Shown here one piece after another: positions 1 to 64,000 of a DNA stretch of 64,000 nucleotides. The notes under the pieces were generated by a model. The model saw nothing but the letters and a program-made list of their open reading frames with translations, did no database searches and was not told where the DNA came from. The stretch's first letter is position 1. Every line of letters begins with the position of its first letter. A program made the translations under genes and the position numbers. The stretch comes from Novosphingobium sp. (GTDB lineage Bacteria > Pseudomonadota > Alphaproteobacteria > Sphingomonadales > Sphingomonadaceae), in contig NZ_JAUYNB010000006.1 in NCBI RefSeq assembly GCF_030699305.1, forward strand, positions 114,948 through 178,947. The letters are read 5' to 3'.

Positions 1-641
1 AATCGGTCAACGCGACCTCGTTTCAGGCGGTGCAGGCCGTTGACGACGCGATCGTTGCGCCAATTGCGCTGGGGTATGAAAACAAGGTGCCACAGCCCAT
101 CCGCAGCGGGCTGCACAACTTGCTCAACAATCTGAGCGAGCCGATCAACTTCGTGAACTATCTGCTCCAGCTCAAACCCGGCAAGGCTGCCGAAACGCTG
201 GGCCGGTTCACCGTCAACACGACCGTTGGCATTGGCGGTGTAATTGACGTGGCCAAAGCAAAGCCGATCAACCTGCCCTATCGGCGCAATGGCTTTGCCA
301 ACACGATGGGGTTCTACGGGGTGAAGCCGGGGGCGTATTTGTTCCTGCCGCTGATTGGGCCGACCACGGTGCGTGATCTGGTCGGGCGAGGACTGGATCT
401 GACACTGCTCCCCAGCGCGCTGGGTTCGCCGTTCAACACGCCATATTACTCGGCCGGCACCGGAGTGCTGCGGTCGGTCGATGACCGGGTCGAGATGGAC
501 GATCTCCTGCGCGAATTCCGCGAAGCGAACGATCCCTATGCCGCCGAACGAACCTGGTATCTGAACAAGCGCGAGGCAGAGATCAGGGCGTTGAAAGGTA
601 AATCAGCGCCTGCTCAGCCAGCCGTTACCGCCACGATGTAA
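1..641 (+). CDS. mlaA: MlaA (VacJ) family lipid-transport lipoprotein, 5' end outside window
   Basis: C-terminal part of an MlaA-type outer-membrane component of the Mla retrograde phospholipid transport system, which removes phospholipid from the outer leaflet. The open frame continues upstream of base 1, so the signal peptide, lipobox and start are missing. Family features visible here are the LSEPINFVNYLLQ stretch, a glycine-rich NTTVGIGG segment, and GFYGVKPGAYLFLPLIGPTTVRD around the middle. Its last 28 bases overlap the 3' end of ubiG, which converges on the opposite strand. The family call is confident; no other Mla gene is present in the window. Confidence 0.9.
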   Translation, partial: SVNATSFQAVQAVDDAIVAPIALGYENKVPQPIRSGLHNLLNNLSEPINFVNYLLQLKPGKAAETLGRFTVNTTVGIGGVIDVAKAKPINLPYRRNGFANTMGFYGVKPGAYLFLPLIGPTTVRDLVGRGLDLTLLPSALGSPFNTPYYSAGTGVLRSVDDRVEMDDLLREFREANDPYAAERTWYLNKREAEIRALKGKSAPAQPAVTATM

Positions 642-1348
642 TTCAGCGCCAGATCATCGGACAAGTGCAGCCCCTTCAGCGGTGAAAACCCGATGCCCTG
701 CGGATCGCCCATGACCAGCCCTGCGCCGTCCAGCAGATCGCGCAGTTCATCAGGCGTGATGAAATCATCCCAGTGATGCGTGCCGCGCGGGACCATGCCG
801 ATCCGTTCGGCGGCCTTGATCATCAGCCATTTCGATTTGGCCGTGCGGTTGGGGGTGGAAAGCACCATCAGCCCGCCGGGGGCCAGCGTAGGTGCCAGCG
901 CAGCCACGAACGCCGCCTTGTCGGCGACGTGCTCGATCACTTCCATTGAACAGACCAGATCGAACCCGGACAGGCCCGACGCGCCGATTTCTCCGCGGCG
1001 GTAATCGATGGACAGCCCGCCGCCCGCCGCATGGGCGCTGGCCGCCGCGATATTTTCCGCTGCCGCGTCGACCCCGGTCACCGCCGCGCCCAGCCGGGCC
1101 AGCGGCTCGCATAGCAGCCCCGCACCGCACCCGACATCGAGCGCACGCTTGCCTGCCAGGGGGCGAGCGGACCGCGAATCACCCGGCCAGTGCGCGTCGA
1201 TCACGCTGCGGATAAAGCCCAGCCGCACCGGGTTCAGCCGGTGGAGCATCGCCGAAGACCCCTTGGGGTTCCACCAATCGGCCGCCAGCTGGCCAAAATG
1301 CGCCGCTTCTTCGGGCCGGATCGTTGCGGGAGAGGTTGCATTGCTCAT
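614..1348 (-). CDS. ubiG: Ubiquinone biosynthesis O-methyltransferase UbiG
   Basis: SAM-dependent methyltransferase of 244 aa that performs the two O-methylations of ubiquinone biosynthesis at the membrane surface. The class I SAM-binding motif DVGCGAGLLCEPLA lies near residue 70, followed by GVDAA and then CSMEVIEHV, typical of UbiG. The N-terminal HFGQLAADWWNPKGSSAMLHRLNPVR is characteristic of the family. It converges with mlaA (28-bp overlap of coding ends) and diverges from lysC, whose start lies about 80 bp away. Length matches the family. Confidence 0.95.
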   Translation of the reverse strand: MSNATSPATIRPEEAAHFGQLAADWWNPKGSSAMLHRLNPVRLGFIRSVIDAHWPGDSRSARPLAGKRALDVGCGAGLLCEPLARLGAAVTGVDAAAENIAAASAHAAGGGLSIDYRRGEIGASGLSGFDLVCSMEVIEHVADKAAFVAALAPTLAPGGLMVLSTPNRTAKSKWLMIKAAERIGMVPRGTHHWDDFITPDELRDLLDGAGLVMGDPQGIGFSPLKGLHLSDDLALNYIVAVTAG

Positions 1349-1425
1349 CCCCCGTCCCTAACAGGACGCGCGCCGCGCGGCGAGGGGTCGTGCGGGAAAG
1401 AATCTTGCGGAAAGGTGCGACACGC

Positions 1426-2697
1426 GTGGCCCGCATCGTAATGAAATTCGGCGGCACTTCGATGGCCGGCTCGGAACGCATTCGGCGCGTTGCCAATATC
1501 GTGCGCCGCCAGCAGGCGGCCGGGCACGAAGTGGCGGTGGTGGTTTCGGCCATGGCGGGCGAAACCGACCGGCTGGTGAACTTCTGCCGTGAGGCGAACC
1601 CGCTGTATGATCCGGCCGAATACGACGTGGTTGTTGCCTCGGGCGAACAGGTCACCGCTGGCTTGCTGGCGATGACGCTGCAGGCGCTGGGCTGCAAGGC
1701 GCGCTCGTGGCTCGGCTGGCAATTGCCGGTCCGTACTGACGACGCCCATGCCAAGGCGCGGATCGAAAGCATCGATTCCGCTGAACTGCTGGCCAGCATG
1801 GCGAGCGGTGAGATCGCGGTCATTCCGGGCTTTCAGGGGCTGACGGCGGGCAATCGCATCACCACGCTGGGCCGGGGCGGCTCGGACACTTCCGCCGTTG
1901 CCGTCGCCGCCGCGATTGGAGCAGACCGCTGCGACATCTACACCGATGTCGACGGCGTCTACACCACCGACCCGCGCATCGTGGCCAAGGCCCGCAAGCT
2001 AAAGAACGTGACCTATGAAGAAATGCTGGAACTCGCCAGCGTCGGCTCAAAGGTCCTCCAAACCCGGTCCGTCTCCCTCGCCATGAAGGAAAAGGTGCGG
2101 GTGCAGGTGCTGTCATCGTTCATCGGCGATGATGCGACCCCGGCAGACGAAATCCCCGGCACGATGATTGTTTCCGATGAGGAACTGGCCAAAATTCAAG
2201 AGGATCTGGACATGGAAAGCCAGCTGATCACCGGCATTGCTGCCGACAAGAACGAAGCCAAGATCATCCTGACCCGCGTGCCCGACCGTCCGGGCGCCGT
2301 GGCCACGATTTTCAGCCCGCTGGCCGCTGCCAACATCAACGTCGACATGATCATCCAGAACGTAGGCCGCGACAAAGGTGAGACGGACGTGACCTTCACG
2401 GTCCCAGCCGCTGATCTGCTGCGCGCGCAGACCCTGCTGGAAGCGCAGAAGGAAGCGATCGGTTACAACCGGATCATCACCGACAGCAAGGTCGCCAAGA
2501 TCAGCGTTGTCGGCGTCGGCATGAAAAGCCACGCAGGGGTTGCCAGCACGATGTTCCGTGCGATGGCCGACCGGGGCATCAACATTCAGGCGATCAGCAC
2601 CAGCGAAATCAAGGTTTCGGTCCTGATCGACGAGGATGAAACCGAACTGGCCGTGCGCGTGCTGCACACCGCCTACGGCCTCGACGCGGCCGACTGA
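1426..2697 (+). CDS. lysC: Aspartate kinase
   Basis: Monofunctional aspartokinase of 423 aa, first step of the lysine, threonine, methionine and diaminopimelate pathways. The N-terminal kinase motif KFGGTSMA, the DVDGVYTTDPR segment and two C-terminal ACT regulatory domains (about residues 270-423) are clear, so feedback inhibition by end products is expected from the family. The frame is open further upstream, but I place the start at a GTG giving VARIVMKFGGTS, which matches the usual alphaproteobacterial N-terminus and has a GGAAAGG ribosome site about 10 bases before it. Confidence 0.93.
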   Translation: MARIVMKFGGTSMAGSERIRRVANIVRRQQAAGHEVAVVVSAMAGETDRLVNFCREANPLYDPAEYDVVVASGEQVTAGLLAMTLQALGCKARSWLGWQLPVRTDDAHAKARIESIDSAELLASMASGEIAVIPGFQGLTAGNRITTLGRGGSDTSAVAVAAAIGADRCDIYTDVDGVYTTDPRIVAKARKLKNVTYEEMLELASVGSKVLQTRSVSLAMKEKVRVQVLSSFIGDDATPADEIPGTMIVSDEELAKIQEDLDMESQLITGIAADKNEAKIILTRVPDRPGAVATIFSPLAAANINVDMIIQNVGRDKGETDVTFTVPAADLLRAQTLLEAQKEAIGYNRIITDSKVAKISVVGVGMKSHAGVASTMFRAMADRGINIQAISTSEIKVSVLIDEDETELAVRVLHTAYGLDAAD

Positions 2698-2743
2698 CCC
2701 AAAAACCCCGCCCCCGGCGCGAAGCCATGGGCGAGGCCAAAGG

Positions 2744-2777
2744 CCCGGCAGGCACCGTGATCAAACGACCTGCCGGG
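2744..2777. terminator. Inverted repeat between convergent lysC and katG
   Basis: A 9-bp stem (CCCGGCAGG / CCTGCCGGG) with a 16-nt loop sits between the stops of lysC and katG. There is no clean U-tract on either side, so it is only a candidate bidirectional terminator. Confidence 0.4.
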
Positions 2778-2786
2778 ATTTGAACG

Positions 2787-5099
<2,313 letters not shown>

Positions 5100-5146
5100 T
5101 TAGCTGCCCAATGGCGCGGGCAAATGACGAAGGATGGACTCACCGG

Positions 5147-6154
5147 ATGGCCGATTATTCCAAGACCCAGGCCCTGATGCAACGTGGCATCGACTTTCTG
5201 GGCAGCGAACACGCTATCCTGTGCGGCGCGATGAGCTGGGTGTCGGAACGCAATCTGGTCGCCGCGATCAGCAATGCGGGCGGATTTGGCGTGATCGCCT
5301 GCGGGGCGATGACCCCTGAATTGCTCGACACCGAAATCGCCGCGACCAAGGCGCTCACCACGAAACCGTTCGGCGTGAACCTGATCACCATGCACCCGAT
5401 GCTGTTCGATCTGATCGCAGTCTGCGCTCGCCACGGCATCAGCCATGTGGTGCTGGCTGGCGGCATTCCACCCAAGGGCAGTGTCGAGGCAATCAAGGCG
5501 TTCGGCGGCAAAGTCCTGGTCTTCGCCCCCACGCTGGCGCTGGCGAAAAAGCTGCTGCGCAGCGGTGCGGACGCGCTGGTGATCGAAGGCAGCGAAGCGG
5601 GCGGCCACATCGGCCCGGTGGCGACCAGCGTGCTGGCGCAGGAATTCCTGCCCGCGCTGGCGGCGGACCACGTGGTGTTCGTGGCCGGCGGGATCGGCCG
5701 GGGTGACATGATCGCAGCCTATCTGGAAATGGGCGCGTCCGGCGTGCAGCTGGGTACGCGCTTTGCCTGCGCGACGGAAAGCATTGCCCACCCGGCATTC
5801 AAGCAGGCGTTCTTCCGCGCCAACGCGCGCGATGCGATCGCCAGTGTTCAGGTCGATCCGCGCCTGCCGGTCATTCCCGTCCGCGCGCTGAAGAACAAGG
5901 GCACCGAAGAATTCACCGCCAAGCAGCGCGAAGTCGCTCAGTTGCTGGATGACGGCAAAGTCGACATGGGCGAGGCCCAGCTCCAGATCGAACAATTCTG
6001 GGCAGGCGCATTGCGCCGTGCGGTGATCGACGGAGATGTGGAAAGCGGCTCGATCATGGCGGGCCAGTCGGTCGGCATGGTCAACAAGGAAGAACCCGTC
6101 GCCGACATCATGACCGAACTGATGGCTGAGAGCGAGGCTGCGCTGACGCGCTGA
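5147..6154 (+). CDS. Nitronate monooxygenase / FabK-like FMN enzyme
   Basis: Protein of 335 aa in the 2-nitropropane dioxygenase family, an FMN-dependent TIM barrel. Visible features are the N-terminal ILCGAMSWVSERNLVAAISNAGGFGVIA, the VVLAGGIPP strand, the FMN-phosphate region EGSEAGGHIGP, and FVAGGIGRGDMIAAYLEMGASGVQLGTRF. Family members oxidise nitronates or act as enoyl-ACP reductase (FabK); the sequence alone does not separate these, though the GGH motif favours nitronate monooxygenase. The start at MADYSK is chosen over an upstream ATG by an AGGATGG site about 10 bases before it. Confidence 0.85.
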   Translation: MADYSKTQALMQRGIDFLGSEHAILCGAMSWVSERNLVAAISNAGGFGVIACGAMTPELLDTEIAATKALTTKPFGVNLITMHPMLFDLIAVCARHGISHVVLAGGIPPKGSVEAIKAFGGKVLVFAPTLALAKKLLRSGADALVIEGSEAGGHIGPVATSVLAQEFLPALAADHVVFVAGGIGRGDMIAAYLEMGASGVQLGTRFACATESIAHPAFKQAFFRANARDAIASVQVDPRLPVIPVRALKNKGTEEFTAKQREVAQLLDDGKVDMGEAQLQIEQFWAGALRRAVIDGDVESGSIMAGQSVGMVNKEEPVADIMTELMAESEAALTR

Positions 6155-6211
6155 TGGGTGCCGCAAGGACAGGCCGGATGGCCTGTCCGCTCCACATGAA
6201 AACCACCCAAC

Positions 6212-6243
6212 AAAAAAAGGGGCCGGAGCGTAAGCTCCGGCCC
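6212..6243 (-). terminator. Rho-independent terminator of amtB
   Basis: A 10-bp perfect stem (GGGCCGGAGC / GCTCCGGCCC) with a GTAA loop, followed on the minus strand by seven T residues. It lies just past the amtB stop and would end the glnK-amtB transcript. Confidence 0.85.
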
Positions 6244-6331
6244 ATTCAGTTTACGTTCGCAGGAGGAACGTGGGTAGGCGGGACCGAGGGGGAGGAGAGG
6301 AGGAGACCCCCGACCCCGCCAAGCTGGGTAA

Positions 6332-7660
6332 TCAGTAGTTGTAGGCGCGTTCGCCGTGCTCACCGAGGTCGAGGCCTTCGCGTTCGACTTCTTCGGAAAC
6401 CCTGAGGCCGGTCAGGGCCTTGGCGACATACATGGCGATGATCGTGCCGATCGTGGCCCACACAATGGTGGCACCAACTGCCGCCGCCTGGGTGACCAGC
6501 TGCGCGCCGATCCCGGTCGAACCGTCGCCGGGGCCACCGAACATCGGGGCATAGACTACCGCGGTGCCAAGCGCGCCGACGATGCCGCCCACGCCGTGGA
6601 TCCCGAAGGCGTCCAGCGAGTCGTCATAGCCAAGCTTCGGCTTGAGGATCGTGACGGCCAGGAAGCAGACCACCGAAGCAACCGCACCCAGAACAATCGC
6701 GCCCATCGGGCCGGAGTTGCCCGCAGCCGGGGTTACCGCAACCAGACCGGCGATGATGCCCGAGCAGAAGCCCAGCGCCGAAGCCTTGTGACCAGCCGCC
6801 TTTTCCGCAATCATCCAGGTCAGGCCAGCCGCCGCCGTGGCGACAAAGGTGTTGATCATGGCGAGCGCAGCCGAACCGTTCGCTTCCAGCGCCGAACCGG
6901 CGTTGAACCCGAACCAGCCCACCCACAGCATGCCGGTGCCGATCATGGTCATGGTCAGCGAGTGCGGAGCCATGACGTCCTTGCCGTAGCCGATGCGCTT
7001 GCCCAGGATGATCGCCGCGACCAGCGCCGAAACACCGGCGTTGATGTGCACCACGGTGCCGCCAGCAAAGTCGAGCGCGCCCATTTCGAAGAACAGGCCG
7101 CCAACTGCCCACACCATGTGTGCAATCGGGAAGTACACGATCGTCAGCCAGACCGCCGCGAAGATCATCACTGCGGCGAACTTCATGCGTTCGACCACCG
7201 AGCCCAGCACCAGCGCAACCGTGATCGCGGCGAAGGTCATCTGGAACGAGATGAACACATATTCGGGCAACTTGAAATCATCGCTGAACGTGTCAGCCAG
7301 GCTGTCCGGCGTCACACCCGCCAGGAACCACTTGCCCCAGCTGATATAGGCGTTGCCTTCGGGGCCGAATGCCAACCCATAGCCATAAGCAACCCAGATC
7401 ACCATCGCGAGGCACGCGGCCGCGCCGATCTGGGTCATCGTGGCCAACATGTTCTTGGTCCGGGTCAGGCCGCCGTAAAACAGCGCCAGACCCGGCAGGA
7501 TCATCAGCAGGACGAGCACGGTGGATGTCATCATCCACGCGGTGTCACCCTTGTCGACCACAGGTGCGGCGGCTTCAGCCGCCTCCTGTGCGAATGCGGC
7601 GGTCGAAGTCATCAGCGCTGTGCCAATAGCCCCCGCGCCGGAGAGAAGCTTGCGAATCAT
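6332..7660 (-). CDS. amtB: Ammonium transporter AmtB
   Basis: Inner-membrane ammonium channel of 442 aa. An N-terminal signal-like segment (IRKLLSGAGAIGTALMTSTAAFAQ) precedes the first membrane helix, as in many Amt proteins. Family stretches include GDTAWMMTSTVLVLLMILPGLALFYGGL, DFAGGTVVHINAGVSALVAA and LGFCSGIIAGLVAVTPAAG. The start ATG has a strong AGGAGG site. It lies 26 bp downstream of the glnK stop in the same orientation, the standard operon in which the P-II protein plugs the channel when nitrogen is ample. The upstream sigma-54 promoter implies NtrC control. Confidence 0.96.
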   Translation of the reverse strand: MIRKLLSGAGAIGTALMTSTAAFAQEAAEAAAPVVDKGDTAWMMTSTVLVLLMILPGLALFYGGLTRTKNMLATMTQIGAAACLAMVIWVAYGYGLAFGPEGNAYISWGKWFLAGVTPDSLADTFSDDFKLPEYVFISFQMTFAAITVALVLGSVVERMKFAAVMIFAAVWLTIVYFPIAHMVWAVGGLFFEMGALDFAGGTVVHINAGVSALVAAIILGKRIGYGKDVMAPHSLTMTMIGTGMLWVGWFGFNAGSALEANGSAALAMINTFVATAAAGLTWMIAEKAAGHKASALGFCSGIIAGLVAVTPAAGNSGPMGAIVLGAVASVVCFLAVTILKPKLGYDDSLDAFGIHGVGGIVGALGTAVVYAPMFGGPGDGSTGIGAQLVTQAAAVGATIVWATIGTIIAMYVAKALTGLRVSEEVEREGLDLGEHGERAYNY

Positions 7661-7686
7661 GGTATCTTGCCTCCTGTCAGGCGCGC

Positions 7687-8124
<438 letters not shown>

Positions 8125-8176
8125 TTAACCAGCCTGCCTGGAAGCAGTTCGTCGCGCCTGAATCCTGCGCAACTGC

Positions 8177-8887
8177 CTATTTTTTAGGCAGAACAAGCCG
8201 GGCGAAGACCGGCAAGTGATCGGACCCGCGTGAGGCCAGCGCGCTGTGATGGACCCCGGTCCCTTCAAGCTCCCAATCCGGTGAGATTACGATCCGGTCG
8301 AGCGGTGCGACCGGACGGCGTGACGGAAAGCTGCGTCCCGGATTGAGCACGCGCCACGGCGCATGGAACTCCGCCAGCGCCCCGCCCCGGCGGCTGAGGC
8401 CCCATTCGTTGCAATCGCCCATCAACACAGTCGGGCAGTGCCCGTCACAGCGTTCGACATGGGAAAGGATAGCACGCAACTGGTGGCGGCGGCGCAGGCC
8501 AGACAGGTCAAGGTGCATTCCCACTACCCGGATGCGCTGTCCCTCGACCAGCAAGTCCGCCCGGATCGCGCCGCGCGGCTCCAGCGCTGGCAATGGCACA
8601 ATCGCGGCTTCGGCCACGCTGATCCCGCGCCGCACCAGCAGCGCATTGCCGTGCCAGCCGATGCTGTCCGGCCGCGAGTTCAGCGGAACCGCGCGGTAAT
8701 CGCCAATATCATCCAGCATATCGCGCGGTAATACGCTTTCACGTCGGCCGAACCGGCGGTCCGCCTCTTGCAAGGCAATCACATCGGCATCGACCTCGTG
8801 CAGGATCGACAGGATGCGCTGCGGATCGCACTTGCGATCCAGCCCCACAGCCTTGTGGATATTATAACTGGCAAAGGTGATCCGCAC
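8177..8887 (-). CDS. Endonuclease/exonuclease/phosphatase family protein
   Basis: Protein of 236 aa with the EEP (DNase I-like) fold. The signatures are in order: SYNIHK near the N-terminus (metal-binding Asn), DVIALQEAD (catalytic Glu), GDCNEW (Asp/Asn pair) and a C-terminal SDHLPVFA (catalytic His). Family members are Mg-dependent phosphodiesterases or phosphatases; the substrate cannot be told. Its start is only 6 bp past the stop of the upstream PNPOx-like gene, so the two are probably co-transcribed. A small CTGCCTA/TAGGCAG hairpin spans its stop codon. Confidence 0.85.
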   Translation of the reverse strand: MRITFASYNIHKAVGLDRKCDPQRILSILHEVDADVIALQEADRRFGRRESVLPRDMLDDIGDYRAVPLNSRPDSIGWHGNALLVRRGISVAEAAIVPLPALEPRGAIRADLLVEGQRIRVVGMHLDLSGLRRRHQLRAILSHVERCDGHCPTVLMGDCNEWGLSRRGGALAEFHAPWRVLNPGRSFPSRRPVAPLDRIVISPDWELEGTGVHHSALASRGSDHLPVFARLVLPKK

Positions 8888-8893
8888 GACTGT

Positions 8894-9466
8894 TCAGTCG
8901 AACGCCACATCGCCCGCGATGTAGCGATCCGTCGCGCGGATCGGCAGCCCATCGATGCTGCTGGTCCGGCCCGCAACCTTGGCCTCCCACTTCGCCGGAT
9001 CGGCCTGGGCATGATATTTCACCAGCGTCGCCCGTTCATGGTCAAGCGTCATCACCGGCACGCCCCAGCCGCAACTGGTCTGCACACTTTCCACCGCGAT
9101 ATCGAATATCTGCCGTGTGCCGGGCAGCAGCGTGAAGTGCGCGGCGAGTTCCGCCCAGTCCGGATCCTGCGGCAACACCGCCCGCCCCCGGCCGTAAATC
9201 CGCAGGATCAGCGCGGGTTGTTCAAAATTGCACATCATCACCGTAATGCGCCCGTCCGCCGCCAGATGGGCATGGGTTTCGTTGCCGGAACCACCGAGAT
9301 CGAGGTAGGCCACACGCGCAGGCGAAAGCACCCGGAAGGTGTCCGTCAGCCCTTTGGGGCTAAGGTTGATCCGCCCTTCCGCAGCCGCCGTGGCGGTGAA
9401 GAAGATCGCCTGCTTCGCGATCATCGCGATGTCGGCTTCGGTCAGGGTATCGGTGAAATCGGACAT
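8894..9466 (-). CDS. Pyridoxamine 5'-phosphate oxidase family protein
   Basis: Protein of 190 aa with the split-barrel flavin-binding fold. The N-terminal half includes the family pattern AIFFTATAAAEGRINLSPKGL and RVAYLDLGGSGNETHAHLAADGRITVMMCNF. This subfamily generally binds FMN or F420 and is not the vitamin B6 enzyme PdxH; the reaction is unknown. It lies between prfC (38 bp upstream) and the EEP-family gene (6 bp downstream), likely in one transcript. Confidence 0.8.
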   Translation of the reverse strand: MSDFTDTLTEADIAMIAKQAIFFTATAAAEGRINLSPKGLTDTFRVLSPARVAYLDLGGSGNETHAHLAADGRITVMMCNFEQPALILRIYGRGRAVLPQDPDWAELAAHFTLLPGTRQIFDIAVESVQTSCGWGVPVMTLDHERATLVKYHAQADPAKWEAKVAGRTSSIDGLPIRATDRYIAGDVAFD

Positions 9467-9504
9467 GGTGTCAGCCTAGCGCCTTGTTCAGCCCAGCGGT
9501 AGCG

Positions 9505-11058
9505 TTAACGCTCCTTGGTCGCCCCGAACGTCAGTTCCGGATGGCGTTCCTGCTGATAGGTCACGTCCCACGACGACGGCGCCATGAACACCATGTCGCC
9601 GTCGCGATCCTTGGCGAGGTTGGACTTGTTGAAGTCCGCAAACTTGCTCAAATCCGCGTCGGTGCCCTTGACCCAGCGCGCGGTGTCGAATGGCGATGCT
9701 TCCAGCACAGCCTCGACCTTGTACTCCGCCTCCAGCCGCGAGATCAGCACTTCCAGCTGCAACTGCCCGACCACGCCGACAATCCACTGGCTGCCGATTT
9801 CCGGATAGAACACCTGGATCACGCCTTCCTCGGACAGGTCGTCCAGCGCCTTGCGGAGCTGCTTGGTCTTGGTCGGGTCCTTCAACGCGACGCGGCGCAG
9901 GATTTCCGGCGCGAAGTTGGGCAGGCCGATGAAGCGCACCTTGTTGTTTTCAGACAATGTATCGCCCACCCGCAGCGTGCCGTGGTTGGGGATGCCGATG
10001 ATGTCACCCGGTTCCGCCGTGTCGGCAATTTCGCGGTCCTGCGCGAAGAACAGGATCGGCGAATGGATCGCCACCGGCTTGCCCAGTGCCGACGGGGTCA
10101 GCTTCATCCCGCGCTTGAACGTGCCCGATACCAGCCGCATGAACGCGATCCGGTCGCGGTGCTGGGGGTCCATGTTGGCCTGAACCTTGAAGATGAAGCC
10201 GGTGACTTCCTTGTCGGTCGGCTGGATCGTGCCGCTCTCGCTCGGTTGCGGGCGCGGCGGCGGTGCGTACTTGGAAATGGCGTCGATCAGTTCGGCCACC
10301 CCGAAGTTTTTCAGTGCAGATCCGAAATAGACCGGGGTCATGTCGCCATTGCGATAGGCCTCGATGTCCAGATCGCCATAGCCCGCCTTCGCCAGTTCGA
10401 TTTCCTCGGCGATGTCGGCGGGGATGTTGTCGGCTGTCGCCAGTTCACGTTTGCCCAGAAATTCGCGGCTGTCGCCTTCGGGACGGCTGATCATGTTGTC
10501 GGCAAAGTTCAGCACACCCTGGAACACGCCGCCCATCCCCACCGGCCATGACATCGGTACGACGTCCAGCGCCAGCGCATCGGCCACTTCGTCCAGCGTT
10601 TCAAACACGCTGCGGCCTTCGCGGTCGACCTTGTTGACGAAGGTAATGATCGGGACCGAGCGGAGCCGACAGACTTCAAACAGCTTGCGGGTCTGCGGCT
10701 CGATGCCCTTGGCGGCATCGATCACCATGATCGCGGAGTCCACAGCGGTCAGCGTGCGGTAGGTATCCTCCGAGAAATCCTCGTGGCCCGGCGTATCGAG
10801 CAGGTTGAACGTGATCACGCTGCCATCGGGGCTGGTGCGCTCAAAGGTCATCACGCTGGAGGTGACCGAAATTCCGCGCTGCTGCTCGATCTTCATCCAG
10901 TCCGACCGCGCCCGCCGCGCTGCCCCCCGCGCCTTGACCTCACCGGCCAGATGGATCGCGCCGCCTTGCAGCAGCAGCTTTTCGGTCAGCGTGGTCTTAC
11001 CCGCGTCAGGGTGCGAGATGATGGCAAAGGTGCGGCGGTTGGAAGCTGGCAAGGACAT
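9505..11058 (-). CDS. prfC: Peptide chain release factor 3
   Basis: Translational GTPase of 517 aa that removes RF1/RF2 from the ribosome after peptide release. G1 is SHPDAGKTTLTEKLL near residue 16, followed by the RF3-typical ARGAARRARSDWMKIEQQRGISVTSSVM (switch I), G3 DTPGHEDFSEDTYRTL and G4 NKVDRE. Length agrees with RF3 (about 530 aa), and the second domain carries GMGGVFQGVLNF, which separates RF3 from EF-G. Confidence 0.95.
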   Translation of the reverse strand: MSLPASNRRTFAIISHPDAGKTTLTEKLLLQGGAIHLAGEVKARGAARRARSDWMKIEQQRGISVTSSVMTFERTSPDGSVITFNLLDTPGHEDFSEDTYRTLTAVDSAIMVIDAAKGIEPQTRKLFEVCRLRSVPIITFVNKVDREGRSVFETLDEVADALALDVVPMSWPVGMGGVFQGVLNFADNMISRPEGDSREFLGKRELATADNIPADIAEEIELAKAGYGDLDIEAYRNGDMTPVYFGSALKNFGVAELIDAISKYAPPPRPQPSESGTIQPTDKEVTGFIFKVQANMDPQHRDRIAFMRLVSGTFKRGMKLTPSALGKPVAIHSPILFFAQDREIADTAEPGDIIGIPNHGTLRVGDTLSENNKVRFIGLPNFAPEILRRVALKDPTKTKQLRKALDDLSEEGVIQVFYPEIGSQWIVGVVGQLQLEVLISRLEAEYKVEAVLEASPFDTARWVKGTDADLSKFADFNKSNLAKDRDGDMVFMAPSSWDVTYQQERHPELTFGATKER

Positions 11059-11108
11059 GGTGGCCGCGCATAGCGAAGGTTGCGGGCAGAGTCATCGGGG
11101 ATTGCGCC

Positions 11109-11750
11109 CTACCCCAACCCATCCTTCAACCCCAACCCATCCTTCAACAACGCGTTCGCCTTTGCCGCCACGCTGGTCAGATCGGCATCGCCGTCCATCA
11201 CCCCGAAGCGCAGGCCCAGGAACACGTTCATGCCCATGATCGCCCAGGCGTGGACTTCGTCCGGCCGGACCGCCAGTTCCCCACGCCCGTAAGCGGCAGT
11301 CAGGCGTTCCTCGATGCGGCGGGCGGTGTTGAGGTAGTGCGCGCGCCAGTCTTCCGGGGCGACGAATTCGGCTTCGTCGATGATCCGGTAGATTTCCTTG
11401 TGCTCCCGCGCGAAGATCAGGAATGCCCCCAACGCAGCGCCTTCAGCCTCGACGCCGGGGCGGGTCCGTTCAGCCAGGACCGGGGCGACATGATCGCGCA
11501 CCCGGCTCGACATGTCCTGCACCAACGCCTTGAACAGCGCCTCCTTGCTTTCGAAGTAGGTATAGAAGCTGCCCAGCGCGACGCCCGCCCGGATCGTGAT
11601 GGAAACGATGGAACTGTCGTGAAAGCCCTTTTCGCCAAACTCGGCGGCGGCCGCATCCAGGATCGCGCGCTGGGTGCGGCGGCCGCGTTCGGTGCGCGGC
11701 ACACGCGGAGCGCGCTCGGTGCGGGCCGTTTCCGGCTGCGCAGCGTCCAT
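11109..11750 (-). CDS. TetR family transcriptional regulator
   Basis: Repressor-type protein of 213 aa with an N-terminal TetR helix-turn-helix: RRTQRAILDAAAAEFGEKGFHDSSIVSITIRAGVALGSFYTYFESKEALF, about residues 20-70. The C-terminal ligand domain gives no substrate clue. The start is set at MDAAQPETAR, preceded by a GGGGGAT site, rather than a longer frame that would run into the operator. It is divergent from a TonB-dependent receptor and probably controls it. Its last codons lie in an 18-bp tandem duplication that repeats KDGLGL. Confidence 0.9.
   Translation of the reverse strand: MDAAQPETARTERAPRVPRTERGRRTQRAILDAAAAEFGEKGFHDSSIVSITIRAGVALGSFYTYFESKEALFKALVQDMSSRVRDHVAPVLAERTRPGVEAEGAALGAFLIFAREHKEIYRIIDEAEFVAPEDWRAHYLNTARRIEERLTAAYGRGELAVRPDEVHAWAIMGMNVFLGLRFGVMDGDADLTSVAAKANALLKDGLGLKDGLG
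11112..11147. repeat. 18-bp tandem duplication at the 3' end of the TetR gene
   Basis: Two exact in-frame copies of CCCCAACCCATCCTTCAA lie side by side at the end of the regulator gene, adding six residues to the C-terminus. Confidence 0.9.
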
Positions 11751-11839
11751 GATCCATCCCCCGGTTGCGACGACAGGTGTTGCCGTCTTGCCACGATTGC
11801 ACACCGTTTCGCCGAACGGCCTGCCGGTCAAGCATAACG

Positions 11840-11861
11840 AAGTTGAAAGTTGGTTCAACTT
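11840..11861. promoter_or_regulatory. Palindromic operator between tetR and TonB receptor
   Basis: Perfect 8-bp arms AAGTTGAA and TTCAACTT flank a 6-bp spacer AGTTGG. The site abuts a TATATAA-like element at 11863-11869 and lies between the divergent TetR gene and the TonB receptor, as expected for the regulator's own operator. Binding is inferred. Confidence 0.65.
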
Positions 11862-11945
11862 TTATATAAGCAGGCTCAGTCCATCACCTGAATCGCCCAC
11901 AACGGGCCTGACGGCGGTGTCCTGTTCAAGGGAGAGAGAATTCCT

Positions 11946-14258
11946 ATGCGTACCGCAGCCCTGCTTGCCCGCACGTCGCTTGTCGCCAGTGCCATGTTCA
12001 GCCTGTCCGCCGTCCCCGCCTTCGCGCAGGATGGTGCCGCCAGCGCCAGCGAAGATGATGGCGCGATCATCGTAACCGCCCGCCGCCGCGAAGAAGCACT
12101 GATCGACGTTCCCATTGCCATCACCGCGCTGTCGGGTGCCGAGCTGGAACGCACCGGCGCGATGGACATCACCTCGCTCGCCGAAACCGTCCCGAACGTG
12201 ACGCTGGAAGCCAGCCGCGCAACCAATTCCACGCTCACCGCATTCATCCGCGGCGTCGGCCAGCAAGACCCGGTTTCCGGTTTTGAACAAGGCGTCGGCA
12301 TCTATCTCGACGACGTCTACCTCAACCGCCCGCAAGCCGCCGTGCTGGATATCTATGACGTCCAGCGCATCGAAGTGCTGCGCGGACCGCAGGGCACGCT
12401 CTATGGCCGCAACACGGTTGGCGGCGCTGTCAAATACGTCACCAAGAAGATCGACGACGTCGCCCGCCTCAACGCCCGCGCCACCTATGGCAGCTATGAT
12501 CAGGCCGACGGCGTGATCAGCGCCAGCACCCCGGTGGGTGATGGCACGCTGCGCTTTGGCGGTTCGCTGGCACGCCTGTCGCGCGGCGGGTTCGGCAAGA
12601 ACCTGACCACGGGCGATGAAAACTACAACAAGGACATCTGGGCCGGTCGCGGCACGATGGAAGTGCATACCGATGGGTTCTTCGCTCGTCTGGCGGCGGA
12701 CTATACCCACGATGCGTCCAGCGCGCGCGGTGGCCACCGCCTGATCACCAGCCTGAACACCGGCGCGCCGGTGCTGGCCAACGTGTATGACACGCGCGGC
12801 GGGCTGGTCGACCCGAAGCAGGACGTCAAGGCGTGGGGCGTTTCGCTGTTCATGGAAGGTGAACTGAACGACATCCTGACGGTCCGCTCGATCTCGTCCT
12901 ATCGCAAGGACGATTCGCTCAGCCCGATCGATTTCGACGCGCTGCCCGCAACCGACCTCGATGTGCCGGGGATCTATCGCAACAGCCAGACCAGCCAGGA
13001 ATTCCAGCTGTTGATCAACAGCGGCCGGTTCAACGGGCTGATCGGTGCCTATTACCTCAACGCCAAGGCGCTGACCCAGTTCGATGTGCGGCTGTACACC
13101 ACGCTGGCCGGGCTGACTGCGTTCACCAACGCGGACGTCGGCACCGATACGCTGGCCGGGTTTGCCGACTTTACGTATGATCTGACCGATCAGCTGAGCC
13201 TGTCGGTCGGCGGCCGCTACACCTGGGATGAGCGCACCGCCACCATCCTGCGCCAGAACTATCTGGGCGGCGGCTCACCGGTGTTTGGCGGCGCGGGCGT
13301 GGCATTTGGCGCACCGGGCACCAACTTCAAGGGCAAGAGCACATTCAAGAAGTTCACGCCCAAGGCCTCGATCAGCTTCAAGCCGAACGGCGACAACACG
13401 TTCTACGCCAGCTTCTCGCAGGGCTTCAAGGGCGGCGGGTTCGATCCGCGCGGCGCGGGCGTGAACGCACCGGATCTGGATGGCAATGGTGTCCGTTCGG
13501 ACGCCGAAGTCGCCGCCTTCCTGTCGTTCCGCCCGGAAAAGGTGAACAGCTATGAAGTGGGCTACAAGGCCCAGTTGTTCGACCGCGCGCTGAACCTGGC
13601 GATCGCGGCCTTCCGGATGGACTACACCGATGTGCAGATCCCCGGCTCGGTCGCCTGCACGGTGGGCGGTCTGCCCAGCTTCTGCGGCGTTGTTTCCAAC
13701 GCGGGCAAGGCGCGGATGCAGGGCGTGGAACTGGAAAGCCGCCTGCGTCTGGGCGGACTGACGCTGTCCGGCTCGCTGGGTTACATTGATGCAAAGTATC
13801 TCAGCTACATCGCCAACATCGCCAGCACCCCGACCGACGTGGCCAAGTTCCGCAAGGTCCAGAACACCCCGGCATGGAGCGGCAACGCCAGCGCGCGCTA
13901 TGATATGGCGGTGGGCGAAGGCGAAGTCAGCCTGGGCGCGGGCATTTCCTGGAAGAGCACGACCTACCAGTTCGAAGTGCCCAACCCGTTCCTCGATCAG
14001 CCGGCTTATGCGCTGGTCGATGCCAGCCTGATCTACACCGCGCCGGACAAGCGCTGGACGCTGGGCGTGTTCGGCAAGAACCTGACCAACAAGAAGGTCA
14101 AGACGTCCGGCTACACCTTCATGGCAGCCGACCCGACCACGGGTGCATTGCTTACCTCGGGCGGCAACCTGATTTCGGCGCTGGGCCGTGAAGGCACGCT
14201 GACCACGTTCTATGGCAACCCGCGCCAGGTGTTCGTGACGGCGACGGTCAACTTCTGA
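11946..14258 (+). CDS. TonB-dependent outer-membrane receptor
   Basis: Receptor of 770 aa. A signal peptide (RTAALLARTSLVASAMFSLSAVPAFAQ) is followed by a TonB box-like IIVTARRREEALIDVPIAITAL, a plug domain with the YLDDVYLNRPQ and RGPQGTLYGRNTVGGAVKYVTKK motifs, and a beta-barrel ending in aromatic VTATVNF. These are typical of sphingomonad receptors for organic substrates rather than siderophores, but the ligand is unknown. The start ATG follows GGGAGAGAG. The divergent TetR gene and the palindrome between them suggest ligand-induced expression. Confidence 0.93.
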   Translation: MRTAALLARTSLVASAMFSLSAVPAFAQDGAASASEDDGAIIVTARRREEALIDVPIAITALSGAELERTGAMDITSLAETVPNVTLEASRATNSTLTAFIRGVGQQDPVSGFEQGVGIYLDDVYLNRPQAAVLDIYDVQRIEVLRGPQGTLYGRNTVGGAVKYVTKKIDDVARLNARATYGSYDQADGVISASTPVGDGTLRFGGSLARLSRGGFGKNLTTGDENYNKDIWAGRGTMEVHTDGFFARLAADYTHDASSARGGHRLITSLNTGAPVLANVYDTRGGLVDPKQDVKAWGVSLFMEGELNDILTVRSISSYRKDDSLSPIDFDALPATDLDVPGIYRNSQTSQEFQLLINSGRFNGLIGAYYLNAKALTQFDVRLYTTLAGLTAFTNADVGTDTLAGFADFTYDLTDQLSLSVGGRYTWDERTATILRQNYLGGGSPVFGGAGVAFGAPGTNFKGKSTFKKFTPKASISFKPNGDNTFYASFSQGFKGGGFDPRGAGVNAPDLDGNGVRSDAEVAAFLSFRPEKVNSYEVGYKAQLFDRALNLAIAAFRMDYTDVQIPGSVACTVGGLPSFCGVVSNAGKARMQGVELESRLRLGGLTLSGSLGYIDAKYLSYIANIASTPTDVAKFRKVQNTPAWSGNASARYDMAVGEGEVSLGAGISWKSTTYQFEVPNPFLDQPAYALVDASLIYTAPDKRWTLGVFGKNLTNKKVKTSGYTFMAADPTTGALLTSGGNLISALGREGTLTTFYGNPRQVFVTATVNF

Positions 14259-14267
14259 GCGGTCTGT

Positions 14268-14340
14268 CAGCCGCCGCCGTTTCCTCCCTCGGCGGCGGCT
14301 GGCAGGACCACCATGCGACAGGGCCTCAACCGAGGCCCTG
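14268..14340 (+). terminator. Two hairpins after TonB receptor gene
   Basis: First hairpin: 12-bp stem CAGCCGCCGCCG / CGGCGGCGGCTG (14268-14301). Second: CAGGGCCTC / GAGGCCCTG with an AACC loop (14319-14340), followed by TTTGCGTTT. The second is the better terminator for the receptor gene. Confidence 0.6.
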
Positions 14341-14386
14341 TTTGCGTTTGTGGAACAGAAAACAGCTACAGCTTGACGCGGCGGGC

Positions 14387-14962
14387 CTACTTCACGCGGC
14401 GCAGGATGATGTAGAGCGCCCCAGCCCCGCCGTGCTTGCGATGCGCCGGACGGACAGCGGCGATCCGGCTGGCGTGGGGACCTGCCGCCAGCCAGTCGAG
14501 CACCTTGGCGCGAATTGCCCCGCGCCGCTCCCCCCGGTCCGCCGCCTCAGCCGGGCGCGGTCGTCCCGTAATCAGCAGCACCACCCGCGCGCCCAGCGCA
14601 AGCGCCTGGATCAGGCCATGATCCAGCCGGGCGTGCGCCGCGTCCAGCCCATGACCATGCAAATCCAGCGTGAAGTCCGGATGAACCTCGGCGCGGGCGA
14701 GTTTCTTCTCCCACGATCCATCCAGTCCGTCCCGGTCGAGCGGGCGAACCGGTCTGGCCACCGGGGCCACGCGCAGTGCAGGCTGGGTTGCAGGAACCGG
14801 AGCAATGCGCGGCGGGCGCTTGCCAGGTGGCAGCGGCGGAGCGGCTGATGCCGGTTCAGCGGCGACCACGGCAATGGCGCGCGGCCGCAGCGGCTTGACC
14901 GTTGCCGCTACCCGCGCCCACAATTCCGCTTCCTGCGGCGAAAGGCCGCGCGGGGGCCGCAT
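14387..14962 (-). CDS. Smr/MutS2 C-terminal domain protein
   Basis: Protein of 191 aa. The N-terminal half is Pro/Ala-rich and low in complexity; the C-terminal half is an Smr domain with LDLHGHGLDAAHARLDHGLIQALALGARVVLLITGRP and, near the end, HRKHGGAGALYIILRR. Smr domains are often nucleases; this DUF-type short form is of unknown role. Its ATG overlaps the mltA stop (TAATG), so translation is probably coupled. Confidence 0.9.
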   Translation of the reverse strand: MRPPRGLSPQEAELWARVAATVKPLRPRAIAVVAAEPASAAPPLPPGKRPPRIAPVPATQPALRVAPVARPVRPLDRDGLDGSWEKKLARAEVHPDFTLDLHGHGLDAAHARLDHGLIQALALGARVVLLITGRPRPAEAADRGERRGAIRAKVLDWLAAGPHASRIAAVRPAHRKHGGAGALYIILRRVK

Positions 14963-16188
14963 TACTTGCTGCCGGCCGCAGTGCCGATCCGGGCCAGCGT
15001 GCCGCGCGGCAACAGCAGCAGGGCCGTGCCCCGCCCGCTCATCCCGCCGGCAATGGTTCGCGCTTCCGCACCAGCGCCCCAGAAGCTGTCGATCCGGTTC
15101 GGCCCCTTGATCGCGCCGCCGGTGTCCTGCGCGATCCACAGCCCGTTGGCTTCCGTCCGGTCGATATCCAGCCAGACCGGCGCGCCCAGCGGCACGAATG
15201 CCGGGTCCGCCGCCGCGCTGTCGCGCCCGCGCACCGGGACGTTCAGCGCGCCCAGCGGGCCATCGCCGGTCAGTTCGCGAAAGAACACGAAGCTGCGGTT
15301 CTCTCGCATCAGCGCCTTGCCCGCGTCCGGGTTCTCCCGCACATATTGCATGATGCCCTGCATCGATCCGGCATACTGCCCCGGCCCGGTACCCAGCAGC
15401 CCGCGTTCCCGCATGACGCCGCCGATCCCGGTGTAGGCGTGGCCATTCTGCCCGGCATACCCAATCCGCAACACCGTGCCGTCAGGCGCGCGCAGGCGTC
15501 CTGACCCCTGAATCTGCAGGAAGAACATTTCGACCGGATCCGCAGCCCAGCCGATTTCCAGCCCCTTGCCCGCCAGCGCCCCGTCATAAATCTCACCCCG
15601 GTCGAAATAGCGCACGAACAGGCCGCTGGCGTCATAGCGGCCCAGCGGCTGCGAGCCGTCAGGATTGGGCGGTGCATCGCCGATTTTCGCGCGGACAAGG
15701 TCTGGCGGCACACGATAGACGGGCACGTCAAACCCTGCCTGACGGGTGCGCGTTCCGGCGATTTCCGGTTCGTAATATCCGGTGACCAGCGTCTTGCCAT
15801 CACCCACGCGGACGGTTTCAAAATAGACCGGGAAAAAGCTCTCAGGTTCGGCGTCCGGCCATTTTGCTGCGGCGGTGCAGGCTGGAACCCAATCCCCCGG
15901 ACGGGTCAGGCCCGATGTGTCGGTCCGGCTGGTCAGGCGCGGGCAGCTTTCCCGGAATGAGCGCAGTGCGCCCAAGGCGTCGCTCCGGACGATCCCCAGG
16001 TTGGTGATCGCCGGGCCAGCCGCCACTCCGGCCAGCAGCGCGTTCGCCACAACTGGCACGGCTGGCTGGGCAACCGGCGGAATGGGCGCTTGCCCGGGGG
16101 GAATGATCCGCCCGCAAGCCGCCAGAACAGCCATCAAGGCCACCGCCGCTGCGCTGCGAAGCTGCCCGCGCCGCACCTTGACCGGCAT
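14962..16188 (-). CDS. mltA: Membrane-bound lytic murein transglycosylase A (MltA)
   Basis: Lipoprotein of 408 aa cutting peptidoglycan between MurNAc and GlcNAc with 1,6-anhydro product formation. The N-terminus has a lipoprotein signal ending LMAVLAACG (lipidated Cys near residue 26). The MltA domain shows VTGYYEPEIAGTRT, then EMFFLQIQGSGRL, YAGQNGHAYTGIG, and the C-terminal 3D domain with DTGGAIKGPNRIDSFWGAG, where the Asp residues are catalytic. The start MPVKVRRGQ is chosen because it gives a proper signal peptide; an extended frame overlaps the upstream gene. It starts 7 bp after that gene's stop. Confidence 0.93.
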   Translation of the reverse strand: MPVKVRRGQLRSAAAVALMAVLAACGRIIPPGQAPIPPVAQPAVPVVANALLAGVAAGPAITNLGIVRSDALGALRSFRESCPRLTSRTDTSGLTRPGDWVPACTAAAKWPDAEPESFFPVYFETVRVGDGKTLVTGYYEPEIAGTRTRQAGFDVPVYRVPPDLVRAKIGDAPPNPDGSQPLGRYDASGLFVRYFDRGEIYDGALAGKGLEIGWAADPVEMFFLQIQGSGRLRAPDGTVLRIGYAGQNGHAYTGIGGVMRERGLLGTGPGQYAGSMQGIMQYVRENPDAGKALMRENRSFVFFRELTGDGPLGALNVPVRGRDSAAADPAFVPLGAPVWLDIDRTEANGLWIAQDTGGAIKGPNRIDSFWGAGAEARTIAGGMSGRGTALLLLPRGTLARIGTAAGSK

Positions 16189-16195
16189 TGCCGGA

Positions 16196-16873
16196 TCAGC
16201 CCTCGTCGGTTTCGTCGAGCAGCCAGTCCGGTCCGGCAGCGGTGACGTTACGGGTGAACGTCCACATATCCCGCGCCTCAACCGCGTCATCCAGCGAACC
16301 GGCAATCACCACACCCTCGCTGCTGCGCGTGACGGCTGCAATGTCGGCCGTGAAGCGCACCGAGACACGGGCAACGGGCGTATCGAAGCTGGCTGCGACG
16401 ATTGCCGCATCCTCAATCCGCACCAACCGGTTGTCGAGCGTTTCACCCGCTGCGAGCCGGGCATCGATCGCCGCCGCAAACCCGGCATGAACATCACTGT
16501 CGCAAAGCTGCGCCAGCGTTTCCTTGTCACCGGCCCAGAACGCTTCGAGCACCATGCGGTAGGCGCCCTTTGAACCTTCCAGGAATGCAACCGGATCAAA
16601 CTTGCGATCGGCGGCGGCGATTTCGCGCAGGCCGCGTTCGATGGCAGGCGTTACCCCGGGGATCAGCACGCGCGGCTGCGGTTGCAGCGCGGTGACGGTG
16701 CGATCAGCCGGATCGGCCGCGCGGGGACGTGCAGGCGGGGCACCCTTGTCTTCGAACCGGCCTTGAATCGGTTCTTCCTCATGCTCGGCCCGCCGGCCCA
16801 GCACGGAGTAGAGCCGCAGCCCGAGAAAGGCTGCAACCATGGCCAGGATCACGATCTCCACAGTGCTATCCAC
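16196..16873 (-). CDS. Tim44/TimA family protein
   Basis: Protein of 225 aa with one N-terminal membrane segment (VEIVILAMVAAFLGLRLYSVLG) and a C-terminal Tim44-like domain with the hallmark stretch FWAGDKETLAQLCDSDVHAGFAAAI. Alphaproteobacterial homologues (TimA) sit at the inner membrane and are thought to relate to the mitochondrial import motor subunit. I place the start at a GTG giving VDSTVEIVILAM, preceded by AGGGA; an ATG 15 codons upstream is the alternative. It heads an operon with mltA and smr and diverges from secB, a gene order common in this class. Confidence 0.85.
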   Translation of the reverse strand: MDSTVEIVILAMVAAFLGLRLYSVLGRRAEHEEEPIQGRFEDKGAPPARPRAADPADRTVTALQPQPRVLIPGVTPAIERGLREIAAADRKFDPVAFLEGSKGAYRMVLEAFWAGDKETLAQLCDSDVHAGFAAAIDARLAAGETLDNRLVRIEDAAIVAASFDTPVARVSVRFTADIAAVTRSSEGVVIAGSLDDAVEARDMWTFTRNVTAAGPDWLLDETDEG

Positions 16874-17114
16874 TTTCCAGTCCCTGCCGCGTGCGCGGCC
16901 AATGCAATTTGCCAACATGTCACTCTAAAGCCAAATAGGGAGTAATGACAGATGAACAACGCGCCGATTGCCAATTCGGTGCAATTTTTACGCCAGGGTG
17001 TGACGTTTTTCCGGTCTCGCCGCCCGCTGCCCGCGTCCCAGCCTTGCCGCCCGCGCCGCCGGATGCTAGGCGCGCCGCCAATCCTTTTCATCTGACGGAA
17101 AGCTGGAACAACCA

Positions 17115-17642
17115 ATGGCCGACGAAGGCAGCATCATCACCGACATGGGCCTTGGCGCCCCCGCTCCGAACGGCGCAGACACGCTGCCCGCCGCCGGGAT
17201 CATTTCACAGTATGTGAAAGACCTGTCGGTTGAAAACCCCAACGCGCCGGACAGCTTCCAGTGGACCGACGCACCGGAAATCGATGTTCAGTTCAACATC
17301 GGCGCCCGTGCGCTGAGCGAAGAAGTGAGCGAGATCGAGCTGAAGATCGCGATCAAATCGCGCACGCAGGCTGGCACGGCGTTCATCATCGACCTGGCCT
17401 ATTGCGGGCTGGTGGGCATGCGCAATCTGGACGAGCCGCAGATGCACGCGTTCACTTATGCCGAAGCACCGCGTATCCTGTTCCCGTTTGCGCGCCGCGT
17501 GATTTCCGACGCCGTGCGCGATGCCGGGTTCCCGCCGCTGCTGCTGGAGCCGATTGATTTCAACGGGATCTACCTGCAGCAACTCGCCGCGCAGCAGGCC
17601 GACGCCGAAGCTGCTGGCGACGCTCCCCTCGGCAACGCGTAA
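17115..17642 (+). CDS. secB: Protein-export chaperone SecB
   Basis: Tetrameric chaperone of 175 aa that holds preproteins unfolded and delivers them to SecA. The family core is visible: SQYVKDLSVENPNAP, then DVQFNIGARALSE, IDLAYCGLVGM and the C-terminal PRILFPFARRVISDAVRDAGFPPLLLEPIDFNGIY. The N- and C-terminal tails are Ala/Gly/acid-rich, usual in alphaproteobacteria. The gene diverges from the Tim44-like gene with about 240 bp between them, in which no other element was recognised. Confidence 0.96.
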   Translation: MADEGSIITDMGLGAPAPNGADTLPAAGIISQYVKDLSVENPNAPDSFQWTDAPEIDVQFNIGARALSEEVSEIELKIAIKSRTQAGTAFIIDLAYCGLVGMRNLDEPQMHAFTYAEAPRILFPFARRVISDAVRDAGFPPLLLEPIDFNGIYLQQLAAQQADAEAAGDAPLGNA

Positions 17643-17678
17643 GCGCCCCGCCGGGCCGCGCGCAGGATTGAACCGCGC

Positions 17679-19250
17679 ATGAGCCTGATCAGGAACGTCA
17701 CCACGATCGGCGGTTTGACCGCGATCAGCCGCGTGTTCGGGTTCGCCCGCGACATGCTGCTGGCGCGCGTGCTGGGCGCGGGCGGCGTGGCCGATGCCTG
17801 GCAACTGGCCTTCCAGTTGCCCAACATCTTCCGCCGCCTGTTTGCCGAAGGGGCGTTTGCATCGGCCTTTGTTCCGCTGTTCAACCAGCGGGTCGGCAGC
17901 CAGGACGGCAACGACGACGCCTTCCGCTTTGCCAACGATGTGGTGGCGGTGCTGGTGCCGATCCTGCTGGCCTTTTCGGGCCTGGCGCTGATCGCCATGC
18001 CGTGGGTGATGGGGCTGTTCGCCAGCGACGCGCTGGCCGCCGATGGCACCCGCTTCGACCTGAGCGTGGCGATGGCGCGGATCGCGTTTCCCTATCTTGC
18101 CTTCATGAGCCTGGCGACGCTGCTGGCCGCGATCCTCAATTCGATGTCGCGGTTCGCTGCGGCGGCGGCTGCACCAATCATCCTGAACCTGTGCCTGGTC
18201 GCCGCATTGATCGGCGGGGCGATGCTGGGCGGCGGGGAAGCCGCGAAACAGCAGACCGGGCTGTTCCTGGCAATCGCAGTGTCGGTTTCGGGGCTGCTCC
18301 AGTTCCTGTGGTTATGGTTCTGGGCGCGCAAGTGCAGTTTCAGCCTGAAGCTGCGCCGCCCTCGGCTGACCCCGGAAGTCGGCACGCTGGGCCGCCTGAT
18401 CCTGCCTGCCGTGCTGGGCGCGGGGGTTTACCAGATCAGCCGGTTCATCGACCTGTTCTTCCTGTCGAGCCTGCCGGACAAGAGCATCACCTTTCTGGCC
18501 ATGGCCGACCGGCTGAACCAGCTGCCGCTGGGGATCATCGGTATCGCGCTGGGTACGGCGATCCTGCCCGCGCTGTCGCGCTATATCGCCCAGTCCGAAG
18601 ATGGCGAGGCATCCCGCCTGCAAAGCAACGCGGTCGAACTGGCGCTGCTGCTGACGATGCCCGCTGCCGTCGCGCTTTACGTGACCGGCACGGCCATTAC
18701 CCGCGCGTTCTACACCGGCGGAGCCTATACCGTGGCGGACAGTCTGGCGACCGGATCGGTCGTGGCGATGCTGGTCGTCGGCCTGCCGGCCTATGTGCTG
18801 GTCAAAGTGCTGATGCCGGGGTTTTTCGCCCGGCGGGATACCAAGACCCCGGTCTATACCGCCGCGATCTCGCTCACGCTCAATGTCGTGCTCAACCTGG
18901 TGCTGGTGCCGCGGCTGGGCGTGGAAGGGCTGGCGCTGGCCGGATCGATCTCGGCCTGGACCAACTGCGCGATGCTCTATGGCATCCTGGCGTGGAAGGG
19001 CCATTTTCGCCTGACCGGGCAGGTCGTATCGCGGATCGCACGGATCATGCTGGCCTCGGCGGCGATGGGCGCGGTCTTGTGGTGGCTCGTGCCGCTGGGC
19101 ACGGATTGGTATATCGGCGGGGTGATTGAGCGGATCACGGCCATCGCCGGCCTCGTGCTTGTCGGAGTAGTCGTGTTCTTCGGACTTGCGATTGCTTTCG
19201 GAGTGGTCAATCGCGCCACCATCGGCCAGTTGCGGCGGCGCAAGGCCTGA
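17679..19250 (+). CDS. murJ: Lipid II flippase MurJ (MviN)
   Basis: Polytopic inner-membrane protein of 523 aa in the MOP exporter superfamily, which flips lipid II for peptidoglycan synthesis. The N-terminus SLIRNVTTIGGLTAISRVFGFARDMLLARVLGAG is diagnostic, with FRRLFAEGAFASAFVPLF following; both hold arginines of the substrate cavity. About 14 hydrophobic segments follow. It starts 36 bp after secB and is followed by trpS at 24 bp, so secB-murJ-trpS may be one unit. Confidence 0.95.
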   Translation: MSLIRNVTTIGGLTAISRVFGFARDMLLARVLGAGGVADAWQLAFQLPNIFRRLFAEGAFASAFVPLFNQRVGSQDGNDDAFRFANDVVAVLVPILLAFSGLALIAMPWVMGLFASDALAADGTRFDLSVAMARIAFPYLAFMSLATLLAAILNSMSRFAAAAAAPIILNLCLVAALIGGAMLGGGEAAKQQTGLFLAIAVSVSGLLQFLWLWFWARKCSFSLKLRRPRLTPEVGTLGRLILPAVLGAGVYQISRFIDLFFLSSLPDKSITFLAMADRLNQLPLGIIGIALGTAILPALSRYIAQSEDGEASRLQSNAVELALLLTMPAAVALYVTGTAITRAFYTGGAYTVADSLATGSVVAMLVVGLPAYVLVKVLMPGFFARRDTKTPVYTAAISLTLNVVLNLVLVPRLGVEGLALAGSISAWTNCAMLYGILAWKGHFRLTGQVVSRIARIMLASAAMGAVLWWLVPLGTDWYIGGVIERITAIAGLVLVGVVVFFGLAIAFGVVNRATIGQLRRRKA

Positions 19251-19274
19251 TCAGGACAAAATTTAGGAAATCCC

Positions 19275-20309
19275 ATGCGTATCGTTTCCGGCATCCAGCC
19301 CACGGGCAACCTTCACCTTGGCAACTACCTGGGCGCAATCCGCAACTGGGTGAAGATGCAGGACGAAGTGGCCGCCAGCGGCGGACAGAGCCTGTATTTC
19401 CTGGCCGATCTCCACGCGATCTCGATGCCGCACGTGCCCGCAGACCTGGCGGCGAACACCCGCGAAATGGTGGCCGCGCTGGTCGCCTGCGGGATCGACC
19501 CGGACAAGTCGATCCTGTTCAACCAGACCCAGGTTCCCGCCCATGCCGAACTGCAATGGCTGCTCAGCGGCACCGCCCGGATGGGCTGGCTGAACCGCAT
19601 GACCCAGTGGAAGGACAAGGCCGGCAAGAACCGCGAAGGCGCCAGCGTTGCGCTGTTCACTTATCCGGTGCTGCAGGCGGCAGACGTCCTGCTCTATCAG
19701 GCGACCCATGTTCCGGTCGGCGAAGACCAGAAGCAGCATCTGGAACTGGCGCGCGACATTGCGCAAAAGTTCAACAACGATTTCGGCCCCAAGGACGAGA
19801 ATGGCGAAGCCGCCCCGGTGTTCACCCTGCCCGAAGCGATCATCCCGCCCGAAGCGGCCCGCGTGATGAGCCTGCGCGACGGCACCAGCAAGATGTCCAA
19901 ATCCGACCCGTCGGACATGAGCCGGATCAACCTGACCGACGATGCCGACACGATCATGGGCAAGGTCAAGAAGGCCAAGACCGACCCTGAAGTCCTGCCG
20001 GGTGAGGCCAAAGGGCTGGAAGGCCGCGCGGAAGCCGCCAATCTGGTGGGCATCTATGCCGCGATGGCCGGGTGCGCTGTCGATGCAGTTCTGGCTGAGT
20101 TCGAAGGCAAGGGGTTTGGCGCGTTCAAGCCTGCGCTGGGCGAACTGCTGGTTGCAAAGCTGGCCCCGATCAACGCCTGCTTCATTGAACTGCGGCAGGA
20201 CCGCGCCGCGCTCGACGCGATCCTGCGCGCAGGCGGCGAACGCGCCCGCGCGCTGGCCGCGCCGACGCTGGCGGCAACTTATGAGGCGCTGGGGCTGGTG
20301 CGGGGCTGA
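19275..20309 (+). CDS. trpS: Tryptophan-tRNA ligase
   Basis: Class I aminoacyl-tRNA synthetase of 344 aa. The HIGH-type signature is [12 protein letters not shown] near residue 14, and the second signature is KMSKS at about residue 206. Other family segments are [27 protein letters not shown] and [29 protein letters not shown], which recognise Trp and ATP. Length matches bacterial TrpRS. Confidence 0.97.
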
Positions 20310-20423
20310 GCGGCCCATTCAATTGCCATTCAGGCGTGCTGGTTTACCCCCGTCAGACTGCTAACGTTCCGCTTGCTGTGGTGCGCGAATCGCGCCGGGG
20401 CAAGCAAGGGAGAAAACGGGTCC

Positions 20424-21122
20424 ATGTCGCACCACCGCACTTCGCCGCTCGGCTGGTTAAAGGCCGCCCTCGTGCCGCTGATGTTGGTAACGCTGGCCGC
20501 TTGCGCCACACCGTTCAACGCCAATGTCTCGCGCTTTGCCAGCCAGCTGCCTGCGCCGCAGGGGCAGACTTTCGCGATTGTCGCGGATGACCCGGCGCTG
20601 GCCGGGGGCCTTGAGTTTTCGCAATACGCCCGCCTGGTCGAAGCCCGGATGGCGCAGCTGGGCTATACCCCGGTTGCCAGCACCGATGCCGCCACACTGA
20701 TCGTGCGGTTCGACTATGGCGTCGACAAGGGCCGTGACAAGGTCCGCAGCACCGGCTTTTCCGATCCCTATTGGGGTTCGTGGTATGGCCACCCGCGCAT
20801 GGGTTACTGGGGCGGTCGCCGGGGTTACTATCGGCCCTTTGGCTATGCCCGCCACAGCGCGTGGGGTTACGGCTGGTATGATCCGTGGTTCGACAACGGC
20901 TATGAAAGCTACACTGTCTATACCAGCGGCATATCGCTGAAGATCGATCGCAAGGCCGATGGCCAGCGCCTGTTCGAAGGCAAGGCCGAAGCGGCCTCAA
21001 CCTCGAACCGCCTGTCGCACCTGGTGCCCAACCTGGTAGAGGCGATGTTTACCGATTTCCCGGGTAATTCCGGCGAAACCGTGCGGATTTCAGTCGCTCC
21101 GGAGAAAAAGCGGGACAACTGA
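20424..21122 (+). CDS. DUF4136-type lipoprotein
   Basis: Predicted lipoprotein of 232 aa. The signal peptide WLKAALVPLMLVTLAACA ends in a lipobox with Cys at about residue 28. The mature part begins NANVSRFASQLPAPQGQTFAIVADDP and has a Tyr/Trp/Gly-rich middle (YWGGRRGYYRPFGYARHSAWGYGWYDPW), then KIDRKADGQRLFEGKAEAAS and LVPNLVEAMFTDFPGNSGET. The pattern matches the DUF4136 family of outer-membrane-associated lipoproteins of unknown function. The start with SHHRTSP is taken because AGGGAG precedes it and it makes a normal signal peptide. Two related proteins lie at 32450 and 33115. Confidence 0.75.
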   Translation: MSHHRTSPLGWLKAALVPLMLVTLAACATPFNANVSRFASQLPAPQGQTFAIVADDPALAGGLEFSQYARLVEARMAQLGYTPVASTDAATLIVRFDYGVDKGRDKVRSTGFSDPYWGSWYGHPRMGYWGGRRGYYRPFGYARHSAWGYGWYDPWFDNGYESYTVYTSGISLKIDRKADGQRLFEGKAEAASTSNRLSHLVPNLVEAMFTDFPGNSGETVRISVAPEKKRDN

Positions 21123-21144
21123 TCGGCACACCACCGAGAGTGAA

Positions 21145-21179
21145 AGGGCGGGGTCGGCAACGGTCCCGCCCTTTTTCTT
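21145..21179 (+). terminator. Rho-independent terminator
   Basis: Stem AGGGCGGG / CCCGCCCT with a 12-nt loop, followed by TTTTCTT, just after the DUF4136 lipoprotein gene. Confidence 0.8.
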
Positions 21180-21204
21180 GGCTGCGGGGCTTGCCGTTGA
21201 AATT

Positions 21205-21240
21205 CCCCTCCCCGGCGGGGAGGGGTTAGGGGTGGGGGGC
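21205..21240. repeat. GC-rich intergenic palindrome
   Basis: CCCCTCCCC/GGGGAGGGG-type palindrome (21205-21225) plus a G-rich tail TTAGGGGTGGGGGG. It resembles the short mosaic repeats scattered in sphingomonad intergenic DNA. No role is assigned. Confidence 0.6.
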
Positions 21241-21251
21241 AATGTTTACGC

Positions 21252-21725
21252 CTAGTTCCCCAGCGCGGTCACCCCGCCGGTGGAGCCGAACCCGCCCTCA
21301 CCCCGCGCGGTTTCATCGAGTTCGCTCACCTCTAGCCAGCTGCCTTGCGTCACCGGGGCCAGCACCAGCTGCGCCACCCGGTCACCGCGCCGGATTTCGA
21401 ACGCATCCGCGCCGTGATTGATCAGGATGACTTTCAACTCGCCGCGATAATCGCTGTCGATCGTGCCGGGGGTGTTGGGCACAGTGATCCCGTGCTTCAG
21501 CGCAAGGCCCGAACGCGGGCGGACCTGCACTTCGTAGCCGGCCGGGATTCCCAGCGCGAGGCCGGTGGCGACCGCGTGGCGCGCAGCCGGAGCGATCGTG
21601 ACGTCTTCTGCGGAAACAACATCCATGCCCGCCGCGCCAGCCGTGGCATAGGCGGGCAGGTCCAGCCCTTCCCCATGCGGCAGGCGTTTAACGCGGATCG
21701 GGACTGGCGGGGGGAGCGAGTGCAT
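21252..21725 (-). CDS. dut: dUTP diphosphatase
   Basis: Trimeric dUTPase of 157 aa converting dUTP to dUMP and pyrophosphate. The five motifs are readable: [58 protein letters not shown] and the C-terminal [11 protein letters not shown]. The start [15 protein letters not shown] is supported by AAAGGATC and family length. It overlaps the 3' end of coaBC by 38 bp in the same direction, so the two are co-transcribed and probably coupled. Confidence 0.96.
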
Positions 21726-23241
21726 CGGCGATCCTTTCGACAAGCGCGCGGGCGACATCGTCCTTTGGCATTTCGGGCAGGCTTTCGACACCCTGCGCGG
21801 TGACGATATGCACGGCATTGGAATTGCCGCCCATCACATCGCCCGACACATCGTTGGCGATAATCCAGTCCGCGCCCTTGCGCTGGCGCTTTTCGGTGGC
21901 GTGCTGGATCACCTTTTCGGTTTCGGCAGCAAAGCCAACTACCAGCTTCGGGCGCTTGTCGCTGACCGACAGCGTCGCCAGAATATCGGGGTTTTCGGTC
22001 AGCCGCAGCGCGGGCGGAGCCGATCCGCGCTTTTTCATCTTCTCGCTCGACGTTTCCAGCGTGCGCCAGTCAGCCACGGCGGCGACCATGATCGCCACGT
22101 CGGCCGGCAGCGCACGCTTGACCGCTTCGGCCATTTCACGCGCGGTTTCCACGTCCACCCGGTCCACCCCCACCGGCGTTGGCAGACTGACCGGCCCGGA
22201 CACCAGCGTCACCCGCGCGCCCAGCTGCGCCGCCGCAGCGGCAATTGCGAAGCCCTGTTTCCCGGACGAGCGGTTGGCAATGTAACGGACCGGGTCGATC
22301 GGCTCATGCGTTGGCCCGGCCGTGATCAGCACGTGTTTGCCAAACAGCGGGCGATGCGGCGGGTCTTCCTCGAAATCAGGCTGGAAGGTCAGCGGGTCGT
22401 CAGTCAGCTGGTCGATCAGCGGTTCCGGCTCTGACTGGTCCGACACCAGATGGTTGATCGCCTCCGCATCGGTCGGCGGCGCGGCCTTGGCCCTGCCCTT
22501 CTTCGGCAGCAGCAAGCCAGCCGCCACAGGGTCAAACTCTGGAACGGGCAGTTCGGGCAGCTCCGGCACGTCCGCGAAATCCTCGCCAAACACGGCGGAA
22601 CTGACCGTGCTGCGGGAAATGAGGCTGGCCGACAGCCCGCCCAGATCGCCCGCCTCAACGGCTTCAACCGGCGCTGGCGCATCCAGCCCCAGCATCGCGG
22701 CAATCGCCTGCCACACTGCTGCCGGTTCGGGCAGGCGGCCGGGACCATATTCGCCGCAGGCCATCATCCCTTCGTCGGGATCGAGCACGGTCACACCGCT
22801 CGCCACCAGCGTTTCGACGTTCCGCTGGGTCGCGGCGTGCTGCCACATCCGCACGTTCATCGCGGGCACGGCCAGCACCGCCTTGTCGGTGGCGAGCAGC
22901 AGCGTGGTCGCCAGATCGTCCGCGATCCCGGCCGCCATCTTGGCCATCAGGTTGGCGGTGGCGGGGCAGACCACCACCAGATCGGCGGCGCGCGACAGCT
23001 GGATATGGCCCATCTCGACCTCGGCGGTCAGATCCCATAGCGTGGTGTGAACCGGGTTCTCGCTCAGCGCTGCCAGCGTCATCGCGGTGACAAACTGCGC
23101 GCCGCCTTGGGTCAGCACGCAGGTTACCTCGGCGCCGTTCTTGCGGATCAGGCGCACGAGTTCGCACGCCTTGTAGGCCGCAATTCCGCCGCCGACGATC
23201 AGGAGTATCCGGGGGTTCCTCATAGCAGGCAGCTTGTGCAA
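21688..23241 (-). CDS. coaBC: Bifunctional CoaBC (PPC decarboxylase / PPC synthetase)
   Basis: Coenzyme A biosynthesis enzyme of 517 aa. The CoaC half ([20 protein letters not shown], then [21 protein letters not shown] and PAMNVRMW) decarboxylates phosphopantothenoylcysteine with FMN; the CoaB half ([28 protein letters not shown] onward) makes it from phosphopantothenate and Cys. The protein is 100 or more aa longer than usual (about 400), owing to an acidic, proline-rich linker at about residues 190-295 that lacks family motifs. I favour the TTG start at 23241 because AAAGGGAGC lies 8 bases before it; an ATG six codons in (23223) has no clear site. Confidence 0.9.
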
Positions 23242-23332
23242 CGCCGCTCCCTTTCGCGCAACAGGCTTTGCTTTCCCGCAACGCCTGCGCCACAGTGGTC
23301 AAGTTCGCGTTAACAGGGGGAGTTACCGAAAA

Positions 23333-23731
23333 ATGCGCATCATCCTGACCGCCGTGCTGTTTCTGGCCGGTCTGTTCAATTTGTTCCTGGGGGTCAGCTT
23401 TCTGATCGATCCGGCGCGGCTGGGCGCAGCCTTCAACCTGTCACCGGTCGGCCCCGGCGGTCTGGCCGTGCTGCGCGCCGATCTGACCGCATTCTTCCTG
23501 GTCGCGGGCGGATGCCAGTTGTGGGGCGGCTGGCGGCGCAATGGCGATCTGTTGCTGGTGCCCGCGCTGCTGTTCGGCATCGCCTTCACCGGCCGCGCGA
23601 TCAGCGCCGCGCTGGATGGCACGGCCCCAGGCTTTGCCATGCCGATGGCCCTGGAGGCGGCGCAAGTAATCCTGGCCGTTGCCGCCTGGCGCGTTTTGCC
23701 GCACCACAAGATCAGCGAAATCGCGAACTGA
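23333..23731 (+). CDS. DUF4345-like small membrane protein
   Basis: Protein of 132 aa with four predicted membrane helices: RIILTAVLFLAGLFNLFLGVSFLI, VLRADLTAFFLVAGGCQLWGG, LLLVPALLFGIAFTGRAI and ALEAAQVILAVAAWRVL. The layout and the FRADL-like motif are reminiscent of the DUF4345 group; function unknown. The start is preceded by GGGGGAG. Its stop abuts the stop of the convergent gene downstream. Confidence 0.65.
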   Translation: MRIILTAVLFLAGLFNLFLGVSFLIDPARLGAAFNLSPVGPGGLAVLRADLTAFFLVAGGCQLWGGWRRNGDLLLVPALLFGIAFTGRAISAALDGTAPGFAMPMALEAAQVILAVAAWRVLPHHKISEIAN

Positions 23732-24850
23732 TCAGGCCGTTCTCGCCCCGCGCCACAGCGATCCCAGCGCGCGCGGGGCGAACGCCAGCCCGAGGAACAT
23801 CACCGGGGCGACCACCGCGCCCCAGTAAAAATTGTCCGGCCGCCCGGCGAGCATGAACGCCAGCCCATAGCCCAGATAGAGCAGCGTCCCGAACGCCCCT
23901 GCCGCCGTGCGCCACCCGGCCCAGCCCAGCAACGCTAGCACGATCAGCGGACCCGCAATCCAGTGCGGGAAGAACCGCAGGTTGCTGGAAAGGGCCACGT
24001 TTGACAGCCAGCCCGACAGGCCGCGCAATTGCAGCCATTCGGGCGATGGCCGGTCCGTGGCCAGCACTTGCAGCGCGGCATAGTGGTGATGCACCATGAT
24101 CAGCACCACGAACGCCGCCGCCAGCGCGCCCCATGCCGCCGTTTCCTTCCAGTCGCGCCGCCACGCCGCCATCGCCCCCAGCAGCAGCACGAACGGAAAC
24201 ACGTGTTCGCGGATCGCCAGCGCCAGCGCGGTCACGGCCAACGCCGCGCCCCATTTGCGTCCCGGCCGGTGCAAGCCGAACGCCAGCGCCACCAGCATTC
24301 CCGCCCACAATTCGTGCAGCACGAAGTAATAGCGGTTCAGCCCCAGCGACGCGCCAAAAAATACCAGCGCCAGCCCGATCCGCCGGGTGCGCGGATCGCC
24401 CGCTTCCTCGGCCAGCCGGTCCCACCATACTTTCAGCACGGCCAGCATCAGCACGATCGCCGCCACCATCTGCCCGACCGGCCCCAGCCACATCGCCAGA
24501 TAGGCCAGCGTCGGCGGCCGTACCGCCCAGCCCGGCGTGACCGGATAGTCCGACCGGCGATGTTCCTGCGCCGCGACGGTGTAGTAATTCTCGCCCTTGC
24601 CGATCCGTTCGATCACCGTGTCATACAGCGCCAGATCGTCATCGCGCGGACGTTCGGCCCCCGGCACGTCCGCGCCGGACAGGTTCTCGACGAAATCCTT
24701 GGTGACGATGTCCTGCTCGCCCGCCGTGATCGGCACCAGCGCGGATGCGATGAGCAACAGCGCGAACGCCAGCAACGCCAGCCGCGCAGGCAGTTTCGGC
24801 CAGCCGGCAAAACGATCTTCGGCCAATCCGCTGCTGCTGTGGTTCATCAA
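23732..24850 (-). CDS. Polytopic membrane protein, possible GT-C type transferase
   Basis: Membrane protein of 372 aa with about nine hydrophobic helices and a periplasmic segment after the first helix containing DFVENLSGADVPGAERPRDDD. The early acidic pair in that segment, the HEH/REH motif (ALAIREHVFPFVLL) and the overall layout recall GT-C polyprenyl-dependent glycosyltransferases, but I cannot assign it to a family with certainty. It converges on the small membrane protein gene and diverges from ftsH. Confidence 0.5.
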   Translation of the reverse strand: MMNHSSSGLAEDRFAGWPKLPARLALLAFALLLIASALVPITAGEQDIVTKDFVENLSGADVPGAERPRDDDLALYDTVIERIGKGENYYTVAAQEHRRSDYPVTPGWAVRPPTLAYLAMWLGPVGQMVAAIVLMLAVLKVWWDRLAEEAGDPRTRRIGLALVFFGASLGLNRYYFVLHELWAGMLVALAFGLHRPGRKWGAALAVTALALAIREHVFPFVLLLGAMAAWRRDWKETAAWGALAAAFVVLIMVHHHYAALQVLATDRPSPEWLQLRGLSGWLSNVALSSNLRFFPHWIAGPLIVLALLGWAGWRTAAGAFGTLLYLGYGLAFMLAGRPDNFYWGAVVAPVMFLGLAFAPRALGSLWRGARTA

Positions 24851-24996
24851 TACCCCTCTATTGAATTTTCAGGCCAAGGACTTCAGGCCAGCTTGTGCAT
24901 TGGCCTGCGCCGTGGTGCAAGCTGTCGCATCTGTCACGGCGTTAGCTTGCGATTCAGCCATGCCGTCCTACATTGGCGGCGAAAGGACTTTTTGCG

Positions 24997-26925
<1,929 letters not shown>

Positions 26926-26952
26926 CAGCATGCCCAGATCACGGAGAAGCAC

Positions 26953-27336
26953 ATGAAATCCATCGCCGCCGTCGCCATCGGGTTCAGCCTGGTGCTGGCT
27001 ACCCCTGCTTTCGCCAACACGGGCGAGATGAGCGTCGCAACCTTCCTGTCCAAGGCCGATGCGCTGCGGGCCAAGGGTCCGGCGGCGCTGTTTTCCGGCG
27101 ACATGAAAGTGCTGAAAAGCGAAGGCGAAGCCGCCGGAGCTGCCTATCGCTCACGGCTGACCGCCGAACGCGCAGCCGGCAAGCCCAGCAGCTGCCCGCC
27201 AACCGGCGGCAAGGCGCGCATGTCATCCGATCAGTTGCTGACCCACTTGCGCGCCTATCCCGCACCGGCGCGCGGGGCCACGACGATGAAGGCGGCGATG
27301 GCGGACTATTTCATCAAGACTTATCCCTGCCGCTGA
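26953..27336 (+). CDS. Small secreted protein, unknown function
   Basis: Protein of 127 aa with a clear signal peptide (MKSIAAVAIGFSLVLATPAFA) and a mature part with two cysteines (SSCPPTG and the C-terminal TYPCR), which could form a disulfide in the periplasm. The arrangement faintly recalls small Rap1a/Tai-like periplasmic proteins but I would not assign it. It follows ftsH by 27 bp and may be co-transcribed. Confidence 0.65.
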   Translation: MKSIAAVAIGFSLVLATPAFANTGEMSVATFLSKADALRAKGPAALFSGDMKVLKSEGEAAGAAYRSRLTAERAAGKPSSCPPTGGKARMSSDQLLTHLRAYPAPARGATTMKAAMADYFIKTYPCR

Positions 27337-27366
27337 TCCGTATCCGCAACTGACCCCCAAACGAAA

Positions 27367-27397
27367 CGGCCCGCCTCCCCAATGGGGAAGCGGGCCG
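27367..27397 (-). terminator. Terminator of rpoZ
   Basis: Long stem CGGCCCGC(C)TCCCC / GGGG(AA)GCGGGCCG. On the minus strand, downstream of rpoZ, it is followed by TTTCGTTT. It may act in both directions between the convergent genes. Confidence 0.7.
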
Positions 27398-27425
27398 CTG
27401 CGCAGGCGTGAGCCGCTGGCTGTGG

Positions 27426-27770
27426 TCAGCCTTCGTAATCGCCGCCGATCGAGGTGTTGCGCACCGGTGCCGCAGCGGTGATCCGCAGCGCTTCAGCCGA
27501 CTGGCTGAGCGAGCCGATGTCATCAACTTCATCGTCATCATCCGGCAGCACGCGCTGAAGCGAGCTGATCACTGATTCCTTGAGGTTGGCCGGACGCACG
27601 GTCTGCTCCGCGATTTCGCGCAGGGCGACCACGGGGTTCTTGTCCCGGTCACGGTCGATGGTCAGTTCGGCGCCGCCCGAAATCTCACGCGCACGCTGCG
27701 CGGCCATCAACACCAGGTCGAAACGGTTGGGAATCTTGTCGACGCAATCTTCAACGGTAACGCGCGCCAT
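27426..27770 (-). CDS. rpoZ: RNA polymerase omega subunit
   Basis: Omega subunit of 114 aa that helps assemble the beta' subunit. [32 protein letters not shown] and [14 protein letters not shown] are diagnostic. The C-terminal tail is acidic and extended ([13 protein letters not shown]), as often in alphaproteobacteria. The ATG is chosen by homology and a GGAG site. Confidence 0.96.
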
Positions 27771-27874
27771 CGGGCACTCCAGTCCAGGAAATCGGGGAAA
27801 GACCGGGCCTACACGCAGGGTGATTCGCAAGTCAAGAAATATTCGCATAAAGCATTGTATTAATTGACTATTTT

Positions 27875-29383
27875 TCAGTCGTTATTATAGCTCGCCATCG
27901 AATCATCTGCCAGATCGCTGAACCGGGTGATCCGCGGTTCGAACCGCATCCGCACTTTGCCGGTTGAACCATGGCGCTGCTTGGCCACGATCAGTTCGGC
28001 CGTGCCGAACACCCGTTCCATTTCGGCCTGCCAGGCGGCGTGGGCTTCGTGCGTCTTGGAATCGTCCGACCCTTCGGGCACTTTGGGTTCGCGCGCCGCG
28101 ACGTAATAGTCTTCGCGGAACACGAACCAGACCATGTCCGCGTCCTGTTCGATCGAGCCGGATTCGCGCAAATCCGACAGCATCGGGCGCTTGTCCTCGC
28201 GCTGTTCGACCGCACGGCTGAGCTGTGACAGCGCAATCACCGGCACCGACAGTTCCTTGGCCAGCGCTTTCAGGCCGCGGCTGATTTCGGAAATCTCGTT
28301 CACGCGGTTGTCGTTGGCGCGGCCCGATCCTTGCAGCAACTGGAGGTAATCGACCACCACCAGCCCGATATCATGCCGCCGCTTCAGCCGCCGCGCGCGG
28401 GTGCGCAGCGCGGCGATGGTCAGGCTCGGCGTATCGTCGATAAACAGCGGCAGCTCGGCCAGACGCTGGCTGGCATAGGACAGCTGCTGAAAATCCTCGC
28501 GGCTGATCTTGCCCATGCGCAAGGCTTCGGAACTGATCCCGGACTGTTCGGCCAGAATACGCGTGGCCAGCTGGTCCGCGCTCATTTCCAGGCTGAAAAA
28601 CGCCGTCGCCGCGCCGACCGACTTGGCCGTATCGATCCCGTCCGCCAGATCCCGCCGCAACCGGTCCGCCGCGTTGAAGGCGATGTTGGTGGCAAGCGAG
28701 GTTTTGCCCATGCCCGGACGCCCGGCCAGGATGATCAGATCGGAATCGTGCAGGCCGCCGACCTTTTCGTTGATCGAGGTAAGGCCGGTGGTCGTGCCCG
28801 ACACGTGCCCGCCCGACAGCAGCGCCTTTTCGATCATGCCCAGCGCGGTGCGGGTCGCCATGGCGAACCCTTGCGCCTCGGTGCCCGCCGCCGCCCCTTC
28901 GGCCACCTGATAAAGCGCGGCTTCGGCCAACGAAATCTGGTCCATCGGCGCGACGCTTTCCGATGTATCGAGCGCGGAATTGACCAGGTTGCGTCCCACC
29001 GTCACCAGTTCGCGCAGCAGCGCGAGGTCATATATCTGCTCGGCCAGTTCGCGCGGCGCCAGCAGCCCCTGCCCATCCGCCGTCAGCCGCGCCAGATAGG
29101 ATGCGCCGCCCAGATCCTTCAGCGCCTCGTCCGCCTCGAAATAGGGTTTCAGCGTGACCGGCGTGACAATCGCCTTGCGGTCCAGCAGTTGCAGGATGCG
29201 CTCATAAATCCGGCCATGGACGGATTCAAAGAAATGTTCGGGGCGCAGCGGCGTGACCAGTTCCTCGATCACGCGGTTATCGATCAGCGCCGCGCCCAGA
29301 AACGCGGCCTCAGCCTCGACGTTGGCGGGCAGCGCGCGGGCGAGCGGTTCGGACGGGCGAGTGATGAGATCGAGTTCAGCCAT
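27875..29383 (-). CDS. dnaB: Replicative DNA helicase DnaB
   Basis: Hexameric replication-fork helicase of 502 aa. The N-terminal domain begins [25 protein letters not shown]. The RecA-like domain carries Walker [17 protein letters not shown] near residue 220, [25 protein letters not shown] and the arginine-finger region [16 protein letters not shown]. The ATG at 29383 gives the standard length; the frame extends upstream only as an artefact overlapping the UPF0262 gene. The ribosome site is weak. Confidence 0.95.
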
Positions 29384-29530
29384 GCGCGGCATTCTTTGCG
29401 CGCCCGCCCGGTCCGGTTCAAGGCCGCTGGCAGGCGCGAGTTTTGCACAGGGTGTGGAATTATTCGCACCGGCCGATGCGAAATCCCCCTCTTGCCGCCG
29501 CATATTGCATCTGCGAGAAGCCGCAGCAGG

Positions 29531-30013
29531 ATGGCAGACGCACGGATCATCGACATCGCGCTGGATGAAGCGACGATCCTGTGGCGCAATGCCGATATCG
29601 AGCAGGAACGCCGGATCGCGATCTTCGACCTGATCGAGGACAACACCTTCAAGCCGATGCGCGCCTGGGGGGCGGGCCATCAGGGCCCGTACCGGCTGCG
29701 GCTTTCGGTGGAAGACGGCCGGCTGGTGCTGGAAATCAGCGCGGAAGACGGCAGCCTGCTGGAATCGCTGATCCTGGGATTGGGTCGGTTCCGCCGCCAC
29801 ATCCGCGAATACTTCGCGATCTGTGACAGCTATTACCAGGCGATCCGCAAGGCCAGTGCCATGGAAATCGAGACAATCGACATGGCCCGGCGCGGCGTTC
29901 ACAACGAAGCAGCAGAAATGCTGCTGGAACGCCTTGATGGAAAAGTGGAAACTGACTTTCCCACCGCACGGCGGCTCTTTACCCTGATCTGCGTGCTGCA
30001 TATCAGGGGTTAA
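29531..30013 (+). CDS. UPF0262 family protein
   Basis: Protein of 160 aa that matches the alphaproteobacterial UPF0262 family: RIIDIALDEATILWRNADIEQERRIAIFDLIEDN, LRLSVEDGRLVLEI, FRRHIREYFAICDSYYQAIR and the C-terminal DFPTARRLFTLICVLHIRG. Function is unknown, although the gene is conserved across the class. The ORF opens far upstream in this frame, but only this C-terminal part looks like a real protein. Divergent from dnaB. Confidence 0.9.
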   Translation: MADARIIDIALDEATILWRNADIEQERRIAIFDLIEDNTFKPMRAWGAGHQGPYRLRLSVEDGRLVLEISAEDGSLLESLILGLGRFRRHIREYFAICDSYYQAIRKASAMEIETIDMARRGVHNEAAEMLLERLDGKVETDFPTARRLFTLICVLHIRG

Positions 30014-30038
30014 GTTTCAAAGGGTCGGCGCACACATC

Positions 30039-30737
30039 ATGGCACGCAAATCATCCAGTCGCTGGCGGCTGCGCCTGCTGGGCGCGGGACTCCTGATCGC
30101 GCTGATCGGCGGCGGCTGGGCATGGTGGGATCTGCATCACTGGCTGCCGCCGCGCGCCGCCTTCCCGCTGCAGGGCGTGGAAATCGGCGCGGAAGACGGC
30201 GCGGTGGACTGGCCGGCGCTGAAGGCCATCGGCGCGGACTTTGCCTATCTCGATGCTTCGGCCAGCGCCTTTGCCCGCGACGGCGCGTTCGTGAAAAACC
30301 TCGAAGAAGCCCGCGCCGCCAAGCTCCAGGTCGGCGCGGTCCACCGCTATGACCCCTGCCAGCCGGCCGAAAAGCAGGCCGGCAATTTCGTGACCGTGGT
30401 GCCGCGCGATGCCAAGCTGCTGCCCCCGGCGATCGACCTTGACATGCTGGCCGACGATTGCCCGATCAAGGTCAGCGACGCCGCGGTGCAGAGCGAGCTG
30501 ACCACATTCATCAACCAGATCGAAACGCACACCGGCAAGTCCTCGATCCTGAAAGTGTCGCGCGCGTTCCAGCGGCGCTATGGCGTCGCCGCCGCGATCG
30601 ACCGCAACCTGTGGCTGGTGCGCAACCGGTTCCAGCCGGACTATGCCGGTCGGCCGTGGATGCTGTGGACCGCCAACAGCACACTGGCCAACGAAGCCGG
30701 GGCCACCCCGGTCCGCTGGGTGGTGGTCCAGCCCTGA
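30039..30737 (+). CDS. GH25-like (lysozyme-type) membrane-anchored protein
   Basis: Protein of 232 aa with an N-terminal membrane anchor (LLGAGLLIALIGGGWAWW) and a GH25 muramidase-like domain: DGAVDWPALKAIGADFAYLDASASA, PAIDLDMLADDC, then the C-terminal PWMLWTANS. GH25 enzymes normally have a DxE catalytic pair and a DxSxxxG opening strand. Here the pair reads DLD and the first strand reads EIGAEDG, so both acidic positions are altered. It may be a weak or inactive muramidase or a binding protein. It lies 25 bp after UPF0262 and 18 bp before cdd. Confidence 0.7.
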   Translation: MARKSSSRWRLRLLGAGLLIALIGGGWAWWDLHHWLPPRAAFPLQGVEIGAEDGAVDWPALKAIGADFAYLDASASAFARDGAFVKNLEEARAAKLQVGAVHRYDPCQPAEKQAGNFVTVVPRDAKLLPPAIDLDMLADDCPIKVSDAAVQSELTTFINQIETHTGKSSILKVSRAFQRRYGVAAAIDRNLWLVRNRFQPDYAGRPWMLWTANSTLANEAGATPVRWVVVQP

Positions 30738-30755
30738 ACCGGTTAGGAAGGTTGC

Positions 30756-31184
30756 ATGACGATTGATCGCGACACCCTGATCGCCGCCGCCCGCGCGGCT
30801 GCCACCAGTGCTTATGCCCCCTATTCCAACTTCCACGTCGGCGCGGCGCTGGGCTTTGCCGACGGGTCGGTGGTAACCGGCGCGAACGTGGAGAACGCCA
30901 GTTACGGCCTGACGCTGTGTGCGGAAACGGTCGCGGTGGGCAAAGCGCTGTCAGAGGACTGGCGCGGATCGCTGGAAGCGGTCGCGGTGATCGGCGGCAA
31001 GGCGGGCGAGGTTGGCGCAGGCGCACCAGTCACACCCTGCGGCCGCTGCCGCCAGATGCTGAACGAGGTCGCGGCGCTGGGCGCCAGCGACCCGCTGGTG
31101 TGGTGCGTGGGCGAGGACGAAGTGCTGGAACTGCGCCTGTCAGACCTGCTGCCCCATGCGTTCGGGCCGGATAGTCTGGCTTAG
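30756..31184 (+). CDS. cdd: Cytidine deaminase
   Basis: Zn-dependent homotetrameric-type cytidine deaminase of 142 aa that converts cytidine and deoxycytidine to uridine forms. The active site motifs are SNFHVGAALGF, NVENASYGLTLCAETVAV (Zn-binding Cys and catalytic Glu) and PCGRCRQML (two Zn-binding Cys). Length matches the small bacterial form. Confidence 0.95.
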   Translation: MTIDRDTLIAAARAAATSAYAPYSNFHVGAALGFADGSVVTGANVENASYGLTLCAETVAVGKALSEDWRGSLEAVAVIGGKAGEVGAGAPVTPCGRCRQMLNEVAALGASDPLVWCVGEDEVLELRLSDLLPHAFGPDSLA

Positions 31185-31220
31185 GCTGGCAACCGGGCCC
31201 AGCCTCCGCAAAACCAAGCT

Positions 31221-31288
31221 CCGTTCGTGTCGAGCGAAGTCGAGACAGCTTGGCGCTAACGTGTTTCGACTTCGCTCGACACAAACGG
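31221..31288. repeat. 27-bp imperfect inverted repeat
   Basis: Arms at 31221-31247 and 31262-31288 match at 25 of 27 positions around a 14-bp loop. The core GTGTCGAGCGAAGTCGA is a familiar intergenic repeat in sphingomonads. It lies between the convergent cdd and carboxypeptidase genes and could end transcription both ways. Confidence 0.85.
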
Positions 31289-31310
31289 ACGAGAGATAGC
31301 GCTAAGGAGG

Positions 31311-32453
31311 TTACTCCGCCCCCTCCAGCCACTCCAGCAACGCGCCCAGGCAGTCGCGGCCCAGCAGTTTGCTGCGCTCCGCCGACCAGCCTTGCGCGGC
31401 GCAGGGCAGGTCGTCGTTGTCCTTGAACGGCATTTCCAGCGTCATCGCCGCGCAGCCGAACCGCTGCGCCACCTGATTGGTCGACATTGCCAGATTGGCC
31501 CGGCCCTTGCCCGCCACCGGATAGCCGTGCCGGGTCTGGAAATCGGGGGTGCGGCGTTTCAGGATGGTCTTGTAGCGGTCAAACCCGCTCTGCTGGCCTT
31601 CCGTCCACGATGGGATGCCTTCGAACCCGGCCAGAAACACATGCGGGATCGCCTCATCGCCGTGAACGTCCATCGCGAAGTCGACGCCGGACGCGTCCAT
31701 CGCGTCCCGGATCGCCAGCACTTCGGGGGATTTTTCCGCGCTCGGCTCGGCCCATTCGCGGTTGAGGTTCATCCCCGCCGCATTGGTCCGCAAGTGGCCT
31801 CGGCACGATCCGTCCGGGTTGGCATTGGGGACGATGTGGAACCGGCAAAGCTGGCGTAGTTTGCGCGCGATCGGATCGGCCGGATCGGTCAGGCATTCCA
31901 GCGCGCCTTCCATCCACCATTCGGCCATCGATTCGCCCGGATGCTGGCGGGCATAGAGCCAGACCTGCTTCGCCCCCTCGCCCAGTGACAGGCAATCGAT
32001 CGCCTGCCCTTCCAGGCTGTAGCCCAGCACGCGATGATCCACGCCGTCAGCCTCGGCCATGGTAGACACCAGATCATGGTGCCGCTCCATCGAATAGGGC
32101 GCGAAATAGGCGAACCACGCCAGATTGCCCATTGGCCGATAGTGGATCGTCAGCGTGCCGCCGTCCTCGTCCGCGTCATAACTGCTGGCCGCGCGGCCCC
32201 AGAAATCGCGGTCCTCGCTGACGGCGGCGCGGTAGCCGGGCCAGCCGCCGGGATAGGCTGAACCGCCCAGCCCGGTGATCTTCAGCGTCAGTTCGCGGCC
32301 CTGCGCGCCCGCGACGCGAAAGTGGAACCACTGGTAGAAGTCCGAATGCGCGTCCTTGCGGATCGCCAGCCGGGCGGATGCGCCGTCGATGGACAGCACC
32401 TGGATATTGCCGCTGTCAAAGGCGGCGTCGATCTGGATCGGAGATGGGCTCAT
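31311..32453 (-). CDS. M14-family zinc carboxypeptidase (cytosolic CCP-like)
   Basis: Protein of 380 aa. An N-terminal beta domain (about residues 1-125) typical of the cytosolic carboxypeptidase subgroup includes [20 protein letters not shown] and [16 protein letters not shown]. The peptidase domain has the Zn ligands in [13 protein letters not shown] (HxxE), [15 protein letters not shown] (substrate-carboxylate Arg/Asn), MDVHGDE (third Zn His) and the catalytic Glu in TLEMPFKD. No signal peptide. Its ATG overlaps the stop of the upstream lipoprotein gene by 4 bp (ATGA). Confidence 0.88.
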
Positions 32454-33043
32454 TTGACCGAGATAGTCTCACCCGACTGTCCCGGAAAGCCCTGAAACAA
32501 CGCTTCGGCCAGCTTCCCCGCGCTCAGCGTCGTATCCGCCAGCGGCGATGAGGCCCGGACCGAAAAGCTGGCCCGCCCTTCCCACAGCGCCTGCCCGCTC
32601 ATCCGGTCCTTGATCACCACGCCCAGCATCGATTCGACTTGCGCGGTCGGCTTGGGAGACAGGTTGAGGCCGATCCCGACGCCAAGGCCGGACCCATAGC
32701 TGCCCGTCGATCCGCCCACCCCGACGCTGACCGGACTGCCGCTCCGATCAGGCTGATACGTGCCGCGCGTAAAGCGCAGTTCCGCCACTTGCGCGCCGGT
32801 TCCGGCGGGCACACCGCTATAGCCAGTCAAGGTCAGCTGGCGCTGCACGGCCATCTGATAGGTCCGCCATTCGATCGACGCGCCGTCCATGCCGGGGGCC
32901 GGTTCGACCGAGATCGTCCCCTTGCCCAGCGGTGACACGTCGGGCACGTGAAACCGGGTCACTTCGACCGGTCCGGTCGGCGCGACACAGCCCGCCAGGG
33001 GTACCAGCGCCAGGCAAAGTGCGGCGAATTTCAGGGGCTTCAT
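32450..33043 (-). CDS. DUF4136-like lipoprotein
   Basis: Lipoprotein of 197 aa: [18 protein letters not shown] gives a lipobox with Cys near residue 19. The mature part has [24 protein letters not shown] and a C-terminal [20 protein letters not shown] that parallels the C-terminus of the protein at 20424 (FTDFPGNSGETVRISV). The start is supported by GGAGAGGT. A paralogue lies immediately upstream. Envelope role unknown. Confidence 0.75.
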
Positions 33044-33114
33044 TGCGGGCGACCTCTCCATCAAGGGCTTGTTGCGGCAATTGTGCGACCGCGCGGCGCG
33101 TGATGCAAGCGTGG

Positions 33115-33798
33115 TCATGCCCCGGCGGCGGGGAAGCCTTCGAACAGCGCGTCGGCCAGCCGCTGGGCAATCTTCTGGTCGGTCCAGCGGGCATCGCCCT
33201 GACGGGTCAGGATATCGGCCCGCCCTTCCCACAGCACCGCCCCGCTGACGCGGTCCCTGATCCGCGCTTCCAGCCGGGTGGATACCAGCGCGCCCTTGGG
33301 TTTGGTCAGATCGATGTTGATCCCCATGCCCATCATGGTGCCGCGATTCGATACGCCCATCATCATTTCACCGCTGACCGGCTTTTTCGGCGCTTCCTGC
33401 GGTTCGGCCACGGCATGGGCCACGCGCACTTCGGCAACGTGTGCGCCGTCGGGCGTGGCAGTCTGGTAACCGGCCCCGGCCAGCGCATCGATCACTGCCG
33501 CCTGATAGGTCGCCATTTCGCGGGCATCGACCAGACTGGTGGCCGGGGCCTCAATCACGCTGACCGTGCCTTTGCCGAGGGCCGCCACGGCTGCCGGATC
33601 TTCGGCCACGAACCGGGCGACCTGCACTTTGCCTTCGCGGTTGACCGATACGGCGCGGGCATTTCGGGCATAGCCGCTGGGTGCGCTGGTCCAGCCCCGA
33701 TCACCCCAACCCCGATCACCCCAGCCCCCCGGCTGCGCCTGCGCCGGAGCCGCCAGCGCGATCAGGGACAGCAAAGTCAGAGTGCGCGGCAGGGACAT
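33115..33798 (-). CDS. DUF4136-like secreted protein
   Basis: Protein of 227 aa with a cleavable signal peptide (LTLLSLIALAAPAQA) and no lipobox. The mature N-terminus carries a WGDRG tandem repeat. The rest parallels its neighbour: VQVARFVAEDPAAVAALGKGTVSVIEAP, MATYQAAVIDALAGAGYQ, RIRDRVSGAVLWEGRA, and LADALFEGFPA. It lies 71 bp upstream of the lipoprotein gene in the same direction, so the pair arose by duplication and is likely co-expressed. Confidence 0.7.
   Translation of the reverse strand: MSLPRTLTLLSLIALAAPAQAQPGGWGDRGWGDRGWTSAPSGYARNARAVSVNREGKVQVARFVAEDPAAVAALGKGTVSVIEAPATSLVDAREMATYQAAVIDALAGAGYQTATPDGAHVAEVRVAHAVAEPQEAPKKPVSGEMMMGVSNRGTMMGMGINIDLTKPKGALVSTRLEARIRDRVSGAVLWEGRADILTRQGDARWTDQKIAQRLADALFEGFPAAGA
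33691..33726. repeat. 15-bp tandem repeat coding WGDRG
   Basis: Two near-identical 15-bp units (CCCGATCACCCCAAC type) in the 5' part of the gene encode the WGDRG repeat just after the signal peptide. Confidence 0.75.
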
Positions 33799-33917
33799 GG
33801 GGTTCTCCGGGAAAACAGTGAAGTTATCAGCGCGCTAGTCCGTTCAGCTTTGCGCAAAGCTGAACGGACAGAAAATCGCTGCCAAGGTCAACCGGCGGTG
33901 CTAACAGCCTGATCGAC

Positions 33918-34919
33918 ATGACAACAAAGCTCCCCGTGCTCGTCACCGGCGGCGCCGGCTATATCGGCAGCCACGCGGTTCTCGCCCTTCAGGATGCCGG
34001 CTGGCCGGTGGCGGTGATCGACAATCTGGTCACCGGATTTCGCTGGGCTGTGCCCGAAGGGGTCCCGTTCTATCAGGGCGACATCGAAGACGGCGCACTG
34101 CTGGCCCGGATCTTCGCCGAACAGGGCATTCGCGCGGTGATGCATTTCGCCGGATCGGTGGTGGTGCCCGAATCCGTGTCGGACCCGCTGAAATATTACC
34201 ACAACAACACCGCCAAGACCCGCGCGCTGATCGCCGCTGCCGTGGCCGCGGGCGTGCCGCACTTCATCTTCAGTTCCACCGCCGCGACCTATGGCATCCC
34301 CGAAGTCTCCCCCGTGACCGAGGATACCCCCCAGCGCCCGATCAATCCTTATGGGATGTCGAAGCTGATGACCGAATTCATGCTGCGCGACACGGCGGCG
34401 GCGCACCCGCTGAACTTCTGCGCCCTGCGCTATTTCAACGTGGCGGGCGCCGATCCGCAGGGCCGCACCGGGCAATCGACCGCCGGGGCCACGCACCTGA
34501 TCAAGGTCGCGGGCGAAGCTGCCCTTGGCAAGCGCGCGGGCGTGGAAGTGTTCGGGACCGATTTCGGCACCCCTGACGGCACCGGCGTGCGCGATTACAT
34601 CCACGTCAGCGATCTGGCCAACGCCCACGTGCTGGCGCTGGACCACCTGATTGCCCACCCCGCCGATTCGCTGACGATGAATTGCGGCTATGGCCAGGGT
34701 TATTCGGTGCTCGAAGTGCTCGATGCGGTGGACCGGGTGACCAACAACACGATCGTCCGCACGCTCTCGCCCCGCCGCGCGGGTGACCCCGATTCGCTGA
34801 TTTCCGACAACCGCCGGATCAAGGCGACGCTGCCGTGGGTGCCAAAGTTTGCCGACCTCGAACTGATCGTGGCCCACGCGCTGAATTGGGAGCGTAAACT
34901 GGGCGAGATCCGGGGGTAA
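33918..34919 (+). CDS. galE: UDP-glucose 4-epimerase
   Basis: Extended SDR of 333 aa interconverting UDP-glucose and UDP-galactose, feeding exopolysaccharide and sphingan-type polymers. NAD-binding VTGGAGYIGSHAVLAL, then FAGSVVVPESVSDPLKYYHNN, FSSTAATYG (catalytic Ser/Thr), NPYGMSKLM (YxxxK) and LRYFNVAGAD are all GalE signatures. Located alone between convergent and tandem neighbours. Confidence 0.94.
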   Translation: MTTKLPVLVTGGAGYIGSHAVLALQDAGWPVAVIDNLVTGFRWAVPEGVPFYQGDIEDGALLARIFAEQGIRAVMHFAGSVVVPESVSDPLKYYHNNTAKTRALIAAAVAAGVPHFIFSSTAATYGIPEVSPVTEDTPQRPINPYGMSKLMTEFMLRDTAAAHPLNFCALRYFNVAGADPQGRTGQSTAGATHLIKVAGEAALGKRAGVEVFGTDFGTPDGTGVRDYIHVSDLANAHVLALDHLIAHPADSLTMNCGYGQGYSVLEVLDAVDRVTNNTIVRTLSPRRAGDPDSLISDNRRIKATLPWVPKFADLELIVAHALNWERKLGEIRG

Positions 34920-34994
34920 GGGTTGACTTGGGCCAGAGTCACCCTTAACGGCCCGGTCTCCAATTTCAGCGGCGCGTTGCCGCACGAGGGTATC

Positions 34995-35120
34995 ATGAAG
35001 ATTCGCAACAGCCTGAAGTCGCTCAAGGACCGCCACCGGGACAACCGCGTGATTCGCCGCCGTGGCCGGACCTATGTGATCAACAAGACCAACCGCCGCT
35101 TCAAGGCGCGTCAGGGCTAA
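34995..35120 (+). CDS. rpmJ: Ribosomal protein bL36
   Basis: Ribosomal protein of 41 aa: [20 protein letters not shown], a basic run, then [15 protein letters not shown]. It lacks the CxxC zinc motif of the classic bL36, as expected for the alphaproteobacterial long variant. The start has a GAGGG site; a longer reading frame upstream is not supported. Confidence 0.93.
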
Positions 35121-35168
35121 TCACCCGGCGTTTGGCTGTTCCGGCGTTGCCGGGCAGTCCCCTTCACC

Positions 35169-35197
35169 GGCCCGCCTCCGGCAGCGGAGCGCGGGCC
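35169..35197 (+). terminator. Terminator of rpmJ
   Basis: Stem GGCCCGC-CTCCG / CGGAG-C-GCGGGCC with a GCAG loop, followed by GCGGCTGTTTTA. Confidence 0.65.
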
Positions 35198-35228
35198 GCG
35201 GCTGTTTTATCCCTGCGGAGCCGCCAGC

Positions 35229-35852
35229 ATGACTACCCGCCGCGAAGGGCCGATCGATGCAGTCGTGTTCGATGTCGGCAAAGTGCTGGTGCGGTGGGAA
35301 CGCCACCTCCCCTATATCCGGCACTTCGCCGATCCGGCCCAGTTGGACTGGTTCATGGATACCGTGATCCCGCTGGACTGGCACGCCGAGCATGACGCCG
35401 GCCGCTCCGCCGCCGACCTGATTGCAGAGCGCAGCGCGTTGTTCCCCGATTACTCCGGCCTGATCGCCGACTGGTTTGGCCGCTTCAACGAAACGATCCC
35501 CGGCCCCGTCCCCGGCAGCCCCGAACTGGTCGAGGCACTGCACGAACGCGGCGTGCCGCTTTATGCCATCACCAATTTCGGGGCCGACACCTGGGCGGGT
35601 TTCCGCCCCCACTTTCCGCTGGCGGACCGCTTTCGCGACATCGTGGTGTCGGGGGTGGAGCAACTGGCCAAGCCTGACCCCGCGATCTACGCGCTCGCCG
35701 CGCGCCGGTTTGGCCATGCGCCGGACCGGATGTTGTTCATCGACGACAGCGAAGCCAATGTTGCCTCGGCCCGCGCATCAGGCTGGCACACGCACCATTT
35801 CATCGACGCCGCCGGGCTGGCGGCAGAGCTGCGGGCCCGCTGCCTGCTCTGA
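35229..35852 (+). CDS. HAD-family hydrolase (YihX-like)
   Basis: Protein of 207 aa. Motif I is VVFDVGKVLVRW (nucleophile Asp near residue 13), motif II is ITNFG, motif III has KPDPAIY, and motif IV is MLFIDDSEANV. The D-x-G form of motif I is typical of the YihX/epoxide-hydrolase N-terminal subgroup, which are sugar-phosphate phosphatases or dehalogenase-like enzymes. Substrate unknown. GGAG precedes the start. Confidence 0.85.
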   Translation: MTTRREGPIDAVVFDVGKVLVRWERHLPYIRHFADPAQLDWFMDTVIPLDWHAEHDAGRSAADLIAERSALFPDYSGLIADWFGRFNETIPGPVPGSPELVEALHERGVPLYAITNFGADTWAGFRPHFPLADRFRDIVVSGVEQLAKPDPAIYALAARRFGHAPDRMLFIDDSEANVASARASGWHTHHFIDAAGLAAELRARCLL

Positions 35853-35881
35853 CGGCCCCCCTCCCCTTGCCGGGACAGAAC

Positions 35882-35912
35882 AAAAAAAGGCCCCCGTCCG
35901 AAGACGGAGGCC
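35882..35912 (-). terminator. Rho-independent terminator
   Basis: Stem GGCCCCCGTC / GACGGAGGCC (minor mismatch) followed on the minus strand by seven T residues. It serves the CC_3452-type gene. Confidence 0.8.
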
Positions 35913-35951
35913 AGCAAGGGGGTGTTATAAGGAGTGCCTGGGTGATTGGCG

Positions 35952-36299
35952 TCAGGCAGCGCCGTTGCAGCGCGCGAGCTTGTCGGCGCTCAATTCGCCC
36001 TTCGGGGTGGCGAAGCTGGTAACCGGCCCAAAGGCCTTGGCAACACGGGCACACGTCGTCGCCGGGGCCGAGCCATCGCTCGAACCGGTGCACGAATCGC
36101 CGGAGCAATTCCACACCGCGCCGTTCACGACCTTGCGCGCCGGGGCTTCGACAGCCGTGGCCAGCTTGGCGGTGTAGACCTTGGCGGACTGCGCCGCAGC
36201 CGGGGTGGTGGTGGCGGTGAACGAACCGATGGTGCCGACAACGGCCAGCGCCCCGACAAACAGGGTGCGCGAGAGCGGACGGCGAAGAGTGGAAATCAT
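35952..36299 (-). CDS. CC_3452 family secreted protein
   Basis: Protein of 115 aa with a signal peptide (LSRTLFVGALAVVGTIGSFTATTTPAAA) and a short mature domain with NGAVWNCSGDSCTGSSDGSAPATTCARVAKAFGPVTSFATPKGELSADKLARCN. The four cysteines probably make two disulfides. This matches the small family first named from Caulobacter CC_3452; function unknown. The start has an AAAGGGC site. Confidence 0.8.
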   Translation of the reverse strand: MISTLRRPLSRTLFVGALAVVGTIGSFTATTTPAAAQSAKVYTAKLATAVEAPARKVVNGAVWNCSGDSCTGSSDGSAPATTCARVAKAFGPVTSFATPKGELSADKLARCNGAA

Positions 36300-36496
36300 G
36301 ATACTGCCCTTTCGAAACTGCACGCAGGGACCGTGGCTCGTGGGAGGGGGGATGCCGATTTGCGTTGCTGAAGCCGAAATAATGCGATAGGTATTAAGTT
36401 GCAACCTAAAACTGTGCATCGCAGCAAAGATTTTTTTGTCACACCCGAAGCCTGATTGCGTTAGGCTTCGATTCCGGGATTGGGGACATTTGAAAG

Positions 36497-37006
36497 ATGG
36501 GTAAACTTCACGAGCCGCTCGATGAAATCCAAAGCTGCGGATTGCCGTGCGCGCTGGAAGTCATGGGTGAGCGCTGGTCGTTCATGATTTTGCGCGCCGC
36601 GTTCAACGGCCTTTACCATTTCGAAGAATTCCTGGGCGCGCTGGGGATCGCCCGCAATATCCTGTCAAACCGGCTGGCGCGGCTGGTCGAACACGGGATC
36701 ATGAAGCGCGAGCATATGCCCGATGATCGCCGCAAGATCGAATACCGCCTGACCGTCAAGGGGCTGGACCTGCTCCCCGCCATGCTGGCGCTGCGCCAGT
36801 GGGGCGAAAAATACGGCGTTGGCATCCCGGCCAACCCGGTGTTGTGCGACAGCCGCGATGGCCAGCCGATCGCCGCGATCGCGATCCACGCGCACGATGG
36901 CCGCCTGCTCGCCCCGATGGAACTGGAATGGCGCGACCGGGCGGATATCGGCAAGCCGCTGGCTGCCGACGATGATGGCCTACGCCCGCGACTCAACGCG
37001 CTCTGA
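36497..37006 (+). CDS. HxlR family transcriptional regulator
   Basis: Winged-helix protein of 169 aa. Residues 13-100 form the HxlR domain: SCGLPCALEVMGERWSFMILRAAFNGLYHFEEF, GIARNILSNRLARLVEHGIMKRE, YRLTVKGLDLLPAMLALRQWGEKY. The Cys near residue 15 is conserved in members that sense electrophiles or aldehydes. It precedes an aldehyde dehydrogenase gene by 105 bp in the same direction and may regulate it. The last codon enters a 20-bp tandem repeat. Confidence 0.9.
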   Translation: MGKLHEPLDEIQSCGLPCALEVMGERWSFMILRAAFNGLYHFEEFLGALGIARNILSNRLARLVEHGIMKREHMPDDRRKIEYRLTVKGLDLLPAMLALRQWGEKYGVGIPANPVLCDSRDGQPIAAIAIHAHDGRLLAPMELEWRDRADIGKPLAADDDGLRPRLNAL

Positions 37007-37043
37007 CCGCACGCACCGCCGGTTGACCGCGCGCACCGCCGGT
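37004..37043. repeat. 20-bp tandem repeat over the HxlR stop codon
   Basis: Two 20-bp units differing at one base; the first begins with the TGA stop of the regulator gene. Confidence 0.9.
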
Positions 37044-37111
37044 TACAGTACCGTGCGCGCCATACCCGCTCCAGCCGATCACGATTCAAACCGCTCTCAG
37101 GGAACCTCCCC

Positions 37112-38452
37112 ATGACCACCACCGCCGCTGACCTCGCCCCCGAAATCGCCCGGATTTTCGCGTTGCAGCAGGCCCGCCAGTGGGACCTGAAAGCCTCCAC
37201 CGCCGAGCAGCGCAAAGCCAGACTGGCCAAGCTGAAAGCCGCGGTTGAGGCGCATGCCGACGATATCATCGCCGCCGTGCTGGAAGACACCCGCAAGCCC
37301 GTCGGCGAAATTCGCGTAACCGAAGTGCTGAACATCGTCGGCAATATCCAGCGCAATATCGAAAACCTCGATGCCTGGATGACTCCGACCGAAGTCACCC
37401 CGTCGATGAACCCCGCTGACAGCGCGCAGATCATGTACGAAGCGCGCGGCGTGTGCCTGATCCTGGGGCCGTGGAACTTTCCGCTGGGCCTCACGCTCGG
37501 CCCGGTCGCCGCCGCCGTCGCCGCGGGCAACTGCTGCATGGTCAAGCTGACCGACCTGTGCCCCGCAACCGCGCGGATTGCCGCCACGATCATCGCCGAG
37601 GCGTTTGACGAAAGCGAAGTCGCCGTGTTCGAAGGCGATGTCAGCGTCGCAACCGCCCTGCTCGACCTGCCGTTCAGCCACATCTTTTTCACCGGCAGCA
37701 CCCGCGTCGGCAAGATCGTCGCGGCCGCCGCTGCGAAACATCTGGCCAGCGTGACGCTGGAACTGGGCGGCAAGTCGCCGGTGATCATCGATGACGGCGC
37801 CGATATCGACAAGATCGCCGCTGATCTTGCGGGCGCGAAGCAGTTCAACGGCGGGCAGGCCTGCATCTGCCCGGACTATGTGTTTGTGAAGGAAAGCGAG
37901 CAGGCCCGGCTGGTCGAAGGGTTCAAGGCCAACGTCGCCAAGAACCTGTATGACGATGCCGGCCAGATCAGGAAGGACAGCATCGCCCAGATCGTCAACC
38001 AGGCCAACTTCGACCGCGTGAAGACCATGTTCGACGATGCCGTGGACCAGGGCGCGACCGTTGCCGCCGGGGGCGTGCTCGACGCCAGCGACCTCACCGT
38101 CCACCCCACGCTGCTGACCGGCGTCACCCCGCAGATGAAGATCTTGCAGGACGAAATCTTCGCCCCCGTGCTGCCGGTGATGACGTATGAAAACCTCGAT
38201 CAGGTGATCGACTACATCGCCGCGCGCGACAAGCCGCTGGCGCTCTACGTCTACAGCCCGGACGAAGCCAATGTGGCCAAAGTCCTCAGCCGCACCTCAT
38301 CCGGCGGGGTCACCGTCAACGGCGTGTTCAGCCACTACCTGGAAAATAACCTGCCCTTCGGCGGCGTGAACCACAGCGGCACCGGCAGCTATCACGGCTA
38401 CTTCGGGTTCAAGGCGTTTTCACACGAGCGGGCGGTTTATCGGCACATCTGA
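37112..38452 (+). CDS. Aldehyde dehydrogenase (class 3 / coniferyl aldehyde dehydrogenase type)
   Basis: NAD(P)-dependent aldehyde dehydrogenase of 446 aa. Motifs in order: LILGPWNFPLGLTLGPVAAAVAAGN, FFTGSTRVGKIVAAAAAKH, LELGGKSPVII (general-base Glu) and NGGQACICPDYVFV (catalytic Cys), ending in the compact class-3 C-terminus PFGGVNHSGTGSYHGYFGFKAFSHER. Length and pattern resemble coniferyl aldehyde dehydrogenases, which oxidise aromatic or medium-chain aldehydes to acids; the exact substrate is not determinable. Preceded by the HxlR regulator. Confidence 0.88.
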   Translation: MTTTAADLAPEIARIFALQQARQWDLKASTAEQRKARLAKLKAAVEAHADDIIAAVLEDTRKPVGEIRVTEVLNIVGNIQRNIENLDAWMTPTEVTPSMNPADSAQIMYEARGVCLILGPWNFPLGLTLGPVAAAVAAGNCCMVKLTDLCPATARIAATIIAEAFDESEVAVFEGDVSVATALLDLPFSHIFFTGSTRVGKIVAAAAAKHLASVTLELGGKSPVIIDDGADIDKIAADLAGAKQFNGGQACICPDYVFVKESEQARLVEGFKANVAKNLYDDAGQIRKDSIAQIVNQANFDRVKTMFDDAVDQGATVAAGGVLDASDLTVHPTLLTGVTPQMKILQDEIFAPVLPVMTYENLDQVIDYIAARDKPLALYVYSPDEANVAKVLSRTSSGGVTVNGVFSHYLENNLPFGGVNHSGTGSYHGYFGFKAFSHERAVYRHI

Positions 38453-38480
38453 CCGGCATTGCGCCTGATGGCACTGCGGT

Positions 38481-38516
38481 AAGCCCTCAACTCGCTTCAA
38501 GCCCTCAATTCGCCTC
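38481..38516. repeat. 18-bp imperfect tandem repeat at a gene end
   Basis: Two units of the type AAGCCCTCAACTCGCTTC differing at two positions; the second holds the stop codon of the metallopeptidase gene. Confidence 0.85.
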
Positions 38517-38900
38517 AAGCTTCGCAATATCCGCATCTGACAGGCCAAAGTGGTGTCCAACTTCATGGATCACCACATGCGCCACGAGGTGTTCCAGCTC
38601 CTCATCCCCGCGCGCGATCCATTCATCCAGAATGGGCGCGCGGAACAGCCGGATGCGATCAGGCATCGCCCCCGACGCATGGTGCTTCTCACCCACCGGT
38701 ATGCCCTCGTAAAGCCCAGTCAACGAGAACCGATCGGCGATCCCCAGATCGGCCAGCGTTGCATCGTCGGCAAACTCCTCCACCACCAGCAGCACCCCCT
38801 CAAGTTGGGCGGCAAACGGCTCCGGCAACTGCTCCAGCGCCGCGCGCGCCAGTGTTTCGATTTCGATCAGCGATGGGGCAAGGCCAAATATTCGGGTCAT
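38505..38900 (-). CDS. Zincin-like metallopeptidase family protein
   Basis: Protein of 131 aa with VIHEVGHHFGLSDADI near the C-terminus, the HExxHHxxxxD zinc motif of the PF06262-type metallopeptidase family. GIPVGEKHHASGAMPDRIRLFRAPILDEW is also conserved in that family. The ATG giving MTRIFG is chosen over an upstream TTG. It converges on the aldehyde dehydrogenase gene. Confidence 0.85.
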   Translation of the reverse strand: MTRIFGLAPSLIEIETLARAALEQLPEPFAAQLEGVLLVVEEFADDATLADLGIADRFSLTGLYEGIPVGEKHHASGAMPDRIRLFRAPILDEWIARGDEELEHLVAHVVIHEVGHHFGLSDADIAKLEAN

Positions 38901-38986
38901 ACCCGACAAGATAGCGACTGAAACCGCAGCAGCAACGCTTGCACGATCCCCGCCCGGGCGCTAGGGCGCGCCATTCCAGTGCATGC

Positions 38987-39077
38987 GGAGCGGTGGCCGA
39001 GTGGTCGAAGGCGCTCGCCTGGAAAGTGAGTATACGCCAAAAGCGTATCGAGGGTTCGAATCCCTCCCGCTCCGCCA
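38987..39077 (+). tRNA. tRNA-Ser (anticodon GGA)
   Basis: 91-nt type II tRNA with encoded CCA. The acceptor stem GGAGCGG pairs with CCGCTCC, the anticodon stem CTCGC/GTGAG encloses GGA at 39021-39023, a long variable arm (TACGC/GCGTA) is present, and the T arm reads GGGTTCGAATCCC. The G discriminator matches serine. The 3' end serves as the attachment site of the integrase that follows. Confidence 0.95.
39062..39077 (+). repeat. attL: 3' end of tRNA-Ser, repeated at 43869
   Basis: CCCTCCCGCTCCGCCA, the last 16 bases of the tRNA gene, occurs again exactly at 43869-43884 in the same orientation. The integrase gene lies next to it. This is the usual geometry of an element integrated into a tRNA gene. 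Confidence 0.8.
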
Positions 39078-39204
39078 TCTACCCATTCACCATTGTTCAT
39101 AACAGAACGCCGAGAGGCGCGGTTTTCTGCGGATAATCGGGTTGCCATTAGTCGCCCCTGTTCGTTGAAATTCGCCTACAGCCGCATTAAAATGTGGGTA
39201 GCGA

Positions 39205-39253
39205 TGTGGGGAAACTCCAGAGTGTGGGGAAGCCTGCCCTCATTGTGTGGGGA
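39205..39253 (+). repeat. Three TGTGGGGA direct repeats before integrase
   Basis: TGTGGGGA occurs at 39205, 39223 and 39246, and TGTGGG also at 39193, all between the tRNA and the integrase start. Similar G-rich units (AGTGGGGC, TGTGGGGG) occur at 43789-43807 near attR. They could be arm-type integrase sites. Confidence 0.5.
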
Positions 39254-39259
39254 ACTGAC

Positions 39260-40462
39260 ATGAGCAAGCTGACCAACAAAGAATTCAAAGCCGCACTGGC
39301 GAAGCCGGGAACATACGGTGATGGCGACGGACTTTTCCTGAAAGTAAGCCGCACTGGCGGCGCAAGCTGGCTGTTGCGAGTCCAGCATGACGGCAAGCGG
39401 CGTGACATCGGCCTCGGCAGTGCCAAGTTGGTGACGCTGGCAGCGGCCCGAGCCAAGGCCGCCGAAGCCCGCAAGGCTACACGCGAAGATGGTCGTGATC
39501 TCGTGGCAGAGAAACGCAAGGCCAAGGCCGAGAGCGTCACCTTTCGTGACGCGGCTCTGACCTACTACGAAACGCACAAGAACCAATGGTCCAACGCCAA
39601 GAGTGGCGAGCAGTGGATCAACTCAATGAACGCCTACGCCTTTCCTTCCCTTGGTTCAAAGCCAGTCGGCAGCATAACCGCCGGTGAGATCATCACGACC
39701 ATAGCTAAGGTATGGGCAGAAAAGCCGGAAACCGGCAGGCGGGTGAAGCAGCGCATACGGGCGGTGTTGAACTTTGCCCATGCTCGCGGGTGGCGATCGA
39801 CCGAGGCCCCGACAGACGCCTTGGCGGCAGGCAATGGACTGCCGAAGCAAAAAGGCGGGAAGCATCACGCCGCCATGCCCTATGCCAATATACCGGCATT
39901 CATCACCCGCCTTCGCACAGCAGGAGGAACATGGGGCAGGCTGGCACTTGAGTTCGTCATCCTGACCGCCGCTCGTTCACAGGAAGTCCGACTGGCGACA
40001 TGGAGCGAAATCGACTTGGAAAAGGGCCTATGGACCGTTCCAGCCGATCACATGAAGATGCGAATCGAACACGTTGTTCCGCTATCGCCTCATGCATTGA
40101 CCGTCCTTCATAGTGCCACGGCGATCAGGCGAGAAGGAACGGACTTGATTTTCCCCGGCATGAACGGCGGTCCCATGTCGGACATGACCCTACTAGGCGT
40201 GCTTCGCCGCATGAAGGAGGCGACCACCGTCCATGGTTTCCGTTCGACCTTTCGGACATGGGTAGCCGAGGAAACGAACTTCCCCGGCGAGGTGGCGGAA
40301 GCAGCACTGGCGCACCAGAACCCCAACGAAGTTGAACGAGCATATCAGCGCGGCGGTTTGCTCGACAAGCGCCGGAAGCTGATGGACGCATGGGGTGCGT
40401 ATTGCGCCACCGATCGCGATTTGGCGAAGGTCGTGCCGATCAGGCAGGCCCGCGCGGTTTAG
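39260..40462 (+). CDS. Tyrosine-type site-specific integrase (P4 family)
   Basis: Integrase of 400 aa. The N-terminal DUF4102-like domain (KLTNKEFKAALAKPGTYGDGDGLFLKVSRTGGASWLLRVQ, with DIGLGSAKLVTLAAARAKAAEAR) is followed by the core-binding domain and a catalytic domain with the Arg in LTAARSQEVRLATWSEID, VHGFRSTFRTWVAEE (HxxR), LAHQNPNEVERAYQRG and a final Tyr. P4-type integrases use tRNA 3' ends as attachment sites, which fits its place 183 bp after tRNA-Ser. I choose the ATG giving MSKLTNKEF over an upstream frame reading through the TGTGGGGA repeats. Confidence 0.93.
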   Translation: MSKLTNKEFKAALAKPGTYGDGDGLFLKVSRTGGASWLLRVQHDGKRRDIGLGSAKLVTLAAARAKAAEARKATREDGRDLVAEKRKAKAESVTFRDAALTYYETHKNQWSNAKSGEQWINSMNAYAFPSLGSKPVGSITAGEIITTIAKVWAEKPETGRRVKQRIRAVLNFAHARGWRSTEAPTDALAAGNGLPKQKGGKHHAAMPYANIPAFITRLRTAGGTWGRLALEFVILTAARSQEVRLATWSEIDLEKGLWTVPADHMKMRIEHVVPLSPHALTVLHSATAIRREGTDLIFPGMNGGPMSDMTLLGVLRRMKEATTVHGFRSTFRTWVAEETNFPGEVAEAALAHQNPNEVERAYQRGGLLDKRRKLMDAWGAYCATDRDLAKVVPIRQARAV

Positions 40463-40468
40463 TGACTA

Positions 40469-40491
40469 CCCCCGCCATATGTTGGCGGGGG
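40469..40491 (+). terminator. Hairpin after the integrase gene
   Basis: Perfect stem CCCCCGCC / GGCGGGGG with an ATATGTT loop just past the stop. No U-tract. In the following 200 bp up to the IS6 element I see no recognisable gene. Confidence 0.5.
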
Positions 40492-40684
40492 AGTCTATCA
40501 GCGATTAGATCAGGCCGCTTTCGCATTGCATGGACAAGCGCGGCTGTAGGCCATAACGTCCAATTGCTGCCCCGACTTTGATCGGAAGGGGCGGCCCGCA
40601 ATCGGCGGCGAACACAGGCAACTCGGCTACGGTCGGGCGGCCTGCGAAATACAATACCTTTGGGGAATACGCGGGAGGCGGGCA

Positions 40685-41517
40685 GTGTCAAAAGGATTGC
40701 ACCGCTAGCGATGGAGCCGCGCGACGGGTAAAGTGAGGGCATGTCCCGCCCCCGCATACCCGCCAATCCGTTCCGGTATTTTCACTCATCGCCCGAGGTC
40801 ATCCGGCTGGTGGTGATGATGTATGTCCGCTTTCCACTGTCCCTGCGAAATGTCGAAGACCTGCTATTCGAACGCGGCATAGATATCTGTCACGAAACCG
40901 TTCGCCTCTGGTGGAACAGGTTCGGTCCGCTGTTTGCCGCCGATATCCGGCGTCAGCGGGTTAGCCGGATGAAGGGCTTCCGGCACTGGCGGTGGCACCT
41001 TGACGAGGTCTACGTCAAGATCAACGGCGAGACGCACTACCTTTGGCGCGCGGTGGATCACGAGGGCGAGGTGCTGGAAAGCTACGTCACCAAAACCCGG
41101 GATAAAGGCGCGGCTTTGCGGTTTATTCGCAAGGCGTTGAGGCGCCATGGCCGGGCCGAGGCGATCGTCACCGACGGCCTGAAATCCTACCCTGCCGCGA
41201 TGCGCGAGCTGGGTAACGAGGCGCGTCGCGAGGTCGGTCGGCACGCCAACAATCGGGCGGAGAATTCACACCTACCCTTCCGCCGACGAGAACGAGCGAT
41301 GCAGCGCTTCAGGCGGATGAAGTCGTTGCAAAAGTTCGCCTCCGTTCACGGCTCAGTCTACAATCACTTCAACCAGGAACGCCATCTCGTCGACCGTCAA
41401 ACTTACAAGCTTCGCCGCTCGGCCGCTCTGGCCGAGTGGCAAAACCTCATGGCCTGAGGGGCTGCGCGGGTAAGGGATCGTTTGACCGGCAGAGAACGTT
41501 TCGCATCAGACTGACAC
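40685..41517 (+). mobile_element. IS6-family insertion sequence
   Basis: About 830 bp around an intact IS6 transposase. The right end is well marked: CGTTTCGCATCAGACTGACAC at 41497-41517, nearly identical to the outer end of the second IS6 copy at about 45595-45616. The left end is taken at GTGTCA (40685) but the terminal repeat there is poor, so that boundary is approximate. Its right edge cuts into an enoyl-CoA hydratase gene. Confidence 0.75.
40741..41457 (+). CDS. IS6-family transposase
   Basis: DDE transposase of 238 aa, full length for the family. Typical segments: NPFRYFHSSPEVIRLVVMMYVRFPLSLRNVEDLLFERGIDICHETVRLWWNRFGPLFA (helix-turn-helix), then HLDEVYVKINGETHYLWRAVDHEGEVLE with the first Asp, IVTDGLKSYPAAMREL with the second, and NNRAENSHLPFRRRERAMQRF with the Glu. 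No frameshift seen, so it is probably functional. Confidence 0.95.
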   Translation: MSRPRIPANPFRYFHSSPEVIRLVVMMYVRFPLSLRNVEDLLFERGIDICHETVRLWWNRFGPLFAADIRRQRVSRMKGFRHWRWHLDEVYVKINGETHYLWRAVDHEGEVLESYVTKTRDKGAALRFIRKALRRHGRAEAIVTDGLKSYPAAMRELGNEARREVGRHANNRAENSHLPFRRRERAMQRFRRMKSLQKFASVHGSVYNHFNQERHLVDRQTYKLRRSAALAEWQNLMA

Positions 41518-41518
41518 C

Positions 41519-41879
41519 TCCGGTGATCGGGCTGGCAGCGGGAGACGGCGGCGTGCTCGGCTGGTCCCAATCGGTCGGGCTGCTGCGCGCAAAGCGCTAC
41601 TTGCTGACGGGCGATGCGATCACTGGCGAACAGGCGCATGCGATGGGCTTGGTCAGCGATCTGGTCGATACCCCCGAGGAATGCGAGCCTGCCGCAATCG
41701 CTTTGGCTGCCCGGATCGCGGCTCTGCCGCGTGGCGGCATAGCTGCAACCAAACGTTCTTTTGCCCGATTGACCCGCGATATCTACCGTCCAGCCTTTGC
41801 CATGTCGCTTGATTTCGAGATGGAAACACTGGCTGGGGATGAAGTCCGCATGGTGATCGAACGGCAACTCAAGGCATAG
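41519..41879 (+). pseudogene. Enoyl-CoA hydratase/isomerase, N-terminus lost to IS6
   Basis: About 120 codons of a crotonase-family protein remain. The oxyanion-hole region AAGDGGVLGWSQSVGLLRAKRYLLTGDAITGEQAHAMGLVSDLVD is followed by IAALPRGGIAATKRSFARL and a C-terminal helix. The first half, including the substrate-binding loop, is missing exactly where the IS6 right end stops, so the insertion (with deletion) destroyed it. The intact gene would have acted in beta-oxidation-like or aromatic side-chain degradation, fitting the Rieske gene 115 bp downstream. Confidence 0.85.
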
Positions 41880-41994
41880 TCAGGGATTGGGCTGTTTCCG
41901 TGGCAGGCAAGGAGTCCTGCGGCAGCGGGCATTTACCGGCCAACAGTCATCAAGGACTGTCCACTCCAAATAAAACAGCTGTGCGGTGGAGAAT

Positions 41995-43410
41995 ATGACA
42001 GAAAACGCTGACGAAGGCCTGCGCAACATCCGGTATGCCGAACCGCACGAAACCCTGGACTATGAGGCGTTCCGCCAAGACTACGTTCTGCCTGACTGGA
42101 AAGATACTCGAAAGCTCTACCGCAAGCAGCCTGTTCGCGATTTGGGCGGGGGGCGGCTGGAACACAAGCATGTCTACTATTCCCGCGAGGTCTGGGAACA
42201 GGAATGGGAACAGTTGTGGTCAAAGGTTTGGCTGCATGTCGGCCATTTGAACGACATCCCCCGGGCCAACAGTTTCATGAAGGTCGATCGCGGGCCTGAA
42301 TCCGTTCTGATCGTGCGCGGCGAGGGCGATGAAGTCCGCGGAATGTACAATGTCTGCCAACATCGCGGCGCGCGTCTGGTGATGCAGGACTTTGGCAGCA
42401 CCAAAAAGTTCGTCTGCCCATTTCATCGCTGGGAATTTGGCACCTCCGGCGAGCTACTGAAGATCCAGGATCGCGAATCATTCCGGGAGGACGCGATCTG
42501 CCACAACCTTGACCTTCCTCCGGTCCGCACCGCAGTGTGGCGTGGGTGGATATTCATGACGCTAGACGACGGCGCCCCGCCACTTGAGGAGTTTCTCGGG
42601 GCAGACCTGATCGAACGTGCCAGCGCCTATGACTTCGAAAAAGTCCTGCGGATCAGGGACGTACAGCAAGAATGGCCCGCAAACTGGAAGACTGCACATG
42701 AGGCATTTGTCGAAGGCTATCACGTACAGGCCACGCACCCTCAACTCTATTCGGCGGTGAATGCCTATCATGCGCAGACTGACTTGTTCGACAATGGCCA
42801 CGCGCTGAGCATCTATCAATTCATGAGCCCTAGCCCGCAATACGCCAGCAGACTGAGCAACGAACTGGCGGAAGAGCACAAGATTTTTCTGCGCGAAGCT
42901 GGGATCAAAGAAGCTGACTTCCCCAAACACTGGAGCGAAGTGCCTGAAGCCATCATCAAGGCCAAGAAGGCCCGCAAGGACTATGTCATTGATTATGAAA
43001 AGTTCAGCGAAGGACAGCTGATTGACGATTGGGGCATGGGCGTATTTCCGACAACGGAGATGTTCCTGCATCCTGAGGGCTTTTTTATTCAGCAATGGTT
43101 GCCCCATCCGACTGACCCGGAGAAATGCATCTACCAAGTGCAGGTCTATGCAGTACCCGGCATTGGCGAGCTGCCGTCGTTCATGGCGGTTGAGGATGCT
43201 GATCTATCGGGCGAAAAGGTCCTGCCGCGCACCTACGCAGATCCCGACGATGTCGATGTTTCCGGGCCCGTGGTGAAACAGGACCGTGTTCTGGTGCCCC
43301 GCGTCCAAAGCGGAATACACTCAAAGGGGTACAAGGGCGGCATCTATGGCGATCAGGAAATCCGCATCCGGCACTTCTTTGACGAATACTATCGATATGT
43401 TAGCAAGTGA
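41995..43410 (+). CDS. Rieske aromatic-ring-hydroxylating oxygenase, alpha subunit
   Basis: Protein of 471 aa. The Rieske [2Fe-2S] site is CQHRG...CPFHRW, with C111, H113, C131 and H134. The mononuclear iron site is EGYHVQATHP (H233, H238, with E230 in the place of the usual bridging Asp), and the C-terminal domain is complete. It would hydroxylate an aromatic or related ring using electrons from a ferredoxin and reductase. No beta subunit or reductase gene lies nearby; the ferredoxins at 47308 and 55561 are candidates. The ATG at 41995 has GGTGGAG in front, better than the GTG nine bases earlier. Confidence 0.9.
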   Translation: MTENADEGLRNIRYAEPHETLDYEAFRQDYVLPDWKDTRKLYRKQPVRDLGGGRLEHKHVYYSREVWEQEWEQLWSKVWLHVGHLNDIPRANSFMKVDRGPESVLIVRGEGDEVRGMYNVCQHRGARLVMQDFGSTKKFVCPFHRWEFGTSGELLKIQDRESFREDAICHNLDLPPVRTAVWRGWIFMTLDDGAPPLEEFLGADLIERASAYDFEKVLRIRDVQQEWPANWKTAHEAFVEGYHVQATHPQLYSAVNAYHAQTDLFDNGHALSIYQFMSPSPQYASRLSNELAEEHKIFLREAGIKEADFPKHWSEVPEAIIKAKKARKDYVIDYEKFSEGQLIDDWGMGVFPTTEMFLHPEGFFIQQWLPHPTDPEKCIYQVQVYAVPGIGELPSFMAVEDADLSGEKVLPRTYADPDDVDVSGPVVKQDRVLVPRVQSGIHSKGYKGGIYGDQEIRIRHFFDEYYRYVSK

Positions 43411-43868
43411 CTTGAACATCGGTTGCCATCATAGCTGACGTGTGCCGCCATTCTGACGCTGGCTCGTCACCGATTGGCAGAGTCCAGTCGTATGGATCGG
43501 GGCCTATCGGTGACAAATGCTGCTATCTTACCATGCCGCTTCGACGTTTTCTTGATGAAGGTCTGAGCCAATGATGTGTCCCACTCCCTCGTGAAAAACG
43601 CTCTCAGGGTCTCTCTTGCGCCGTCGACCGTTGCCTTGAATGAATGCTGAAAAGTCGAACGACTGGCAATGAGCTCGTAGATGCCATTGGAGCATAAGAT
43701 GAATGGATGACGGCTTACCGCACCTCCAAACCAAAGAGCCGGCTTTCCAGAACATCCACAATGCCAGACGACTACGTCCGATGAGAACAGTGGGGCAAGT
43801 GTGGGGGCAGCGCTCTCGCAATTCCAGAAACCAACAGCATATCAATTGATTATTTGAAGCCCCTTGCG
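43411..43868. other. Intergenic stretch before attR, no gene recognised
   Basis: This 458-bp stretch has lower GC than the core genome and holds only a 105-codon minus-strand open frame (43528-43845) without ribosome site or recognisable domain. G-rich units at 43789-43807 resemble the TGTGGGGA repeats at the integrase end. Probably degraded element sequence. Confidence 0.5.
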
Positions 43869-43884
43869 CCCTCCCGCTCCGCCA
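43869..43884 (+). repeat. attR: second copy of the tRNA-Ser 3' end
   Basis: Exact 16-bp copy of CCCTCCCGCTCCGCCA without the rest of a tRNA. With the copy in the tRNA gene it bounds a 4.8-kb segment carrying the integrase, IS6, the hydratase remnant and the Rieske gene. Confidence 0.75.
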
Positions 43885-43929
43885 GTCCTCAGGTATTAGG
43901 TAGCAAACGCACCAAGGGGCGTTGATGAC

Positions 43930-44541
43930 CTAGAAAACTAACGGGAGCAGACCGGCTAGCCCTACCAGAAATGCGAGCGGACCCAGCCACCACTGGTTAT
44001 CGTGCCAAAGCGCCGACGCTTGCTTTGAGAGACTACGCACCTCAACCGGAACGCTTGGTGTTGCGGCTAGTGGGATTGCTCGCTTCAACGCTTCTGCCTG
44101 TTTGAATATAGACTCGGCATCGGTGTCATACCAATGACCGGCGTCATTCTCCGTTGGGAAGGTGATCCCGTCTCCACGCAGGATACGATCTTTGGCGACC
44201 GCTTCGCGCCGGATAGACTGAGTGAAAGAAGCGATTAGACCAGCACTCTCGTCGATCGCACAAAGCGCGGTTTCAGCGGTGTAATTACGGACTTGCTCGT
44301 CTACCCAAGCGAACTGATCGGTGATCTCCTTCCGCACGCCTCGCACAACGGAGTCCCAATAGACCTGCCGCGCGGTTCCTGAGAACTTGATGCCACCGTA
44401 GTGGATTCCTCTCCCATCGAATGAGTCGATCGAGACTGGCCCTTCCTTGCCGATGAAATGCCATTTGAAGAACCACTCGTTGGCGAACCAGCGGCGACGC
44501 TCGTCCAGCCGAGCTTTGAGGCGGGTCGCGGTGGGCGTCAT
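43930..44541 (-). CDS. Hypothetical protein with C-terminal membrane anchor
   Basis: Protein of 203 aa, not recognised. The body is mostly helical and charged (LKARLDERRRWFANEWFFKWHFIGKEGPVSID, VRGVRKEITDQFAWVDEQVRNYTAETALCAID), and the last 20 residues (WWLGPLAFLVGLAGLLPLVF) form one membrane helix, giving a tail-anchored layout. The start MTPTATRL has an AGGGAAG site. It sits just outside attR and is divergent from a DUF2158 gene. Confidence 0.6.
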   Translation of the reverse strand: MTPTATRLKARLDERRRWFANEWFFKWHFIGKEGPVSIDSFDGRGIHYGGIKFSGTARQVYWDSVVRGVRKEITDQFAWVDEQVRNYTAETALCAIDESAGLIASFTQSIRREAVAKDRILRGDGITFPTENDAGHWYDTDAESIFKQAEALKRAIPLAATPSVPVEVRSLSKQASALWHDNQWWLGPLAFLVGLAGLLPLVF

Positions 44542-44675
44542 CCCAACTTCCCTAGCAAATACCACGCGCGCGCCTAAGTTGGTCACATTCAAGTATCCAC
44601 AGCGATCATGCGGATGCTGGCTTGCAGACCCGATTTGTTCCCGGCATGTTTGCGCTCCGAATTGGAGTGATTACC

Positions 44676-44834
44676 ATGGAGCTCAAAATTGGCGACGTAG
44701 TGCAGCCAAAGTCGGGCGGACCGAGAATGACCGTCGAGGAAATCGATGGAACTTACATAGGTTGCGTTTGGTTCGAGAAGGATAAACCGCATCGTCATTC
44801 GTTCGACGCTGCGCTGCTGGTCTTGTCAGGTTAA
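44676..44834 (+). CDS. DUF2158 / YodC-like small protein
   Basis: Protein of 52 aa: ELKIGDVVQPKSGGPRMTVEEIDGTYIGCVWFEKDKPHRHSF. The GDVVxLKSGGPxMTV and CxWF pattern is that of the YodC family of tiny proteins frequent on plasmids and islands; function unknown. GGAG precedes the start. Its last codons (TTG TCA GGT TAA) overlap the apparent left end of the neighbouring IS6 element, so its natural C-terminus may have been altered by the insertion. Confidence 0.8.
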   Translation: MELKIGDVVQPKSGGPRMTVEEIDGTYIGCVWFEKDKPHRHSFDAALLVLSG

Positions 44835-45616
44835 GTCTCACCGCACCAGATACGCCCCATCAGGCGGGATTTAGGCGCACGCCCCGGACGCAGCGCTCCA
44901 TTCGGCAAATGCTGCCGCGCGAAAGATGCGCATGGTCTTGCGGGAAACGAGGTGACGCTGGATGGCGAAGGTGTTGTAGATCGCGGAGTGGGTGGAAACG
45001 AAGCGCTGCGCCTGGCCTTGGGACTTGAAGCGCTGCATTTTGCGCTCTCGTCGTCGGACCGGCAGGTGCGAGTTCTCCACCCTGTTGTTGTCCCGTAATC
45101 GGCCGGGGTAGTGCTTGCCCCGACAACCCATAGTCTTCATCGCAGCCTTGTAAGAGGCCAGTCCATCGGTAACGATCTGCTCGGGCGGTTCGCCTTGGTT
45201 CTTAAACAGTTTTCTAAGCAATTTCAGCGCAGCCGCCTTGTTCCGACGCTTTTGCACCAGCATGTCGAGGACCTCGCCCTCCTTGTCGACGGCGCGCCAC
45301 ATGTACATCCTCTTGCCGTTGATGCGGACCACCATTTCATCGAGGTGCCAGACACTGTCGGCACGCCCGCGCGCCTTGCGGATGTTGGCCGCGATGGCCG
45401 GGCCGAACTTGTTCGCCCAGCACCTTACGGTCTCGTAGCTCACATCGATCCCGCGCTCCGCCAGCAAATCCTCGACATCGCGCAGGCTCATCGTGAAACG
45501 ATAATAGAGCCAAACCGCATATCGGACACATCCGGGGAGAACCGGTGCCGCCTGAAGGATATCTGTTGCATCACCCTCCCCTTACCAACGGAGAGCGTTT
45601 CGCATTAGACTGACAG
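44824..45616 (-). mobile_element. IS6-family insertion sequence, defective copy
   Basis: About 793 bp, the usual IS6 size. The outer end near 45595-45616 (CGTTTCGCATTAGACTGACA) matches the right end of the first IS6 copy with one mismatch. The other end is taken at TGTCAGGTTAA (44824), which pairs with TGTCAGTCTAA of the first end at 9 of 11 positions. The transposase inside is frameshifted. Confidence 0.75.
44871..45571 (-). pseudogene. IS6-family transposase with a -1 frameshift
   Basis: The ATG at 45571 opens QQISFRRHRFSPDV, the normal N-terminus, but at about 45517 one base is missing. The expected codons GAT GTG ATC CGA TAT read GAT GTG TCC GAT ATG, and the frame soon ends. In the other frame the protein continues RYAVWLYYRFTMSLRDVEDLLAERGIDVSYETVRCW to the normal C-terminus, with HLDEMVVRINGKRMYMWRAVDKEGEVLD, IVTDGLASY and NNRVENSHLPVRRRERKMQRF intact. 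Without programmed frameshifting it makes no full transposase. It shares the family but not close identity with the intact copy at 40741. Confidence 0.88.
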
Positions 45617-45688
45617 CTCCTCGTGGACATCTTCCAGCCCGACGAATGCGCCAATTACTTCAAATCGTGCGGCTATGAACCGGAATGA
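45617..45688 (+). pseudogene. IS630-type transposase C-terminal remnant
   Basis: Directly after the IS6 end the plus strand reads LVDIFQPDECANYFKSCGYEPE then stop, resembling the C-terminal end of IS630-family transposases (pattern F-P-x-EC-x-NYF-x-x-x-GY). Nothing of the rest remains. The IS6 copy probably inserted into this older element. It overlaps the 3' end of the LigB-type gene by 16 bp. Confidence 0.65.
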
Positions 45689-46518
45689 ATGGAAACCGCT
45701 CTAAGCTCTACCATGGCTGTCCCGGTTACCCATTGGTTGATCGGCTCGTAACAGATCAACTCGTAATCGTATTGTCCCGCCGCAGCGATTGCGACCAGCC
45801 AGTTGCGAAATTCAAGGGCGCCATTGCCTGCCGTTTGCAGCACAAAGTCATCGCTCAGCCCAGTCAATGCCTCGATATCCCGGCGTTCGACCATGTCCAG
45901 TATGGCCAAGTCAAACTCTTCGTTGACATCGCCCATCTCCTCCGTGCCGACCCAATGGCTTAGGCCCCCCGTGCCGATAATCGCCACACGTTCAGCACCG
46001 TCATAGACATCCACGGCGTCGCGGATCATCTTCCCGAGTTCGATGCACCGCTTTGTCTTGATCAGGGGCGCCACGCCCGCGGCGATATAAACCGGGATCA
46101 TCCTGACGCCTTCGAGCTCCTTGACGATTTTCAGATAGGGAATAAATATACTGTGGTCGATAGTAATCGATTTAGCTACGGCCCAGTCGAAGTCGTGATC
46201 ATGACCAAATCGCATAATATGTGCGGCGAGTTCCGGATTGTTGGCAATTGGTGCGCGCTTGTTCTTGAGCCAATCTTCGTGCGGCCCCTCTATATCGCCG
46301 ATGCCGATGAGCATGCTGGGAAGGCAGTGGGGCCCGAACACGGTATAGTGATCGTCACCGATCACGATGACGGTATCGACTTTCAATTCAGTTAGCCGCG
46401 AGCGGATTCTAGTGAAGCCATCCATCACATTTCGGAACTGACGCTTGTTTGCGACCCCTGGTTGCGATGCAATGAGTGGTATGTGTGGGACGCAGAACGC
46501 GCCTACTAACTTTGCCAT
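45673..46518 (-). CDS. Class III extradiol dioxygenase, LigB-type catalytic subunit (copy 1)
   Basis: Non-haem Fe(II) ring-cleavage enzyme of 281 aa. Iron ligands by alignment with protocatechuate 4,5-dioxygenase are H12 (VPHIPL), H57 (GDDHYTVF) and E236 (GNGALEF); the catalytic base is H188 (GGLSHW). It pairs with the LigA-type gene 6 bp upstream. It aligns without gaps over its first 240 residues with the second LigB at 48389, so the two arose by duplication. Cleaves a catechol-like ring of unknown identity. Confidence 0.9.
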   Translation of the reverse strand: MAKLVGAFCVPHIPLIASQPGVANKRQFRNVMDGFTRIRSRLTELKVDTVIVIGDDHYTVFGPHCLPSMLIGIGDIEGPHEDWLKNKRAPIANNPELAAHIMRFGHDHDFDWAVAKSITIDHSIFIPYLKIVKELEGVRMIPVYIAAGVAPLIKTKRCIELGKMIRDAVDVYDGAERVAIIGTGGLSHWVGTEEMGDVNEEFDLAILDMVERRDIEALTGLSDDFVLQTAGNGALEFRNWLVAIAAAGQYDYELICYEPINQWVTGTAMVELRAVSIHSGS

Positions 46519-46524
46519 GTCGAC

Positions 46525-46908
46525 TTATCCCATCTTTCCCTTGGCGCCCGCCGCGCGCAGCAACGTGTGCCAGATCCGGCGAGACGCTACGATCGACCGG
46601 ATGAAGACGAATTGCCATCCGGGGATCTTCATCCGGTTGACCATCCGACCACCATTCATGTTCCTGAGATACTCGAATATCGCCAGCGGATTGCCGCTGT
46701 TGAACATGTTCCATGCCGACAGAATCAGCATGTTGCTGACGCCGAGAGCGCTGAGCGCCTTGACATCCAAGGCCTTGACCATCTTGCGCTCTGCCTCGCT
46801 GAGGGCATAATTCGCTAGGTAAGCGTCAGGATCTTCGACGAAACGCCTTACCCGACGTTTATCATCACCGAGTTCCCAGAGGATTCGCTCGATTGCATGA
46901 ATGCTCAT
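46525..46908 (-). CDS. LigA-type small subunit of extradiol dioxygenase (copy 1)
   Basis: Protein of 127 aa. RILWELGDDKRRVRRFVEDPDAYLANYALSEAERKMVKALDVKALSALGVSNMLILSAWN is the all-helical LigA fold, in which this subunit caps the LigB active site and shapes substrate choice. The C-terminal extension NRMKIPGWQFVFIRSIVASRRIWHTLLRAAGAKGKMG is absent from the second LigA at 49244. Lies directly upstream of its LigB partner. Confidence 0.88.
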   Translation of the reverse strand: MSIHAIERILWELGDDKRRVRRFVEDPDAYLANYALSEAERKMVKALDVKALSALGVSNMLILSAWNMFNSGNPLAIFEYLRNMNGGRMVNRMKIPGWQFVFIRSIVASRRIWHTLLRAAGAKGKMG

Positions 46909-46946
46909 GGGCTTTTCCCGTGTTGTGAGATAGGAGGAAGGTTAGT

Positions 46947-47249
46947 TCAGTCAGATGCCAAGTGCGCCAGAACGGCACCCGTTTCGGCGTCAACCCAGCC
47001 TTTGGAGGCGGCGTACTCCAGCATCTGGATAAATTTCTGTTGCCAGGATTCGTCGGCAGCGTGCACGCTGGCAGCCTGACGAATCCATTCGCGGCTGATC
47101 CAGTAGCCCCCCCCGTTGCCATCAACGGTCGCTATCTCAAGAAGTTCAGCAGATGTCTGCTCGGAATCAAGTACGCTGACCACCTTGAAGCGCTTGAAAT
47201 CCGACGGCTCGAGAAGGGCCACGCCCGTTTCGGATATAGAAATTATCAC
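46947..47249 (-). CDS. Unknown 100-aa protein in the meta-cleavage operon
   Basis: Protein of 100 aa, not recognised. It has a short beta-like N-terminus (MIISISETGVALLEPSDFKRFKVVSV) and a helical C-terminal half (GYWISREWIRQAASVHAADESWQQKFIQMLEYAASKGWVDAETGAVLAHL). No signal peptide, no cysteine pairs. It sits between ferredoxin and LigA in one transcript (gaps of 58 and 38 bp), which argues for a role in the same pathway, perhaps as an accessory subunit or assembly factor. Confidence 0.65.
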   Translation of the reverse strand: MIISISETGVALLEPSDFKRFKVVSVLDSEQTSAELLEIATVDGNGGGYWISREWIRQAASVHAADESWQQKFIQMLEYAASKGWVDAETGAVLAHLASD

Positions 47250-47307
47250 GATATCATCCTATCCCGATTAAATTGCGCGCATCCGGGCCGAGCTTTGTAG
47301 AACCTTT

Positions 47308-47637
47308 TCAGGCAGCCGGAGCAACGGTGACGATTAATCCATCGAGTTCTTCGGTGACCTTGATCTGGCACGAAAGCCGACTGCCCGGACGAACAATATC
47401 GGAAACTAAATCGAGCATCTCGCTCTCGATCTCGTCTGCCTCTCCGACCTTGGCTCGCCAAGCTTCATCGACATAGACGTGACACGTTGCGCAGGCGCAG
47501 GCACCACCGCAGTCGCCCATGATTCCTTCGACCCCGTGGGCTTTCGCAACTTCCATGAGCGTGTGGCCCACTTCGGCATCATTGATAACAGCAAGCTCAC
47601 CTTTCGGATCGACAAACTGCACTTTGATAGAATTCAT
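47308..47637 (-). CDS. [2Fe-2S] ferredoxin, adrenodoxin/ISC type
   Basis: Ferredoxin of 109 aa. Cluster ligands C43, C49, C52 and C90 are in CGGACACATC and SRLSC, the C-x5-C-x2-C pattern of the adrenodoxin family; C47 is an extra cysteine inside the loop. It begins NSIKVQFVDPKGELAVINDAEVGHTLMEVAKAHGVEGIMGDCGG. It could feed the Rieske oxygenase at 41995 or a P450 elsewhere. Two ATGs lie 6 bp apart; the inner one has the better spacing (9) from GGAG. Confidence 0.9.
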   Translation of the reverse strand: MNSIKVQFVDPKGELAVINDAEVGHTLMEVAKAHGVEGIMGDCGGACACATCHVYVDEAWRAKVGEADEIESEMLDLVSDIVRPGSRLSCQIKVTEELDGLIVTVAPAA

Positions 47638-47751
47638 TTTCATTTGCTCCAATCGGCCCGGCCGACAATCACCTGAGTAGGCGCGCGGCTGGCCCGCTGC
47701 GTCGTGTCGCCTTGCTCCGACGACACGGGACTTCTTCGTCGTGTTGCCGAG

Positions 47752-47786
47752 GAAAGTCGATGCTGTCTGGCTCGTGCGACTTTCCC
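47752..47786. repeat. Intercistronic inverted repeat
   Basis: Perfect 9-bp arms GGAAAGTCG / CGACTTTCC separated by 17 bp in the 160-bp gap between isomerase and ferredoxin genes; a second imperfect GTCGTGTCG / CGACGACAC pair lies at 47702-47727. It may attenuate or stabilise the operon mRNA. Confidence 0.5.
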
Positions 47787-47798
47787 GATCGACCGGAC

Positions 47799-48392
47799 CT
47801 AGCCTTGTTCCTGAAGGAATTGGTCGAGGAACTCCAGTCGATCGTTGCCCCACCACATCTCGTCACCAACAATCATGATGGGAACGCCGAACACACCGCG
47901 CTCAACAGCGCGCTCGTAGACCGCCTCATAGCGCTCGGCAGCCGCGCTCGACCCGACGTAACGGAGGAACTCCTCGGCATCCCAGCCCAATTTTTCTGCC
48001 AGCGAGGTCAGAAGTTCGTCGCTGTTCGGATCGCCGCCTTGCCCCCAGACAGCGTCATAGGCTTCACGGACATAGTCTCGTGCCATGCCGCGATCCTGTG
48101 CCAGCAGCGCGCCGGTGTTGATGCGTTTGGTATCCTTGCCCTTGGGGACACTGCCGAAAGGCAAGCCATAGCGCCCGGCCCATCGCCGCAGGTCAGTCAT
48201 CAGGTGGCGAATCTTTGGCGGTATCTGAAGATTGGCAGGTCCCGTGTTGCCCGCAGCAAGTTTCGCCCGGGTCAGATCGATCGGGCAATAGTTGATCGTG
48301 CATCCATGCTTGTCAGCCAATTGCCCCAGGCGGTGTGAGGCCAGATAGGCGTAGGGACTCCAAAAGTCGAAATAGAAGTCAATCTGCGTCAC
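47799..48392 (-). CDS. 2-hydroxychromene-2-carboxylate isomerase (NahD-like)
   Basis: GST-kappa/DsbA-fold enzyme of 197 aa that isomerises the chromene formed after ring cleavage of a bicyclic diol, using glutathione. IDFYFDFWSPYAYLASHRL with Ser12, then RAKLAAGNTGPANLQIPPKIRHLMTDLRRWA, and FGVPIMIVGDEMWWGNDRLEFLDQFL are family marks. The start is a GTG that overlaps the stop of the upstream LigB gene (GTGA), so translation is coupled. In naphthalene-type pathways this step follows extradiol cleavage and precedes the hydratase-aldolase, both encoded here. Confidence 0.9.
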   Translation of the reverse strand: MTQIDFYFDFWSPYAYLASHRLGQLADKHGCTINYCPIDLTRAKLAAGNTGPANLQIPPKIRHLMTDLRRWAGRYGLPFGSVPKGKDTKRINTGALLAQDRGMARDYVREAYDAVWGQGGDPNSDELLTSLAEKLGWDAEEFLRYVGSSAAAERYEAVYERAVERGVFGVPIMIVGDEMWWGNDRLEFLDQFLQEQG

Positions 48393-49213
48393 GCGGCGAT
48401 CTCCATGAAACCACAACCCGTTACCCATTCATGGACAGCCTGGTACTCTATCACCTCGCCGCGAAAGCGATCCACGAAGCCAAGCGCAACGATCCAGTTC
48501 TTGATTTCAAGGCCACCATTGCCCGATTCACGGATGATCTCGTCATCGCTCAGGGCAATGATTGCTTCGGCATCACCCCGCTCTACCGCAGCCATGATCA
48601 TTTGGTCCCATTCGACGTTGACCCGCCCCATTTCCTTCATGCCGACCCAATGGCTGATACCGCCAGTGCCGATGATCGCCACGCGTTCCGGGCCATCCCA
48701 TGCAAGGACCGCTTCCCGCATCGCCTGGCCGATCTGGTAGCAGCGCCGGTTTGGAATCAAGGGCTCTACACCTGAATTGATCAGCACTGGTATTGCGCTG
48801 ATGCCAGGCTTGTCCTGAAAGCACAGGTGGATCGGCAGCGATGTCGAATGATCGAGCGTGATACTCTTGGCCACCGCCCAGTCGATACCGTTATCAAAAC
48901 CATGCTGCATGATATGCTCGGCCAGTGGCTGGTTGATGCGGAACGGTTCCTGCGGCAATCTCACCCATGGTTCGATAGGGCCCGCAGCGTCACCGATTAC
49001 GATCAGGCAGCGAGGCAGACATTGCGGCCCGAATACGGTATAGTGATCATCGCCGACCACGATCACCGTATCGACCGCAAGCTCCTCCAGACGCTTCGCA
49101 ACATGCTTGAAAGCATTGCGAACGGCATCACCCTGTTCTTTCGAAGGCGCATCGGGATCTGCCGTAACGAGTGGGTCATGCGGAAGCAGGAATCCCCCGA
49201 CAATCTCAGCCAT
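48389..49213 (-). CDS. Class III extradiol dioxygenase, LigB-type catalytic subunit (copy 2)
   Basis: Ring-cleavage enzyme of 274 aa. Iron ligands H12 (LPHDPL), H57 (GDDHYTVF), E236 (GNGGLEI) and base H188 (GGISHW) fall at the same positions as in copy 1. Differences in the loops after residues 60 and 120 (LPIHLCFQDKPGISAIPV against IPYLKIVKELEGVRMIPV) suggest a different substrate. It is coupled to the isomerase gene by a 4-bp overlap, so this copy is the likelier one to open the bicyclic diol. Confidence 0.9.
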   Translation of the reverse strand: MAEIVGGFLLPHDPLVTADPDAPSKEQGDAVRNAFKHVAKRLEELAVDTVIVVGDDHYTVFGPQCLPRCLIVIGDAAGPIEPWVRLPQEPFRINQPLAEHIMQHGFDNGIDWAVAKSITLDHSTSLPIHLCFQDKPGISAIPVLINSGVEPLIPNRRCYQIGQAMREAVLAWDGPERVAIIGTGGISHWVGMKEMGRVNVEWDQMIMAAVERGDAEAIIALSDDEIIRESGNGGLEIKNWIVALGFVDRFRGEVIEYQAVHEWVTGCGFMEIAA

Positions 49214-49243
49214 GCTCCAAACTCCTCTATCTAGAATTATCTA

Positions 49244-49507
49244 TCAGGCCGGGGCGTTCATGCGCCCCAGATATTCACCAAGCGAGGCGAACCCGCCCGA
49301 CACTGCAACCCAGAACAACATGACGAGCATACTGCTGCTGCCCATCGCCTCGAGGCCTTTGACGTCCTTTTCCTTGATCATGACCTTCTCGGCGTCATTC
49401 AACGGATAGCGGGACAAAAAGCCGTCAGGATCCGCAAGAAAAGACTGGGTCTGTGCCGGGCCGCTCGCGATATCCCAAAGGGTGCGCTCGGTTGTGAAAT
49501 GCGACAT
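49244..49507 (-). CDS. LigA-type small subunit (copy 2)
   Basis: Protein of 87 aa: ERTLWDIASGPAQTQSFLADPDGFLSRYPLNDAEKVMIKEKDVKGLEAMGSSSMLVMLFWVAVSG, the LigA helical core without the C-terminal extension seen in copy 1. Pairs with the LigB copy 30 bp downstream and follows the aldolase gene by 62 bp. Confidence 0.88.
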   Translation of the reverse strand: MSHFTTERTLWDIASGPAQTQSFLADPDGFLSRYPLNDAEKVMIKEKDVKGLEAMGSSSMLVMLFWVAVSGGFASLGEYLGRMNAPA

Positions 49508-49569
49508 ATCCTATCTCCAAGACATTGGCTGGGGCCAAACCGGAACAAGCCAGACGAACGTTCTGCCGC

Positions 49570-50583
49570 CTATTCGGCCGCCACTGCTTCGGCACCTGCG
49601 GAATACTTTTGATGCAGCGCCGCAGCCCGGCGACCCGATTCGCGGGCGCCTTCCAGGTAAGGTTCGGGGACGATATGGTAGGGCGGCCGCACCGGACCGG
49701 CATTCATCCATCCCGCTGCGTTCATACGTTCCTTCTCCAGCCCGATGTTGTAGGTCGAGAATTCCTTGAAGCTGCCGTTGGGAAACAGGGTGCCGAGTGC
49801 ATGCCCGATCTCGCCTGCCATGATCTTTGCCTCGCCCCAGTCGTTGCTGAGCTTCGCCGCTGCGACAACGTCGCGGAAGCGCGTAACCATAGCTGGCCCG
49901 CACACTGCGTTGTTCGTCCAGAAGGCATTGCAGAAATCAGGCTCCATGCGTGCTGCACCATAATAGGCGGCATCGATCGGCAGAAACTTGATCTGGCCAC
50001 GTGTGGCCGCGATGTCCTGCAGCAGGCGATCCATGGAGTTGTACTTGCTTGATACAACTTGCCGAATCGAAGCCACCTGAGCCCAGAACGCGGTAGGGAA
50101 ATCGAACTTGAAGGCTTCTGTATTGGCGTAGACGCAGATTGCCATTTCGGGGCAGGCTTCCGCGACATCGCGATAGAACTGCACGGCAGTGGGAATGCTG
50201 GGCGCGCACCACATGGGCAGGCCGAGCATGGTGCCATCCGCCCCCATGTCGGCGGCAACCTGCGTCTGGCGGATGGTCTCGCGCGTATTGAGCGAAGTCG
50301 TGCCGACGAAGACCGGTACGCGGCCTGCTGCGCTGTCGATAAGAGCAGCCATGAACGCATACTGCTCATCCCAAGTAAGGGTTGCGCACTCACCAAGCGT
50401 GCCCAATGCTAGAATGCCATCGACGCCAGCTTGAACCAGTCCTTCAACCGCGCGTGCCGTCTCATCCAGATCAACCGTATTCTGGGAACGCCAATTGCTC
50501 GCATCAGCCTTTGCTGGAGTCGGCATGATCGCCCAGGCCCCAACAACTTCCTCAGTTGCGATAAGAGACTTAGATTTTGCCAT
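49570..50583 (-). CDS. Hydratase-aldolase of the NahE / DapA family
   Basis: TIM-barrel class I aldolase of 337 aa. GVDGILALGTLGECATLTWDEQYAF, then VYANTEAFKFDFP (Tyr152) and VVSSKYNSMDRLL with the Schiff-base K190 match trans-o-hydroxybenzylidenepyruvate hydratase-aldolases rather than dihydrodipicolinate synthase. It would split the isomerised ring-fission product into an aromatic aldehyde and pyruvate. The start has a GAGGTT site. It heads the operon, with the CTAG dyad 122 bp upstream. Confidence 0.9.
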   Translation of the reverse strand: MAKSKSLIATEEVVGAWAIMPTPAKADASNWRSQNTVDLDETARAVEGLVQAGVDGILALGTLGECATLTWDEQYAFMAALIDSAAGRVPVFVGTTSLNTRETIRQTQVAADMGADGTMLGLPMWCAPSIPTAVQFYRDVAEACPEMAICVYANTEAFKFDFPTAFWAQVASIRQVVSSKYNSMDRLLQDIAATRGQIKFLPIDAAYYGAARMEPDFCNAFWTNNAVCGPAMVTRFRDVVAAAKLSNDWGEAKIMAGEIGHALGTLFPNGSFKEFSTYNIGLEKERMNAAGWMNAGPVRPPYHIVPEPYLEGARESGRRAAALHQKYSAGAEAVAAE

Positions 50584-50704
50584 ATTTTCGAACCTCAGAT
50601 ACAATTGCCGCCCTCGCGCGGACGCACGAGGCAAAATCGACACACTCGCAGGGCAACCGCCCACCAGTCCGCCTGCAACCAAAATCGGTCAACTGCCGAT
50701 AATG

Positions 50705-50724
50705 CTAACATCCTAGCAGGCTAG
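50705..50724 (+). promoter_or_regulatory. CTAG-centred dyad upstream of the aldolase operon
   Basis: CTAACATCCTAGCAGGCTAG. It matches the site at 60857 at 15 of 20 positions and the site at 55893 at 14 of 20 by eye. Located in the 210-bp gap before the aldolase gene. Likely operator of a shared regulator; the regulator is not in the window. Confidence 0.6.
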
Positions 50725-50793
50725 TGGGTGACAGGCAATGGGAATTGCGCGAATTACCCGGCCCTGCATGTAAGAACAGCCCGCGCCCCAAGC

Positions 50794-51010
50794 TTAACCA
50801 GCGTGGACAAATTTAAGCCAGTATCTGGCGGTGACGAGACGGACCATTCCGAGAAAGCTGTTGGCCGATTGATCGTATCGGGTGGCGATAGCGCGGCTAA
50901 TCTTGAGTTGTCCGAACATGCGCTCGACACGATTGTACTGCTTGTAGTGCGCCGAACTATGCTCGATTTCACGCGCCGGTTTGACCGGCCAGGAACGGCG
51001 GCCTCGATAC
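50794..51010 (-). pseudogene. IS5-family transposase C-terminal remnant
   Basis: The frame ends EHSSAHYKQYNRVERMFGQLKISRAIATRYDQSANSFLGMVRLVTARYWLKFVHAG, which resembles the C-terminus of IS5-group transposases including the YxxxxRVERMF motif and the ATRYDxxA segment. Its upstream part is gone and is replaced by an IS256-type fragment in the same direction. Confidence 0.8.
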
Positions 51011-51029
51011 TCCGTTCGGCAAGGGCAGC

Positions 51030-51221
51030 CGCTGCGGATGTTATCAGATTGATCGTTGCCGCCCGGATGATGGTCCATCTCCGCATTGAGCGCCCGGTCG
51101 GCCAGGACCTTCTTGAGCGCATCCAGCAGTCCGCCCTGATCCAGAGCGATGGCCGCATCGCTGCCTGCAGAAGTTGATCGAGGGAATCAACCGGAATCGC
51201 CGACTCCTTCCGTTGGGACAT
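51030..51221 (-). pseudogene. IS256-family transposase N-terminal remnant with frameshift
   Basis: Begins SQRKESAIPVDSLDQLL, then one base is missing near 51168 and the next frame continues AGSDAAIALDQGGLLDALKKVLADRALNAEMDHHPGGND, the usual IS256 N-terminus. The rest is lost at the junction with the IS5-type fragment. Confidence 0.75.
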
Positions 51222-51334
51222 AGTGGGACTCCATCTTACCCATTATGCCTGCCCACCCATGGAATTCCTGACAACCCCCGAAACTCCCCCTTACGCCAAG
51301 GCCGCCTTAACCAGCGAGCATCCATCCAATCCGT

Positions 51335-52081
51335 TCATGGAACAGTCATGCCGCCATCCACAGCAAGCGCTTGACCTGTAACAAAACTTGCGGCCGGGGC
51401 ACATAGCCAGATCACGGCCTCAGCGACTTCGGAAGGCTGGCCAAGTCGGCCACAAGGATCATTCTCAAGTAATTTAGCTGTCATTTCTGGCGAAATCGAA
51501 CGGTGCCACATAGGCGTGTCGATCATTCCTGGGCACACGGCATTGATGCGTATGTTGCTGCGAGAGTAGTCCAGCGCGGCAGATTTCGTAAGCCCGACAA
51601 CGCCGTGCTTGGATGCGACATAGGCCGACAAGCCAGCAAGACCAACAAGGCCTGCACTAGATGCGCAGTTGACGATTGCTCCGCTTCCCTGTTGCAACAT
51701 TTGGCGAATTTCATGCTTCATGCAGAACCATAGTCCCCTCAGGTTCACAGACATGATCTTGTCCCAGTTTTCAACGCTGCCTTCAGCCGTGGGCTTCTGT
51801 TCCCCGTCAACGCCTGCTGCATTAAACGCAGCATCAAGCCGGCCGTAGGTCGCTACGGCTTCTGCAATCGTCGCTTCGACGGCAGATTCGTCTACGACGT
51901 CGCAGGAAAGGAACATTACCTCGCCGCGACGTCGCAGTTCCGCCATCAATTCTTTGCCCATCGCAACATCGCGATCGACCAGTACAGTAGCGTATCCGTG
52001 CCGCACAAATGCCTCTGCGGTTGCGCGCCCGATACCCGAGCTCGCACCAGTAACTAGCGCAACTTTTCTTGGTCCCACCAT
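51335..52081 (-). CDS. Short-chain dehydrogenase/reductase
   Basis: Classical SDR of 248 aa: [15 protein letters not shown] (NAD(P) binding), NAAGVDG, NCASSAG (catalytic Ser), [19 protein letters not shown] (YxxxK), and GQALAVDGG at the C-terminus. An Asp after the second strand (VLVDRD) favours NAD(H). It could act as a cis-dihydrodiol or alcohol dehydrogenase in the pathway. The start with MVGPRK has an AAAGGAGG site; a longer frame is unlikely. Last gene of its transcript before the IS remnants. Confidence 0.9.
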
Positions 52082-52193
52082 ATTCCGAACCTCCTTTACG
52101 TCGCACTCGAACAATCAACATAAATGATCATAGCAGTCGGAACAGGCCTGATTTACCAAATATTATTGCCAGCATGAACCATTCTATTCATTT

Positions 52194-52213
52194 AATTAAT
52201 TCTCAAATTAATT
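52194..52213. repeat. AT-rich inverted repeat before SDR
   Basis: AATTAATT-CTCA-AATTAATT in a stretch (52140-52260) almost devoid of G and C, unlike any other part of the window. It lies between the globin-like gene and the SDR gene. It may be the end of a transferred segment. Confidence 0.6.
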
Positions 52214-52226
52214 ATCTGCTAAATAA

Positions 52227-52652
52227 TTAATTTATAAATTGACTATTTACTATATTGCAAATATCAAATTCTAAACTCGCCAAGGCATCAAATTCTAGAA
52301 TTTTATCATGAGGAATGGTAGATTTAATCGCATCAATTACGCAAACAATAAGTCCAATATAGGACACTTCATTAATATTTAACGTATCTTTATGATGCGC
52401 CGCCGATCCTGAAACTTGAATTTCAATCTCCCCAGGAGATTCAAACCAAGTCATTATTGTATAGATTACTCGCTCAACCATCTCACCTTCAAGCGCATCC
52501 ACATTTCCATTTGATAGCTCATTGAAGTCCCGCCTTGCATCCGGAAATTTCTCGTAGTATTTTTTGAATACTAAATGAGTAATGTCACCCAGCCGTTCAG
52601 ATGCGCGCTCAAGGGACTGCATTATGAGTTCAAGTTTTGCGGATTCGTTCAT
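52227..52652 (-). CDS. Globin-like protein
   Basis: Protein of 141 aa with the layout of a single-domain bacterial globin. LGDITHLVFKKYYEKFPDARRDF corresponds to helix B through the CD corner (VFYKNLFAKHPEVRPLF in Vitreoscilla haemoglobin), with F43 at the CD1 position. SGSAAHHKDTLNINEVSYIGLIVCVIDAIKS matches helix F to G with H86 or H87 as the proximal haem ligand. The gene is far more AT-rich than its neighbours, a sign of separate origin. It follows the ligase gene by 13 bp. An oxygen-delivery or nitric-oxide role for the oxygenases is inferred only. Confidence 0.65.
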   Translation of the reverse strand: MNESAKLELIMQSLERASERLGDITHLVFKKYYEKFPDARRDFNELSNGNVDALEGEMVERVIYTIMTWFESPGEIEIQVSGSAAHHKDTLNINEVSYIGLIVCVIDAIKSTIPHDKILEFDALASLEFDICNIVNSQFIN

Positions 52653-52665
52653 TGATTAAACCTTG

Positions 52666-54171
52666 TTAAACTAAGCTCTCAAATTTGAATCTTACTTCGC
52701 GGCGCAAAAGCTTTCCCATTTCATTGTATGGCAACTCCTTCACGAAAATGATCTTATCGGGCAGGCGCGAGGAGCGCAGGCGCGCCCGGATCAGTTGCCT
52801 AATCTCGTCTTTGGACGGCTGTTCGTGGCCTTCGCGCACGACCAACGCCAGGCCGATGCCTTCACCCCATTCGACCGAAGGAATTGCAACCGCGCAGGCA
52901 TCGGCGATGGCTGGGTTGGCCAGCAGCAAGTTCTCGATCTCGCCGGGCGAAATGTTCTCGCCACCGCGCACAATCACGTCATCAGCGCGGCCCGACAGGA
53001 AAATATAGCCGTCCTCGTCGATGTAGCCGGCATCGCGGGTCGGGAACCAGCCCTCTGCGTCAAGCGCACTTCCTCCCTTGTATTCGCCGGAAACCTGCTC
53101 GCCACGCACATAGATTTCACCAGCTTCGCCCTGCGGCAGGGCGCGGCCGTCTTCGTCGCGGATATCGATCTCGACGGTCGGGATCGCCTTGCCCAGCGAC
53201 GTCAGGCGGGCGCGGATCTTCGGATCGGAGGAAGCCAGTGCCTCGCGGTGATCGTCCGGGCCCAGCAGGGCGATGGTCGAACTGGTCTCGGTCAGGCCAT
53301 AGGCATTGGTGAAGCCAGTGCCGGGGAAATAGGACAGCGCTTTCTGGATAACTTCTAGCGGCATCTTGCCGCCGCCATAGGCCATGGCGCGCAGGCTGGA
53401 GACATCCGCCTTGGCGCCCTTGTCGACGGCATCAATGATGCGGCCCAGCATGGTCGGCACGACAAAGGCGTTGGTGATCTTCTCGCCATCGACCAGCCCC
53501 AGCCAGTCTTCAGGCGAAAACGCAGGGAGCACGACGATACGGCGCAGCGCATAGATTGAGGAGAGCAGCGCCGAAATGCCGGCAATGTGATAGGGCGGCA
53601 CCACCACCAGAGCGGCGTCAGCCTCATCGGCGGCGGAGAATTCGACCGTACCCAGGATATACCCAAGTAGGTTGGAATGGCGCAGGATCGCTGCCTTAGG
53701 CGCTGCCGTGGTGCCGCTGGTGAACAGTTGCACGGCCACGCCTTCGCCGGTATCATATTCACGCTCCTCACCTTCGGCCCAGGATTCCTGAGCCTTCAGC
53801 GTGAACATCTCGCGCGTGTAGATGGTGTGGCCCTGATCACCGCCCAGCCGGGTGATGCGCTCTTCATCACCGATGACCAGCGCAGGTGCGATGCGACCGA
53901 GCAGGGCGGAAAGGTCAGCATCGGCCAGCCGGTAGTTGAGCGGGCAATAGGGCACGCCAGCAAGGGCTGCGCCGAACAGTGCGATAACGGCGGCCTCGCT
54001 GCTTTCGTCGAGCAGCGCGACATATTCGGCGCCGCTTAGTTCGATCAGCTCGAAGGCCCCGCGCGCTGCAGCAAGCAGGTCGCCATAAGTCCAGCTTTTG
54101 CCATCGCAGACAAGGCCAATGCGATATGGCGCGGCCTCAGCCGCCATCTCTAGGAGAAGCGCAATGTTCAT
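52666..54171 (-). CDS. Class I adenylate-forming enzyme (acyl-CoA ligase)
   Basis: AMP-binding enzyme of 501 aa. P-loop FTSGTTAAPKAAIL, YGLTETSST, the hinge region GWFPTRDAGYIDEDGYIFLSGRADDVIVRGGENISPGEIE and the C-terminal lysine in NEMGKLLRR are all present. It probably activates an aromatic or alicyclic carboxylate as CoA thioester. Upstream by 21 bp lies a small gene of unknown function that seems to accompany such ligases. Confidence 0.92.
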   Translation of the reverse strand: MNIALLLEMAAEAAPYRIGLVCDGKSWTYGDLLAAARGAFELIELSGAEYVALLDESSEAAVIALFGAALAGVPYCPLNYRLADADLSALLGRIAPALVIGDEERITRLGGDQGHTIYTREMFTLKAQESWAEGEEREYDTGEGVAVQLFTSGTTAAPKAAILRHSNLLGYILGTVEFSAADEADAALVVVPPYHIAGISALLSSIYALRRIVVLPAFSPEDWLGLVDGEKITNAFVVPTMLGRIIDAVDKGAKADVSSLRAMAYGGGKMPLEVIQKALSYFPGTGFTNAYGLTETSSTIALLGPDDHREALASSDPKIRARLTSLGKAIPTVEIDIRDEDGRALPQGEAGEIYVRGEQVSGEYKGGSALDAEGWFPTRDAGYIDEDGYIFLSGRADDVIVRGGENISPGEIENLLLANPAIADACAVAIPSVEWGEGIGLALVVREGHEQPSKDEIRQLIRARLRSSRLPDKIIFVKELPYNEMGKLLRREVRFKFESLV

Positions 54172-54192
54172 AGTCGCCGCGTACCCTTCGGA

Positions 54193-54483
54193 TCAGTCGG
54201 AAGCCGGGAGCGGCTTGGCGTCCTTGGTGTTTAGCGGGACACCATCGACGGAAAGTGAACCCCTACCGGGCTTGACGCAGAGAAGTTCGTACTGACCGTC
54301 GGCATCAACATAGCGCTTGCCCATCAGCGTGCCGTTGGCATGATCGGCGCTGGGCATGACTGCTTCGGATCGCTTGGCTTCGCCCATGGAGCGACCGCCG
54401 CATTCGATCGAACCCTTACTGCAGCGGATAACAATCACTTCGGTGTCACAGGCGGCGCTCTTCAAACGGGTACCGGGTTTCAT
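54193..54483 (-). CDS. Small protein of unknown function next to acyl-CoA ligase
   Basis: Protein of 96 aa: KPGTRLKSAACDTEVIVIRCSKGSIECGGRSM, then GTLMGKRYVDADGQYELLCVKPGRGSLSVDGVPL. Four cysteines (two in the C/CxxxxxxxC region) and beta-strand-rich character suggest a small metal- or substrate-binding fold. No signal peptide. I recall similar proteins beside CoA ligases in other degraders, but cannot verify this here. Confidence 0.65.
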   Translation of the reverse strand: MKPGTRLKSAACDTEVIVIRCSKGSIECGGRSMGEAKRSEAVMPSADHANGTLMGKRYVDADGQYELLCVKPGRGSLSVDGVPLNTKDAKPLPASD

Positions 54484-54613
54484 GTTGTGTTCCTGCTAGG
54501 GGGGGCGCCTAAGCTAGAGTCTGCTTGGCGCGCCTCGGCGCTTAGGCTTGTCCATCGTGGGATGCGGAAAATGCGGGCAATCCAGACAGGTTCTACGATT
54601 GCCCGCGATAGCT

Positions 54614-55543
54614 TCAGGTCAGGGCGCTGAGAAAGCGATCGTTCAACTCACGGGAGTGGTAGTAGATGGCCTTGCCCAGCTTGTCAGCCGTCCAGGTTAC
54701 CGGCTCATGATCGGGATAGAAGTAGTCGCCGCCGCAGAACACTTCCGTACGATTTCCCGAAGGATCGAAGGAATAGACGGTCTGACCGTGAGTCAGCCCG
54801 TGCCGCGTAGGCCCCATGTCGAGTGGAACGTCTTCCATTGAAATCAGATCTGCCGCACGCAGCACTTCCTCCCAAGTGTCCAGCTCGAATGCGACGTGAT
54901 GCAGCATTCCATCTTCGGCATTGCGGATGAAGGCAATATCATGTTCCTTCATTGAGCACGTGAGGAACTGCGCAATCCGCAGGTTGTTCTCGTCAATGAC
55001 TTGTTCTGAAAGGCTGAATCCCAAGATCTTCGTGAAGAGTTCAAGCGTTCCATCCAGATCAGCGCCATAGAGCAGGCAGTGGTCGAACCGGGTAGCTTTC
55101 ATTCCTGTCAGGTTCCGCGGCCAGGCTTCCGGATTGACAGTGCTAATGCCCCACTTACCGGTACGTGTCTTCTCAGCGTAGAGTTCGAAAACATGGCCCG
55201 TCGGGGAGTCGAAACGCACTCTTCTGCCGCAATCATCTAGCTCGCCAGCCGGGATATCCTCCACCTTGCAGCCGAATGCCTTGAGAGCGGCCTCCAGCGA
55301 TTCAAGGGCTTCGTTATTGAAAACCTTGAATCCGCAAAAATCCAGGCCGGGCCTATCAGTTTCACGGAGAACCACGGAGAACTTGTCGGATTCAGTCCAG
55401 CCTTTGAGGTAAACGCGCCCCGAGGAATCCCGATGGGTCTCGATCAACCCGAGAAGGTCGCGGTAGTAGCTCACCGCCGCCGCCATATCCATGACCCGGA
55501 TCTGCACGTGGCCCGGTCGCATCACTCCCTTGTACATACCCAA
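54614..55543 (-). CDS. Catechol 2,3-dioxygenase (class I extradiol, XylE/DmpB type)
   Basis: Two-domain vicinal-oxygen-chelate enzyme of 309 aa, the length of XylE. Iron ligands H155 (RFDHCLLYG), H216 (MLHHVAFEL) and E267 ([10 protein letters not shown]) and active-site residues H201, H248 and Y257 sit at the spacing of XylE. It opens catechol or an alkylcatechol to 2-hydroxymuconic semialdehyde. A plant-type ferredoxin gene lies 17 bp upstream, as in toluene and phenol meta pathways. The later meta-pathway genes are not in the window. Confidence 0.93.
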
Positions 55544-55560
55544 TCTCCATATCCGTCACT

Positions 55561-55866
55561 TCAGTTAAAGCCGGGGCTGGTGCCCTTGCTGCGAATTTCG
55601 AGGGAACTGCCTGGCATCGTCCTGCAGGCGAGGACGATGCCTTGGCCTTCCTCTTGTTCCGTCACATGGGCGCGGCTCATCTTTCCAGTTCGGTAGTCGC
55701 CGCCGACAATCTCGATTTTGCACATGCCGCACCCACCGTTGCGACATCCGACAGGAATAATGTTCTTGCCCGACCGCACTGAAGCGTTGAGCAGCGTTTC
55801 ACCGTCAAGGCAGCAAAACGACTCCTGACTTGTCACGTCTGTAACGAGATGCTCGAAATTCTGCAT
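55561..55866 (-). CDS. Plant-type [2Fe-2S] ferredoxin (XylT/DmpQ type)
   Basis: Ferredoxin of 101 aa with cluster ligands C41, C46, C49 and C81 in CRNGGCGMC and VLACR. XylT-type ferredoxins reduce the oxidised iron of catechol 2,3-dioxygenase and so rescue it from inactivation by substituted catechols. Its place directly before the dioxygenase gene supports that role here. A CTAG dyad lies 27 bp upstream of its start. Confidence 0.9.
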   Translation of the reverse strand: MQNFEHLVTDVTSQESFCCLDGETLLNASVRSGKNIIPVGCRNGGCGMCKIEIVGGDYRTGKMSRAHVTEQEEGQGIVLACRTMPGSSLEIRSKGTSPGFN

Positions 55867-55892
55867 TGGCAGGTCGGCTCCATAATGTCTAA

Positions 55893-55912
55893 CTAAAATA
55901 TTAGCATTTTAG
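55893..55912 (+). promoter_or_regulatory. CTAG-type dyad upstream of the XylT ferredoxin gene
   Basis: CTAAAATATTAGCATTTTAG, overlapping the last codons of the RibF-like gene. Shares CTAA-AT--TAGCA---TAG with the site at 50705. Implies a separate promoter for the ferredoxin and dioxygenase genes. Confidence 0.5.
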
Positions 55913-56850
55913 AACGTGGTTCGCAACCGATATGACGCGGCGTGTGATAGTTGGGAAACGGCTCGTGAAGCAGCAGTCGTCAGAGCCGGGGCGGCGAGGG
56001 GCGAATTGCCAGCGACCTCGGCAATGAGGCGCGAGTCCCCGCATTCGTCACTGACAAAAGCGATCTCGACTGGCCGATGGTCGAAGGCGACATCGCCAAC
56101 GAGGAGTTGGAGGCGCAATGCAGCTCCTGCACTCCCTTTGAGAACATCGACCACCGCAGGAGCCATGCAGCCGCTGGCCAACCGGCAGGTTGCCAGATAA
56201 CGCCCCGGACGGGGAGCAACATAGCCATCGATTTGAAGAATCGGATTTTGGTGATCGCAATCGAAAGTCACGGGACCGACGACTGAAAATGGACGTGAGA
56301 GCATCTTTTCCGCTGCCAGGCACCTACCTGCTCGAAGAGCCTCGCGAATCTTGGTTGACGAAATTTTTTCGCCTGCCTGACTAATGTCCTCCACAAATGA
56401 CACTGAAAAGCCAAAATCAGCGCAATGCTTTATGAGAAACGGTGCATCGCCGCATATTTGCTTCCCAAACCGAAAGCCATTGCCGGTCACTACGCCGCTT
56501 GCCCTGAACTTCTGGGCGAGGAGGTCTTTAATGAATGAAAGGGCTGACGTGTTTGCCAGGGCAGCACCAAACTCGAAGATAAGCATGCCATCCGCTCCGG
56601 CACCTGCGAAAAGTTCTGCGCGCTGGGCCAGGTTCGTCAACTCAAAGGGCTCGGCATCAGTTTGAAAATAGTGAACCGGGTGCGGCGAGAATGTTGCTAC
56701 GATCAGAGGGCGGGATGTGGCTCGGGCCATCCGCGCGGCTTCGGCGACAACTGCCTGATGCCCAAGGTGTAATCCGTCGAAATTGCCGAGGGCAATGACC
56801 GCTCCAAGCATCTTCTGCGGAACTTGGCGAGATGACCACAATCTGATCAT
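55909..56850 (-). CDS. RibF-like FAD synthetase with degenerate riboflavin-kinase half
   Basis: Protein of 313 aa. The N-terminal FMN adenylyltransferase domain is intact: IALGNFDGLHLGHQAVV, VATFSPHP, GNGFRFGKQ and ISSTKIREALRAG. The C-terminal half begins SRPFSVVGPV as in RibF, but the kinase motifs (GxPTAN, the GVY strand and the catalytic Glu region) are not recognisable. It may therefore make FAD from FMN only. An ATG at 56850 gives the usual distance to GNFDG; a TTG at 56883 would overlap the upstream gene by 23 bp. Unusual in a catabolic operon; the LLM oxidoreductase at 62297 uses flavin. Confidence 0.8.
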   Translation of the reverse strand: MIRLWSSRQVPQKMLGAVIALGNFDGLHLGHQAVVAEAARMARATSRPLIVATFSPHPVHYFQTDAEPFELTNLAQRAELFAGAGADGMLIFEFGAALANTSALSFIKDLLAQKFRASGVVTGNGFRFGKQICGDAPFLIKHCADFGFSVSFVEDISQAGEKISSTKIREALRAGRCLAAEKMLSRPFSVVGPVTFDCDHQNPILQIDGYVAPRPGRYLATCRLASGCMAPAVVDVLKGSAGAALRLQLLVGDVAFDHRPVEIAFVSDECGDSRLIAEVAGNSPLAAPALTTAASRAVSQLSHAASYRLRTTF

Positions 56851-56860
56851 TGAGTGCAGA

Positions 56861-57964
56861 TCATTGTTGGCGGGCTTGACCAAGCTTCGCTATCGCGGAT
56901 GGCGTATCAAGGTCTAGGAAAGCGGTCGCGTAGCGATTGACCAGTTTCGAACAGATCGAGTGGCTCTGATAATTGACGCTGTTGGCTGTTCCCAGCCAGA
57001 CGGCCAGACCATAGGCCGGAGTGCCGCGATACCTCAGCCATGCTTCTTCACGCGACGGCAGATCTGCTTGCGGAATTTCGAGCGCTTGGCGATAGAGTTC
57101 GATGAGTTCCCGTTCGTGTTCCCGGCGATCAGACACACTCAAGGCACCGACCAGGAAGTAGCCTACGTCGAAGGCCCAGTTTCCGCGACGCACACAGGCC
57201 CAATCAAGAAATCCGAAATCACCGTTTGGAACCATGTATGTATTGCCGACGTGGGCATCTCCGTGAAGCAGGGTCAGAGGTCCCTTGCTCAAAGTCCGTA
57301 TATAGGCTGTCCACGCCTTCTCAATTCCGGCGGCACCAAGTTTCATAACCTCATCAGGGAGGCTGTCTTTCATATTGGACATTCCCTTGCCGCAAGCCGC
57401 CCGCAGAATAATGCGGAATCGCAGAGTCGCATTCCAGGTTTCGACCCAACTAAGCGCGGGATATGTTTGCTCCGTGAAGCGCCAGAAGATGCTGTGAAGC
57501 CTTGCCAGCGCGCGCAGCCCGCTCGCCACTTCATCGACTGATACGTATTTCGTGGCATCGTACAGAGTGACACCGCGCGGTGTCAGGTCTTCCATCACGA
57601 CAAGCTCGTTGAGCCTCAGGCGATCGACCTGACCATAATATTCGGCGGGATGTTCGATGGGAATGTTGACGCCAGACGCATAAAGTCTGGCTTCTCGATA
57701 AAGGTTTCCGGTCATGAAATGGAGCAGCCTGTGCCAGATATCGCCCTGCGTTTTGGCGAAAACCGCGTTCGGACCTTGGCCTTGGGAGTATTCCAGCCCT
57801 AGCCTGGCTCTGCTGCTGGTCCCGTCGGAGCCGTCGAGAATGGTAACTCGAGAGATCTGTGCGCCGGGGTGACGCCGCGCGATGATCGAAGTCATCTGTT
57901 CAGGAGTAAACTGCCAATCTTTGGGTATCCGCAGAGAATGTGCACGATTATGAGGCGTCATCAT
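56861..57964 (-). CDS. Aminoglycoside-phosphotransferase-fold kinase
   Basis: Protein of 367 aa in the APH/choline-kinase-like superfamily. ISRVTILDGSDGTSSRARLGLEY opens the domain, LVVMEDLTPRG is the hinge, LTLLHGDAHVGNTYM is the catalytic loop (HGDxxxxN) and FGFLDWACVRRG gives the metal-binding Asp. This larger branch (ecdysteroid-kinase-like) phosphorylates small hydroxyl compounds, so a hydroxylated pathway substrate is possible; resistance to an antibiotic is less likely in this context. GGAGGC precedes the start. Confidence 0.82.
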   Translation of the reverse strand: MMTPHNRAHSLRIPKDWQFTPEQMTSIIARRHPGAQISRVTILDGSDGTSSRARLGLEYSQGQGPNAVFAKTQGDIWHRLLHFMTGNLYREARLYASGVNIPIEHPAEYYGQVDRLRLNELVVMEDLTPRGVTLYDATKYVSVDEVASGLRALARLHSIFWRFTEQTYPALSWVETWNATLRFRIILRAACGKGMSNMKDSLPDEVMKLGAAGIEKAWTAYIRTLSKGPLTLLHGDAHVGNTYMVPNGDFGFLDWACVRRGNWAFDVGYFLVGALSVSDRREHERELIELYRQALEIPQADLPSREEAWLRYRGTPAYGLAVWLGTANSVNYQSHSICSKLVNRYATAFLDLDTPSAIAKLGQARQQ

Positions 57965-58102
57965 GATGCCTTGCCTCCATTTCATCCTTCCCACGAACCA
58001 GGGCCGTCAGGCCACGGGACGCAGATTTCGGACAAGAGCGTTATCTTGGAATTAGGCACGCGTGGAACAGATGCCATAAGTTATTTAAACGAGGAAAACG
58101 GG

Positions 58103-58134
58103 CGGGCCTGGCAGCGGCGTAGCGGCCAGGCCCG
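58103..58134 (-). terminator. Terminator of the TonB receptor gene
   Basis: Stem CGGGCCTGG / CCAGGCCCG with a 14-nt loop, followed on the minus strand by CCGTTTTCC. It lies in the gap between the receptor and the kinase gene. Confidence 0.6.
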
Positions 58135-58141
58135 AATGTCC

Positions 58142-60748
58142 CTAGATCTTCAGCCTGAATTGCATCCGGACAGAACGTCCGCGGTCGGCGATGCACCACA
58201 ATTCCTCGTTGCCAGCCGTCCCCTTGGTTGTCCCGCCCGTGATGATCGTGTTGGGAGCGTTGGAGACCTGGAAGTTTGCGTTGATGCAGTTCGTGGCAAC
58301 GACCTTATCGGTCAGGTTGTCGCCGATCAGTGAGAGCTCCCACTTATCGCCAGGGCCAACGAACGTGATATTGGCGCTTGTCTTGGCAAAAGCACCTTGC
58401 CTCATGTCAGACCGGTGTAGAATATTGGAAAAGTACGACGACGAGTAAGTCGTGTTTGAACCAAACCTGATCTTGCTGCTGTTGGCCAGTGGCAGTTCGT
58501 AATCGAAGCCAAAGGAGGCTGCCCAATCAGGTGCCCGCAGGAGCGACTGGCCGGACAGATCCTGAGCCTTGTAGAGGCCGATTGACGTGTCAAGGTCGAG
58601 GTTGCATCCTTCGGCGACGGTCTGTCCCCCCCAGCACAAGGCATTATTGAATTTTCCATAGCGAGCGTGGTTCCAGTTGACTGCGCCTCGGAATGTCAAT
58701 CCAGCGATAGCTCTTGGAGCGTAGGTAAGGTCGAAGTCGATGCCGTAGACTTTCGAACTGGCAGCATTCAACGTCTTGTGCGCATAGGTCGTGACATCAT
58801 CAGCTGTCCCGATAACGCCGTCTGTACCGGGCAGATAAATGACTTCGTTGGCTCCGACTTGGAGGTCCTTGAAGTTGTAGTAATATCCGGACAGATTGAA
58901 AGTCATCTGACCATCCAGAAGCCGCCCCTTCACGCCCAACTCACCGCCACGGACACGCTCGTCCCGGAACGATGGATTTGCCGTTGGCGCATGCACAGCG
59001 GCGACATCGAAGGAACCGGACTTATAGGCCTGCTTGAGATTGAAGTAGACCGTCAGATCCTGGGTCGGGGTGTAGGTAACCGAAAGCTCAGGGGACCAAT
59101 TGGAGGATTTCAGGGTCGGGAAGGTGGTCACGACCGGAGCCGGCACCACCGGAGCCCCATAATATGTGGCGAGGTAGTTGTTCAGGCGATTGGTCTGGGT
59201 GAGAGTGCGCTTCTCATCCGTGTAACGAGCGCCGAGCCCGATTTCGAGTTCGGGGACCACTTTCCACAGAACCTGGGCGAATCCCGACCACGATTCGATG
59301 TCGATGTGATGGAACCCGTTCAACAGGCGCGGCGGCAATACCGGCGTATCGATGGCTGCATAGGGACCTGCGGCCGGAACAAATGCGGGAATGCCGTACA
59401 GCACGCGTGGCGTATAGGCCTGATTGCCAATCAGTTCGAGATCATAGTCCATCGTGCTCTTCTGATAGAACCCGCCGACCATGAAATTGATCGGACGGTC
59501 CTTCCAGTCAGAAGTCAGGCGCAATTCCTGGGTGAAGTCTTTGCGAGTGAGCGAGCTGTCCACCACCAGCAGCGGTGCTGCTGCAGTCGTTTCGGTGCCA
59601 TTGATGAACTGCGCCTGATCAACATGATAGTATCCGGTCACCGAACTCAGGCCGAGGCCGTTGCCCAAATCGTAATTCAAGTCGAGTGAGCCGAAATACT
59701 GCTCCGACTTGTTGAATGGTACGCCGCCGTTGGTCAGACCCGGGAAGTAGGCAGGGTCCATGGTCACGATTCTTGCGTTACGGTCAAGCTTGCAGTCATC
59801 CCCGCCGATAAAGGAAACGGGAGAAGTGACCGGACCGCTCGAGCTCGCCAGGATCGCCGCTGTTCCATCCGGACAAGAAGCATACTGACCTTCCGCTCCG
59901 GTTCCCTGCGTGTCCATGTGGCCGTAGTTGAGCTTCAGTTTGGCAGTGAAACTGCTACTCGGCTCCCAGATAGCTGTACCGCGGAGCAGGTAAGTTTCGT
60001 TTTTTGGCATCCGGCTGGAGATAGGTGCAGCAGCTCCGGTAGGGTAATTCACAAAACTCGGCGGGCCAACTGGCGAGGCCAGAATTGGAACAGTAAGTTG
60101 CGGAATGCCGCGATTTCGAAAATAGCCGTCTGAGTCGGAGTACTTGCCTGCGAGACGCACGCGGAAAGTGTCGCTCAGAGGTCCGGAGAGAAATAGCTCG
60201 ACAGCCTTTTCCTGAGCTTCGATTTCGTAGCCCACCACGGCGCCAGCCTCAAAATGGCCTTTCGGATCGGCTGTCTTGATGGAAATCACGCCACCCGGAC
60301 TCGCCTTGCCGTAGAAGAGCGCTTGAGGCCCTTTCAGCACGACAACCTGTTCCATATCGAACAGTGCTGAAGCGTAGGCCAGCCCCTGGGTCATCTGCAT
60401 GCCGTCGATGTTGAGTGACACTGACTGATCGATCGCCGCACTGAATGTCGCGGTGCCAACCCCTCGCAGGGAAACTTGGGAGCCTGCGCCTGCAACATGC
60501 GAACCGATCACGAGTGACGGCACCTGATCAGCGACTCTTTGCAAGTCTCCCGTAGCATACTGCTGAAGTTGCTCATTGCCCAGCACAGTGACGGCGACGG
60601 GCACCTTAAGGATAGACTCATCTCTCTTGCGTGCGGTCACCACGATGTCGCCAGGGGAATCTCCGTCAGTGTCCTGCGCTAATGCCGGTGTCGCCGTCAC
60701 GACCAAGCCGGTTGCAACCGAAGTCATCAAAATCGCTCGAAATTTCAT
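58142..60748 (-). CDS. TonB-dependent outer-membrane receptor
   Basis: Receptor of 868 aa. Signal peptide (FRAILMTSVATGLVVTATPALAQ), TonB box region DIVVTARKRDESILKVPVAVTVL, plug with SLNIDGMQMTQG and VVLKGPQALFYGKASPGGVISIKTADPKG, and a 22-strand barrel ending MQFRLKI with terminal hydrophobic residues. Clustered with aromatic catabolic genes it probably imports the substrate. The start has GGAGGTAAG. It diverges from the amidohydrolase gene across 310 bp. Confidence 0.94.
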   Translation of the reverse strand: MKFRAILMTSVATGLVVTATPALAQDTDGDSPGDIVVTARKRDESILKVPVAVTVLGNEQLQQYATGDLQRVADQVPSLVIGSHVAGAGSQVSLRGVGTATFSAAIDQSVSLNIDGMQMTQGLAYASALFDMEQVVVLKGPQALFYGKASPGGVISIKTADPKGHFEAGAVVGYEIEAQEKAVELFLSGPLSDTFRVRLAGKYSDSDGYFRNRGIPQLTVPILASPVGPPSFVNYPTGAAAPISSRMPKNETYLLRGTAIWEPSSSFTAKLKLNYGHMDTQGTGAEGQYASCPDGTAAILASSSGPVTSPVSFIGGDDCKLDRNARIVTMDPAYFPGLTNGGVPFNKSEQYFGSLDLNYDLGNGLGLSSVTGYYHVDQAQFINGTETTAAAPLLVVDSSLTRKDFTQELRLTSDWKDRPINFMVGGFYQKSTMDYDLELIGNQAYTPRVLYGIPAFVPAAGPYAAIDTPVLPPRLLNGFHHIDIESWSGFAQVLWKVVPELEIGLGARYTDEKRTLTQTNRLNNYLATYYGAPVVPAPVVTTFPTLKSSNWSPELSVTYTPTQDLTVYFNLKQAYKSGSFDVAAVHAPTANPSFRDERVRGGELGVKGRLLDGQMTFNLSGYYYNFKDLQVGANEVIYLPGTDGVIGTADDVTTYAHKTLNAASSKVYGIDFDLTYAPRAIAGLTFRGAVNWNHARYGKFNNALCWGGQTVAEGCNLDLDTSIGLYKAQDLSGQSLLRAPDWAASFGFDYELPLANSSKIRFGSNTTYSSSYFSNILHRSDMRQGAFAKTSANITFVGPGDKWELSLIGDNLTDKVVATNCINANFQVSNAPNTIITGGTTKGTAGNEELWCIADRGRSVRMQFRLKI

Positions 60749-61058
60749 ACTTACCTCCATCCCTGTTTTTGGTTTTGTTTTTGGCTTTGGGGAAGCCTTC
60801 CAACTCCCCTCCAGCCCATCTCCCTATTGGCGCCGAGCGACTATTGGTTATGCGTGCTGGCATCCTAGCATCTTAGATGTTAGCGATGTGTTGAGGCCTT
60901 GGCGAGTCCTTTTTGTGTTTGCGCGGAACTCCCGCTTTCGCATGCGGGGCGGGTAGGGATTGGCTGCGTCAAACCGGTCGATGGAAGTGAAATTCCTGTC
61001 GAGAAAGATTCTTTAGCTGGCCCCACAGATGGCACCATAATTCTAGGGAGTAATGCAA
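60749..61058. promoter_or_regulatory. Divergent promoter region of TonB receptor and amidohydrolase
   Basis: This 310-bp region separates two oppositely directed transcripts. It contains the CTAG dyads at 60857-60883 and a T/G-rich tract near the receptor start. No small gene was seen in it. Confidence 0.7.
60857..60883. promoter_or_regulatory. Overlapping CTAG dyads in the divergent promoter
   Basis: CTGGCATCCTAGCATCTTAG (60857-60876) agrees with the site at 50705 at 15 of 20 positions. It overlaps a second dyad CTAGCATC-TTA-GATGTTAG (60865-60883), whose complement begins CTAACATC like the 50705 site. Two overlapping sites would let one regulator control both directions. Confidence 0.6.
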
Positions 61059-62225
61059 ATGCTTGATGCAACTGCCGCGGACATTTTCCCGCTCGAAGGG
61101 CATGGTGCCCCGAATGACCGCTTGCCGCAGACCAAAGGCGATACCGGCCTGCCTGCTGGGACGCTGGTCTTCTCTGCCGACGATCACGTTTCGGTCGGTG
61201 ACGACATCTTCTATGACAATTTCCCTGCGAACTTGAAGGAATATGCTCCCCGCTTGTGGCGGGACGAAGACGGCGTGTTTCAGATTGGCATGAACGGCAA
61301 GTCGTTCCTTCCGCCAGCCTTTTCCGAAGTTGTCAGCCACTTTGAAAGGCGACCGGGCTGTAATGCGGCGAACGTCGAAGCCCGCCTTGCAGATATGGAT
61401 GCAGAGGGAGTTGATAAGTCGCTTGTCTTCCCGAACGAGGTTCTCGCTACCTTGGCTTTCCCCGACCATAACCTTCGGGAGCTTTGCTTCCAGATTTATA
61501 ATGAATATATCGCTGAGTGGCAGGCGAAGGCACCGGACCGACTCTATGCTGTTGGTTTGATCAATTGGTGGGATCCAGCAGGCACACGCCGCAGTCTTGA
61601 GCAACTGAAGTCGCTTGGGCTCAAAACCTTCCTGTTGCCCCTGAATGCCTTCACCTTTCCCGATGGGACCAAGATCGATTACGCTGGCAAGGCGATGATC
61701 CCGGTGTGGGAGGAAATCGAGGCATCGGGCATCCCCGTTTCGCACCATATCGGCGAAGGCGATTTCGGCTATGATGAGCATAACCGCATCGCAGCAGCTA
61801 TGATCCAATTGGTGCATTCGTTCCGTGAAATGTTCGGCAAATACGTGTTCGGCGGGATCCTCGATCGGCATCCAGGGTTGAAGGTGGGCTGGTTCGAAGG
61901 CGGAATCAACTGGGCGGTATCGACAGTTCAGGATGCCACTTTTCTCGATGCCAGCGTCAAGCATACCTACAACTGGCCGCTGAAGCACACACCTGAATAT
62001 TACTGGCGTAATAACATGTCTGCCTCGTTCATGATCGATCCTCTCGGACTTGAGATGATTGACCGGGTCGGCGTCGAAAATGCCTACTGGTCGACCGACT
62101 ATCCGCACAATGAGAGCACACTTGGCTATACGCGTTCGTCCTTGCGTTCCGTGGTCGAAGCGGTGGGCGTCGAGAACGCCACAAAGATCGCAGGTGCCAA
62201 CATCGCCAAATTTCTGGGTGTCTGA
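61059..62225 (+). CDS. Amidohydrolase-family (ACMSD-like) decarboxylase or hydrolase
   Basis: TIM-barrel metalloenzyme of 388 aa in the amidohydrolase-2 family. FSADDHVSVGDDIF replaces the usual HxH strand, followed by ADMDAEGVDKSLVFPN, the metal-ligand His in PVSHHIGEGDFG, FGGILDRHPGLKVGWFEGG and WSTDYPHNESTLGYTRSSL (catalytic Asp). Related enzymes decarboxylate aromatic acids or hydrolyse ring-fission products. Two ATGs lie 6 bp apart; the second has better spacing from GGGAG. The LLM oxidoreductase follows by 71 bp. Confidence 0.82.
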   Translation: MLDATAADIFPLEGHGAPNDRLPQTKGDTGLPAGTLVFSADDHVSVGDDIFYDNFPANLKEYAPRLWRDEDGVFQIGMNGKSFLPPAFSEVVSHFERRPGCNAANVEARLADMDAEGVDKSLVFPNEVLATLAFPDHNLRELCFQIYNEYIAEWQAKAPDRLYAVGLINWWDPAGTRRSLEQLKSLGLKTFLLPLNAFTFPDGTKIDYAGKAMIPVWEEIEASGIPVSHHIGEGDFGYDEHNRIAAAMIQLVHSFREMFGKYVFGGILDRHPGLKVGWFEGGINWAVSTVQDATFLDASVKHTYNWPLKHTPEYYWRNNMSASFMIDPLGLEMIDRVGVENAYWSTDYPHNESTLGYTRSSLRSVVEAVGVENATKIAGANIAKFLGV

Positions 62226-62296
62226 CTGTTCGCCCCTAATATGGGGCGCACACCAGTACTCAAATATTGACCACATTGCTCGCCAAGGAGGCTAAA

Positions 62297-63454
62297 TTGG
62301 CCAAACGCAAAAACAAACTTCGTCTGGGATTGTTCATTCCGCCGTTCCACGCGCTAAACGAAGACCCGACACTGTGCCTTGAGCGCGACCTGGATCTGAC
62401 CCAGTACGCCGATGAAATCGGCCTTTCCGAAGTCTGGTATGGTGAACACCATTCGGGCGGCTACGAGATCATCATGTCGCCGGAACTAATGATTGCTGCT
62501 GCTGCTCAGCGCACCAAGCATATCAAGCTGGGCACGGGTGTGATCACGCTACCCTATCACAACCCGCTGATGGTGGCGAACCGCATTGCGCAGCTCGATC
62601 ACTTGACGCGCGGGCGAGTCATTTTCGGCGCGGGCCCCGGCATTCTGACAGCGGACGCATACATGATGGGCCAGGACGCTCGTGAAGCGCGTGAGAAGCT
62701 CGATCAGGGAATCGGGGTGATCAAGCGCCTGCTAGCGGGCGAGTGGGTCACTGAAAAGACCAGTTGGTATGATCTGCGCGACGCGCACTGCCACCTGCTT
62801 CCATATCAAGATCCACTGCCAATAGGCGTTGCCAGCGCCTTCACTCCGAGCGGCGGCACACTTGCAGCCAAGCATGACACAGCCCTGCTCTGCCTAGCGG
62901 CCACGAGTCCCGACGGCTATGATGCGCTGTCCGGCAACTGGAAGATCGCGCAGGAAGCCGCCACGAAATACGGTCGGACGATGGATCCGGCGAACGTTCG
63001 GTGCGCGACTGACATGCATATTGCTGAAACTCGCGAAGAGGCGATGGCGCAGGCGCGCAAGGGTTTCGACATTACCCAGCGCTACTTCATCAACCAGACG
63101 GCGCATATCGCTGCATCTCCGATGAACGTGACGCTCGATGAACTGGTCGAGCGCGGCGAAGCCATTGTCGGCACACCTGATGACGCGATTGCCCAGATCC
63201 GCCGTCTGGAAGAAAAGATCCCTGGCTTTGGTACCTTGCTCCTCTTCGACAAGAACTGGACAGGGACTGAGCAAAAGAAGCGTTCGCTCGAACTCATGAT
63301 GCGTTACGTGCTGCCTGAGATCAATGGCACGAACGTCAGCCGCCAGAAGTCCTTTGACTGGCAAGGCGTGCATGCCGAAGAACGTTTGAATACGATGCAG
63401 GAGGCGACTCAGCGCGCGTTCGAAAAGCACGCAAAGGAAAACCAGACAAGTTGA
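62297..63454 (+). CDS. LLM-class flavin-dependent oxidoreductase
   Basis: Bacterial-luciferase-like protein of 385 aa. Family stretches: RLGLFIPPFHALNEDPTLCLERDLDLTQYADEIGLSEVWYGEHHSGGYE, KLGTGVITLPYHNPLMVANRIAQLDHLTRGRVIFGAGPG and the C-terminal LVERGEAIVGTPDDAIAQIRRLEEKIPGFGTLLLF. Such enzymes use FMNH2 from a separate reductase to oxygenate substrates. The start is a TTG: AAGGAGG lies at the right distance before it and inside the longer open frame. No flavin reductase gene is adjacent. Confidence 0.88.
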   Translation: MAKRKNKLRLGLFIPPFHALNEDPTLCLERDLDLTQYADEIGLSEVWYGEHHSGGYEIIMSPELMIAAAAQRTKHIKLGTGVITLPYHNPLMVANRIAQLDHLTRGRVIFGAGPGILTADAYMMGQDAREAREKLDQGIGVIKRLLAGEWVTEKTSWYDLRDAHCHLLPYQDPLPIGVASAFTPSGGTLAAKHDTALLCLAATSPDGYDALSGNWKIAQEAATKYGRTMDPANVRCATDMHIAETREEAMAQARKGFDITQRYFINQTAHIAASPMNVTLDELVERGEAIVGTPDDAIAQIRRLEEKIPGFGTLLLFDKNWTGTEQKKRSLELMMRYVLPEINGTNVSRQKSFDWQGVHAEERLNTMQEATQRAFEKHAKENQTS

Positions 63455-63462
63455 CGCGACCG

Positions 63463-63497
63463 GACGCCTGGCATCGTCCGACACAGTGCCAGGCGTC
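63463..63497 (+). terminator. Inverted repeat after the LLM gene
   Basis: Perfect 11-bp stem GACGCCTGGCA / TGCCAGGCGTC with a 13-nt loop, 8 bp past the LLM stop. No U-tract follows. Confidence 0.6.
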
Positions 63498-63677
63498 GGA
63501 AGCCATCTCGCGGTTGCAGGTCGAGAACATCTGGAGCCGACACTTTCCTGCTGGCTACCAGTTACCCCGGCACAAAGCGTCTGGTGTTTTCGGCTCTTGA
63601 GGCGTCGGGGGATTTTTCTCCGGGCAGCCAAGCGCTCGCCGCCTATCGATCCGTTCTCTGCCAAGTTTCGATTGGCG

Positions 63678-64000
63678 TCACGTTGACTGGATCATTGCCG
63701 CCTGCGCCGCCGCGAGCCGAGCAATCGGCACGCGGAATGGCGACGCACTGACATAATCCAGCCCGACCTGCTCGCAGAAGGCGATGGATGCCGGGTCGCC
63801 GCCATGTTCGCCGCAGATCCCCAGTTTGATGTCCGGCCGGGTCTTGCGCCCGCGTTCTGCCGCCAGTTCGACCAGCTGGCCAACCCCTTCGATGTCCAGG
63901 CTGACGAACGGATCGCGCGGATAGATGCCCTGCTCGACATAGGGGCTGAGGAACTTGGCCGCATCGTCGCGGCTGACCCCCAGCGTCGTCTGCGTGAGGT
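63678..64000 (-). CDS. ppdK: Pyruvate, phosphate dikinase, C-terminal part (5' end outside window)
   Basis: The minus strand from the window end reads [27 protein letters not shown], then [24 protein letters not shown] and [23 protein letters not shown] before the stop. This is the C-terminal PEP-binding domain of PpdK, with the catalytic Cys in [10 protein letters not shown]. PpdK interconverts pyruvate and PEP. It marks the return to core genome. Confidence 0.93.

What the first reader, a model, noticed from the sequence alone, without database searches (positions are those of the whole stretch)
45673..63454. Mosaic aromatic-degradation cluster with two LigAB dioxygenases, NahD/NahE-type enzymes and a separate XylE-type dioxygenase
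Two class III extradiol pairs, an isomerase and a hydratase-aldolase in one operon, plus a class I catechol 2,3-dioxygenase with its repair ferredoxin, a CoA ligase, SDR, LLM oxidoreductase, decarboxylase-like amidohydrolase and TonB receptor. Naphthalene-type upper pathways usually use class I dioxygenases for the bicyclic diol; here a duplicated LigAB system seems to take that place. The order suggests two ring openings, then catechol cleavage. The substrate and the exact route are unknown, so this is the best candidate for an undescribed system.
Basis: partly seen in the sequence, partly recalled or inferred. Interest (0 to 1): 0.75.

Follow-up and report, generated by a model that had tools for sequence, protein, structure and literature searches.

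The report
Split flavin-and-LigAB bicyclic ring-opening pathway
This bacterial genomic island encodes enzymes of a kind already shown elsewhere to open the ring of naphthalene-like compounds, and matching flavin-enzyme genes lie on another contig of the same genome, so the two sets likely form one pathway that would begin with flavin enzymes instead of the usual Rieske dioxygenase; the true substrate is untested.

Summary
LigA2-LigB2-NahD-NahE (47,799-50,583) is not an undescribed replacement for NahC: LigB2 groups with the PhnC/McbB kind, McbB is a demonstrated 1,2-dihydroxynaphthalene dioxygenase (PMC5141477), and the same block occurs in 15 of 46 related loci. The two LigAB pairs are not a local duplication: LigB1 and LigB2 are 50% identical and sit in separate supported clades; LigB1 has no characterised relative that I found. 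The cluster is an IS-scarred mosaic in a low-GC island beside tRNA-Ser, not one clean operon. What is new: in 3 of 4 loci of LigB2's own clade the block stands with KstD-, HsaA-, luciferase-like (LLM), hydrolase and flavin-reductase genes and no Rieske oxygenase was detected, while that set was found in 0 of 35 other related loci, of which at least 29 have one. The window's own genome carries this missing half, in the same order, on contig C8. I infer a split pathway: flavin enzymes make a bicyclic diol, LigA2B2/NahD/NahE open it, and LLM plus hydrolase may turn the aldehyde into catechol for XylE. Substrate and expression are untested. New variant of a known kind.

The parts
45673..46518 (-). 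LigB1, class III (LigB-type) extradiol dioxygenase catalytic subunit; metal/base residues H12, H57, H188, E236 present; last ~10 codons come from IS debris
   Evidence: Pfam PF02900 138.6 bits; alignment A1; tree, 10-row clade 100/100; C-terminus against P0004
46525..46908 (-). LigA1 small subunit
   Evidence: Pfam PF07746 37.1 bits; 40% identical to LigA2 over 85 aa
46947..47249 (-). 100-aa gene of unknown function; relatives stand beside or inside flavin-reductase/LLM genes in some plasmids
   Evidence: tblastn 11 plasmid records; 6 other of 385 class genomes; contexts
47308..47643 (-). Fdx1, [2Fe-2S] ferredoxin
   Evidence: Pfam Fer2 32.5 bits on the longer ORF; TIGR02007 below cut-off
47799..48428 (-). 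NahD-type 2-hydroxychromene-2-carboxylate isomerase
   Evidence: Pfam DSBA 183 bits; PDB 2imd 190 bits
48389..49213 (-). LigB2, PhnC/McbB-type extradiol dioxygenase catalytic subunit
   Evidence: Pfam PF02900 130.8 bits; 58.8% to the carbaryl-plasmid enzyme of Pseudomonas XWY-1; tree
49244..49507 (-). LigA2 small subunit
   Evidence: Pfam PF07746 26.8 bits, cut-off 25.3
49570..50583 (-). NahE-type hydratase-aldolase, the only close one in the genome
   Evidence: PDB 9frt 420 bits; the other own-genome match is a 26% partial one
50789..51024 (.). IS4/5-type transposase remnant between NahE and SDR
   Evidence: 86% to NZ_CP028348.1; transposase Pfam on that record's ORFs; broken frames
45620..45704 (.). 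IS630-type remnant fused to the 3' end of LigB1
   Evidence: 93-94% to two Sphingobium plasmids
44871..45491 (-). IS6/IS240-type transposase at the island side of LigB1
   Evidence: Pfam DDE_Tnp_IS240
51335..52114 (-). SDR oxidoreductase
   Evidence: Pfam adh_short_C2 230 bits
52666..54171 (-). AMP-dependent CoA ligase, a family-wide gene type with a second copy on C29
   Evidence: Pfam; DNA match
54614..55543 (-). XylE-type catechol 2,3-dioxygenase
   Evidence: TIGR03211 416 bits, cut-off 320; 69.1% to a P. putida plasmid enzyme
55561..55866 (-). XylT-like [2Fe-2S] ferredoxin (repair role recalled from the XylT family)
   Evidence: Pfam Fer2 52 bits
58142..60760 (-). TonB-dependent receptor
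   Evidence: Pfam barrel and plug
61053..62225 (+). Amidohydro_2 protein (decarboxylase-like role not shown)
   Evidence: Pfam 60 bits
62267..63454 (+). LLM (luciferase-like) oxidoreductase, a different family from the C8 LLM (29% over part)
   Evidence: Pfam 151 bits

Best explanation
Window 47,799-50,583 encodes a NahD-type isomerase, a LigA/LigB pair of the PhnC/McbB kind and the genome's only close NahE-type aldolase, which together would open the ring of a dihydroxynaphthalene-like compound that is likely made by flavin enzymes encoded on another contig (C8) rather than by a Rieske dioxygenase. Proposed route (inferred unless marked): a KstD-like dehydrogenase aromatises a bicyclic ketone or enone to a naphthol; an HsaA-like oxygenase with its flavin reductase adds the second hydroxyl; LigA2B2 cleaves the diol (shown for the relative McbB, not for this protein); NahD isomerises the product; NahE splits it into pyruvate and a salicylaldehyde-type aldehyde; the C8 luciferase-like enzyme, acting as a type II Baeyer-Villiger oxygenase, and the adjacent alpha/beta hydrolase turn that aldehyde into catechol plus formate; XylE in the island cleaves catechol, with a hydrolase gene on C8 as a candidate for the next step. 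Shown directly: the gene content, the clades, the conserved linkage of both halves in three other loci, and their separation in this genome. LigA1B1 is a separately acquired second ring-cleavage enzyme whose substrate I cannot name.
For: LigB2 is in a 45-row group (98/94) that also holds the XWY-1 carbaryl-plasmid enzyme and Burkholderia lig30/BC1 enzymes; C5pp McbB was active on 1,2-dihydroxynaphthalene and not on protocatechuate (passages). NahE-LigA-LigB-NahD stand in this order in 15 of 46 fetched genome loci. In L042, L045 and L046 the block lies beside KstD-, HsaA-, LLM-, hydrolase- and flavin-reductase genes. HsaA, LLM and ABH queries matched 3 of 4 LigB2-clade loci and flavin reductase 4 of 4; all four matched 0 of 35 other loci; no Rieske alpha gene was found in the 4, against 29 of 35. 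Own contig C8 carries KstD<- ->HsaA-LLM-ABH-flavin reductase-MhpC-AraC-GntR in the order of L046/L045 at 58-88% identity. NahE is unique in the genome. LLM relatives share contig lengths with LigB2 relatives in 7 of 23 rows against 0 of 45 more distant rows. The LLM-ABH-reductase trio also stands by catA on a Rhodococcus naphthalene plasmid. An LLM-hydrolase pair is induced on anthraquinone in Sphingobium AntQ-1 and interpreted there as type II BVMO plus lactone hydrolase. L042 has XylT-XylE directly after NahD.
Against: No expression, substrate or enzyme data exist for this genome. The two halves lie on different contigs, so the link is by homology only. The fourth LigB2-clade locus (L034) lacks HsaA, LLM and ABH within its 14 kb. 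The comparison queries came from the LigB2-clade loci themselves, and the loci are few and not independent. My Rieske search missed one that is annotated in L119, so absence in the 4 is tentative. Four Rieske alpha genes exist in the genome and could make the diol. KstD-, HsaA- and reductase-like proteins score below the NCBIfam equivalog cut-offs. IS debris cuts both halves. L045 has an aldehyde dehydrogenase after NahD, which fits ordinary salicylaldehyde oxidation as well. Three of the seven shared contig lengths are megabase chromosomes and say little.
Confidence: 0.45

Rival explanations
1. An ordinary phn-type PAH pathway: one of the genome's Rieske dioxygenases makes the diol, and the C8 flavin genes serve something else.
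For: Most related loci have a Rieske alpha gene nearby (29 of 35; L119 has a further annotated one); four Rieske alpha genes lie in this genome, one at 41986-43410 close by.
Against: None was detected in the 4 loci of LigB2's own clade. The window's RHO lies inside a piece bounded by a 16-bp repeat of the tRNA end (39062, 43869), outside the LigAB cluster, and matches no curated ring-dioxygenase model above cut-off.
Confidence: 0.25
2. A decaying mosaic: catabolic pieces brought together by IS elements, with no working pathway in this strain.
For: IS4/5 and IS630 debris inside the region, IS6 copies at both sites, altered LigB1 C-terminus, no 2-hydroxymuconic semialdehyde dehydrogenase over the NCBIfam cut-off.
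Against: LigB1, LigB2, NahD, NahE and XylE are full-length, LigB metal and base residues are intact, and a 4-hydroxy-2-oxovalerate aldolase over cut-off exists at two places.
Confidence: 0.18
3. One reading: two LigAB pairs open two successive rings of a tricyclic compound (phenanthrene-like), then XylE cleaves catechol.
For: Two LigAB pairs of different clades in one module; a second LigB also stands near the first in an Immundisolibacter contig (L031).
Against: LigB1's nearest genome loci (L026, L027) show no NahD or NahE in the stretch held, and only one isomerase and one aldolase are in the module.
Confidence: 0.1

Closest known systems
phn cluster of Burkholderia sp. RP007 (PhnC, PhnD, PhnE)
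   Same: LigB-type enzyme active on 1,2-dihydroxynaphthalene according to PMC5141477 (passages); isomerase and hydratase-aldolase beside it (gene order recalled; original paper not held)
   Different: Rieske dioxygenase genes follow in phn-type loci; none detected in LigB2's clade, where flavin genes stand instead
mcb cluster for carbaryl (Pseudomonas C5pp; XWY-1 plasmid, L118)
   Same: LigA-LigB, NahD, NahE; no Rieske enzyme for the first hydroxylation, a flavin monooxygenase (1-naphthol 2-hydroxylase) instead; LigB2 58.8% identical to the XWY-1 enzyme
   Different: McbC is a single-component flavoprotein; the C8 oxygenase is of the two-component HsaA fold. KstD-, LLM- and ABH-like genes are not among the features listed for that XWY-1 stretch
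Sphingobium sp. AntQ-1 anthraquinone pathway (type II BVMO plus hydrolase)
   Same: luciferase-like enzyme plus alpha/beta hydrolase, xylE meta pathway, genes scattered over replicons (sections read)
   Different: no PAH ring-cleavage dioxygenase there; the substrate is a tricyclic quinone; no sequence comparison was made here
Hsa genes of steroid degradation (HsaA, HsaB, HsaD, KstD)
   Same: same enzyme folds
   Different: scores below the HsaA, HsaB, HsaD and KstD cut-offs; ring cleavage is by LigAB with NahD/NahE in these loci

Membership tests
PhnC/McbB-type dihydroxynaphthalene ring-opening module | LigB-type catalytic subunit with conserved metal ligands and base | tested here: met
   H12, H57, H188, E236 in LigB1 and LigB2; residue roles recalled from SYK-6 LigB
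PhnC/McbB-type dihydroxynaphthalene ring-opening module | LigB groups with the characterised enzymes: LigB2 | tested here: met
   45-row group 98/94 with the XWY-1 enzyme and lig30; the tighter 26-row group is 95/79. The XWY-1 gene is taken as McbB by equal gene lengths of mcbA-D
PhnC/McbB-type dihydroxynaphthalene ring-opening module | LigB groups with the characterised enzymes: LigB1 | tested here: not met
   own 10-row clade 100/100 outside that group
PhnC/McbB-type dihydroxynaphthalene ring-opening module | NahD-type isomerase and NahE-type aldolase adjacent | tested here: met
PhnC/McbB-type dihydroxynaphthalene ring-opening module | activity on 1,2-dihydroxynaphthalene | not testable with these tools
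   needs purified enzyme
phn-type PAH cluster | Rieske dioxygenase in the cluster | tested here: not met
   none in 45.6-63.5 kb by Pfam; none detected in the 4 LigB2-clade loci
Catechol 2,3-dioxygenase (XylE) | TIGR03211 over cut-off | tested here: met
   416.1 against 320.2 bits
HsaA 3-HSA monooxygenase (C8 gene) | NF045629 over cut-off | tested here: not met
   316.6 against 450 bits
KstD 3-ketosteroid dehydrogenase (C8 gene) | NF009478 over cut-off | tested here: not met
   509.1 against 789 bits
Type II Baeyer-Villiger monooxygenase (C8 LLM) | luciferase-like oxygenase with flavin reductase and ester hydrolase genes beside it | tested here: met
Type II Baeyer-Villiger monooxygenase (C8 LLM) | groups with diketocamphane monooxygenases; oxidises a carbonyl | not tested
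   no tree made; no assay

The most novel reading that the evidence does not exclude
The island and contig C8 together encode a Rieske-free pathway for bicyclic compounds: a steroid-type dehydrogenase and an HsaAB-like flavin hydroxylase make a dihydroxynaphthalene from an alicyclic ketone or naphthol, LigA2B2/NahD/NahE open it, and a luciferase-type Baeyer-Villiger enzyme with an esterase converts salicylaldehyde straight to catechol plus formate, bypassing salicylate.
Probability: 0.27. Interest if true: 0.65.

Novelty: new variant of a known kind. Interest (0 to 1): 0.45.

Why it matters
Surveys of PAH-type degradation often use Rieske dioxygenase genes as markers. If this hybrid works as inferred, bicyclic aromatic breakdown could go unseen by those markers, the natural substrate could be a partly saturated or already oxygenated bicycle instead of a hydrocarbon, and the salicylaldehyde-to-catechol shortcut would be directly testable. 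It also shows a catabolic pathway whose two conserved halves are now apart in one genome and scarred by IS elements.

Tried and rejected
Recent duplication of LigAB: rejected, the two LigB proteins have separate clades. LigA1B1 as protocatechuate or gallate dioxygenase: the NCBIfam models score far below their cut-offs, so not filed there. The CoA ligase as a cluster-specific step: rejected, family-wide gene pair with a copy on C29. Plasmid origin of the island: the whole-region megablast found only the aldolase gene (7 records) and three short patches among 10 plasmid records; a ribosomal L20-like protein is encoded in C18 (L127; name recalled from its sequence), so I take C18 as chromosomal. 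The window's RHO as the first enzyme: not excluded, but it lies in a separate att-bounded piece. The second Rieske-LigAB cluster of this genome (contig C4, 4,193 bp, L121) is a different LigB clade. Contexts of LigB1 relatives (L026: LLM-like, alpha/beta hydrolase; L027: UbiD, SDR, enoyl-CoA hydratases, PaaA/PaaC-like) gave no common substrate. The 141-aa gene 52227-52652 looked globin-like to me but no Pfam, NCBIfam, PHROGs or PDB match supports that. Literature: ten searches showed no paper that describes KstD/HsaA/LLM genes with LigAB-NahD-NahE; only listings and, for eight papers, passages, an outline or sections were seen, so absence from print is not claimed. No structure was predicted.


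Full report
What is there. Reading the minus strand from the receptor, the order is TonB receptor, kinase-like, FAD-synthetase-like, XylT-like ferredoxin, XylE, a 96-aa gene, CoA ligase, a 141-aa gene, SDR, IS4/5 debris, NahE, LigA2, LigB2, NahD, ferredoxin, a 100-aa gene, LigA1, LigB1, IS debris. Amidohydro_2 and an LLM gene run the other way.

Setting. GC is 0.625-0.683 in window 0-38 kb and 0.54-0.589 in 42-64 kb (2-kb bins). A tRNA-Ser gene (38987-39077) is followed by an integrase (39194-40462). Its last 16 bases recur exactly at 43869, so a 4.8-kb piece with the integrase, an IS6 transposase and the Rieske alpha gene is bounded by direct repeats; the LigAB cluster lies beyond it. The window ends at the contig end, in a PEP-utilising enzyme gene. 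The genus is probably Novosphingobium: a same-genus genome has a 76,094-base contig and a LigB sequence identical to those of N. hassiacum.

The LigAB-NahD-NahE module. LigB2 is 58.8% identical to the enzyme of the carbaryl plasmid of Pseudomonas XWY-1, whose region has aldehyde dehydrogenase, DHDPS-family, isomerase, FAD monooxygenase, a small gene and LigB. Its mcbA-D gene lengths equal those given for strain C5pp, so I take it as McbB. C5pp McbB had 1,2-dihydroxynaphthalene dioxygenase activity, none on protocatechuate, and 68% identity to PhnC of RP007 (PMC5141477, passages). Burkholderia FM-2 is described with phnCa/phnCb as LigA/LigB subunits (PMC12472010, passages). In 15 of the 46 genome loci L026-L071 the order NahE-LigA-LigB-NahD is found (L039, L042, L045-L048, L050, L051, L054-L056, L064, L066, L067, L069), and in 11 of these a Rieske-like match follows. 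The scan that gave these loci kept 80 of 540 confirmed relatives. The substitution of LigAB for NahC is therefore known.

Two LigB lineages. In a tree of 83 rows (80 different) LigB1 is in a 10-row clade (100/100) and LigB2 in a 9-row clade (99/88) inside a 45-row group (98/94) with the carbaryl and lig30/BC1 enzymes; the 26-row group that joins them more closely has 95/79. The tool flagged long branches, none of them the window rows. LigB1's closest genome loci are MAG contigs at 73% and 68% without NahD or NahE in the DNA held.

The hybrid context. LigB2's clade is represented by four loci with context: L034, L042, L045, L046. In three, the module stands beside genes for a KstD-like dehydrogenase (cut by the locus end in L042 and L046), an HsaA-like oxygenase, an LLM enzyme, an alpha/beta hydrolase, a p-hydroxyphenylacetate-hydroxylase-type flavin reductase and a GntR regulator, plus an HsaD/BphD-like hydrolase in two. 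At E 1e-20 and half the query length, HsaA, LLM and ABH match 3 of 4, reductase and GntR 4 of 4; HsaA, LLM, ABH, reductase and GntR match 0 of 35 other loci, KstD 1 of 35 and MhpC 1 of 35. The 35 are the remaining L033-L071 loci with a phn-like or related LigB plus plasmids L118-L120; the two LigB1-clade and eight Immundisolibacter-type loci were counted apart (0 of 10 for HsaA, LLM, ABH, reductase), and L072-L105 and the short own-family loci were left out. At the looser 1e-8 a few weak matches appear (L057 LLM 28% and reductase 38%; L070 HsaA 27%). Rieske alpha genes were found in 29 of 35 and 0 of 4; L119 has an annotated one that my search missed. Fisher's test on 3 of 4 against 0 of 35 gives 0.0004, but the loci are not independent and the queries came from the clade itself.

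The missing half. The same genome has, on contig C8 (L194), GntR, AraC, MhpC/HsaD-like, flavin reductase, ABH, LLM, HsaA-like and, divergent, KstD-like genes in the order of L046/L045, at 71-88% identity to L046 and L045 for the genes compared and 58-80% to the first query set (Pfam). Downstream of GntR the homology ends in IS remains: an internally deleted copy of the element at window 44821-45620 (96-100% in two patches), and further on an IS6 copy 89% identical to window 40681-41522. In L045 NahE follows GntR directly; in L046 a SnoaL-like match lies between. NahE has no second close copy in the genome. An independent hint: among LLM relatives, 7 of 23 rows on contigs of 5 kb or more in the top 32 share their longest-contig length with a LigB2 relative, against 0 of 45 lower rows; the 8,011- and 14,819-base contigs are the tightest cases, three others are megabase contigs.

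Mechanism. KstD-like enzymes aromatise cyclic ketones in other pathways (NCBIfam ChcC models score 303-335 bits, below cut-off), and HsaA-like enzymes hydroxylate phenols beside an existing hydroxyl (family knowledge). LigA2B2, NahD and NahE would then give pyruvate and a salicylaldehyde. The LLM-ABH-reductase trio also occurs beside catA on a Rhodococcus naphthalene plasmid and near maleylacetate reductase in Caballeronia SBC2. In Sphingobium AntQ-1 an LLM-hydrolase pair is induced on anthraquinone and interpreted as type II Baeyer-Villiger oxygenase and lactone hydrolase, and a second BVMO-hydrolase pair (type I) as the step that yields catechol from a 2-hydroxyaryl ketone (PMC9836352, abstract and sections 18-19). 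I therefore propose salicylaldehyde to catechyl formate to catechol, feeding XylE. This step is inference; an aldehyde dehydrogenase follows NahD in L045 and fits ordinary salicylate formation as well. A 4-hydroxy-2-oxovalerate aldolase over cut-off lies at C8 and C39; no 2-hydroxymuconic semialdehyde dehydrogenase reaches its cut-off, the best being 416 of 693 bits at C18:93902.

Verdict. The unlisted feature is the flavin-type context and its split in this genome: a new variant of a known kind, with the substrate open.

Noticed in passing
window 46947-47249 (-): A 100-aa gene without Pfam match has 26-42% relatives, one of them the start of a Sulfitobacter flavin reductase beside an LLM gene.
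   Followed up: partly
window 52227-52652 (-): A 141-aa gene at GC 0.45 (52-53 kb) with relatives of 29-41% identity in 22 other of 396 genomes of the order; family unknown.
   Followed up: partly
window 55909-56883 (-): An FAD-synthetase-like gene inside the catabolic island, overlapping an EcKL/APH kinase-like gene.
   Followed up: no
window 39062-43884: A 4.8-kb piece with integrase, IS6 transposase and a Rieske alpha gene between two exact 16-bp copies of the tRNA-Ser end.
   Followed up: partly
L121 (contig C4, 4193 bases): A second cluster, LigA-LigB followed by Rieske alpha and a likely beta subunit, on a tiny contig of the same genome, of another LigB clade.
   Followed up: partly
L027 5981-9198: Near a LigB1-type pair: two enoyl-CoA hydratases and two PaaA/PaaC-like proteins (one below the Pfam cut-off), hinting at a CoA-ester aromatic route.
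   Followed up: no
L207 12001-15832: LLM, alpha/beta hydrolase, flavin reductase and catA in a row on Rhodococcus plasmid pNAPH.
   Followed up: partly
L055 and L057: Novosphingobium malaysiense carries two related LigB loci about 35 kb apart on one contig.
   Followed up: no
window 61053-63454 (+): An Amidohydro_2 and LLM gene pair of unknown role, divergent from the TonB receptor; the amidohydrolase is 54% identical to one beside a P450 in Mycobacterium branderi.
   Followed up: no
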